Of a stretch of DNA of 31,613 bases, positions 1-31,613 are shown piece after piece. The stretch is taken from positions 1 through 31,613 of IMG/VR virus record IMGVR_UViG_3300009027_000018; one strand, given 5' to 3'. The position numbers were made by a program, and so were the translations under genes. This DNA is from a virus. Under the pieces are notes generated by a model. It saw only the letters and a list, made by a program, of their open reading frames with translations, was not told the DNA's origin and searched no databases. Numbering within the stretch: the first letter of the stretch is position 1; every line of letters starts with the position of its first letter.

Positions 1-90
1 ATCTGGCTCTTGGCGACGGTTGCTGGCAAATTGTGCGGTCACGGACACTAGGGAGTTGCACCCTACAAGCATTTCCGATTGCTGGGCCAT
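1..90 (-). CDS. Hypothetical protein, N-terminal part (cut by window edge)
   Basis: An open frame of 30 codons starts at the ATG at 88-90 and runs off the left end without a stop (MAQQSEMLVGCNSLVSV...). An AAGG stretch lies a few bases upstream as a possible ribosome binding site. A strong minus-strand promoter at 159-186 points at it, leaving a leader of about 60 nt. No family is recognised. Being partial and short, it rests mainly on the promoter and the open frame. Confidence 0.5.
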   Translation of the reverse strand, partial: MAQQSEMLVGCNSLVSVTAQFASNRRQEPD

Positions 91-158
91 AGTACCTTAT
101 GGCTACTTGCAGTCTCAGGTACGAATGCTTGGAAACTGACTTCGTGCCGTGTGTTTCA

Positions 159-186
159 AGTATACATTATGTATCGGCGTTGTCAA
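159..186 (-). promoter_or_regulatory. Sigma-70-type promoter (class with CGATA in the spacer)
   Basis: Read on the minus strand: TTGACA, a 16-bp spacer, TATACT. The spacer contains CGATA, as in the promoters at 1443, 1943, 3602, 4537 (CGAT) and 9159. It drives the gene running off the left edge. Confidence 0.7.
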
Positions 187-250
187 GGGGTAATCTTGAA
201 AAAATTTTGCGGTGAATACGACCCTATTCCCAGCACAGAATGCGGTGAAT

Positions 251-313
251 CCCCCCATTGGTGGGGTCCGGCCGGCCTGGCCGAACGTAAGTCCTTATAT
301 ACCAACGACTTAC
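251..313. repeat. Intergenic 63-bp element, copy 1
   Basis: Parts in + order: a CCCC/GGGG hairpin (253-266), an exact GGCCGGCC at 270-277, then a dyad with arms GTAAGTC (287-293) and GACTTAC (307-313), a perfect inverted repeat offset by 20 bp. The right arm supplies the TAA stop of the gene at 310-534. No T-run follows the GC hairpin on either strand, so it is not a textbook terminator. Confidence 0.85.
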
Positions 314-534
314 ACCCAGCCCTCAGCCTCCATCACTTCAACAGATGGAATAACCATAGTATCTCCATCAGCACTAATATATCCACGAAAGCCACGCTCG
401 TCAATATAAAAATACTCGTCCAGGGTATCGTTTTCATTACACTCCCACAATACTGTTCTACAAGCATCGAACACGCTTTGACTAGTTGAGTATATCAGTT
501 GTAGACTGCCAGATTGAATATAGTATTTAGCCAT
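310..534 (-). CDS. Small acidic hypothetical phage protein (74 aa)
   Basis: Last gene of the 1415-to-310 unit. Two in-frame ATGs are possible, at 540 and 534. GGAGG lies only 3 nt before the first and 9 nt before the second, so the start at 534 (MAKYYIQSGSLQ...) is preferred. The start overlaps the TAA stop of the zinc-ribbon gene, suggesting coupled translation. The protein is acidic, with aromatic segments (DEYFYIDERGFRGYI), no clear membrane span and no recognised domain. Its stop codon lies inside the dyad of element copy 1. Function unknown. Confidence 0.75.
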   Translation of the reverse strand: MAKYYIQSGSLQLIYSTSQSVFDACRTVLWECNENDTLDEYFYIDERGFRGYISADGDTMVIPSVEVMEAEGWV

Positions 535-697
535 CGACATTCACCTCCGTCCAGCCGTATAACATATCCCGGTCACACTCAACACACACTGGTGTACCAT
601 TCTGTTCATACCAATCGGGCGTGATGCCAACTTTGTCATGACAATCTTCACACTCCCAGTATGATATAACATTCTCGTCTTTGACTACTTTGAACAT
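527..697 (-). CDS. Small zinc-ribbon-like protein (56 aa)
   Basis: The ATG at 695-697 is preceded by GAGGAG at good spacing. The frame extends further upstream, but that would run into the preceding gene and lacks a ribosome binding site. Two CxxC pairs (CEDC at 16-19 and CVEC at 38-41) suggest a single bound zinc, as in many small phage zinc-ribbon proteins. It follows the 708-1415 gene by about 10 nt and overlaps the next gene at its 3' end. Role unknown; metal binding is an inference from the Cys spacing. Confidence 0.8.
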   Translation of the reverse strand: MFKVVKDENVISYWECEDCHDKVGITPDWYEQNGTPVCVECDRDMLYGWTEVNVDG

Positions 698-707
698 AGT
701 AAACTCC

Positions 708-1415
708 TCAGTGTGATGGAAACAGTACGTTACCCAGGCCCTTGACGCACAAATTGCAGGCGACACTATTCTTGGTTGGGGTGCAGGTCACAACACCACG
801 ACCACGACGAATCTCAGGGCAGGTGACATACTTCTCGTTGTCGATGACAACCAACTTGGGCAGACTGTCACGCCACTGTTGAGCCTTGACTTTGCCACGC
901 GGACGCTTGGTGGCAATCTTCTGGTCACTGTCACACCATGCGAATAGTTTGAAACCGACCGCTTTGGCATCGAGAACGTCCTGAGCGTTGTGAACACTAG
1001 CATAGACGGCCATATACTTGTCCAGACTAACCAACCGACTATCGTAGATATGAGTGTAGAACCACATATCGGGCAGACTACCGCCATCGGCAAGAATACT
1101 CTCACACGCCCAGACTACGTTATCGACATAATCAGTGTCGAGTTTACCATCGAGGAACCAGTCACCACGCTCATGCCAGCGGATAGACTTGCCTTTACGT
1201 TCTGCGTCAATAATCATCGAGCGAATACGCCCGCGTTCCGTGATGACATTTTGCATACCAGCAGGACGCACACCGGGGTATATCTTCTCAGTTTGCTCGG
1301 CATAGCAGCCGTTGCCAAGGAACGCACAAGTAGGCGGGCAAGTATCGCCAACGGGGCGACTCACGACGATGCAGTTTTCCTTGCCTAGTTTATCGTTGCC
1401 GTTTGCTGTTTTCAT
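708..1415 (-). CDS. Cys-rich phage protein, resembling GP88/Gp37-type families
   Basis: First and largest gene of its unit (235 aa), starting at an ATG preceded by GGAGAA in a leader containing CCACGGAGAA, which recurs before other genes here. Near residues 23-40 it has GDTCPPTCAFLGNGCYAE; later CPEIRRGRG and a C-terminal CNLC. The CPPTC...CYAE signature with a C-terminal Cys cluster resembles phage proteins I know as GP88, Gp37/Gp68 or DUF7227-like. The exact family cannot be settled without a search. The Cys groups may bind metal or an iron-sulfur cluster, but no activity can be assigned. Confidence 0.85.
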   Translation of the reverse strand: MKTANGNDKLGKENCIVVSRPVGDTCPPTCAFLGNGCYAEQTEKIYPGVRPAGMQNVITERGRIRSMIIDAERKGKSIRWHERGDWFLDGKLDTDYVDNVVWACESILADGGSLPDMWFYTHIYDSRLVSLDKYMAVYASVHNAQDVLDAKAVGFKLFAWCDSDQKIATKRPRGKVKAQQWRDSLPKLVVIDNEKYVTCPEIRRGRGVVTCTPTKNSVACNLCVKGLGNVLFPSH

Positions 1416-1442
1416 GATATTGTTCTCCGTGGTTGTCTCTCC

Positions 1443-1470
1443 AGTATATCATATTATCGTCAGTCGTCAA
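1443..1470 (-). promoter_or_regulatory. Sigma-70-type promoter for the 1415-to-310 unit
   Basis: Minus strand: TTGACG, 16-bp spacer containing CGATA, TATACT. The leader to the ATG at 1415 is about 20 nt and includes GGAGAA. Confidence 0.75.
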
Positions 1471-1501
1471 GTAAAAAATCCAAAAAAAATAAAAATAATT
1501 T

Positions 1502-1518
1502 TTGGCACAGTATTTGCT
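1502..1518 (+). promoter_or_regulatory. Candidate sigma-54 (RpoN) promoter, + strand
   Basis: TTGGCACAGTATTTGCT has GG and GC exactly 10 bp apart and matches the RpoN consensus TTGGCAC(G)-N4-TTGCT at all but one position. Expected start is near 1529, just before element copy 2, so a transcript would carry the element and run antisense to the small minus-strand genes to its right. No + strand gene is seen downstream. Confidence 0.6.
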
Positions 1519-1531
1519 ATTGACCCTTATA

Positions 1532-1594
1532 CCCCCCAGAATGGTGGCCCGGCCCGCCTGTTAGAATGTAAGTCCTTTAGATACAACAACTTAC
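1532..1594. repeat. Intergenic 63-bp element, copy 2
   Basis: C6 run with a weak GG partner (1532-1547), a GGCCCGGCCC core in place of GGCCGGCC, and dyad arms GTAAGTC (1568-1574) and AACTTAC (1588-1594), again 20 bp apart. The dyad overlaps the 3' end of the 40-aa membrane ORF at 1577-1699. Confidence 0.75.
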
Positions 1595-1699
1595 AATTAG
1601 GGCAATCATATTTAAAACAAACCACATAAACATACAAACATTATCCATAGCACTTCTTTCTGTATAAAGGGTTAGAATACATACACCTAGACCCCTCAT
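1577..1699 (-). CDS. Putative small membrane protein (40 aa)
   Basis: An ATG at 1697-1699 opens a 40-codon frame starting MRGLGVCILT and ending in a hydrophobic, Cys-containing segment (about residues 21-40, VCMFMWFVLNMIALIVSCCI) that could span a membrane. The last codons and the TAA stop lie inside the dyad of element copy 2. It follows the 1738-1935 gene by 38 nt. No strong ribosome binding site is visible. Two other short operon-end frames with a membrane span (4936-5058, 6331-6420) make it more believable. Function unknown. Confidence 0.45.
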   Translation of the reverse strand: MRGLGVCILTLYTERSAMDNVCMFMWFVLNMIALIVSCCI

Positions 1700-1737
1700 T
1701 TTCGCTGACTATATCCAATTTAGCCAAACCTAAAGGT

Positions 1738-1935
1738 TTAGGTGTGACTATAAGATATTACCTTACCCTCTGGAACTAGTCCCACAAGATAAAGTTTTTC
1801 TAGCATTATGTTTTTTCCAAAATTACTTTCTGCTATCTTATGAGCAGTCCATTCACTTTGATGCTTGACATATCCCAGAGTGTGATGGTTTTGAATCACG
1901 GCCCAGGTGTATTCCAGAGGCTTGTTTGTATTCAT
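1738..1935 (-). CDS. Hypothetical protein (65 aa), possibly from a leaderless mRNA
   Basis: The most likely start is the ATG at 1933-1935 (MNTNKPLEYTWAVIQNHHTL...). Longer versions would have to start upstream of the promoter itself. The -10 box TATAAT ends 7 nt before the ATG, so the mRNA would begin at or next to the start codon and no ribosome binding site would be transcribed. The protein has a mixed composition with no recognised domain. Function unknown. Confidence 0.7.
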   Translation of the reverse strand: MNTNKPLEYTWAVIQNHHTLGYVKHQSEWTAHKIAESNFGKNIMLEKLYLVGLVPEGKVISYSHT

Positions 1936-1942
1936 GTTTCGC

Positions 1943-1970
1943 ATTATACCATATATCGGCATGGTGTCAA
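1943..1970 (-). promoter_or_regulatory. Sigma-70-type promoter abutting the 1935 start codon
   Basis: Minus strand: TTGACA, 16-bp spacer containing CGATA, TATAAT, a near-perfect consensus. The predicted start is about position 1936, effectively the A of the ATG. Confidence 0.75.
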
Positions 1971-1997
1971 TAGAAAATCCAGAAAAAATGCCAACCA

Positions 1998-2057
1998 CCC
2001 ATTAGAGGGACCCGGCCGGCCGAGCCGCACCTAAGTCCTTGGCTAGCAAAGACTTAG
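1998..2057. repeat. Intergenic element, copy 3 (60 bp)
   Basis: CCC/GGG hairpin (1998-2009), exact GGCCGGCC at 2014-2021, and a perfect dyad CTAAGTC (2031-2037)/GACTTAG (2051-2057). The first base of the left arm and last base of the right arm are C/G here but G/C in copy 1, a compensatory change that preserves symmetry. It follows the gene ending at 2090. Confidence 0.85.
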
Positions 2058-2089
2058 GGCGGTTCACGGCACACACCACGGAAAGAGAG

Positions 2090-2473
2090 TTATGCTACCA
2101 CACTGCCAAACAATGGCTTGCGGCAATTCTTGACACGCTCACAGTAGAACTGTCGGATATTACCGTCTACAGTCTTGCAAGTTACAAGGTGATTGGTGCG
2201 TTGGAACACCGGATCGTTGCGACGATAGTTACTTCTAGCGTTCATGCTAGCAATAGTTTTATCATCAAGACGGATGGGACTTTCAATAACCCTTGCGAGA
2301 ACACGCTTAGGGTCGCCATGCAGTGGCTGCATATACTCGAAGTTATAAACTTCACCAGTCTTTGCGTTGCACAGTTCAGCACGACTACCGCCATAGACGG
2401 CATAGACACCGAACATCACAAGAGCAATAGCACCAACCCCAACAATACCAGCCATCATCATTACGTTTTCCAT
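2090..2473 (-). CDS. Single-span membrane protein (127 aa), unknown function
   Basis: The ATG is preceded by AGGAG. Residues about 7-27 (MAGIVGVGAIALVMFGVYAV) form a strong N-terminal membrane segment or signal anchor, followed by a mostly polar, basic domain with Cys at about 35, 99, 110 and 117. It is transcribed alone from the promoter at 2513-2541 and ends just before element copy 3. The topology suggests a small periplasmic or cytoplasmic domain tethered to the inner membrane. No family recognised. Confidence 0.85.
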   Translation of the reverse strand: MENVMMMAGIVGVGAIALVMFGVYAVYGGSRAELCNAKTGEVYNFEYMQPLHGDPKRVLARVIESPIRLDDKTIASMNARSNYRRNDPVFQRTNHLVTCKTVDGNIRQFYCERVKNCRKPLFGSVVA

Positions 2474-2512
2474 TGTAAAAAACTCCTAAAGTGTGAAACC
2501 AAACCTAAAACC

Positions 2513-2541
2513 ATTCTACCATAAGGGAAGACACATGTCAA
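2513..2541 (-). promoter_or_regulatory. Sigma-70-type promoter for the 2473 gene
   Basis: Minus strand: TTGACA, 17-bp spacer, TAGAAT. The -35 box contains the TGA stop codon (2538-2540) of the upstream gene. The same stop/-35 fusion occurs at 8498. Confidence 0.75.
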
Positions 2542-2840
2542 CCCCCAACTAGCATATTATCCTCAAACGGCGTACCGTCAGCAAGGAACCACTCAAAATT
2601 CTTTTGGAAAATCTTGACTGGGCTATACTTGTTGATTCGTTGCTTGGTGGTGCTTGTTCGCCACCCACCGCTATTGAGTTGAACCATACCATTCTGGTAA
2701 AATCGCACAACCTTGGTTCCGTGCAGTTCAACAGAAACGCTACCGTCACGCTCAATATAGGCGTATGTATTGTTTCCAATCTTACGCTGTCCACGGTTAC
2801 GCTCACCAAGAACCATCTGTGTTGCTTCAACGTGTGTCAT
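2538..2840 (-). CDS. Conserved-looking small phage protein (100 aa)
   Basis: The ATG has GGAGAC upstream and the gene is the only one of its unit. The central motif KIGNNTYAYIERDGSVSVEL with LHGTKVVRFYQNG and WRTSTTKQRIN reads like a compact beta-rich domain that I have seen in hypothetical phage proteins, without a known function. It ends Gly-Gly with its TGA inside the -35 box of the next promoter. Soluble; no signal peptide. Confidence 0.85.
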   Translation of the reverse strand: MTHVEATQMVLGERNRGQRKIGNNTYAYIERDGSVSVELHGTKVVRFYQNGMVQLNSGGWRTSTTKQRINKYSPVKIFQKNFEWFLADGTPFEDNMLVGG

Positions 2841-2883
2841 CTTTTGTCTCCGTGTGGTTGCTTTCCCTACTAACTATATCGAC

Positions 2884-2912
2884 ATTCTACCATCCAAACT
2901 TTAGCCTGTCAA
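2884..2912 (-). promoter_or_regulatory. Sigma-70-type promoter (class with GTCGATATA after the -10)
   Basis: Minus strand: TTGACA, 17-bp spacer, TAGAAT, followed directly by GTCGATATA. The promoters at 7528 and 8689 share this layout, and 6176 nearly so. It drives the 2840 gene. Confidence 0.8.
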
Positions 2913-2937
2913 GCAAAAAAAGAAAAAAATTTTGCCA

Positions 2938-3001
2938 CCCCCTCAATAGTGGGGCCCGGCCGGCCTGCTTGTTCGTAACTCCTTTATTCCCAACCATTTA
3001 T
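2938..3001. repeat. Intergenic 64-bp element, copy 4 (degenerate dyad)
   Basis: CCCC/GGGG hairpin, exact GGCCGGCC at 2958-2965, and decayed arms GTAACTC (2975-2981) and CATTTAT (2995-3001) that keep the 20-bp offset. The 3' end and stop of the nuclease-like gene lie inside the dyad, which may explain its drift. Confidence 0.7.
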
Positions 3002-3568
3002 AGCCCATAGAAAATTCTCCTTAGTTAGATTCCTAAAGATTTCGATACCGTGTTCATTACGATTCTTTCCATGCTTACTATAAGAAATACTATAGCCCGG
3101 CTTTTTGCCTGTCTCAATATATGTATAGTGCTTTGATGCCCAATCACAAAGTTTGCTTGTATTACCAACCCTAGCCTGTATACCGTCTGGCCGAATAAAC
3201 ACAATCACCGTCACATCACTTTTGTGTGGCTGAATACCCTGAAAAGCATAATCCTTGCCCTTAGTCTTAGGACGAGAACCCTTGCATTCTACACTGATAA
3301 TCTCATCATCCATTTTGATCTGAACATAAATATCACCAGTTTCCCTACTATTACCAATAGCAGCCTCAAACCCTGCATCAATCAACCATTCATAAATAAT
3401 CCATTCAACCTTACGCCCACCCTCTGAACTTCCGGTACGCATCATATCAATAGACTCTGGACTTGTAAAACCGTCAAGCCTATCGGCATACTCTGCATCA
3501 AAGTTAGCCTTAGCCCTCTGAAAGATACGCTGGTTGATAAAGCCTTCGTTTTGCGTGGCGGTCAGCAT
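2984..3568 (-). CDS. Putative PD-(D/E)XK-type nuclease (194 aa)
   Basis: Start set at the ATG at 3566-3568, preceded by TTTTGGAG; a TTG at 3580 in the same frame lacks a ribosome binding site. The central segment RETGDIYVQIKMDDEIISVE followed by CKGSRP has the acidic-residue, strand, ExK pattern of the restriction-endonuclease-like fold (D of GD, then VECKG). The upstream GGRKVEWIIYEWLIDAG helix fits this fold. No specific family is recognised. It could be a restriction- or recombination-type nuclease, or a resolvase. It is transcribed alone and its end overlaps element copy 4. Confidence 0.75.
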   Translation of the reverse strand: MLTATQNEGFINQRIFQRAKANFDAEYADRLDGFTSPESIDMMRTGSSEGGRKVEWIIYEWLIDAGFEAAIGNSRETGDIYVQIKMDDEIISVECKGSRPKTKGKDYAFQGIQPHKSDVTVIVFIRPDGIQARVGNTSKLCDWASKHYTYIETGKKPGYSISYSKHGKNRNEHGIEIFRNLTKENFLWAINGWE

Positions 3569-3601
3569 GATTTTCTCCAAAAGTGGTGAGTTGTTTGTAC
3601 C

Positions 3602-3630
3602 AGTATAATAATATTATCGGTATTTGTCAA
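3602..3630 (-). promoter_or_regulatory. Sigma-70-type promoter for the nuclease-like gene
   Basis: Minus strand: TTGACA, 17-bp spacer with CGATA, TATACT. The leader before the ATG at 3568 is about 30 nt. Confidence 0.75.
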
Positions 3631-3649
3631 CTGTTTTTTGAGAAAAAAT

Positions 3650-3712
3650 CTAAGTCATTGAAAAATATAGACTTAGGCACGATTCGTGCGGCCGGGCCCC
3701 CCGATTAGGGGG
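3650..3712. repeat. Intergenic 63-bp element, copy 5 (inverted orientation)
   Basis: Same parts in reverse order: perfect dyad CTAAGTC (3650-3656)/GACTTAG (3670-3676), then a hairpin GCACG-ATT-CGTGC, a GGCCGGGC core and a C6/G5 hairpin (3697-3712). Overall length equals that of the forward copies, indicating a discrete invertible unit. Confidence 0.85.
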
Positions 3713-3732
3713 AGAACCCGGCAACTGTAGCA

Positions 3733-3939
3733 TTACTTTCGATCAACCCTATCACTATCGTAAGGATAATTCCAGCCGTAAATGCTAGACTCATAATGTA
3801 TATAGTCTTTTTCTGTCGCTCCGTCATCTTCTCGCTCATATTCGCTCTCCTTAGCGTTTAGAGTTTGATTCAAGTACCAGCACAACAGTGTACCAGCAGC
3901 ATATCCTATCGCCAAACTAGCAGGGTCTAGTTGAATCAT
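3733..3939 (-). CDS. Small membrane-anchored acidic protein (68 aa)
   Basis: Last recognised gene of a four-gene unit. Its ATG overlaps the previous stop (TAATG) and is preceded by GAGGAGG. Residues 8-25 (SLAIGYAAGTLLCWYLNQ) look like one membrane span; the rest is highly charged (ESEYEREDDGATEKDY). Function unknown. Confidence 0.75.
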   Translation of the reverse strand: MIQLDPASLAIGYAAGTLLCWYLNQTLNAKESEYEREDDGATEKDYIHYESSIYGWNYPYDSDRVDRK

Positions 3940-4130
3940 TATAGTACCTCCTCATAACTAAAACTATCAACCTCACCCACAATATTTTCCAATGCTCCAG
4001 ATATTGCAACAAGGTTCTCTTGTCGATCAACCGCTTCGCTCAGGTCAATATCATCTACAAACACTGTGCAGTTGAAATATTTGACATCTGTGTTTACCGT
4101 TGTTATATCATAGCAGTTATATTGTCTCAT
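3939..4130 (-). CDS. Hypothetical protein (63 aa)
   Basis: Start and stop are both shared with neighbours (TGATG upstream, TAATG downstream), the signature of translational coupling in a phage early operon. The sequence is acidic (VDDIDLSEAVDRQENL) with no recognised motif. The evidence for a real gene is the overlap pattern and GAGAGG upstream of the ATG. Confidence 0.7.
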   Translation of the reverse strand: MRQYNCYDITTVNTDVKYFNCTVFVDDIDLSEAVDRQENLVAISGALENIVGEVDSFSYEEVL

Positions 4131-4345
4131 CAGTCATCCTCTCCATAGTAACCATAGTCCTCATCGGTTCCGAATCCTGCATCACGCATGGCCGAATCAA
4201 AATCCCCATCCATGCCATCATTGTAATAATCATCCTCGTGGTAATCGTACACTCCTTCCATCATCTCGTCACAATAACCTTCAACGTCAACAAGTCCGTC
4301 AATTTCATCATAGTCCGAATTGTAAATATTCTTTCCGGGTGTCAT
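4130..4345 (-). CDS. Extremely acidic Asp/Tyr-rich protein (71 aa)
   Basis: About one third of residues are Asp or Glu, with many Tyr and Gly (e.g. DYHEDDYYNDGMDGDFD and DEDYGYYGEDD). TGATG overlaps on both sides and AGGAGG before the ATG support translation. Such composition is typical of DNA-mimic or nucleic-acid-mimicking inhibitors, but also of merely low-complexity phage proteins. No assignment is justified beyond strong acidity. Confidence 0.75.
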   Translation of the reverse strand: MTPGKNIYNSDYDEIDGLVDVEGYCDEMMEGVYDYHEDDYYNDGMDGDFDSAMRDAGFGTDEDYGYYGEDD

Positions 4346-4500
4346 CAGTAAGCCTCCTCAGTGTTCCAAACTTCATCAAACAAGTCTACTCCGACTACAT
4401 CCATCCAGTCAAGAGGGTGTGAGCCAATATCTTCGCAAGGTTCAACGATTCCTTCAGCCTCAAGAGCAGCAATCAGTAGCGTGGCGTTAATATCGTCCAT
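4345..4500 (-). CDS. Hypothetical acidic protein (51 aa), first gene of its unit
   Basis: The start is placed at the ATG at 4498-4500 (MDDINATLLIAALEAEG...), which follows GGAGAA at proper spacing. A longer version starting at 4530 would begin at the predicted transcription start and has no transcribed binding site. The leader CAACCACGGAGAA is shared with the 1415 gene. Helical, acidic, unknown function. The stop overlaps the next ATG (TGATG). Confidence 0.7.
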   Translation of the reverse strand: MDDINATLLIAALEAEGIVEPCEDIGSHPLDWMDVVGVDLFDEVWNTEEAY

Positions 4501-4536
4501 TCTTGATTCTCCGTGGTTGTTGCGTGTCATGCTCGA

Positions 4537-4564
4537 ATTATACTCCTTAGATCGTCCAAGTCAA
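4537..4564 (-). promoter_or_regulatory. Sigma-70-type promoter for the 4500-to-3733 operon
   Basis: Minus strand: TTGACT, 16-bp spacer with CGAT, TATAAT. The start site is predicted near 4530. Confidence 0.7.
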
Positions 4565-4567
4565 CCC

Positions 4568-4729
4568 CTAATCTTGAGTTTTTTCTAAAATTGTGTCCAG
4601 ATAAATTTCGTTCTGCGTAAGCACATAGCCATACTCACATTGGGGGGTATAAACCCCAAAATAAACCTTGCCGTTATCGTATCCTTCAAAACCAACGAAC
4701 ATTCCAAAAATCGTGTAGAGCGTCATCAT
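4568..4729 (-). CDS. Hypothetical protein (53 aa)
   Basis: A short frame beginning MMTLYTIFGMFVGFEGYDNG, with GGAG 8 nt before the ATG inside the CCACGGAGAA leader used by neighbouring genes. It ends TAG just before the -35 box of the next promoter (TAGGGGTTGACT). Aromatic and Gly-rich, soluble, no family recognised. The second ATG (4726) is an equally possible start. Confidence 0.7.
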   Translation of the reverse strand: MMTLYTIFGMFVGFEGYDNGKVYFGVYTPQCEYGYVLTQNEIYLDTILEKTQD

Positions 4730-4775
4730 CTTTCATTCTCCGTGGGTTATTCTTGCCAATACTTTATATATCGAC

Positions 4776-4804
4776 AATCCACCCCAGATACTTTACAGAA
4801 AAAC
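4776..4804 (-). promoter_or_regulatory. Possible degenerate promoter for the 4729 gene
   Basis: By alignment with the 2884-type promoters, TAAAGTATCTGGGGTGGATT is followed by GTCGATATA, so the class signature is kept. The -10 would be TGGATT and no good -35 is visible. It may need an activator or be inactive. Confidence 0.25.
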
Positions 4805-4838
4805 AAAAATTTTTGCTGACTTTCGCTGGCTTTACCAT

Positions 4839-4862
4839 CTAAGCCTTAGCCTGACGGCTTAG
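4839..4862. repeat. Extra inverted repeat CTAAGCC/GGCTTAG next to element copy 6
   Basis: Arms CTAAGCC (4839-4845) and GGCTTAG (4856-4862) form a perfect 7-bp dyad with a 10-nt centre. It resembles the CTAAGTC/GACTTAG arms of copies 3 and 5 with one base changed symmetrically, but the arm offset is 17 bp rather than 20. Confidence 0.6.
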
Positions 4863-4880
4863 GTAATACAAGGTAGTCAA

Positions 4881-4943
4881 CCCCCCAACCGAGGGGCCCG
4901 GCCGCCCTCGCCGCTCGTAAGTCCTTTATTTTCAACTACTTAC
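4881..4943. repeat. Intergenic 63-bp element, copy 6
   Basis: C6/GGGG hairpin (4881-4896), GGCCGCCC core, arms GTAAGTC (4917-4923) and TACTTAC (4937-4943). The dyad encodes the last residues and TAG stop of the 40-aa membrane ORF. Confidence 0.8.
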
Positions 4944-5058
4944 GTTTACCACTGAACACTAGCCTAGCAAACATTACCATAAAAACAATATGATAACATA
5001 CGGCCAGTATCCAACCATATTCATCAAGCCAAGGCCCCTCATCAATCAACGGTCTCAT
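4936..5058 (-). CDS. Putative small membrane protein (40 aa)
   Basis: The ATG at 5056-5058 follows GAGG at good spacing, inside the end of the preceding 44-aa gene. The peptide starts MRPLIDEGPWLDEYG, has a hydrophobic stretch at about 15-35 (including WILAVCYHIVFMVMF) and ends in basic SGKRK. Acidic N-terminus, one span and basic C-terminus make a convincing mini-membrane protein. The KRK-stop part lies in the dyad of element copy 6. A 22-codon hydrophobic frame (4974-5042) overlaps it and is the less likely reading. Confidence 0.5.
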   Translation of the reverse strand: MRPLIDEGPWLDEYGWILAVCYHIVFMVMFARLVFSGKRK

Positions 5059-5176
5059 ACTCATCCTCATCAACTACATACCAATCCCAACCCTCATCAT
5101 CTATACCATACCATGCTTCTAGTTCATCCCAAGCATCATGGTATCCATCCTCATACCCTTCATCATACTCAGTCAT
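5042..5176 (-). CDS. Very acidic Trp/Tyr-rich mini-protein (44 aa)
   Basis: The ATG overlaps the stop of the upstream gene by 8 bp (ATGACTGA). The peptide MTEYDEGYEDGYHDAWDELE continues with further Trp, Asp and Glu residues. It resembles the acidic small proteins of the 4130-4345 type. The coupled overlap and codon structure argue for a real gene. Function unknown. Confidence 0.6.
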   Translation of the reverse strand: MTEYDEGYEDGYHDAWDELEAWYGIDDEGWDWYVVDEDEYETVD

Positions 5177-5405
5177 TCACAACCTCTCTTGTAAAACATG
5201 CGTCGTCAACTTCGTATCGATCAATACCAGTATCATTCCATGCTACATGGTCAGGAGTTTCAATTGAACCCAACTCCCGCATAGTTTCAATAAACTCGCT
5301 ATAACTAGCACAATCGCTAGCGATATTATAGAGTCCTTGGTCGTTTTTGATCCAGAGGACAACATTCCATGTTGCGTAATTACTGTAACCGTTGTAGCCA
5401 CTCAT
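5169..5405 (-). CDS. YNG-NYATWNV-type conserved phage protein (78 aa)
   Basis: The N-terminus SGYNGYSNYATWNVVLWIKN with NDQGLY matches a widespread small phage family (NGW-x-Y-x-TWNVxLWL), which I believe is catalogued as DUF7249; the name is from memory. Start taken at the second ATG, spaced correctly from GGAGAATGAAA; the first ATG (5411) abuts the binding site. The upstream stop TGA overlaps the site. Function not known for the family. Confidence 0.85.
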   Translation of the reverse strand: MSGYNGYSNYATWNVVLWIKNDQGLYNIASDCASYSEFIETMRELGSIETPDHVAWNDTGIDRYEVDDACFTREVVND

Positions 5406-5407
5406 TT

Positions 5408-5668
5408 TCATTCTCCGTAGGCTGATTCGATCTTCTCACCACTATCACAGCAATAGAGGTTTTCATCTTCCCAGTTTACTTCACAGGCAACCGCCTGCCA
5501 ACCGTCAGTTCGTTTGTGCTTCACAGAATGCAAAACCAAACGGAAGTTTTCTTGTACAGCGTCGAAACTCATGGCCTCGCCGTCGTTCATTACAAAATAC
5601 TTCGGGTATCCTCCGGGCCAAGCGTATCGGCCTGAGCGAACATAGTTTTTCAATTCTTGCGTTGTCAT
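5408..5668 (-). CDS. Conserved small phage protein, SGRYAWPGGYP motif (86 aa)
   Basis: The N-terminus MTTQELKNYVRSGRYAWPGG followed by YPKYFVMNDGEAMSFDAV is characteristic of a small protein found in many phage early regions. It also has a Cys pair near the C-terminus (LYCCDSGEKIESAYGE). AGGGGG precedes the ATG. The function is unknown; the Cys pair and short length suggest a small adaptor or inhibitor, but that is speculation. Confidence 0.85.
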   Translation of the reverse strand: MTTQELKNYVRSGRYAWPGGYPKYFVMNDGEAMSFDAVQENFRLVLHSVKHKRTDGWQAVACEVNWEDENLYCCDSGEKIESAYGE

Positions 5669-5680
5669 ATTACAATCCCC

Positions 5681-5830
5681 CTAAACATAGTACCAAACCG
5701 CAAAACCGGCATCAATCAACCATTGCCACTCTGTCGTGACAGGGAAACAAGTTCCATTACTAATCACTCGCTCGTCACCACTGAGCGGATCACGAATCCG
5801 AATTTCATAAATAGTCTGTATACAAGCCAT
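5681..5830 (-). CDS. Hypothetical protein (49 aa)
   Basis: The ATG is preceded by GGAGAG and the gene fits tightly between its neighbours (12 nt and 11 nt). The peptide begins MACIQTIYEIRIRDPLSGDE and ends WLIDAGFAVWYYV. Likely a short beta-rich soluble protein. No family recognised. Confidence 0.7.
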   Translation of the reverse strand: MACIQTIYEIRIRDPLSGDERVISNGTCFPVTTEWQWLIDAGFAVWYYV

Positions 5831-5841
5831 TTCAATCTCTC

Positions 5842-6147
5842 CTATTCTGGCAACCTTCCTTCAACAATTCCACCGTGCAGATCCAACTCATGCCGAACCA
5901 GATGAACAGGAACATACGGATATACCGTGTCGGTGTATTCTTCATCCTTTGGATAACCCTTGCCAAATTGGGCGGCTTCCGAGAATTCCCGGAATCTCCA
6001 ACTTTTTGGAACCTCGCTAGGGTATCCACACTCTACATGCGAGTATGGGCCGTGGTCGCTTCGTGGTGTGCAGTATGCAGTCTCACGGGCCTGAACACTG
6101 ATTGAGAAGCCGTCGCGGCAAATGATTCGTGGGTTGTGTGCTTTCAT
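5842..6147 (-). CDS. Conserved small phage protein, RDGFSxSVQA/YCxPR type (101 aa)
   Basis: First gene of a six-gene unit, with AAGGAGA before the ATG. Signature parts are IICRDGFSISVQARETAYC, PRSDHGPYSHVECGYPSE and a C-terminal TVYPYVPVHLVRHELDLHGG. I recognise this arrangement from many hypothetical proteins of tailed phages. The paired Cys/Pro/Arg motif is conserved but has no assigned activity that I know of. Confidence 0.85.
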   Translation of the reverse strand: MKAHNPRIICRDGFSISVQARETAYCTPRSDHGPYSHVECGYPSEVPKSWRFREFSEAAQFGKGYPKDEEYTDTVYPYVPVHLVRHELDLHGGIVEGRLPE

Positions 6148-6175
6148 TTTTGTTCTCCTTACTTTCTATATCGGA

Positions 6176-6203
6176 ATTCTACCACAGCAAACTTGAATGT
6201 CAA
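6176..6203 (-). promoter_or_regulatory. Sigma-70-type promoter for the 6147-to-4936 operon
   Basis: Minus strand: TTGACA, 16-bp spacer, TAGAAT, followed by TCCGATATAG, a variant of the GTCGATATA signature. Confidence 0.8.
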
Positions 6204-6234
6204 GAGAAAAATCTAGAAAAAATTATTTTCTTTT

Positions 6235-6251
6235 TTGGCACAGCATTTGCT
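6235..6251 (+). promoter_or_regulatory. Candidate sigma-54 promoter, + strand
   Basis: TTGGCACAGCATTTGCT, GG-N10-GC. The predicted start (about 6262) falls on the left arm of element copy 7, so a transcript would begin with the dyad and GC hairpin and then run antisense to the 6331-6420 and 6417-6647 genes. Confidence 0.6.
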
Positions 6252-6259
6252 CTGCGATC

Positions 6260-6323
6260 GTAAGTCGTTGGGGCGTAAGGACTTATGGCCGACTCGGCCG
6301 GCCGGGCCCCACCAAAGAGGGGG
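6260..6323. repeat. Intergenic 64-bp element, copy 7 (inverted orientation)
   Basis: The dyad comes first: GTAAGTC (6260-6266)/GACTTAT (6280-6286). Then an exact GGCCGGCC (6296-6303) and a CCCC/GGGG hairpin (6307-6323) whose loop ACCAAAGA is the same as in copy 12. Together with copy 5 it shows that the unit occurs in both orientations. Confidence 0.85.
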
Positions 6324-6330
6324 CTATTCC

Positions 6331-6420
6331 TTACACCAATCTTTCTATAAATATTACCACAACACACACCATAAGAAAGAGCATAACAGCCAGGCCGTCA
6401 TTGTTAAGTTTACTTTTCAT
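6331..6420 (-). CDS. Putative 29-aa single-span membrane peptide
   Basis: An ATGA overlap with the upstream gene, a GGAG (GGAGAATAGAA) before the ATG like those of neighbouring genes, and the peptide MKSKLNNDGLAVMLFL continuing MVCVVVIFIERLV: a basic N-terminus followed by one hydrophobic span. It is the last gene of its unit and stops 8 nt before element copy 7. Function unknown; small size and location resemble the other operon-end membrane peptides. Confidence 0.6.
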   Translation of the reverse strand: MKSKLNNDGLAVMLFLMVCVVVIFIERLV

Positions 6421-6647
6421 TTTCTATTCTCCGAAAGAACTTCAAACCAGTTTGTTCCATTCTTACCTGTCAAACTTTTTTCAATCTTTCCAGCCAAACA
6501 GGCTAATGCTATTCCCCCAAACTGTTCTGAGTATTCCGTACCTATATTAGTATTCCTTGCTATATCTAATAGTTTTTCTTTTTGTTTTTTTGTTAGCATA
6601 GAAATCATTGCTTCTTCAAAATTATTATAGCCTGTTTTCATTTTCAT
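6417..6647 (-). CDS. Hypothetical protein (76 aa)
   Basis: Start at the ATG at 6645-6647 behind GGAGCAAGA; the open frame extends much further upstream but overlaps the zinc-ribbon gene. The protein (MKMKTGYNNFEEAMISML...) is helical and Lys-rich with a hydrophobic segment EQFGGIALACLAGKIEKSL. It overlaps the 3' end of the previous gene by 23 bp and the next gene by 4 bp. Unknown function. Confidence 0.7.
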   Translation of the reverse strand: MKMKTGYNNFEEAMISMLTKKQKEKLLDIARNTNIGTEYSEQFGGIALACLAGKIEKSLTGKNGTNWFEVLSENRK

Positions 6648-6825
6648 TCTTGCTCCATTTCCTAAGCCGTTCAGCACGACGCTGTTGGGCAAAACTAACA
6701 ATTCGTTCTTCGCTACGATCAAACACCACGGTGCAGTGTTCGCCACACTTTGGGCAAATTTCGTGGTCAATTTGTGAGCCACTCATTGGCTCGTTGCAAC
6801 AGTCGCTTTGAATCATCATTCCCAT
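6625..6825 (-). CDS. Zinc-ribbon protein (66 aa), CC...CPKCGEHC type
   Basis: The motif DCCNEPMSG...CPKCGEHC gives two Cys pairs, a treble-clef or zinc-ribbon pattern common in small phage proteins. The C-terminus is basic (QQRRAERLRKWSKNENENR), which could contact nucleic acid. The start at 6825 is spaced properly from GGAGAATGAAA; 6831 is an alternative directly abutting the site. It is a likely paralogue of the 8498-8644 gene (DCCG...CNDCGEHC). Confidence 0.8.
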   Translation of the reverse strand: MGMMIQSDCCNEPMSGSQIDHEICPKCGEHCTVVFDRSEERIVSFAQQRRAERLRKWSKNENENRL

Positions 6826-6827
6826 TT

Positions 6828-7004
6828 TCATTCTCCATCTTGCCAATAAACATTGCACCAAACACCAAACAACTTGAAGGCTTTATACCTTGCAGCCTTC
6901 TCTGTACTAGCGTACACGTTGCCAAGATACTCATCTTTCTTGTAGCATTCAAAATAACCGCCAGCATAGCGACGATAGGTACTGAACATTTGATACTTAC
7001 TCAT
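6828..7004 (-). CDS. Hypothetical basic protein (58 aa)
   Basis: The ATG at 7002-7004 follows a GAGAGAGAG purine tract; a GTG nine bases upstream is less likely. MSKYQMFSTYRRYAGGYFEC and the continuing YKKDEYLGNVYASTEKAARY read like a compact DNA- or RNA-binding fold, aromatic and basic. Its stop overlaps the next gene's binding site. No family assigned. Confidence 0.7.
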   Translation of the reverse strand: MSKYQMFSTYRRYAGGYFECYKKDEYLGNVYASTEKAARYKAFKLFGVWCNVYWQDGE

Positions 7005-7025
7005 CTCTTTCACTCTCTCTCTTAC

Positions 7026-7226
7026 TTACTTACTAGCACTCATCCAATAGTAAACTTCGTTTGCAACACGCTGTCGAGTTGCTTTGGTAATGGATACATA
7101 ATCCATTTTACGATCGTACAGTGAATAGGAACCGTCGTGGTGTTTGACGATTTCGCAATCCATCTTTCTAGCATACTGTACCAGATTCTTCTCAACGGTC
7201 TTGAAACTAGGCTTTCTCATTCTCAT
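7026..7226 (-). CDS. Hypothetical basic protein (66 aa)
   Basis: First gene of its unit. An upstream ATG at 7245-7247 overlaps the -10 box (TATAATG), so it would lie before the transcription start. The ATG at 7224-7226 behind AAGAAAGAGAGA is chosen. MRMRKPSFKTVEKNLVQYAR with KMDCEIVKHHDGSYSLYDRK suggests an alpha-beta fold; function unknown. Confidence 0.7.
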   Translation of the reverse strand: MRMRKPSFKTVEKNLVQYARKMDCEIVKHHDGSYSLYDRKMDYVSITKATRQRVANEVYYWMSASK

Positions 7227-7245
7227 TCTCTCTTTCTTTTCAGAC

Positions 7246-7273
7246 ATTATACCAAAGATTTTCTGTTTGTCAA
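7246..7273 (-). promoter_or_regulatory. Sigma-70-type promoter for the 7226-to-6331 operon
   Basis: Minus strand: TTGACA, 16-bp spacer, TATAAT. The -35 box abuts the C4/G5 hairpin that follows the upstream gene. Confidence 0.8.
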
Positions 7274-7288
7274 CCCCGCCGCTGGGGG
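7274..7288. repeat. Short C/G hairpin (element hairpin without the dyad)
   Basis: CCCC-GCCGCT-GGGGG lies between the stop of the 7290-7487 gene and the next promoter, in the place where other units have the full element. No T-run, so terminator function is uncertain. Confidence 0.5.
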
Positions 7289-7289
7289 A

Positions 7290-7487
7290 TCACTCCCAAT
7301 TATTTTCTCGATAGCGTTGAACACTCTTGGCAGCGTGGATGCCATTGAGAACCGACAGCATCTCTTCGGTTCGGCGATAGTTTGGCAGTTTGTGTTCTGC
7401 TACTTCAATCCACACTGAGAGCATTTCATTGCTCATCTTGTGGAATTGCTCTTGAAGACTGTTGTATTGTGCTTGTAGCGTTGTCAT
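7290..7487 (-). CDS. Small helical protein (65 aa), paralogue of 8270-8449
   Basis: The block LSVWIEVAEHKLPNYRRTEE is nearly identical to LSVWVEVAEHKLPNYTRIEE of the 8270-8449 product, so the two genes are duplicates. A purine-rich GAGAGAAAGAAAGAGAG tract precedes the ATG. It is predicted to be an amphipathic helical protein of unknown function, transcribed alone from 7528-7556. Confidence 0.8.
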   Translation of the reverse strand: MTTLQAQYNSLQEQFHKMSNEMLSVWIEVAEHKLPNYRRTEEMLSVLNGIHAAKSVQRYRENNWE

Positions 7488-7527
7488 TTTTTTCTCTCTT
7501 TCTTTCTCTCTTACTTCTTATATCGAC

Positions 7528-7556
7528 ATTCTACCATACGAAACTTGAATTGTCAA
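7528..7556 (-). promoter_or_regulatory. Sigma-70-type promoter with GTCGATATA
   Basis: Minus strand: TTGACA, 17-bp spacer, TAGAAT, then GTCGATATA. It drives the single gene 7290-7487. Confidence 0.8.
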
Positions 7557-7576
7557 GAGATTTTTCTGCATTTTTA

Positions 7577-7594
7577 TGTCAAGAAAATTTGACA
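7577..7594. promoter_or_regulatory. Palindrome TGTCAA-N6-TTGACA upstream of a sigma-54 site
   Basis: Part of a 35-bp stretch (7571-7605) repeated identically at 8732-8766. The centre is about 37 bp before the -24 GG of the sigma-54 element, the same as in the second copy. It could be an operator or activator site. The two halves also look like facing -35 boxes, but no -10 fits. Confidence 0.5.
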
Positions 7595-7619
7595 AAACTT
7601 TCTGGTATTTTGTGTGCTT

Positions 7620-7636
7620 TTGGCACGGCATTTGCT
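7620..7636 (+). promoter_or_regulatory. Candidate sigma-54 promoter, + strand (perfect consensus)
   Basis: TTGGCACGGCATTTGCT matches TTGGCACG-N4-TTGCT completely. The predicted start near 7647 lies inside the GC hairpin of element copy 9. Transcription would continue antisense to 7726-7962. Confidence 0.65.
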
Positions 7637-7640
7637 AATA

Positions 7641-7703
7641 CCCCTCGCAAGTGGGGTTCGGCCGGCCGGGCAGGCCGTAAGTCCTTACGTAGCAACAACT
7701 TAC
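7641..7703. repeat. Intergenic 63-bp element, copy 9
   Basis: CCCC/GGGG hairpin (7641-7656), exact GGCCGGCC (7660-7667), arms GTAAGTC (7677-7683) and AACTTAC (7697-7703). Confidence 0.85.
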
Positions 7704-7725
7704 GAACGCCCACCCTAATGAGGGA

Positions 7726-7962
7726 TCAACTCCACCCTGTACCACCCCTGATCGCCCGTTCAGTTTCCCAAGCGTATTCCTTCTCCAGCCAGTCGGCATG
7801 GCGAAGTCGTCGCAGCCTCTCACGAACGGCAGAGCGTACCATATGGGCCACCAGCCTATACTTTGCTGGGGTGTACGTTTGAGCATTATCGCTCAAGTCT
7901 TTCCCGCCTTCCCGGATCCAAGCGTCAAGTTCTCGCGTTGTCATTTTTTCGTAGGTTGTCAT
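7726..7962 (-). CDS. Hypothetical basic helical protein (78 aa)
   Basis: The ATG at 7960-7962 is correctly spaced from GGAGAATGATAG, which overlaps the upstream stop. MTTYEKMTTRELDAWIREGG with later RLVAHMVRSAVRERLRRLRH looks like a helical, Arg-rich soluble protein that may bind nucleic acid. An alternative frame across 7635-7886 is a shadow. No family recognised. Confidence 0.75.
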   Translation of the reverse strand: MTTYEKMTTRELDAWIREGGKDLSDNAQTYTPAKYRLVAHMVRSAVRERLRRLRHADWLEKEYAWETERAIRGGTGWS

Positions 7963-7966
7963 TCTA

Positions 7967-8257
7967 TCATTCTCCAAAGGGTGACGATTCGCTTTCACTC
8001 AGTCTAGCATATTGGGCAGCCAACGCAACCACTCTTTCGGGGGAGCCAGGCTTTCCTACCTTTTCAATCATGTGGTCATTCCCGCCCACCAGTCTCTTAT
8101 CGACCGACCGACGGTTAGCCTTTACAATTTTTCTCAATTCTTTTCGATTGAACTTGTGAACCGTTCCGTTCTGCTCAACACCTTTCCAGATTAGGGTACA
8201 CTGATTCCAAGCGTCAGTGAGAATCGGGTATTGTTGCATGAGTTTTTCAGTATTCAT
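7967..8257 (-). CDS. Hypothetical protein (96 aa)
   Basis: AGGAAA precedes the ATG, which sits 12 nt after the previous stop. The product (MNTEKLMQQYPILTDAWNQC...) has a basic middle (FNRKELRKIVKANRRSVDKR) and an acidic Ser-rich tail. It may be a small DNA-associated protein, but no domain is recognisable. Confidence 0.75.
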   Translation of the reverse strand: MNTEKLMQQYPILTDAWNQCTLIWKGVEQNGTVHKFNRKELRKIVKANRRSVDKRLVGGNDHMIEKVGKPGSPERVVALAAQYARLSESESSPFGE

Positions 8258-8269
8258 TCTTTCGGTTTC

Positions 8270-8449
8270 CTATCGGGTGGACAATACTTGACGGGCTACG
8301 ATTAGAGCGGCCTTTACGGTTTCGACCTCCTCGATCCTAGTATAGTTCGGCAGTTTATGTTCTGCAACCTCAACCCATACCGAAAGAAGATCGGTTGTCA
8401 TGGTGTTGAAATACTTGCGGTAGTCGTTCATACTTGGGTAAATCGTCAT
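8270..8449 (-). CDS. Small helical protein (59 aa), paralogue of 7290-7487
   Basis: Shares the LSVWVEVAEHKLPNY core with the 7290-7487 product. First gene of a three-gene unit, AAGGAG before the ATG. The two paralogues keep the core but differ at both ends. Unknown function. Confidence 0.8.
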   Translation of the reverse strand: MTIYPSMNDYRKYFNTMTTDLLSVWVEVAEHKLPNYTRIEEVETVKAALIVARQVLSTR

Positions 8450-8473
8450 TTTGTTTTCTCCTTAGTTATCCAA

Positions 8474-8501
8474 AGTCTAGCAAATTTTTTTGTGTTGTCA
8501 A
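8474..8501 (-). promoter_or_regulatory. Sigma-70-type promoter for the 8449-to-7726 operon
   Basis: Minus strand: TTGACA, 16-bp spacer, TAGACT. The -35 box includes the TGA stop (8498-8500) of the upstream gene. Confidence 0.7.
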
Positions 8502-8644
8502 CCCCCACAAACGGGGGTAGCAGGATATTCTTCGGTCAGCACTTCACAATGCTCACCGCAATCGTTGCAGATACCATATTCGATATGGCAATCGTCAAGA
8601 TATGAACCGCAGCAATCTGAAATGTAGAGGATTTGCATTTCCAT
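8498..8644 (-). CDS. Zinc-ribbon protein (48 aa), DCCG...CNDCGEHC type
   Basis: Cys pairs DCCGSYLDDC and ICNDCGEHC indicate a zinc-binding mini-domain related to the 6625-6825 product. AAGGAG precedes the ATG by way of an A-rich spacer. The gene ends ...TPVCGG with its TGA inside the next -35 box, and the 16-bp C5/G5 hairpin (8502-8517) lies within its last codons. Confidence 0.75.
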   Translation of the reverse strand: MEMQILYISDCCGSYLDDCHIEYGICNDCGEHCEVLTEEYPATPVCGG

Positions 8645-8688
8645 TTTTATTTCTCCTTAGTTTTCTTTTCCTTATTCCTTATATCGAC

Positions 8689-8717
8689 ATTATACCAAAG
8701 CAATCTTTAGTCGTCAA
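8689..8717 (-). promoter_or_regulatory. Sigma-70-type promoter with GTCGATATA
   Basis: Minus strand: TTGACG, 17-bp spacer, TATAAT, GTCGATATA. It drives the 8644-to-8498 gene. Confidence 0.8.
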
Positions 8718-8737
8718 CAATAATTTTGGAATTTTTA

Positions 8738-8755
8738 TGTCAAGAAAATTTGACA
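8738..8755. promoter_or_regulatory. Palindrome TGTCAA-N6-TTGACA, second copy
   Basis: Identical to 7577-7594 and placed the same distance (about 37 bp) before the next sigma-54 -24 GG. It lies in the repeated 35-bp block 8732-8766. Confidence 0.5.
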
Positions 8756-8780
8756 AAACTTTCTGGCATTTTGCTCTCGT

Positions 8781-8797
8781 TTGGCACAGCGTTTGCT
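8781..8797 (+). promoter_or_regulatory. Candidate sigma-54 promoter, + strand
   Basis: TTGGCACAGCGTTTGCT, GG-N10-GC. Expected start near 8808, just before element copy 11; the transcript would run antisense to 8926-9117. Confidence 0.6.
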
Positions 8798-8814
8798 AGT
8801 GGAACACTTGTACA

Positions 8815-8878
8815 CCCCCACCACAGAGGGGGCCGGCCGGTCGAATCGCTTGTAAGTCTTTATTTACCAAGCACTTAC
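8815..8878. repeat. Intergenic 64-bp element, copy 11
   Basis: C5/G5 hairpin (8815-8832), exact GGCCGGCC (8831-8838), arms GTAAGTC (8852-8858) and CACTTAC (8872-8878). Confidence 0.85.
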
Positions 8879-8925
8879 CTTTGGCTAGCAATTCTTTTGG
8901 GGGATAGATCTACTCCAATATGGGG

Positions 8926-9117
8926 TCAAGCATATTCTCGATTCAGTTCGTTCTGCCAAAAGCGGACCAAGAGTGGATCTTGTGAAACCTTAGCAGGAAA
9001 GGTATCTGCTGATTGAACAGCAAGAACTTGATTGTTCTGCGAAAGAAAGATTCGCATCTTATTGAGGATAGTGTACCGAACGCCGTTTGCTTCGAAGTAG
9101 GGGATGAGCTTTTTCAT
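8926..9117 (-). CDS. Hypothetical protein (63 aa)
   Basis: Single-gene unit from the 9159-9186 promoter with AAGGAAAA before the ATG. The product (MKKLIPYFEANGVRYTILNK...) continues as a small beta-rich domain. No family recognised. Confidence 0.75.
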   Translation of the reverse strand: MKKLIPYFEANGVRYTILNKMRIFLSQNNQVLAVQSADTFPAKVSQDPLLVRFWQNELNREYA

Positions 9118-9158
9118 GTCTTTTTCCTTTTCTTTCTTGGTTACTTGTTATGTCTCAA

Positions 9159-9186
9159 GTATATACCTAGTATCGTCAGGTGTCAA
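9159..9186 (-). promoter_or_regulatory. Sigma-70-type promoter for the 9117 gene
   Basis: Minus strand: TTGACA, 16-bp spacer with CGATA, TATACT. Confidence 0.75.
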
Positions 9187-9255
9187 GTACTTTCTGAAAA
9201 ATTTTTTTATTTTTTTCTAGTGCAAATATCATGCCAAAAGTTTTTTCTTTTATTA

Positions 9256-9318
9256 CCCCACCAAAGAGGGGGCCGGTCGGCAGACATACACGCAAGTCTA
9301 TATCTATCAATACCTTAC
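9256..9318. repeat. Intergenic 63-bp element, copy 12
   Basis: CCCC/GGGG hairpin with loop ACCAAAGA, GGCCGGTC core, weaker arms GCAAGTC (9292-9298) and ACCTTAC (9312-9318) at the standard offset. This is the last copy found; none is seen in the rightward late region. Confidence 0.75.
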
Positions 9319-9442
9319 ATATATACCTACCTACATAGGGGGGTTTTTTTGTTTTGCTTGGGTATGTGTTCGCTGCTCTGAAAAAGGGCGGGTGGTCCAA
9401 AAATAGTAAGCACTATCTATATAAAATGTAATACCTAAACTA
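9319..9442. other. Gene-poor end of the intergenic stretch 9118-9442
   Basis: Within the 325 bp without a gene are the promoter at 9159, element copy 12, and then this AT-rich stretch with GGGGGGTTTTTTT at about 9338-9350. No coding frame with a credible start is seen; a minus-strand frame across 9176-9400 would have to start at TTG and crosses the element. Confidence 0.4.
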
Positions 9443-10900
9443 TCAAGTTTGCCCCACAGTATCCCCAGATCCTACTAGCTGCCTTAGTTCTTGAATCACC
9501 CCCTCATCAAACCCCATATCTTCCCCATACTCCCTATTACATATCTTTGCTAATTCCCCATCTGAATACTCTTCCCCAAAATATTCCACTAACTTTTCCG
9601 CCTCTATCCCCCACCTAGATACAGCATCTCTTCTGTATAAATCCCCCACCTTGTCTTGAATCATTTGAGGCTTATATAAACTTAAATCAAATCTCATTGC
9701 TCTTATTGTGCCCGTTTGATATGAAGTACCTAATTTGGCATTGCATATATCTTTAATTTCTTCATCTGTCTTTGACTGATAGTATTCTTTTATCACACTA
9801 GTCGCCCCTGTCAGATCCGCATTCTTTACTCTTTTTCTATTTCTTGATTTGCCCTTCATCTTATTTTTCATTTGGCTTAATTGCCGAGGTGTTAGTTCTA
9901 ATCCATATTCCGTATTTAATGCCTTAGCTATTTTTACATTACTGTTTCCATACTTATCCCCACAATTCTGTATAAATTCCTGTATATCTTTTCTTCTCCA
10001 CAACTTTGTTCGCATAGCTCTTTTGTTATAGTAAATATCAGGATAATTATCTCTTAATCCTAATTTCTTTTCCCATCGATAAACTGTCGCTGATATGCGA
10101 ACCCCTTTTCGTGTACAATTTCTTTTCCATCCATATAATGTTGTTAACTTATCTGCGTCACCTTCCAGCCTCACCCAATCTTTTTCAAATCTTTCTGGAA
10201 AATCCCCTCTTTTATCTAAACTATTTTCACTATAATTTCCAGATGTTAAATGATCAGGATTATAACAACATCTATTATTACATAAATGACGAACTAATTC
10301 TGGATATTCATTGTGCTTTTCGTAATAAGCTGCTCTATGCTTAAATATATGTTTGTCTTTGCTATTAATACGAACCTGAATTCTAGCATATCCGCCTGAA
10401 CTTACACTAAGACTTTCCTTACAAGGAGTACCATTATAAAAATTCTTTTCACTATATTTAAAATGTTTTGTATAGGCTTTACTTTTAATACATTTATCTA
10501 ACCATGGCTTAATTTCATCTATATTAGATGCCACCCAATTATTTAATAAATTCCGCTTCACCCACTTATGCTGATATTCACGTTCTTTGCTCATGACCAC
10601 ATTTTCATTACATCGTTCCAATACCACAAAAACCATCTTATAATTTTTATTCTTATAACACTGTATTAACTTTTTCGAAGTTTTATTAATTTTCCGTCCA
10701 GAAGTACCAGTCAAATTCCTAACATGTTCTTTACATCTAGCTATAATATCAATACTATTTCCAATATAAATTTTCACACCATTAACATCATTTCTATAAA
10801 AAACAATTCCGTAAATCCCACTAATCTTTTCTTTTGACCCAAAATAGATTTTTTCATATTTTTCCACCTGGTCCATAGTTAATATTTGCTTAGTCATCAT
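9443..10900 (-). CDS. Homing-type endonuclease with GIY-YIG and HNH motifs (485 aa)
   Basis: The N-terminal module has GIY (residues 28-30), YIG (45-47), an Arg in ARCKEH (about 55) and a Glu in KEREYQHKW (about 106), the catalytic set of GIY-YIG nucleases. Residues about 185-230 have the HNH_3-like pattern: an H in KHRAAYYEKH, then RHLCNNRCCYNPDHL and GNYSENS. The C-terminal half (residues about 300-485) is basic with repeated helix-turn-helix-like segments (e.g. NVKIAKALNTEYGLELTPRQ), likely for DNA targeting. Start set at the double ATG at 10897-10900; a GTG further upstream precedes the probable promoter. It stands alone between early and late regions. Codon use is AT-rich, like the late region. 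Confidence 0.85.
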   Translation of the reverse strand: MMTKQILTMDQVEKYEKIYFGSKEKISGIYGIVFYRNDVNGVKIYIGNSIDIIARCKEHVRNLTGTSGRKINKTSKKLIQCYKNKNYKMVFVVLERCNENVVMSKEREYQHKWVKRNLLNNWVASNIDEIKPWLDKCIKSKAYTKHFKYSEKNFYNGTPCKESLSVSSGGYARIQVRINSKDKHIFKHRAAYYEKHNEYPELVRHLCNNRCCYNPDHLTSGNYSENSLDKRGDFPERFEKDWVRLEGDADKLTTLYGWKRNCTRKGVRISATVYRWEKKLGLRDNYPDIYYNKRAMRTKLWRRKDIQEFIQNCGDKYGNSNVKIAKALNTEYGLELTPRQLSQMKNKMKGKSRNRKRVKNADLTGATSVIKEYYQSKTDEEIKDICNAKLGTSYQTGTIRAMRFDLSLYKPQMIQDKVGDLYRRDAVSRWGIEAEKLVEYFGEEYSDGELAKICNREYGEDMGFDEGVIQELRQLVGSGDTVGQT

Positions 10901-10910
10901 CAACGCCCTT

Positions 10911-10938
10911 TTGTATAAAAATAGTGTATACCTATAAT
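10911..10938 (+). promoter_or_regulatory. Divergent promoter region for the Cys-rich operon
   Basis: On the + strand: TTGTAT, 16-bp spacer, TATAAT (continuing TATAATA, 10933-10939). The minus strand also offers a TATTAT -10 for the nuclease gene with a TTGTGG -35, so the two promoters overlap. Confidence 0.45.
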
Positions 10939-10976
10939 AGACAAAGCAGAACACAACCACAAACTACAGGCTTATT

Positions 10977-11318
10977 ATGAATAGTATATACGTATCTTAT
11001 GGCTCAAGAATTTCTAAATCTAATAGAAATTTCAATTTTGCCTCAAACGAAACATTTGCCGAAAATGATGATGGTGATGTTTTATATCCTGAAATTGATT
11101 CTAGCTTACCAGATCAATATAGTAATGATAATAGTTTTCCTGATTATGTTGACCAAGTTCCTAGTGACCATATAAATTTTACTTCGGGACTAACAAGAAA
11201 TCACCTAATAGATAAAAACAAACCTCATATGATTAGTTTTCCTCCGGTTGTTAGTCCACATAGTGGTAGTGCCGTAGGACATAGTAGACTAACAGCTGTA
11301 TATAAAGGAGGAAGATAA
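10977..11318 (+). CDS. Leader protein of the first Cys-rich gene (113 aa)
   Basis: No Cys residues. The N-terminus (IYVSYGSRISKSNRNFNF) and C-terminus (SRLTAVY) align with the 12387-12722 product (IYYRYGGYIKKNDRAGMNF; YRLATAY), so the two are paralogues. Each sits immediately upstream of a Cys-rich gene, suggesting a paired function such as chaperone, connector or virion anchor (inference). The middle is acidic and Ser/Pro-rich. The stop is 2 nt before the next ATG, with GGAGGA inside the gene end. Confidence 0.75.
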   Translation: MNSIYVSYGSRISKSNRNFNFASNETFAENDDGDVLYPEIDSSLPDQYSNDNSFPDYVDQVPSDHINFTSGLTRNHLIDKNKPHMISFPPVVSPHSGSAVGHSRLTAVYKGGR

Positions 11319-11320
11319 TT

Positions 11321-12316
11321 ATGCCATGTGTAAGTAGAGTGCCACCAGGTGGACCAAGAGATGGGGTTCAATATGGTTGTGAGGTAAATAATGGTTATTG
11401 TATGAGTGCAGGTGAGGAAGGTAATTGCGGTACTTGCTTCAAGTTAATGCAGCGAGGTTCCGCTACTTATGTTTTTAAAAGTTTTTCTGACCAACAAAGA
11501 TGCGAAGAGTGTGAAGTTGTAGCTGCTCCTGATGGTATGTTGCCATTACAGGTTACAACCGAATTCGACGAACCTTGTAAGAAATGCATACCAGGTGAAA
11601 GAAAAACTCTACAAACAAAATATGGCATATCGTATATTTGGTCAGATAAAAAAATAATAGATAAACCTTCTCCGGGCAGTCCTTGCGATAAGTGTGTACT
11701 ATTTCTTTTTCCTAACCCCAGAGAGGTTTGGCAGGATTGCGCAGCTCAAAATCCTGGTGCATCTAATTGTGAATGTGATACTAGCAACCCCAAGATGCCT
11801 AGATGTGTTTGTTGCGACACTCCTTGCGGAGTATGTGAAGAGTGTACAAAAGTAGGCAGAAGAAAAAAATGCAAAAATATATGTAGAAATTTAGACAATA
11901 ATATTTGTGTAGGTGGAAATCCTACTACAGGAACTAAGGGTAATTGTGTTTGTATGTTTTTGCCTTATAATCCAGCAGGAATATCAATGACACAACTGAT
12001 AGACGGATATCAAATGTGTACCGAAGCAGAGCCTAGTCTTAAGGCTAATTGTAAGGGTTGCGAATGTACTGTTACTTGCTTTGGTCAGACAAAGCTTGAT
12101 CCTGATAAATGTAAATGTGTGCCTATGTGTGCTGATTGTACACCTAATTCTCAGTCATTTGGTGCATTAGAGGTTACAAGCAGTTGTCAAGAATGTAGAG
12201 AAAAATCTCCTGGCAATTGGGGCTGTGTAGATATTTGCATACCTCCAGCAGTTTGCGACGGTAGTGGCGGCTGCTATACTCCTAAGAGCAGTTTAGGACT
12301 ATCTCTATTACCATAA
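11321..12316 (+). CDS. Cysteine-rich protein 1 (331 aa, about 40 Cys)
   Basis: About 12 percent Cys, mostly in CxxC, CxC and CC pairs throughout (e.g. RCVCCDTPCGVCEECTKVG, DPDKCKCVPMCADC). No signal peptide or membrane span. The protein ends SSLGLSLLP, fitting the tail pattern shared by all four Cys-rich products here. The density suggests disulfide-rich or metal-binding small modules, similar in style to CxCxC or knottin-like repeats of eukaryotic extracellular proteins. A virion-surface or host-recognition role is plausible given its location in the late block, but unproven. GGAGGA precedes the ATG. Confidence 0.85.
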   Translation: MPCVSRVPPGGPRDGVQYGCEVNNGYCMSAGEEGNCGTCFKLMQRGSATYVFKSFSDQQRCEECEVVAAPDGMLPLQVTTEFDEPCKKCIPGERKTLQTKYGISYIWSDKKIIDKPSPGSPCDKCVLFLFPNPREVWQDCAAQNPGASNCECDTSNPKMPRCVCCDTPCGVCEECTKVGRRKKCKNICRNLDNNICVGGNPTTGTKGNCVCMFLPYNPAGISMTQLIDGYQMCTEAEPSLKANCKGCECTVTCFGQTKLDPDKCKCVPMCADCTPNSQSFGALEVTSSCQECREKSPGNWGCVDICIPPAVCDGSGGCYTPKSSLGLSLLP

Positions 12317-12330
12317 ATATATTTAAATGA

Positions 12331-12372
12331 ATGAATAATAGACCAATAATAATAAATGCCTTTAAACATTAA
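12331..12372 (+). pseudogene. 13-codon relic resembling the start of the 13625 gene
   Basis: The frame MNNRPIIINAFKH-stop resembles MNRPVIINGSKIV, the start of the Cys-rich protein 3 gene, and like it begins just after the stop of a Cys-rich gene. It may be a truncated copy left by module exchange, or a translated mini-leader. No ribosome binding site is obvious. Confidence 0.35.
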
Positions 12373-12386
12373 TAAGAAAGTTGTAT

Positions 12387-12722
12387 ATGATTTATTATAG
12401 ATATGGTGGATATATCAAGAAAAATGATAGAGCAGGAATGAACTTTAATTGTCGAAACACCTATAATGCTCAAGATTCTTTACCAAAGACATATAAGAAT
12501 AATCGAGCGTATAGATACTATGATGGCTATAGAGATAGTTTAACATACCTACCTCCTCCAGATTCCTATAGAGATAGTTTTTATAACATGAATTATGGTG
12601 TATGTTTTATGCTCAAAGACCAGGTTCGTGACGATGGTTTTGCTTTCCCCCATATTTTTTCTAAACTTTTATCAGAAGAAGTAGTAAGCAATTATAGGCT
12701 AGCCACAGCTTATAGCAATTAA
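12387..12722 (+). CDS. Leader protein of the second Cys-rich gene (111 aa)
   Basis: Paralogue of 10977-11318: shared N-terminal IYxxYGxxIxK and C-terminal RLxxxY motifs. Start taken at the ATG at 12387; a TTG two codons earlier is in frame. The middle is rich in Tyr, Arg and Asp (AYRYYDGYRDSLTYLPPPDS) with YRDS repeated. It precedes Cys-rich protein 2 by 23 nt. Function unknown. Confidence 0.7.
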   Translation: MIYYRYGGYIKKNDRAGMNFNCRNTYNAQDSLPKTYKNNRAYRYYDGYRDSLTYLPPPDSYRDSFYNMNYGVCFMLKDQVRDDGFAFPHIFSKLLSEEVVSNYRLATAYSN

Positions 12723-12745
12723 TAAAACATAGGAGTTTTAATATA

Positions 12746-13615
12746 ATGGGCACAGAATCAAGAACAGGACCACCTATTATTGTTAGTGATAATCCTTATC
12801 TCAAATGCGCACCTTTAACGCAATGGGAGTGTGAATCTTGCGAATCGTATTTTTTAAATATACGTGGTCAGCAGGTTCCCGCATCAAGTTGGATACACCA
12901 CAATAATCTCTTTCCCTGCAGCACTTGTGAATGGGATAGGAAAAATCAGAGAAAGATCATCAAAAATATAGAAAAACCCTGCAAAGATTGTACAGAGAAA
13001 GCAGTAGGCAAGCCCGATGCGAAACCTCGTTCTGTCAGAAAATGGGTGAGTAAAACGGCCCCATTGATCAATATCCCTGGGAATCCATTGCCAGTACCAG
13101 ATCCTTGCGTAAAGTGCGTAGCAGATCCACAAAGTCCTGGGGGGGATAAATGGGTAGACAAATGCGGAGAGGGTTATGAATGCAACTCTAAAGGAAAGTG
13201 CATACCAGATAATTGCGGTACCGACTGCATTAAAAATTGCGAAGAGTGTGAGTGGGAGGATGCTAGTCATAAAAGAAAAATTTGTGTAAGTCAGTGTAGC
13301 GCAGTTACTGTTTGTGTAATAGACTTATTTTATAATAATCCAGATAATCCTCTTGAAAAAAGCGGTAGGTGTGAGTGTAAATTTCGCAATTACGGATCTG
13401 AACCTCCTTTATTTACTCCTGCTGGCCAAACAGAATGTCCACAAGATCAGCCAGAAGTATTGAATAGGGTCTTCAATGGTTTGGCTGATTGTACATGTGT
13501 TTGTAACCTAAATGAAGATAAATGCAAAGAACAAAATGAAGATAGTAAATTTGATGCTGATACTTGTTCTTGTGTTTACGATGCAGATGCACTTTCTATT
13601 AACTTAATACCTTAG
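12746..13615 (+). CDS. Cysteine-rich protein 2 (289 aa, about 28 Cys)
   Basis: Modular CxxC/CxC pairs (CESCESYF, CSTCEWDRK, CKDCTEK, CVKCVADP, CTCVCNLNEDKC, FDADTCSCVYDA) and the family tail DALSINLIP. AGGAG precedes the ATG. The unit FDADTCSC is close to FDADNCQC in Cys-rich protein 4, showing homology of repeat units. No signal peptide. Role unknown; considered a late, possibly virion-associated protein from its position. Confidence 0.85.
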   Translation: MGTESRTGPPIIVSDNPYLKCAPLTQWECESCESYFLNIRGQQVPASSWIHHNNLFPCSTCEWDRKNQRKIIKNIEKPCKDCTEKAVGKPDAKPRSVRKWVSKTAPLINIPGNPLPVPDPCVKCVADPQSPGGDKWVDKCGEGYECNSKGKCIPDNCGTDCIKNCEECEWEDASHKRKICVSQCSAVTVCVIDLFYNNPDNPLEKSGRCECKFRNYGSEPPLFTPAGQTECPQDQPEVLNRVFNGLADCTCVCNLNEDKCKEQNEDSKFDADTCSCVYDADALSINLIP

Positions 13616-13624
13616 ATTAATAAT

Positions 13625-14464
13625 ATGAATAGACCTGTTATTATAAATGGATCAAAAATCGTACCACAGGTACCTGTGAATCAGATACCAGATGAGCCTA
13701 TTATTAATAATGATCCTAATGTTAGGGGTGTTATAGGTAATGAGGTTCCTGCTAGTGATGCTAGACAAACAGGTTCTATACTAGGTTTAACAGCTAGTTC
13801 TGGAGCTTTGTCTGGTCTTGTAAACATAGCAAGTATTGGAGGTCCAGGCACATGGAATCCAGCTTGTTTAGATGGAGATATTCATCCTGATAATGCTTGT
13901 GTGTCTTGCTTGAGAGGGAAATGGTATCACGCAGATTATCTTAATCCTTGTTCTATTCATGCTCCTGGATTAAATGCTTTTTTACAGCCAACTTGTAAAG
14001 AGATCATGAGCGTTGGCTGTCAGTTATGTGGACCGTGTTATATATGTAACAGCAGTGGTCTTGGTACTTATTCATGTGATGATCTGCCAGGCCCCGGTCC
14101 AACTCTTCAAGAGCAGTGTTTAGAATGCAATAACGATGTAGCTTTTTGCACCAATGGTCAAAACCCAAATACATTTTTATGCACAGAGGGTGACAAAACT
14201 TACTGTTGTGATGGTAGTTGCATAGATCCTTTAAAATGTTATTATACATCATCCATCACTGGTAAATGTGTTCCTGGTTGTAATCCTCTATTACTAGACT
14301 GCGCTAAATGTGAATTTGGGAGATGTATGCCCGGAGCCGCTTGTGGTGAATGTGAAAAGTGTGATTTAGGAATTTGCGTACCTGACCCAGACGCATATGA
14401 TAATGATGGAAATCCTTGTAGCTCATATTCTCAAAATATATTACAAAGCACTATTGTGCCATAA
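13625..14464 (+). CDS. Cysteine-rich protein 3 with fused leader-like region (279 aa)
   Basis: The first 77 or so residues (MNRPVIINGSKIVPQVPVNQ onwards) lack Cys and are Asn/Ile/Pro-rich; the rest has 28 Cys in pairs (CVSCLRGKW, CQLCGPCYICNSSG, CCDGSC, CAKCEFGRC, CGECEKCDLGIC). It ends NILQSTIVP, the family tail. In effect a leader-like and a Cys-rich module are fused, whereas proteins 1 and 2 have separate leader genes. There is no clear ribosome binding site, and the start 9 nt after the previous stop suggests coupled translation. Confidence 0.8.
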   Translation: MNRPVIINGSKIVPQVPVNQIPDEPIINNDPNVRGVIGNEVPASDARQTGSILGLTASSGALSGLVNIASIGGPGTWNPACLDGDIHPDNACVSCLRGKWYHADYLNPCSIHAPGLNAFLQPTCKEIMSVGCQLCGPCYICNSSGLGTYSCDDLPGPGPTLQEQCLECNNDVAFCTNGQNPNTFLCTEGDKTYCCDGSCIDPLKCYYTSSITGKCVPGCNPLLLDCAKCEFGRCMPGAACGECEKCDLGICVPDPDAYDNDGNPCSSYSQNILQSTIVP

Positions 14465-14486
14465 TTATTGCGATATTATTTTTTGC

Positions 14487-14518
14487 TTGACATCGGATTT
14501 TTGACCGTTATTATATAT
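14487..14518 (+). promoter_or_regulatory. Possible promoter for the 14564 gene
   Basis: TTGACA at 14487 followed by AT-rich TTATATATTA at 14511-14520; the spacer would be 18 or more. A TTAAC follows, as downstream of the TATAATA sites at 15238, 19134 and 24167. Confidence 0.4.
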
Positions 14519-14563
14519 TAACGCGTTTTAACCCGCTTTCTATAGGAACAAAGGAAAATTACT

Positions 14564-15166
14564 ATGAAATTAAATCAGAAAATTACAGTTCAGCCTCCTC
14601 CATATTCAGACAACGCTGGTAATGTTACTACGCCAGACCCTATTGTTACTGATACGTTAAAAGTTGTTTATATGGATGATCCTACACACAAAACTATCAG
14701 CGTTCAAATTGATCAAATTCCATTGCCGGTACAGCTATATAGTGCTGCTAGTTATGAAGAACTTGGAGATTGGACTAAATCTCAGCTAGAAGATAGGTTG
14801 AGAGTTTTGATGGGTGATCACCCAGACAAGTTCTTAAGAAGTCTTTTTCCAAAAACTATGGAAGAAGATCCGCATGGACCAGGAACTCAACTTAGTAAAA
14901 TGATTAAAAGTCTTGGTATTCATATGAGCGATAGCTGCTCTTGTCGTCGCCACGCTATTAATATGAATGAAAAAGGTAACGATTGGTGTGAACAAAATAT
15001 TGATACTGTTGTAGGTTGGCTTGATCAAGAAGCCAAGAATAGAGGACTACCATTCGTAAAGATGGTTGGCAAGGTTATGGTTAACCGAGCTATTAAAAAG
15101 TCTAGAAAATTACTTGCTAATCAGCCAGTTCCAGAAAATGACGAGGACCTAGATAACGAAGATTGA
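14564..15166 (+). CDS. Conserved-looking Cys-motif protein (200 aa)
   Basis: The C-terminal half has GIHMSDSCSCRRHAINMNEK, then GNDWCEQN, VGWLDQEAKNRGLPFVKM and VNRAIKKSRKLL. I associate the CxCxx...MN..G..WC...WL.xEA..RG.PF..A...AI..AR pattern with proteins found in phages or phage-like islands, perhaps of planctomycetes, without known function. The Cys trio may bind zinc. AAGGAAAA lies upstream and a clear terminator follows, so the gene forms its own transcription unit. Confidence 0.8.
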   Translation: MKLNQKITVQPPPYSDNAGNVTTPDPIVTDTLKVVYMDDPTHKTISVQIDQIPLPVQLYSAASYEELGDWTKSQLEDRLRVLMGDHPDKFLRSLFPKTMEEDPHGPGTQLSKMIKSLGIHMSDSCSCRRHAINMNEKGNDWCEQNIDTVVGWLDQEAKNRGLPFVKMVGKVMVNRAIKKSRKLLANQPVPENDEDLDNED

Positions 15167-15195
15167 TCTATTTTTATAAATAGAATTATTTCTTG

Positions 15196-15226
15196 AAGCA
15201 CCCTCGAAAGCGGGTGCTTTTTTTTT
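15196..15226 (+). terminator. Rho-independent terminator
   Basis: AAGCACCC-N8-GGGTGCTT followed by a T tract (nine T in all at 15218-15226). A classic intrinsic terminator closing the 14564 unit. Confidence 0.9.
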
Positions 15227-15237
15227 GGATGTTGGTG

Positions 15238-15244
15238 TATAATA
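15238..15244 (+). promoter_or_regulatory. TATAATA, candidate phage late promoter
   Basis: TATAATA right after the terminator, about 38 nt before the ATG of the next gene, with no good -35. The same heptamer stands at 10933, 19134 and 24167 in other intergenic gaps of the late region. Confidence 0.4.
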
Positions 15245-15281
15245 ATATATATGTTATTAACTAAACACAAAGGCGCAAGAT

Positions 15282-16457
15282 ATGGGTTGTTTACCAGAGG
15301 TTGACGAAATAAAAGAATACATTCTAGATGGAACTTTTTATGATAGGTGTGATGATGCTTGTCCGCCTAATCAAGGTATTGGTAGTGGCGGATTACAGCT
15401 CAAACCTGCGGTTAAGTTTGATGTTGAATTACCAGTTGGTACTATAAAGGGTTTCACTGTGTCGGCGGAAGGCGCGAATGTACAATGGGGCAATGGTCAA
15501 ATATTGAATGGATGTCCTAATAGTAATGTTGGTACACCTAAACCGCCTAATGATAATAAGCGTAAAAGTGGCAACACAGGCAGACCGGGAGGTGACTGTT
15601 GGGCAGAATGGGCGCGCTATTGGAATAGAAAGAGCCAGGCCGATCTAGGTAATACAAAATCAGCACTAGGTAAGTCGCATAAACCATATTTTAAAGGCAT
15701 CGAGCTGACGGCCAAGGCAACCTATAGTTTTGAATATGAAATGTCATATGTAAAAACATCTAAACCAGCCGACGGAACTAATTGTGGAAATACAGTTGCT
15801 GTCATAGGCACTACTGCTGGCACAACAGACCCTCAAACTACTACTATACAACCCGCTTGGATAAATGCATCCCAAGATGGCTATGTACATTGTCAACCAA
15901 TAGCAAATGCGGGTTACTGTAGGGGAAGATCTGGTGTGTATGTGCCAAGAGGGGCGGCAAATTTATGCTTCGATCCTAATAATCCCCAAAAGCAAGAGGT
16001 ATGGTGCCAATGTGGTGTAGCCGCTACTATTGTTTGGAGTTACGTTCCAGGTGGTGTCATACCTAAAGATCCATATTCTCAGAGATTGTCGAGCAACAAA
16101 CCCCCACTAATACCAGGGACAAAGATCAATTTGCCTAATAATCTGTCTGTATTGGTATTTAGTTCAGATAGTGTAGACCAAGCATCTTGTGCTGCTACGC
16201 CACCTGGACCTAGAGCTCTGAGTATATTTAATGCAGGTATGGCACTAGCAAATGCTGTTGCTGATACTGCATTTGGTCTCAAATCAGCAGCAGAAAAAGA
16301 TGCGGTCAAGAAATATAACGCTATTGCTGCGGCTGGTGGATCTTGCGGCCTTGCTGAGCGAGGGTGGTCATCTGGATCCATTAGTGTAGAGATATCGTCC
16401 CAAGAATTACCAGATAAACCACCAGAACCAGAACCAGAACCAGAACCAGACCAATAA
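15282..16457 (+). CDS. Unrecognised late protein (391 aa), probably virion-associated
   Basis: Starts MGCLPEVDEIKEYILDG with AAAGGCG upstream. It is soluble with about 15 Cys scattered (e.g. EVWCQCGVAAT), Gly/Asn/Thr-rich beta-type sequence and a Pro-Glu tail (KPPEPEPEPEPEPDQ) that looks like an extended linker. Near the C-terminus an Ala-rich helix (AGMALANAVADTAFGLKSAA) may mediate oligomerisation. Position among Cys-rich and structural genes suggests a virion protein. No family is recognised. Confidence 0.8.
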   Translation: MGCLPEVDEIKEYILDGTFYDRCDDACPPNQGIGSGGLQLKPAVKFDVELPVGTIKGFTVSAEGANVQWGNGQILNGCPNSNVGTPKPPNDNKRKSGNTGRPGGDCWAEWARYWNRKSQADLGNTKSALGKSHKPYFKGIELTAKATYSFEYEMSYVKTSKPADGTNCGNTVAVIGTTAGTTDPQTTTIQPAWINASQDGYVHCQPIANAGYCRGRSGVYVPRGAANLCFDPNNPQKQEVWCQCGVAATIVWSYVPGGVIPKDPYSQRLSSNKPPLIPGTKINLPNNLSVLVFSSDSVDQASCAATPPGPRALSIFNAGMALANAVADTAFGLKSAAEKDAVKKYNAIAAAGGSCGLAERGWSSGSISVEISSQELPDKPPEPEPEPEPDQ

Positions 16458-16505
16458 AACCCAGAGTCAAATCATTTATATGCTGCATACAGAGAGTTTT
16501 TAAAT

Positions 16506-17636
16506 ATGGCTATTCACAATATTTACGAAATTACACAAAATTATAGAGAACCATTAACATTACAAGGTTTTCCATTATATAATAGCATATGCGATAGTAT
16601 TGATACTTCCCAAAAGGTTTATAAAGATATTTATTTAGAGGTTGATAAATATTATCAAGGCAGTAAGCCAGAATTTATGGTACTTTTATCTCTTTCTTCT
16701 AACTCTTTAGTTATTGATAACATCAATTCTCAATCACCTTATATATATATCACAAATGATTCCTTTCCTGAAAATACATACCAATTTCAACAAGAATCTT
16801 TTTTAGTCAAATATAATACCACACTACACAATACTGAAATTATCTCAAATGGTATTTTTACCGGTGATAATATAATAGATTCGGATAATTTAACTTATTA
16901 CGCAAAACCTATTGGTATACTTGATAGTGGTTTTGCCGTTATTCAGCAAGGTTATAAACTAAATAGTTTATTTTATTTATCTTGCTTAAATGAATCTACT
17001 AACGACTTTGATAAAGAGTATATACAAGTAAGTTTAACTATTAACGATAATACAATATCAATTACTGGTGGCAGCAATTATCAGGTTGGAGACACATTCA
17101 ATATTATATCAGCTGGTAGCACCGGACAAGCTTTGCTGACAGTAGAACAAATAAATAGTGATACTGGTGAAATTTTATCAGTGAGTTTATTTAATGATAT
17201 GACCGATATTACGGTAGCTCCACAGGTAGTATATTTAGGGCAAACAGGATCTGGCGCTAATATCACTATTAATGATGATTATAGTATTGCTAATATTGTC
17301 TCAACATTACAAAGATATTATCCGGTTTATAATAATGTATATGTATACGCAGAAAAAGATGGTCAAGATTATATTACATTACCACAATCTATTTATCTTG
17401 ACTATGATTATGATCTCACCGGTGTTGAAATTAATGAAACAGAGTTTGTAATTAATGATATTATATGTTTATCTTCTGGTAATAATATAGATGTTGATAC
17501 GAAATTTTATTTTCATATGAATGATAATATTTACACATCTGATAACTATATTACTATTGACTTTAATCTTTTGCAAGATATGCACAACCCTATTGTTACG
17601 GGCTTAAAATTTAAACGTTTTCCTAATAAGGTGTAA
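16506..17636 (+). CDS. Putative virion/fibre protein (376 aa)
   Basis: Asn/Ile/Tyr-rich, beta-strand-like throughout with almost no Cys. The segment ITGGSNYQVGDTFNIISAGS with TGQALLTVEQINSDTGEILS is the G-Y-x-VGDT repeat type often seen in phage fibre and baseplate proteins. AGAGAG lies before the ATG. Its stop is 2 nt before the Cys-rich gene, so the two are co-translated. Assignment as structural is inference from composition and place. Confidence 0.75.
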   Translation: MAIHNIYEITQNYREPLTLQGFPLYNSICDSIDTSQKVYKDIYLEVDKYYQGSKPEFMVLLSLSSNSLVIDNINSQSPYIYITNDSFPENTYQFQQESFLVKYNTTLHNTEIISNGIFTGDNIIDSDNLTYYAKPIGILDSGFAVIQQGYKLNSLFYLSCLNESTNDFDKEYIQVSLTINDNTISITGGSNYQVGDTFNIISAGSTGQALLTVEQINSDTGEILSVSLFNDMTDITVAPQVVYLGQTGSGANITINDDYSIANIVSTLQRYYPVYNNVYVYAEKDGQDYITLPQSIYLDYDYDLTGVEINETEFVINDIICLSSGNNIDVDTKFYFHMNDNIYTSDNYITIDFNLLQDMHNPIVTGLKFKRFPNKV

Positions 17637-17638
17637 TT

Positions 17639-18691
17639 ATGGCCGCTGAATGTTGTAATAGTAATTGCCCATGTCCCAGACCAGATCAAGATCCTGATGG
17701 ATCTTCTTTAGATCCGTGGCAAAAGGGTTATGGTGGTAAGTGCTGTGGATGTACAGCGATTGATTATGATAAGAATGTATATTTATGTAAATCTAGAAAT
17801 ATAGATCCTGTTACTGGAAAATCTGGTACACCTCATTGGAAAGCCCCTTGCGGTTGTGAATGTGACCCTACTAAGATTGGACCATGCGATAAACCTGAGT
17901 ATCCACATTTTATGTCTGAATTCTGTGGTTGTGGTTGTACCTATATTTATCAAATGAAAAAAAATCCTGATATAAATCCTTGCGGAGATGATATGAAGGT
18001 GGTTATTCAACCATGTAATTGTGGCTGTGATGTTGGTTACGACTGTAAAGCTGAGGACCCTAGTCGTCCTAAACTAAAAATAACATGGACTACAGACTTA
18101 GCCGGCAACAAAACCGGAGATCAAGATTGTGAATGTGTATGTCCACTTAACGAACCTGGCGGACCTAGATGTGGTCAAGGTAAATATAGAAGGTTGCCAC
18201 ACTTCAAATCTAAGGATTGCTCATGTTATTGTAAACATGCAAGTGAGGAACCATGTACAGGCAGTACTCCCGATTTTGACAAAGAGGATTGTAGCTGTAA
18301 ATGCGCATATAAAGAATCTGTAAATCTACAATTCGTCAAAAAATGCCCTCCAAACAAACCCAGTCTGAGAGACTCTACTTGTAGCTGTTATTGCTATTTT
18401 GAAGAAGTTTTATATAAACAGGGATTAGATTGTGATTATTATAGCGATGGAGCATTACCTGATTTTGATGCTGATAATTGTCAGTGTGTATGTAAGCTTT
18501 TACAAAAAGGCTGCAGTGGAGGTAAAGTACCAGATCCAGCAGGAAAATGCAAGTGTGTATGTCCTCAGGGTATGAAAGAATGCAAAGGAAAGTGTTATAA
18601 TGCATGCCCATCTGGACAAAGTCGAGATCCTAATGATTGTGTATGTAAAAATTATACACAAGCTGTGCTTTCAGATATTTTCTTACCCTAA
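17639..18691 (+). CDS. Cysteine-rich protein 4 with CxCxC repeats (350 aa, about 48 Cys)
   Basis: The richest of the family (nearly 14 percent Cys). Tandem units of the form ...(D/S)xxxCxCxC... are visible: CGCEC, CGCGC, CNCGC, CECVC, CSCYC, CSCKC, CSCYC, CQCVC, CKCVC, often preceded by PDFDxxx or PHFKSKD. This resembles the CXCXC repeat known from Balbiani-ring-type and other extracellular eukaryotic proteins. Tail AVLSDIFLP fits the family rule. No signal sequence. AAGGTG precedes the ATG. Function unknown. Confidence 0.85.
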   Translation: MAAECCNSNCPCPRPDQDPDGSSLDPWQKGYGGKCCGCTAIDYDKNVYLCKSRNIDPVTGKSGTPHWKAPCGCECDPTKIGPCDKPEYPHFMSEFCGCGCTYIYQMKKNPDINPCGDDMKVVIQPCNCGCDVGYDCKAEDPSRPKLKITWTTDLAGNKTGDQDCECVCPLNEPGGPRCGQGKYRRLPHFKSKDCSCYCKHASEEPCTGSTPDFDKEDCSCKCAYKESVNLQFVKKCPPNKPSLRDSTCSCYCYFEEVLYKQGLDCDYYSDGALPDFDADNCQCVCKLLQKGCSGGKVPDPAGKCKCVCPQGMKECKGKCYNACPSGQSRDPNDCVCKNYTQAVLSDIFLP

Positions 18692-18705
18692 ACCCAAGTA
18701 TTGAT

Positions 18706-18894
18706 ATGAATATTTTATACGGTAAAAATTTAACTAGTAGATTTAATACATTTATAGATAAAAAAGATACGCAAAATACTAAAATTAATAAAGATTATAT
18801 ATATCCGCAGCAATCTAATATTACATATAATATTGGCAAACTAACTAATAATACACAATTATTTGTAATTGATCAAGTAGGTGACGCCGAATAA
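18706..18894 (+). CDS. Small late protein (62 aa)
   Basis: Follows Cys-rich protein 4 by 14 nt without a clear ribosome binding site. MNILYGKNLTSRFNTFIDKK is polar, Asn-rich, Cys-free, and faintly like the leader proteins upstream of the other Cys-rich genes, though here it is downstream. Could be a leader whose Cys-rich partner has been lost. Confidence 0.5.
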   Translation: MNILYGKNLTSRFNTFIDKKDTQNTKINKDYIYPQQSNITYNIGKLTNNTQLFVIDQVGDAE

Positions 18895-18898
18895 GTTT

Positions 18899-19096
18899 CT
18901 ATGGACTTTTTGGTTGCCTACCTCTGTTTTTTACTATTTTTAATCGACGTCTTTGTGCTCTTACCATATCAGTAGATATATGATATCCAGTAATTTTGGA
19001 TAATGTCATAGCTACAACGTTATCGGGCATTAATGGACTATTATTTCTAATAAATTCTATATCTTCTTCTCTCCATTTTTTATATGTTTTAGACAT
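18899..19096 (-). CDS. Small HTH-like protein (65 aa) on the opposite strand
   Basis: MSKTYKKWREEDIEFIRNNS followed by PLMPDNVVAMTLSKITGYHI and a basic end (MVRAQRRRLKIVKNRGRQPK). This is the pattern of a three-helix DNA-binding domain, similar in style to the HTH repeats of the homing nuclease and to the N-terminus of the 19936 protein. AAGGTAA precedes the ATG. It is the only minus-strand gene in the late region and is divergent from the sigma-factor operon, so it may be a regulator or a homing-element relic. Confidence 0.7.
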   Translation of the reverse strand: MSKTYKKWREEDIEFIRNNSPLMPDNVVAMTLSKITGYHISTDMVRAQRRRLKIVKNRGRQPKSP

Positions 19097-19133
19097 ATTA
19101 AGTTACCTTGCTTTACTCGGTGTAATTAAATAG

Positions 19134-19140
19134 TATAATA
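19134..19140 (+). promoter_or_regulatory. TATAATA, candidate promoter for the sigma/packaging operon
   Basis: TATAATA followed by GTATATTAAC, 35 nt before the ATG at 19175. A weak TTTACT lies 16 bp upstream. It is divergent from the HTH gene. Confidence 0.45.
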
Positions 19141-19174
19141 GTATATTAACCCTTTTGAGAAAACGGTCAATCAT

Positions 19175-19351
19175 ATGAAACATAAAAAGTATAACAACCT
19201 AGCTAATTCAACCATTAAGGTAGTAGCATCAGAAAATCTTGATATATCTGATGACCTTAATAATAATCAATATAAAAGTATAGCAGAATTATATGAGGAA
19301 GAAAATTCCGAAAAAAACAACGAAAAAAACAACGAAGAAAATACAGAATAA
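19175..19351 (+). CDS. Hypothetical protein (58 aa)
   Basis: Starts MKHKKYNNLANSTIKVVASE and ends in a Glu/Asn/Lys-rich tail. The 3' end overlaps the sigma-factor gene by 59 bp in another frame. The overlap lies in the AC/GAA-repeat region (KNNEKNNEE in this frame, KKTTKKTTKK in the other). No good ribosome binding site. Support comes from its position directly after the promoter. Confidence 0.5.
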   Translation: MKHKKYNNLANSTIKVVASENLDISDDLNNNQYKSIAELYEEENSEKNNEKNNEENTE

Positions 19352-19943
19352 AGTAAATGTAACAGAAGAAGAGTTTCTAGCTGTTTTAGACAATATAAGC
19401 AAAAGACTCTGTTATAAATTCAAGTTTGCTTATCATGATATTAATGATATGAAGCAACAAGCAGCGATTTTTGCTCTTGAAGGATTAGAAAAATATGATC
19501 ACTCTAGACCGTTAGAGAATTTTTTGTGGACACATGTAAGAAATAGGCTTTTTAATTATAAGAGAGATAATTATCAGCGTCCAGACAAACCTTGCTTAAC
19601 TTGCCCATTATATAATCCTAAAAATAAAGACGGTAAGGATTGTGAAGAGTTTAACGATAAATTCAACTGTCATGCTTATAGATCTTGGTTTAACAGAAAT
19701 AATAACAAAAAAGGAATTATTCAACCATCTTATATAGACAATATAGACCCAGCGAATACTAAAGATTTTGTGGATCATATATCAGACCAGCAACTAGTCG
19801 ATTTTATAGAAGAAAATTTACCAGTAAAATACAGAAGCACATACCTAAAATTAAAACACGGACAAAAGGTCATAAAAAACGATAAAGTAAAGTTACAGAA
19901 TTTTATTAAAAAGAAACTCATACCCAAATATAAAAATGACTAA
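19293..19943 (+). CDS. Sigma-70-family-like phage late transcription factor (216 aa)
   Basis: Residues 33-92 (LDNISKRLCYKFKFAYHDIN onward) contain HDINDMKQQAAIFALEGLEK, the region-2 signature of sigma factors (-10 recognition), followed by YDHSRPLENFLWTHVRNRLF. A Cys insertion (C101, C104, C117, C126) may bind zinc, as in some phage sigma factors. The C-terminus (ENLPVKYRSTYLKLKHGQK) could be a region-4-like or gp55-type end. The role would be to direct host RNA polymerase to late promoters. The basic N-terminus lies in the overlap with the upstream frame; start uncertain. Confidence 0.75.
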   Translation: MRKKIPKKTTKKTTKKIQNKVNVTEEEFLAVLDNISKRLCYKFKFAYHDINDMKQQAAIFALEGLEKYDHSRPLENFLWTHVRNRLFNYKRDNYQRPDKPCLTCPLYNPKNKDGKDCEEFNDKFNCHAYRSWFNRNNNKKGIIQPSYIDNIDPANTKDFVDHISDQQLVDFIEENLPVKYRSTYLKLKHGQKVIKNDKVKLQNFIKKKLIPKYKND

Positions 19944-20754
19944 AAAAAGAGGACAGCTTTCGCTACAGGAAGAAAAGTACATTAAAGAAAATGCTAATTC
20001 TTCAAGTATAGAAGATATAGCAGTTAGTTTAAATAGAAATGTAGCTCCTATTAAAAAATACATAGAAAAAAATCAGTTGCTGCAAACACCAGCAGAGCAT
20101 GCTGATAATGAAATCTTAAGTATTAAACTTAGATCTAAATCTTTTTGGGGTGAGGTATGTAAGCAGTTTGATAAAGAGACTGGCGAATTAGATTATTTCG
20201 AAAATACATGGATTAATCTTATTAAACAATTTCGTGAAGATGTTCTTCCAGCAGAAGAGTTACAAATTAAACAGTTTATTACAATAGATATTCTTATTAA
20301 CAGAAGTATGAAAGAGCGTAAAAGACATATTGCAGAAACCGAAAAATTACAAAGGCAGGTAGACTTTGAGTATGAAATGCCAGAATCTGATAGAGACACC
20401 GCTAAGCTAGCAAATCTTGAAACACAATTAAGTTTTGCTAGAAATAGTATCGCTAGCTATACTAATGAATATACCAAATTATTAAGTGAACAGCAAAAAA
20501 TTAGTAAAGATTTAAAAGCTACTAGAGAACAAAGAATTAAAAGGATTGAAGATGGCAAAAGCAGTTGGACAGGATTAATTAGGATGCTGGAAGATGAAGA
20601 CATCAGAGAAAAAGAAGGCCGCCAGTTAGAAATTCTAAAGATGGCTACCAGTAAATTTAAAGATGATTTACAATCACCACACCAATATCAAGATAATGAA
20701 TTTGATACACCTATATTAAATGCGGAATCAGTACTAAAGAATCAAGATGAATAA
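19936..20754 (+). CDS. Putative terminase small subunit / HTH-coiled-coil protein (272 aa)
   Basis: The N-terminus QLSLQEEKYIKENANSSSIE plus DIAVSLNRNVAPIKKYI is HTH-like. The middle and C-terminal parts are long charged helices (residues about 110-240, coiled coil). It overlaps the previous stop (ATGACTAA) and sits three genes before the large terminase. Small terminases commonly combine an HTH with a helical oligomerisation part, so this assignment is based on architecture and synteny only. Confidence 0.6.
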   Translation: MTKKRGQLSLQEEKYIKENANSSSIEDIAVSLNRNVAPIKKYIEKNQLLQTPAEHADNEILSIKLRSKSFWGEVCKQFDKETGELDYFENTWINLIKQFREDVLPAEELQIKQFITIDILINRSMKERKRHIAETEKLQRQVDFEYEMPESDRDTAKLANLETQLSFARNSIASYTNEYTKLLSEQQKISKDLKATREQRIKRIEDGKSSWTGLIRMLEDEDIREKEGRQLEILKMATSKFKDDLQSPHQYQDNEFDTPILNAESVLKNQDE

Positions 20755-21013
20755 AAGATTATATGATCAACAATATAAAGCGTGGATTAAACAAATTTTT
20801 GCTAGAGACAAATTTAAGTGTCAGTGGCCAGAATGTAAAAAACAAAAAGGTAAATTAAACGCTCATCATATTAAGAAGTGGGCAGACTACCCAGGGTTAA
20901 GATTGTATCCCAATAATGGTATTACTTTATGTAAATATCACCACGACCTAATCAAGAGTAATGAAGAAAATTATGAAATGATGTTTTTTAAAATTATAGC
21001 AAATAAAAAATGA
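20747..21013 (+). CDS. HNH endonuclease (88 aa)
   Basis: C25 and C30 (KCQWPEC), AHHIKKW with H40-H41, N57 and C62...H65-H66 (LCKYHHDLI) give the full HNH zinc-finger nuclease pattern in a minimal protein. HNH proteins next to terminase are known to stimulate packaging nuclease activity in HK97-type phages; a homing role is the alternative. It overlaps both neighbours (ATGAATAA upstream, ATGA downstream). Confidence 0.9.
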   Translation: MNKRLYDQQYKAWIKQIFARDKFKCQWPECKKQKGKLNAHHIKKWADYPGLRLYPNNGITLCKYHHDLIKSNEENYEMMFFKIIANKK

Positions 21014-21684
21014 ATAACCTATACCTTTATAATTTAATATTCAATTCTGAATTTTGCAATTATACTGAAGAGTGTTCTTGTGTACTGGGGATGGAGCCTG
21101 CATTAGCCTTATATCTTTTTGATTATTCTGGAGAATTATTTTTAACATACCCTAGAGAATTTCAAACTAATTCTTTAATTATTAATAGTTTTAGATTTTT
21201 GAATACATGTATACATCTTACTAAGAATCATTGTAATATTTCTAACCATTCTTTTAACTATAAAAATATAAACTTTAAGTATATTGATCGATATACCACC
21301 AATTTTATACATATAGATAGTGTTAATAGGTATGATAAAGTATATCAATATAACCCACCAGAAAAGTTATACTATAACGGCATAAGATATTTTTTACCCA
21401 AAATAGAAGATGTAATCTCATATTGTTTTTATTTATATGGTAAATCCTTTAATATATCTTATCTTAGAGATGCTAGCGTATTATCTTGTATTTATCAAAA
21501 TAAAATCATCAATAATAATATTTTAACTAATTTATTAATCGTTGGTTCTAATGTTAAGAAAATATTCAATAAGGCTATTAAAGATTTTATGAAGCTAGAA
21601 TTTTCGGATATTGCATTTGATTTTGATCAGGCCGATATTAGAGAAAGAGTTCAACCAACACTGGATTTTTGCCATGGGTCATGA
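21010..21684 (+). CDS. Unrecognised protein (224 aa)
   Basis: ATGA overlap with the HNH gene. Rich in Asn, Tyr, Phe, Ile and Cys; no membrane span. The product (MNNLYLYNLIFNSEFCNYTE...) and C-terminal DFDQADIRERVQPTLDFCHG do not match any family I recognise. Location within the packaging operon suggests a DNA-packaging or nuclease accessory role, purely by context. Confidence 0.75.
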   Translation: MNNLYLYNLIFNSEFCNYTEECSCVLGMEPALALYLFDYSGELFLTYPREFQTNSLIINSFRFLNTCIHLTKNHCNISNHSFNYKNINFKYIDRYTTNFIHIDSVNRYDKVYQYNPPEKLYYNGIRYFLPKIEDVISYCFYLYGKSFNISYLRDASVLSCIYQNKIINNNILTNLLIVGSNVKKIFNKAIKDFMKLEFSDIAFDFDQADIRERVQPTLDFCHGS

Positions 21685-22150
21685 ATCAGACAAGAAATAC
21701 AGTTTTAATATAATCATAGACACCAGAGAACAAAAACCATGGGCTTTTGCTGGATGTAATACTATTAATAAAAAATTAGATACTGGAGATTATAGTATAG
21801 AGGGCTTAGAAGATTTACTATGTATCGAAAGAAAGAACAGTGTGAGCGAGATCGCAAATAATATTTCTGAAGCTAGATTCAAAGCTGAAATATTAAGAAT
21901 GAATGACTACCTATACAAATTTATTTTATTAGAATTTAGTTTACAGGATGTTTTAAACTATCCTATAGGCTCTACCGTACCTAGAAGATTATGGTCTAAA
22001 ATAAAAATTAAACCAGCTTATATACTTAAATATTTAACAGAATTACAGATCAAACATAATATTAATGTGGTATTTTGCGATAACCCAGAAGCTGCTAATC
22101 AGATGGCGTTTTCTATCTTTAAGAGGGTGAATGAATTACATGGTAAGTAA
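21674..22150 (+). CDS. ERCC4-type (XPF/Mus81-like) nuclease (158 aa)
   Basis: Starts at the ATG of ATGGGTCATGAA, inside the end of the preceding gene; an earlier in-frame ATG at 21611 lies deep in that gene. IIIDTREQKPW (D16, E19) and KLDTGDYSIEGLEDLLCIER with K54 (ERK at 52-54) give the G-D-x(n)-ERK nuclease signature. Structure-specific endonucleases of this fold cut flaps and forks, and in phages probably resolve replication intermediates before packaging. No HhH domain is present. Confidence 0.85.
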   Translation: MGHESDKKYSFNIIIDTREQKPWAFAGCNTINKKLDTGDYSIEGLEDLLCIERKNSVSEIANNISEARFKAEILRMNDYLYKFILLEFSLQDVLNYPIGSTVPRRLWSKIKIKPAYILKYLTELQIKHNINVVFCDNPEAANQMAFSIFKRVNELHGK

Positions 22151-24164
22151 TAATTATTTAGATAATGCCTGGTTGAATATAGGCGATATTGACAAGATTA
22201 AGATAGATAAAAACCTAATGATCAATAGGTCAGAAAAGGATATTGAAAATCCAGACCGCCACCTGATCAATATTATTAAGAATCCAGATAATTTTAGTAT
22301 GACAGCTAAACTTTTAATGGATATTGAACTACACCCAATTCAAGCTGCTATATTACAAGAATTCTGGGATAGGCCGTTCCCTATGTTTATTGCTAGTCGT
22401 GGTTTTGGTAAATCTTTTTTATTAGCTTTGTATTGTACCTTAAAATGCATCTTTGTTCCTGGTAGCAAGATCGTTGTGGTTGGAGCTGCGTTTAGACAGA
22501 GTAAAGTTATATTTGAATATATGGAAACCATATGGAGAAAGTCAGCTATTATTCGTAGTATCTTTAATGGTAATGATGATGGACCAAGGCGAGACGTTGA
22601 TAGATGTACTATGAGATATGGAGATAGCTGGACCATAGCCATTCCTTTGGGTGATGGTAGTAAAATTAGAGGTTTAAGAGCTCATATTATTATTGCTGAC
22701 GAATTTGCATCTATATCACCAGAGGTATATGAAACAGTTGTGTCTGGTTTCGCTGCGGTATCAGCAGATCCTATGGGTAATGTCAAAGCAGAAGCTAAAA
22801 AAGAATTAATGAAAGATCTTGGGATATGGAATGAAGAAATGGAATCTTTACAATACCGTAAAAGCAATCAGGCAATTATAGCAGGAACGGCTGATTATAG
22901 CTTTAAGCATTTCGCTCAATATTGGGAGAGATATAGGGCTATTATTCATAGTAAAGGCAATGAAGAGCAGTTACAAAAATTATTCCAGGGTGAGGTGCCA
23001 CAAAATTTTAACTGGAAAGACTATAGCGTAGTTAGGATTCCATATGAATTGATACCAAAGGGTTTCATGGATGATAGGCAGGTAGCTAGGGCTAGGGCAA
23101 CTATACATAGTGGTATATACAACATGGAATATGCTGCTTGCTTCACAAAAGACAGCAGTGGATTTTTTCGTAGAAGTCTAATAGAAAGTTGTGTTACTAA
23201 TAATAAAAATCCAATCATTATCAATAATGAACCTATTATATTTGATGCTAGAATTAAGGGGGATCCTGACAAAAAATATATTTATGGCATTGACCCTGCT
23301 AGTGAGCAAGATAATTTTAGCATTGTGGTACTTGAATTACACCATAATCATACAAGGATAGTTTATTGCTGGACTACAAATAGAACAAATTTTAAGAAAC
23401 GACAAAGAACAGGTCTTGTAGATGAAAATGATTTTTATGGTTTTTGCGCTAGAAAGATTCGTGATTTAATGAAGGTTTTTCCTTGCGAAAGAATAGGTAT
23501 AGATGCTCAGGGAGGTGGTATAGCTATCGAAGAGGCTTTGCACGATAGTAATAAATTAAAAGAGCATGAATTACCCATCTGGCCTATTATAGATGATAAA
23601 AAGAGTAAAGATAGTGACGCTAAGCCAGGTTTACATATTTTGGAGCTGGTGCAATTCGCCAGATCTGACTGGACCAGTCATGCCAATCATGGTCTTAGAA
23701 AAGATTTTGAAGATAAAGTTTTGTTATTTCCAGCTTTCGATAATTTAACTCTTGGATTAGCTATGGAAAAAGACTCCCAGAATGTATTAGAAACAGACCT
23801 AGAAAATGTATATGACACTCTTGGTGAGTGTATTTTAGAAATTGAAGAATTGAAAAATGAGCTTACCACCATAGTAATGAGTCAAACAAGCAATAGTTCT
23901 GGATCAAGAGAGAAATGGGATACTCCAGATAACAAAGGAGCTGGAGCAAAAAGAGGTAAATTAAGAAAAGATAGATATAGCTCATTAATTATAGCTAATT
24001 CTATAGCCAGATCTATCAGTAGGGCTGATGCACCCATAGAATATGACGTTATAGGTGGTGTTGATGGTAGATATAAGAATTCTACAGAGAGCCTATATAA
24101 AGGTCCTGCCTGGTTTACCAATGACGCAAATAACGATATATATGTTGGTATTTATAAAAAATAG
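22131..24164 (+). CDS. Terminase large subunit
   Basis: Walker A SRGFGKSF (89-96), preceded by a Q-motif-like LHPIQAAILQEFWDRPF, and Walker B IIIADE (186-191) form the packaging ATPase. The nuclease part begins at IYGIDPASEQDNFSIV (D388) and includes RIGIDAQGGG (D458). The 677-aa length fits a two-domain phage terminase. The start could be 22131 or 22140; both lie inside the end of the ERCC4 gene behind GAGGG. It translocates DNA into proheads and cuts concatemers. Confidence 0.95.
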   Translation: MNYMVSNNYLDNAWLNIGDIDKIKIDKNLMINRSEKDIENPDRHLINIIKNPDNFSMTAKLLMDIELHPIQAAILQEFWDRPFPMFIASRGFGKSFLLALYCTLKCIFVPGSKIVVVGAAFRQSKVIFEYMETIWRKSAIIRSIFNGNDDGPRRDVDRCTMRYGDSWTIAIPLGDGSKIRGLRAHIIIADEFASISPEVYETVVSGFAAVSADPMGNVKAEAKKELMKDLGIWNEEMESLQYRKSNQAIIAGTADYSFKHFAQYWERYRAIIHSKGNEEQLQKLFQGEVPQNFNWKDYSVVRIPYELIPKGFMDDRQVARARATIHSGIYNMEYAACFTKDSSGFFRRSLIESCVTNNKNPIIINNEPIIFDARIKGDPDKKYIYGIDPASEQDNFSIVVLELHHNHTRIVYCWTTNRTNFKKRQRTGLVDENDFYGFCARKIRDLMKVFPCERIGIDAQGGGIAIEEALHDSNKLKEHELPIWPIIDDKKSKDSDAKPGLHILELVQFARSDWTSHANHGLRKDFEDKVLLFPAFDNLTLGLAMEKDSQNVLETDLENVYDTLGECILEIEELKNELTTIVMSQTSNSSGSREKWDTPDNKGAGAKRGKLRKDRYSSLIIANSIARSISRADAPIEYDVIGGVDGRYKNSTESLYKGPAWFTNDANNDIYVGIYKK

Positions 24165-24166
24165 TG

Positions 24167-24173
24167 TATAATA
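24167..24173 (+). promoter_or_regulatory. TATAATA, candidate late promoter for portal/capsid genes
   Basis: TATAATA three bases after the terminase stop, followed by AACTAGTTAAC. The leader to the portal ATG would be about 45 nt. Same heptamer as at 10933, 15238 and 19134. Confidence 0.45.
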
Positions 24174-24222
24174 AACTAGTTAACCATAAACAATAGAACC
24201 GCAATAGAAATGCAATACCATT

Positions 24223-26412
24223 ATGTCAAATAAATATCCAAAAAGTAAAGCCATAGAAGATGCAGAGATAGAAAAAGAAGAGGCTTATGTTACATGGGGT
24301 GATGATTTAGCCTCTAAACAAAGCGCCTTGGAGCTTTCCTCAAAATCTTTAGCTGAATTTGAAGGTATTCATAGAACTACAGGTTATGCTAGATATAATA
24401 GAGATTTTTCTAACTTATCAGAAAATACATCTAGCCGTCCAGGTCTAACTAGATCAGATTATGACTATTTTAGACCAAATGAAGCTGTTCCCGTTAAGCT
24501 TAAAAATATTATCAAAACTGCTGATACAATATATCAGAGAGTGGGTTTGGTTAAGAATGTTATTGATCTTATGGGCGATTTCGGATCTCAAGGTATTAGA
24601 CTTTCCCATAGAAATAAAAGAATAGAAAGATTTTATAGAAATTGGTTTAGGAAAATTAATGGTATAGATAGAAGCGAAAGATTTCTTAATAATTTATACA
24701 GGGTAGGGAATGTTGTTATTAATAAACAAACAGCGAAAATTAGTCAAAAAATAGCTGATGAATTATATAGAGCTAATGCTAAAGCTGATATCGATCCTTC
24801 TTTAGATGAAATTAAAGTTGATAGAAAAGAAATACCATGGAGATATACATTTATCGATCCTTTTTATGTTGACATTTTAGGAGAGAGCTTATCATCTTTT
24901 GTTGGGAAAAAACAGTATGCTATTTCACTACCAGCTCAATTAAGAAAAACTATAAACAGTCCTAAAAATGATATAGAAAAACAAATTGTAGATCAATTAC
25001 CAGAGAGTATTTTATTTGCTGCAAAAAATAAAACACTTTATCCTTTAGATGCTGATAAAACTCTAGTTTTTCATTACAAAAAAGACGATTGGCAGAATTG
25101 GGCATATCCCATGATTTATGCTATTATGGATGATATCAATATTATCGAAAAACTTAAACTAGCTGACTTAGCTGCATTAGACGGCGCTATTTCCAATATT
25201 CGAATTTTCAAACTCGGTAATCTAGAACATAAAATAGCTCCAACAAAAGCTGCTGCTGCTAAACTATCTAATATTTTACAAAATAATGTTGGTGGCGGTA
25301 CAATGGATTTAATTTGGGGTCCAGATATTGAGTTATTAGAAAGTAAAACTAATGTACATCAATTTTTAGGAGAAGCTAAATATACTCCACACTTAAATAG
25401 TGTTTATGCTGGTCTTGGTATACCTCCCACATTAACAGGCACTTACGGTGCTGCTGGTACTACTAATAATTTCATTAGTCTAAAAACATTAACACAAAGA
25501 CTAGAATATGGTAGACAGGTATTAGTACAATTTTGGCAAAAAGAAATAGAAATGCTACAAAAAGCCATGGGCTTCAGATATCCAGCTAAAATAGAATTTG
25601 ATAGAATGGACCTAAGCAATGAAGAAGCAGAAAAAGCCCTATTAATACAACTAGCTGATAGGAATTTAGTGAGTGAAGAATTGGTGCAAACAAGATTCGG
25701 TTTTGATGCTGATATGGAACAAAGTCGAATTAGTAGAGAAAGTAAAGAAAGAGCATCATCCAAGAGACCTACTAAATCAGGGCCATATCATGATGCTGAA
25801 TTTATCAATAGCTTAAAAAAGATAGCATTACAATCAGGTATGGCTACACCTAGCGAGGTTGGTTTAGACTTATCCAAGAAGAAACGTGGCGAAAAAAATC
25901 TTTACGAACTCAAAAACGATACAGAAAAGAAAAACACAACGAAGTTGGTTAAAGATTCGCCAGAATCTTTACCTGGCGTTCCTGGCGAAGGCCGCCCACA
26001 AATGTCAAAAGACACCAAGAAAAGAAAGACCAAAGATTTTAAACCTAGAACCGGGGCAACATTAGACATATGGGCGCAGGACGCACAAGAAAGAATAGCC
26101 TGTATAATCAATCCTCTTATTCTAGAGTTTTACAATAAGAAAAATTTACGATCATTATCTAGTGATGAGTCCAAAAACTTAGAATTTATTAAAACACAAG
26201 CCCTTTTTTCTTTAAAACCTTTTGTAAAAATTGACCCTGATAAAATTTCTGCTAATATAAAAAGTATTTCTCAAACTACCAAAAGTTTAATATCGGGGTA
26301 TGAATATTGGGTAAGGTCAATATCCAACAATTTACAAAGAACATTAACTACAGAAGAGCAAAAACTAGTTAAGTCAATTTATTACTCATCTATTCATACG
26401 GAAGAAGAATAA
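24223..26412 (+). CDS. Portal protein
   Basis: A 729-aa protein immediately after the terminase. The centre has the typical portal features: DPFYVDILGE, LVFHYKKDDWQNWAYP, and LGIPPTLTGTYGAAGTTNNF with Q-rich helical segments. The C-terminal part is long and contains GVPGEGRPQMSKDTKKRKTK, a Pro/Gly/Lys-rich stretch common at portal C-termini. It forms the dodecameric head vertex through which DNA passes. Assignment rests on these motifs plus position. Confidence 0.9.
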   Translation: MSNKYPKSKAIEDAEIEKEEAYVTWGDDLASKQSALELSSKSLAEFEGIHRTTGYARYNRDFSNLSENTSSRPGLTRSDYDYFRPNEAVPVKLKNIIKTADTIYQRVGLVKNVIDLMGDFGSQGIRLSHRNKRIERFYRNWFRKINGIDRSERFLNNLYRVGNVVINKQTAKISQKIADELYRANAKADIDPSLDEIKVDRKEIPWRYTFIDPFYVDILGESLSSFVGKKQYAISLPAQLRKTINSPKNDIEKQIVDQLPESILFAAKNKTLYPLDADKTLVFHYKKDDWQNWAYPMIYAIMDDINIIEKLKLADLAALDGAISNIRIFKLGNLEHKIAPTKAAAAKLSNILQNNVGGGTMDLIWGPDIELLESKTNVHQFLGEAKYTPHLNSVYAGLGIPPTLTGTYGAAGTTNNFISLKTLTQRLEYGRQVLVQFWQKEIEMLQKAMGFRYPAKIEFDRMDLSNEEAEKALLIQLADRNLVSEELVQTRFGFDADMEQSRISRESKERASSKRPTKSGPYHDAEFINSLKKIALQSGMATPSEVGLDLSKKKRGEKNLYELKNDTEKKNTTKLVKDSPESLPGVPGEGRPQMSKDTKKRKTKDFKPRTGATLDIWAQDAQERIACIINPLILEFYNKKNLRSLSSDESKNLEFIKTQALFSLKPFVKIDPDKISANIKSISQTTKSLISGYEYWVRSISNNLQRTLTTEEQKLVKSIYYSSIHTEEE

Positions 26413-26413
26413 T

Positions 26414-28099
26414 ATGCATATTTATCAACAAGAATGGGATGACGGTGTTGCTGAACAGGTAATAGCCAACGCTTCTATTGCATACCTCGCACAAATTCAA
26501 CCAACAACAAAACAAACAACTGACTTAGTTAAGGCTAGTGTTAATTATCAATTAATTACGGATCCTGATAGTCAGTCATTAGCATCCGTTACCGACGAAG
26601 ATCTGTATTATGTTCAATCTATCTTAGTGAGTTCATCATGGAATAGAAATGATGATATTTTTGATAAAGTAGAAGTATGGAAAGCTAAAAATACTCCGGA
26701 AGATAAGCCCACTAATTTAGAGCATGACGAGGACCAAATTGTTGGACATATTGTTTCTAACTGGCCCATAGATGTTGATGGTCAGAAAATTCCAGATAAT
26801 ATTGATATGGAACAGCTTCCTGATAAATTCCATATTGTTACCGGTTCTGTTATTTATAGAAATTTTTCTAATCCTGAATTGAGAGAAAGAGCAGAGTCTT
26901 TAATTCAGGAAATCGAGGCTGGTAAAAAGTTTGTTAGCATGGAATGTTATTTTAATAATTTTGATTATGGTTTACTAAATCAAGAAACTGGAGAATATAA
27001 AGTATTAGCTAGAAATAATAATACTAGTTATTTAACTAAATTTTTAAGATCATATGGTGGTGTTGGAGAATATGATAATCATAAAATTGGCAGAGTATTG
27101 CGCAATATAAGTTTTTCAGGAAAGGGTTTTGTGAACAAACCAGCTAATCCAGAAAGTATTATTTTTGATAAACAAAGTGCTGATGAAATTTTTACTAAAA
27201 AAGACGATAACCTTTTAGCCAATAATAGTGTATTTAATATCCAAGCGTCCTTTAACCCGGAGAATGATAATATGAGTCTAGAAAAAGATGTAAAAGAACT
27301 AGCAGAAAAAGTCGAAGCTATGACCGGCTGTGGCGAAGTTCTTAAAGAGGCTTATAGTCGCGTAAGCGAACTAGAGGCTAAAGTCATGCAACTAGAAGCT
27401 ACCATGAAAGATAAAGAAGAAGATATGGCAAGAATGTCAGATCAGGCTTCTTCTCTTAATGAAGCTGTAGCTGAGAAAGATAAACTCTTAGAAGAATACA
27501 AGAAAAAAATGGAATATGATGTAGCACAATTAGATGAAGTTAAAGCCAACGAGCTTAAAGAACTTACTAGTGCTCATGAAGAAGCTCTCAAGACAAGAGA
27601 ATGTGATCTTGAGACATTGAAAAGCGAACTTGCTGCTGCTAATGAGGCTATTGAAGCTTATAAAGCAAAAGAAGCTGAACTTGCTAGGCAGGCAAAAATT
27701 GTTAGTAGGGTCTCTGAACTTGTCGAATCTGGTGTTGCTCACGATGTAGCAGAAGCTACAGTGAACAAATTTGAAGATCTAGACGATGAGGCTTTCGCTA
27801 CTATCAAGTCTTTGGTTAGTTCTAATGTTCCTGAGTGGGCTCAAACTAAATCAGAAGAAGTTGCTTCGGAAGAAGTTGCAGAAGCTGAAGAGGTTGCAGA
27901 TTCTACTGAGACTGAAGAACAAGAAGGTGAACTAGAAGATTCAGTTGCTGAGGAAGTTTTAGAAACCGCAGAAGCTGAAGAATCTGTTGATCTTAGTGTT
28001 GGTAGTGATGAAGATTCAGAGATCGATCACACTAGAGCATCATTAGTAGATTTTGTTTATTCTAGATTAGGCAAACAACAATCCAATAAAGGAGAATGA
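26414..28099 (+). CDS. Prohead protease fused to scaffold (561 aa)
   Basis: The N-terminal half (about 1-280) has TNLEHDEDQIVGHIV with H104 and FVSMECYF with S175, the spaced His/Ser arrangement of phage assemblin-type (S78/U35-like) proteases. From about residue 287 the sequence is a long coiled coil (LEKDVKELAEKVEAM...), ending in a Glu-rich acidic tail, typical of a scaffold. It lies 1 nt after the portal stop. The protein would both guide and mature the prohead. The protease class is inferred from motif spacing. Confidence 0.85.
   Translation: MHIYQQEWDDGVAEQVIANASIAYLAQIQPTTKQTTDLVKASVNYQLITDPDSQSLASVTDEDLYYVQSILVSSSWNRNDDIFDKVEVWKAKNTPEDKPTNLEHDEDQIVGHIVSNWPIDVDGQKIPDNIDMEQLPDKFHIVTGSVIYRNFSNPELRERAESLIQEIEAGKKFVSMECYFNNFDYGLLNQETGEYKVLARNNNTSYLTKFLRSYGGVGEYDNHKIGRVLRNISFSGKGFVNKPANPESIIFDKQSADEIFTKKDDNLLANNSVFNIQASFNPENDNMSLEKDVKELAEKVEAMTGCGEVLKEAYSRVSELEAKVMQLEATMKDKEEDMARMSDQASSLNEAVAEKDKLLEEYKKKMEYDVAQLDEVKANELKELTSAHEEALKTRECDLETLKSELAAANEAIEAYKAKEAELARQAKIVSRVSELVESGVAHDVAEATVNKFEDLDDEAFATIKSLVSSNVPEWAQTKSEEVASEEVAEAEEVADSTETEEQEGELEDSVAEEVLETAEAEESVDLSVGSDEDSEIDHTRASLVDFVYSRLGKQQSNKGE
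27272..28099 (+). CDS. Internal in-frame scaffold start (275 aa)
   Basis: At residue 287 of the fused gene the sequence CCCGGAGAATGATAATATG provides a strong GGAG site at good spacing before an in-frame ATG, exactly where the protease part gives way to the coiled coil (MSLEKDVKELAEKVEAMTG). This is the arrangement of lambda C/Nu3 and other nested protease-scaffold genes. The internal product would be the scaffold alone. Inferred from sequence only. Confidence 0.6.
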   Translation: MSLEKDVKELAEKVEAMTGCGEVLKEAYSRVSELEAKVMQLEATMKDKEEDMARMSDQASSLNEAVAEKDKLLEEYKKKMEYDVAQLDEVKANELKELTSAHEEALKTRECDLETLKSELAAANEAIEAYKAKEAELARQAKIVSRVSELVESGVAHDVAEATVNKFEDLDDEAFATIKSLVSSNVPEWAQTKSEEVASEEVAEAEEVADSTETEEQEGELEDSVAEEVLETAEAEESVDLSVGSDEDSEIDHTRASLVDFVYSRLGKQQSNKGE

Positions 28100-28102
28100 A
28101 AA

Positions 28103-28564
28103 ATGGCTTTAAAACCAGATCGTGTTGAAAGTTTTACCGATGTATCTTTCTTTATGAACACAACCGGCGATCGCGGCGGTGTGGTTGTATACAACGGTGC
28201 AGGTGGTGTTGGTTCATCTATGGATGATGCTGATGCCGTAGTTATCTATCCAACTGGCAGTCCAGCTGGCACTGCTCCAGCAGGTGTTTTACTTAATGAT
28301 GTTGTTAATCTTGATCTTACAAGACAACATATTAATTATCATAAAGATGAAGTTCAGGCTGGCGGCAAAGTGGCTCTTCTTCGTAGGGGTCAAGTTACTA
28401 CCAACAGTCTAGCTTCTGGTCAAAGTCCAGTTGCTGGAGACGCTGCTTATTATGATGGTGCTGGTGATTTCACCACAGTATCAACAAACAGTGTTAAAGT
28501 TGGTACATTCTTAAGTGGCAAAGATGCCGACGGCTACGTTAAAGTAGATATTAACATTACCTGA
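28103..28564 (+). CDS. Capsid decoration / head-stabilising protein (153 aa)
   Basis: Sits between scaffold and capsid genes with a perfect AAAGGAGA site. It is Gly/Val/Asp-rich, all-beta-like, with no Cys (e.g. GDAAYYDGAGDFTTVSTNSV, VGTFLSGKDADGYVKVDINI). The C-terminal VGTFLSGKDADGYVKV is the style of phage decoration or DUF2190-like proteins. Product probably binds the capsid surface. Confidence 0.75.
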   Translation: MALKPDRVESFTDVSFFMNTTGDRGGVVVYNGAGGVGSSMDDADAVVIYPTGSPAGTAPAGVLLNDVVNLDLTRQHINYHKDEVQAGGKVALLRRGQVTTNSLASGQSPVAGDAAYYDGAGDFTTVSTNSVKVGTFLSGKDADGYVKVDINIT

Positions 28565-28587
28565 GTTTAAAAAGGAGATATATAAAC

Positions 28588-29589
28588 ATGGCTAATAAAT
28601 TTGAACCATCCGCTGAGCTTACTGATCTCTTAGTTAGATCAGGTTCTGCTGAAAAAGAGCAGTCTTTGGCTGCTAGTAGAGAGTTTGCAAAAGCTCTTGA
28701 GCTTCCATTGCGTCAAGCTATTCTTAGTGGAGATATTCTTGATGGCATCTTTGAACCAATTCAATTGGCTCCTGGTGCTACTCCAGAATTTCCATTAGAC
28801 TTCTTGGCTCCTGGAACAGAAGCTGATTTTGTTGCTTATACTTTACCTAATCATGGTTATGTACCAGAAAGACATGTCGAAGGCGATTATGTCATGGTTC
28901 CTACCTATGATATTGGTGCAAGTATCGACTATCTTCTAAAGTATGCTCGTGACGCCCGTTGGGATGTCGTTGGTCGTGCTATGGAAGTTCTCGAAGCACA
29001 ATTCGTCAAGAAGATGAATGATGACGGTTGGCACACCTTGCTTGCTGCTGGTGTAGACCGTAATATTGTTGTTTATGATAGTGACGCTGATGCTGGTCAG
29101 TTTACTAAGAGACTTGTTTCTCTTATGAAGACCGTTATGCGTCGTAATGGTGGCGGTAACTCTGCTAGTAATAACAGAGGTATCCTTACCGATCTTTATG
29201 TCTCACCAGAGGCTATGGAAGATATCAGAAACTGGGGCGTTGATCAGGTCGATGAGATTACTCGTCGTGAGATCTATACCGCTGCTGACGGTAATGTTAA
29301 TCGCGTGTTTGGTGTAAACCTTCATGACGTTGATGAGCTTGGCGAAGGCCAAGAATATCAAGAGTTCTATGATAATGTTCTTTCTGGCACTATTGATGCT
29401 GGCGACAGCGAAATTGTTGTTGGTCTTGACCTTAGAAAGAGAGATTCATTTATCATGCCAGTTCGTCAAGAAGTTCAAATCTTTGAAGATGATACCCTTC
29501 ATCGTCAAAAGAGAGCTGGCTTCTATGGATGGGCTGAGCAGGGTTTTGCTGTTCTAGATAACAGAAGAGTGCTTCTTGGCTCTCTTTAA
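28588..29589 (+). CDS. Major capsid protein (HK97 fold)
   Basis: 333 aa, strong AAAAAGGAGA site. N-terminal helical part, then EFPLDFLAPGTEADFVAYTL, DIGASIDYLLKYARDARWDV and a C-terminal QEVQIFEDDTLHRQKRAGFY with GWAEQGFAVLD. This E-loop, A-domain and P-domain order with the terminal KRAGFYGWAEQGFAV stretch is typical of HK97-fold capsid proteins. Position after protease, scaffold and decoration genes and the terminator behind it support high expression. Confidence 0.9.
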   Translation: MANKFEPSAELTDLLVRSGSAEKEQSLAASREFAKALELPLRQAILSGDILDGIFEPIQLAPGATPEFPLDFLAPGTEADFVAYTLPNHGYVPERHVEGDYVMVPTYDIGASIDYLLKYARDARWDVVGRAMEVLEAQFVKKMNDDGWHTLLAAGVDRNIVVYDSDADAGQFTKRLVSLMKTVMRRNGGGNSASNNRGILTDLYVSPEAMEDIRNWGVDQVDEITRREIYTAADGNVNRVFGVNLHDVDELGEGQEYQEFYDNVLSGTIDAGDSEIVVGLDLRKRDSFIMPVRQEVQIFEDDTLHRQKRAGFYGWAEQGFAVLDNRRVLLGSL

Positions 29590-29616
29590 TCTTTAAGCTT
29601 TGCTTATGATATCGAA

Positions 29617-29652
29617 GTAGCCGGCTCCACAAAGGGTCGGCTATTTCTTTTT
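29617..29652 (+). terminator. Rho-independent terminator after the capsid gene
   Basis: Stem GTAGCCG/CGGCTAT (one G-T pair) around a 14-nt loop, followed by TTCTTTTTC. It separates the capsid gene from the tail genes. Confidence 0.75.
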
Positions 29653-29677
29653 CACACCAGAAAGGTATAAGGATAAT

Positions 29678-30271
29678 ATGGCTGCCGGTAAATATGATTT
29701 CTCTATAGAGCAAGGTAGTTCTTTCAGGATTGATTTTATATATAAAGACTCTGATAAACAACCTGTTAATCTTACAAATTGGTGTGCTCAATTGATATGG
29801 AAAACAGAAAGATATGAAGCTAAGGTTATTTCTGCTGTCAATAGTTCAGATACTATTCAAGTTTCCGATCCCTCTTTGCTTGTTGATAACGGAATGATAA
29901 CAGGACATAATATACCGATTAATACATATATCATTGAATTTAGTGGTTCTATAGCCAAACTTTCTAATAATGTTACACTATCGGCTGGTAGCACCATCTA
30001 TTTTGAGCCTGTTACATATCAGTATAAGTCCAGTAATACAGATTATACGAAATATACTTTTAGCGTGAATTCTAGTGGCAGGATTTCTTTAATAATACCA
30101 GCCAATGTTACAGATACTTTTGGATTTAATAAAGCTAAATATGATTTGGACCTAGAGTCTCCGAACGATTGGTCTGACGGTGGAGATAAACATATTTCTA
30201 GAATATTATATGGCAATATAAATATTGTAAAAAGATATAGCTCTAGTGACACCCAGAGCGTGTGCTCATAG
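29678..30271 (+). CDS. Putative virion (tail/neck) protein (197 aa)
   Basis: The N-terminus KYDFSIEQGSSFRIDFIYKD and QPVNLTNWCAQLIWKTE match the style of phage structural proteins with the YDxxIEQGxxFxxxxxYKD motif known from cyanophage-like virions. Mostly beta. AAGGATAAT precedes the ATG. It is followed by two further structural genes. Specific role (neck, tail or fibre base) not determinable. Confidence 0.75.
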   Translation: MAAGKYDFSIEQGSSFRIDFIYKDSDKQPVNLTNWCAQLIWKTERYEAKVISAVNSSDTIQVSDPSLLVDNGMITGHNIPINTYIIEFSGSIAKLSNNVTLSAGSTIYFEPVTYQYKSSNTDYTKYTFSVNSSGRISLIIPANVTDTFGFNKAKYDLDLESPNDWSDGGDKHISRILYGNINIVKRYSSSDTQSVCS

Positions 30272-30292
30272 ATATATAGGAATTCTTAATTC

Positions 30293-30757
30293 ATGTCTAC
30301 TTATTACTTAGAAGTCGCTATTAATCAAAACACTAATATTATAGAAGTAAATCCCGAAGGCAACCCTTCCGTAGAAGTAAAGCTTGAAAATAATTTACAC
30401 AACATAGATGTTGTGGATGAAACTATAGCTATTACCAATACTAATAAACCACTCGGATCTGTACCATACTCTGAAACATCACAAGTTGCTGGAGATTATG
30501 AAGTTAGTGTGTTTGAGGATGTAGTTGTGATTATCGATAGCGAAGTAGGTACATTATCTAATACAATTAACGTTACACTACATACAGCTTTTGATAATCT
30601 TGGCAAAATTATTAGAATTAAAAATCGCACTACAAAAACTGTAAACATTAAAACAAAAAATAATGAAACTATTGATGATCTAAGCTCTTATGATTTATTT
30701 TATAAAAATGAATCTATAACATTATTATCTGACGGCAATAATTGGTGTATAATTTAA
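30293..30757 (+). CDS. Putative virion-associated protein (154 aa)
   Basis: Beta-rich, Asn/Thr/Val-rich (e.g. NPEGNPSVEVKLENNLHNID, SVFEDVVVIIDSEVGTLSNT) and ending in LLSDGNNWCII, the terminal S-D-G-x-x-W type seen in fibre-associated domains. AGGAATT lies before the ATG. Located between two structural genes; probably a tail or fibre component. Confidence 0.7.
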   Translation: MSTYYLEVAINQNTNIIEVNPEGNPSVEVKLENNLHNIDVVDETIAITNTNKPLGSVPYSETSQVAGDYEVSVFEDVVVIIDSEVGTLSNTINVTLHTAFDNLGKIIRIKNRTTKTVNIKTKNNETIDDLSSYDLFYKNESITLLSDGNNWCII

Positions 30758-30799
30758 TGGTTTTGGTTATTTTTTACACAGCAAAATGGAGAATTTTAT

Positions 30800-31613
30800 A
30801 TGAGTTATAGTCCTATAGCTGCCGGCGGCGGCAATCAAAAGGGTTTGGTGTTTTTTGGTTCTGATGCAAGCTCTAACAAATTTGATTCGGACGGCAGTAA
30901 TCTGTATTACGATAATAGCAAGCTGTATGCCCCAGGTGTAGTGCTTCCTGATGGTGGTTATATTGGTTCAGATAGTGCTAATAGCGCAATCGCTATTGAT
31001 GCTAGCGGCAATGTAACTATCGATGGTGGCCTTACCGTTAATGGTACTACAACTACTGTTAATAGTACCAATACTGTTGTTGCAGACACTTTGATTGAGT
31101 TGAATAATGGTGCTGAAAGCAATGGTAATGATTCTGGTTTTATTATCGAAAGAGGCAGTACTGGAGATAATGCTGTTTTCGTTTGGGATGAAAGCGAAGA
31201 CAGATTTACTCTTGGTACTACAACAGCTACTGGCGCAAGTACTGGTAATTTAGATATTAGTCTTGGTACACTTGCGGCTAATATTGTTGGTGATGTTACT
31301 GGCGATCTTACGGGTGATGTAACTGGTAATGTTACTGGTGATCTTACCGGTAATGTTACTGGTAATGTTACTGGTAATTTAACAGGTAATGTGACCGGAG
31401 ATGTGACTGGTGACGTGACCGGTGATTTAACTGGCAATGTTACTGGAAATGTTACTGGAAATGTTACCGGTAATGTAACTGGTGATCTTACTGGTGATGT
31501 AACCGGTGATTTAACTGGTAATGTTACCGGAAATGTGACTGGTAATGTAACTGGTGATCTTACTGGTGATGTAACCGGTGATTTAACTGGTAATGTAACC
31601 GGCAACGTAACCG
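30800..31613 (+). CDS. Long tail fibre / virion repeat protein, N-terminal part
   Basis: Open frame without stop to the window end (271 codons), GGAG before the ATG. The N-terminal domain (MSYSPIAAGGGNQKGLVFFG...; GGLTVNGTTTTVNSTNTVVA; AVFVWDESEDRFTLG) matches marine T4-like structural proteins, in which an LTVNGTTTTVNSTxxxV domain is followed by GDVTG repeats. From residue 164 it is made of four-residue GNVT, GDVT, GDLT and GNLT units, a repetitive fibre shaft. Host contact would be at the missing C-terminus. Confidence 0.85.
   Translation, partial: MSYSPIAAGGGNQKGLVFFGSDASSNKFDSDGSNLYYDNSKLYAPGVVLPDGGYIGSDSANSAIAIDASGNVTIDGGLTVNGTTTTVNSTNTVVADTLIELNNGAESNGNDSGFIIERGSTGDNAVFVWDESEDRFTLGTTTATGASTGNLDISLGTLAANIVGDVTGDLTGDVTGNVTGDLTGNVTGNVTGNLTGNVTGDVTGDVTGDLTGNVTGNVTGNVTGNVTGDLTGDVTGDLTGNVTGNVTGNVTGDLTGDVTGDLTGNVTGNVT
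31289..31613 (+). repeat. 12-bp tandem repeats coding (G-N/D-V/L-T)n
   Basis: About 27 units of GGT-(A/G)AT-(GTT/GTA/CTT/TTA)-ACT-type codons. A higher-order period of 72 bp (24 residues) is visible between 31471 and 31543, indicating recent block duplication. Synonymous codons vary in many units, so the shaft is older than the last duplication. It continues past the window edge. Confidence 0.9.

Follow-up and report, generated by a model that had tools for sequence, protein, structure and literature searches.

Ten related elements in the early region of a phage genome fragment of 31,613 nucleotides (the window, that is, the whole stretch of DNA analysed) are probably operators or upstream activating sites for a putative dimeric regulator (probability roughly 0.6). 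A putative dimeric DNA-binding protein would recognize GNCGTAAGTCNTT and its inverse as 13-bp half-sites separated by 7 bp; in the fullest form, two such dimers would flank a GC-rich core. The regulator could act, across an A/T-rich stretch, on the outward-reading near-consensus early sigma-70 promoter, and in doing so would favour one face of the DNA helix. Sequence statistics establish conservation of the arms, linkage to promoters, helical phase and orientation, with phase and orientation shown on relatives of the window, and from these four features we infer that a dimer would bind the sites and act on the promoter. Paired sites, a preferred orientation and whole-turn distances upstream of early promoters in relatives make the elements look like docking sites of a regulator, and not like terminators or RNA hairpins. 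Going one step further, the effect could be exerted via the alpha subunit of RNA polymerase, and the regulator may tune or shut off early genes rather than activate them, since the promoters are already near consensus.

All ten copies with a common plan claimed by the sequence-only reading are present where it placed them. They align at 76% mean column identity and measure 61–65 bp, not 60–64 bp as had been given. Element 1 (251–313, plus strand) consists of a C/G hairpin (251–266), a GC core with GGCCGGCC at 270 and a dyad (287–313). The other plus-strand copies are element 2 (1532–1594, dyad 1568–1594), element 3 (1995–2057, dyad 2031–2057 with outer pair C/G), element 4 (2938–3001, degenerate dyad 2975–3001), element 6 (4881–4943, dyad 4917–4943, without a strong promoter within 200 bp), element 8 (7641–7703, dyad 7677–7703), element 9 (8815–8878, dyad 8852–8878) and element 10 (9256–9318, dyad 9292–9318), which is the most diverged and is the first element of the early region. 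Elements 5 (3650–3712, dyad 3650–3676) and 7 (6260–6324, dyad 6260–6286) are on the minus strand; here the whole element is inverted, which corrects the earlier description. The window contains six exact copies of GGCCGGCC, as had been claimed, each of them inside an element. In the variant represented by the window phage, most elements are turned round, with the C/G palindrome promoter-proximal and the dyad at the far end.

The arms had been described as always 20 bp apart, and this holds for all ten copies; the offset is also kept in relatives. A search of the window with GTAAGTC-N13-GACTTAC (up to 3 mismatches) gave 10 matches, nine of them elements, against a mean of 1.33 and a maximum of 5 in shuffled sequence. 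The remaining element, at 2938, has a more degenerate dyad (TAACTC...CATTTA). Allowing up to 2 mismatches, the late region contains no dyad; all copies of the element belong to the early region. None of the findings that the sequence-only reading had named as refuting it was obtained.

The dyad consensus is TAAGTSNTT-N7-AANSACTTA, with arms GNCGTAAGTCNTT and a 7-bp spacer. Relatives carry arrays of this dyad, usually pairs about 42, 50 or 53 bp apart flanking a GC-rich core. The pair spacing peaks at 42, 50 and 52–53 bp; of these, 53 bp is the commonest, and 50 bp, which does not correspond to complete helical turns, comes second. The dyad is symmetric but for one base, one arm usually containing CCTT and the other CGTT, and this asymmetry gives it a direction.

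The symmetry had been thought to be maintained by paired changes. This is the case in copies 3 and 5 of the window but is not the rule: of 548 distinct dyads, 27 have a compensated C/G outer pair, whereas 122 have C/C or G/G. Over 245 partner dyads, arm positions 4/22, 5/21, 6/20, 7/19 and 8/18 pair 129, 156, 132, 98 and 197 times, where independent sides would give 124.9, 156.3, 125.4, 89.5 and 197.0. The inner arms therefore show no covariation over these dyads, and a stem-loop with conserved base-pairing is not indicated. Since the arms vary independently, base-pairing is not what is conserved, which argues for protein half-sites and not for an RNA hairpin. The dyad had been left as a protein-binding site, an RNA structure, or both. 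The first of these is favoured by conservation of the arms across divergent phages, by their independent variation, and by orientation and helical phase in relatives, which together suggest protein binding; an RNA structure of the dyad is not supported, given the lack of covariation in the inner arms.

It is extremely unlikely that the elements form a conserved array of stem-loops protecting or processing mRNA ends. All ten window elements contain the C/G hairpin, which also adjoins two promoters lacking a dyad (7275–7289 and 8503–8518) and would fit such a function, but the search of the window against Rfam returned no match, and for the dyad itself, the C/G hairpin aside, the RNA-structure reading is largely refuted by the absent covariation. 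Both an RNA hairpin and a cruciform were rejected for the dyad on this ground. An intrinsic terminator is not indicated either, given the lack of conserved pairing in the 245 dyads and of a U-tract after the stem in nine of the ten window copies. The absence of a T-run, claimed for every copy, was thus confirmed for nine; the exception is the copy at 3650, whose minus-strand reading runs on into ATTTTTTC.

Linkage to promoters is directional. Sigma-70 promoters located within 100 bp and reading away from elements number 128 versus 23 expected, and those reading toward elements 27 versus 23. In the window, nine of the ten elements have a near-consensus promoter reading away, all on the minus strand. 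Agreement with the consensus is 12/12 for element 3 (1943–1970), 10/12 for element 2 (1443–1470) and 11/12 for elements 1 (159–186), 4 (2884–2912), 5 (3602–3630), 7 (6176–6203), 8 (7528–7556), 9 (8689–8717) and 10 (9158–9186). Among all the elements surveyed for the 128 and 27 promoters, about half are without a recognized promoter reading away, and a dyad is present within 200 bp upstream in only 92 of the 246 strong promoters of dyad zones. The proposed resemblance to T-even cassettes is borne out by the layout: every boundary between transcription units shows an element, an A/T-rich stretch and an early promoter in succession, and relatives differ in how the genes of this region are shuffled.

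The elements could alternatively be transcription insulators or roadblocks: each would stop the early transcript arriving from upstream, whether as a protein roadblock of the stoperator type or as a factor-dependent terminator, and so keep the small early operons separate. Elements occupy the gap from a stop codon or tRNA end to the next promoter; in one relative (G008), several start about 20 bp or less from a stop codon, and one starts 7–8 bp past a tRNA-like gene. The early region has few canonical intrinsic terminators (12 versus 9 expected), and convergent junctions outnumber divergent ones by 60 to 18 according to crude gene calls. However, in another relative (G009) an element accompanies the first early promoter even though no co-directional gene lies upstream, and a terminator needs neither helical phase nor orientation relative to the downstream promoter. 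With nine of the ten window copies devoid of a T-run and the dyad arms free of pairing constraint, this function is considered unlikely.

Helical phase was revealed in relatives, where distances from the dyad centre to the −35 box cluster at 33, 42–45, 53–56, 63–66 and 74–78 bp. With loci clustered below 80% identity, the phasing is significant (n = 93, R = 0.43, p = 3e-8, best period 10.7); it is retained below 70% identity (n = 56, p = 5e-4) and below 65% (n = 36, p = 0.01), and significance is lost with clustering at 60% (n = 17). Among controls, promoter look-alikes matching 9/12 gave R = 0.02, and promoters reading toward the dyad gave R = 0.20 (p = 0.37). These figures come from the stricter promoter and clustering criteria; no signal emerged with loose promoters and single-linkage clustering, since one cluster absorbed most of the set and weak promoters made up most of the rest. 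In the window alone, distances of 33 (element 5, from the −35 box of the promoter at 3630), 70, 74, 76, 111, 114, 119, 134 and 148 bp show no significant phasing. The promoter-proximal dyad is oriented as C.C in 70 cases versus G.G in 18 (35 versus 14 by loci). A sister phage, G007, has a different palindrome, CTGCCANNNTGGCAG, in pairs 29 bp apart, and its centre lies 30–33 bp from the −35 box in 10 of 16 promoters. An unsupervised palindrome profile upstream of promoters was uninformative due to A-tracts.

The regulator itself was sought among phage proteins. No family tracks the dyad, tracking being defined as occurrence in five or more dyad phages and absence from both dyad-poor relatives (G006 and G007), and no early-gene product examined scored above the cut-off of a DNA-binding family, which counts against the operator reading.

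Several known systems share features with the elements. The p4 protein of phi29 is a phage-encoded dimer, which binds paired, imperfect inverted repeats of about 27 bp at promoters A2c, A2b and A3; each repeat is an independent site with functionally different halves, and the sites, located between and upstream of host-polymerase promoters, control the early-to-late switch (PMC3100819). The elements likewise contain paired inverted repeats of about 27 bp at promoters, but the p4 consensus, CTTTTT-N15-AAAATG, is unlike TAAGTSNTT-N7-AANSACTTA, and phi29 has only four p4 sites and no GC-rich core. The phasing of the dyads would be no more than compatible with a p4-type contact with RNA polymerase. 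Stoperators of cluster A mycobacteriophages are asymmetric, measure 13 bp, keep one orientation relative to transcription and are mostly not associated with promoters (PMC6550527). Tens of copies of one phage-specific site per genome and a consensus shifting between relatives are common to the elements and to the operators and stoperators of cluster A (PMC6550527), whereas the sites described here are dyads, symmetric but for one base, tied to promoters. SPBRE of the temperate prophage SPbeta is a repeated element with a 15-bp motif bound by MrpR, a protein of the tyrosine-recombinase fold (PMC10516654). The elements, if they are operators, would resemble SPBRE, which forms repeated intergenic operators of a phage-encoded regulator (PMC10516654); no relative of tyrosine recombinases was found in these phages by PF00589 and integrase profile searches.

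PeSL (promoter/early stem-loop) cassettes of T4-like phages are described as promoter–terminator motifs with a stem-loop (PMC4503421). The composite of an early promoter and a palindromic element at unit boundaries of a shuffled region is common to PeSL and the elements (PMC4503421); early promoters adjoin the palindromic element here in the numbers given above (128 versus 23; nine of ten in the window). The stem-loop terminator, as depicted there, has no counterpart in a dyad free of pairing constraint with nine of ten copies lacking a T-run. Shuffling of modules in the style outlined for PeSL could be reflected in the differing gene order and in the proximity of homology breakpoints to dyads (12.7% within 10 bp versus 5.7% at random), an excess that is weak.

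These breakpoints and the differing order of early genes bear on another possibility, that dyads are core sites of a tyrosine recombinase supplied by the host and mark the limits of exchangeable early-gene modules, similarly to pdif modules. Two inverted arms and a variable 7-bp spacer agree with the 6–8 bp spacer of such sites, and in some Planctomycetota genomes single dyads adjoin genes for tyrosine recombinases and the 3' ends of tRNAs. Nevertheless, PF00589 was detected in 0 of 34 dyad-bearing contigs, the best match of a custom integrase profile had E = 0.3, relatives of the adjacent chromosomal integrase are mostly without the dyad, several gene swaps end well away from dyads, and the phasing to promoters is left unexplained. 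This role is very doubtful, and the tyrosine-recombinase site, traced in phage contigs, Planctomycetota genomes and integrase relatives, was rejected. Phage mimicry of a host repeat was also discarded: of 294 Planctomycetota genomes, only 7, the centre genome included, carry an exact dyad, and none does among 298 genomes from the phylum to which a Polynucleobacter genome (G050) belongs, G050 itself aside.

A motif of the sigma-54 type adjoins some dyads. TTGGCACRNNNNTTGCW with at most 1 mismatch occurs at 0.54/kb near dyads versus 0.021/kb elsewhere, a 26-fold enrichment observed only at sigma-54 spacing and often at 30–40 bp centre to centre. TTGGCAC-N6-TGC occurs 21 times near dyads, and other gaps from 3 to 9 give 0–1 each; the motif beside dyads conforms to TGGCAC-N5-TTGC with fixed spacing. 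In the window, such motifs on the plus strand point into element 2 (TTGGCACAGTATTTGCT, 1502–1518), element 7 (TTGGCACAGCATTTGCT, 6235–6251), element 8 (TTGGCACGGCATTTGCT, 7620–7636) and element 9 (TTGGCACAGCGTTTGCT, 8781–8797), and a related motif on the minus strand (TTGGCATGATATTTGCA, 9221–9237) lies between element 10 and its promoter.

Dyads could be enhancers or operators of adjoining sigma-54-type promoters, switching transcription after an early sigma-70 phase, which is compatible with the operator reading. Besides the enrichment, several distant copies of the motif are placed before start codons like real promoters. However, the motif with at most 2 mismatches is present in only 46 of 278 dyad clusters, its −12 part varies to TTGAA in some phages, and it occurs in 26-bp tandem and inverted copies. 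RpoN was found in 0 of 20 phages, and the activator family gave only short or marginal matches, so neither a phage-encoded sigma-54 activator nor RpoN had a convincing match. A literature search found no described phage parallel for dyad-adjacent sigma-54-type motifs. A sigma-54 unit of this kind is distinctly improbable. A broader scheme, a two-step switch at each early promoter of a widespread large-phage lineage, is speculative and unlikely: sigma-70 would be used first, then phased pairs of regulator dimers and host sigma-54 polymerase at the adjacent TTGGCAC-N5-TTGC, with the operator palindrome swapped as a unit between sister lineages. Under the two-step switch, such an exchange would provide each phage lineage with its own early-gene code. 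If true, the sigma-54-type motifs would tie the timing of phage genes to the host sigma-54 polymerase.

The window represents part of a genome in a lineage of large phages seen only in metagenomes, with relatives of up to 224 kb and at least 597 related stretches by terminase. The operator reading predicts a promoter regulator that would be retrievable with a 27-bp bait, and a rule of dyad–promoter spacing that could be tested by reporter. If it is right, the elements would represent the early-gene regulatory grammar, read from sequence alone, of a large and common lineage of phages that has no close relative in culture.

All ten copies of the intergenic element proposed in the sequence-only reading could be extracted from the window and aligned. 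They share a plan of C/G hairpin, GC core and 27-bp dyad, and are 61–65 bp long. As proposed, the 20-bp arm offset is constant in every aligned copy, and GGCCGGCC occurs six times in the GC cores and is absent elsewhere in the window. With up to three mismatches the dyad pattern matches 10 times in the window, and nine of these matches belong to elements; shuffled sequence gives a mean of 1.33 and a maximum of 5. Matches with up to two mismatches all fall within 287–8878, in agreement with confinement to the early region. Two copies, 3650 and 6260, carry the element in inverted orientation. A nearly identical 40-bp repeat, TTTTTATGTCAAGAAAATTTGACAAAACTTTCTGGYATTTTG, is found between element and promoter at 7576–7615 and 8735–8775. 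C/G hairpins lacking a T-run (7275–7289 and 8503–8518) directly abut the −35 of strong promoters without a dyad.

The window, a virus record of 31.6 kb, carries short genes on the minus strand at 1–9.4 kb, and the terminase with its neighbours on the plus strand. An identical terminase occurs on two further IMG/VR contigs (113.8 and 48.4 kb), and relatives of it are encoded by 597 stretches in one scan; cultured phages reach only 21–30% identity to the window protein. Additional contigs were obtained by a dyad-only pattern scan of IMG/VR. All of the contigs with dyads whose genes were compared, among them contigs found solely through the DNA pattern, encode the same terminase together with an ERCC4-type nuclease and a sigma-70-region-2 protein. 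In each of 11 dyad-bearing phages compared, the gene for the ERCC4 (XPF/Mus81-type) nuclease domain protein (window 21674–22150) lies directly upstream of that for terminase. The protein at 19293–19943, kept in all members compared, weakly matches sigma-70 region 2 and is possibly a late sigma factor. A frame of 505 codons (9443–10960), which has a match to HNH endonuclease, separates the early region from the late genes. At the divergent early/late junction CTTACTATNTTTGGACCACCC...AAAACAAAAAAACCCCC is conserved whole or in part (window about 9340–9420, minus strand; about 57650–57720 in the relative G008; about 4265–4300 in locus L047) and could serve as a leader, as an origin or in packaging.

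In loci of relatives a loosened form of the dyad is found 502 times, versus 13 times in shuffled sequence. Dyads there are frequently paired, with spacing peaks at 42, 50 and 52–53 bp, and the stretch between paired dyads is GC-rich (mean GC 0.82 vs a loci average of 0.39). In the window this plan takes a variant form, one dyad with GC core and C/G palindrome. The half-site is GNCGTAAGTCNTT, where the N before TT is mostly C or G. Among 245 dyads selected by spacing from a strong dyad, pairing at arm positions 4/22, 5/21, 6/20, 7/19 and 8/18 is close to that expected for independently varying sides, with some excess at 10/16. The suggestion that outer-pair symmetry is maintained through paired changes does not hold in general, since the outer pair is compensated in 27 dyads and uncompensated (C/C or G/G) in 122. 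Exact dyads that have an arm of each kind (C.C or G.G) outnumber those with a paired combination by 77 to 38. Judged from its sequence, the dyad is a predicted protein site, not a hairpin.

Sigma-70 promoters (at least 10/12 consensus matches) reading away within 100 bp of 338 distinct dyad clusters number 128 versus 23 expected; those reading toward the clusters number 27 versus 23. An away-reading promoter within 250 bp on a single side, without a toward-reading one, accompanies 146 of the clusters, and nine have one on both sides. An away-reading promoter of at least 10/12 also accompanies nine of the ten window elements. The stretch from dyad to −35 is A/T-rich (0.69).

Measured from the nearest dyad centre to the first −35 base, distances in relatives group at 33, 42–45, 53–56, 63–66 and 74–78 bp. 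After removal of sequences of at least 80% identity the distances are significantly phased (n = 93, R = 0.43, p = 3e-8); among periods of 7 to 14 bp, 10.7 bp fits best. The phasing persists at identity cuts of 70% (n = 56, p = 5e-4) and 65% (n = 36, p = 0.01), and is not significant at 60% (n = 17). Controls gave R = 0.02 for 9/12 promoter look-alikes (n = 94) and R = 0.20 for promoters reading toward the dyad (n = 26, p = 0.37). Read toward the promoter, the proximal dyad is C.C in 70 cases and G.G in 18 (35 vs 14 by locus). Window distances (33, 70, 74, 76, 111, 114, 119, 134 and 148) show no significant phasing, and most window elements are turned with the C/G palindrome, not the dyad, nearest the promoter.

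The main alternative is that the element is an insulator, acting as a terminator between transcription units; its place in the gap from stop codon or tRNA to the next promoter would suit such a role. However, in the relative G009 the first early element (46457–46534) precedes the first early promoter, and the only transcription unit flanking it on the far side is divergent; G019 looks alike by cruder gene calls. A terminator would also not be expected to keep a set phase and orientation with respect to the promoter downstream of it. A promoter-linked operator or activating site is therefore preferred. Sequence statistics show the element's reality, lineage-wide conservation, arm independence and promoter linkage and, in relatives, its phase and orientation. 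A dimer would bind the element and, once bound, could act on RNA polymerase by repression or activation. None of the phage protein families compared tracks the dyad, and no early protein tested matched a DNA-binding family above cut-off.

Sigma-54-type motifs adjoin dyads across the lineage, sometimes as 26-bp tandem triplicates or inverted pairs (window 1502–1518, 6235–6251, 7620–7636 and 8781–8797, plus strand, and 9221–9237, minus strand; locus L194 3349–3424). Within 120 bp of dyads the density of TTGGCAC-N6-TGC is 33-fold that of other sequence, and the enrichment is seen at that gap only. A fuller consensus with up to one mismatch occurs 40 times near dyads versus 19 far from them, a 26-fold higher density. 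Some distant copies are promoter-like, with TTGGCACRCCGATTGCW or a close form, a purine-rich leader and ATG (L031 4280, L038 2680, L063 3038). No RpoN was found in 20 phage contigs, and in 34 contigs the sigma-54 activator family gave only short or marginal matches. Several relatives have another palindrome, CCTTACGATATTGTAAGG or a close variant of it, between the sigma-54-type motif and the sigma-70 promoter, downstream of the motif (L031 5932; L041 2826; L059 4846 and 5931).

Scanning of bacterial genomes for the dyad returned 27 stretches, about half from Planctomycetota. Some are phage-like contigs with multiple dyads; others bear a single chromosomal dyad beside a tyrosine recombinase gene or just after a tRNA 3' end. 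In Planctomycetota chromosomes the dyad lies a few bp past the tRNA 3' end and/or less than 350 bp from the recombinase gene (L226 3842–3943, L221 2851–2952, L256 2756–2856, L254 5959–6060, L253 1640–1664), as would be expected of an attachment site. This placement raised the possibility of a recombination site, for which the phage data give no support. In G008 (about 68720–68814) a tRNA-like gene ends 7–8 bp ahead of a dyad pair, resembling the chromosomal cases.

An independent case is the sister phage G007, whose genome of 224 kb encodes a terminase of the same family but contains few TAAGTC dyads. Across the 200 kb that were read, CTGCCANNNTGGCAG is present in 42 copies with up to two mismatches; 18 pairs of neighbouring copies lie 29 bp apart, separated by GC-rich sequence. 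The centre of the near palindrome is 30–33 bp from the −35 at 10 of 16 promoters, and at 21 and 73 at single ones. The position relative to the promoter is thus the same while the palindrome sequence differs, which suggests that the specificity of a putative regulator changes between lineages.
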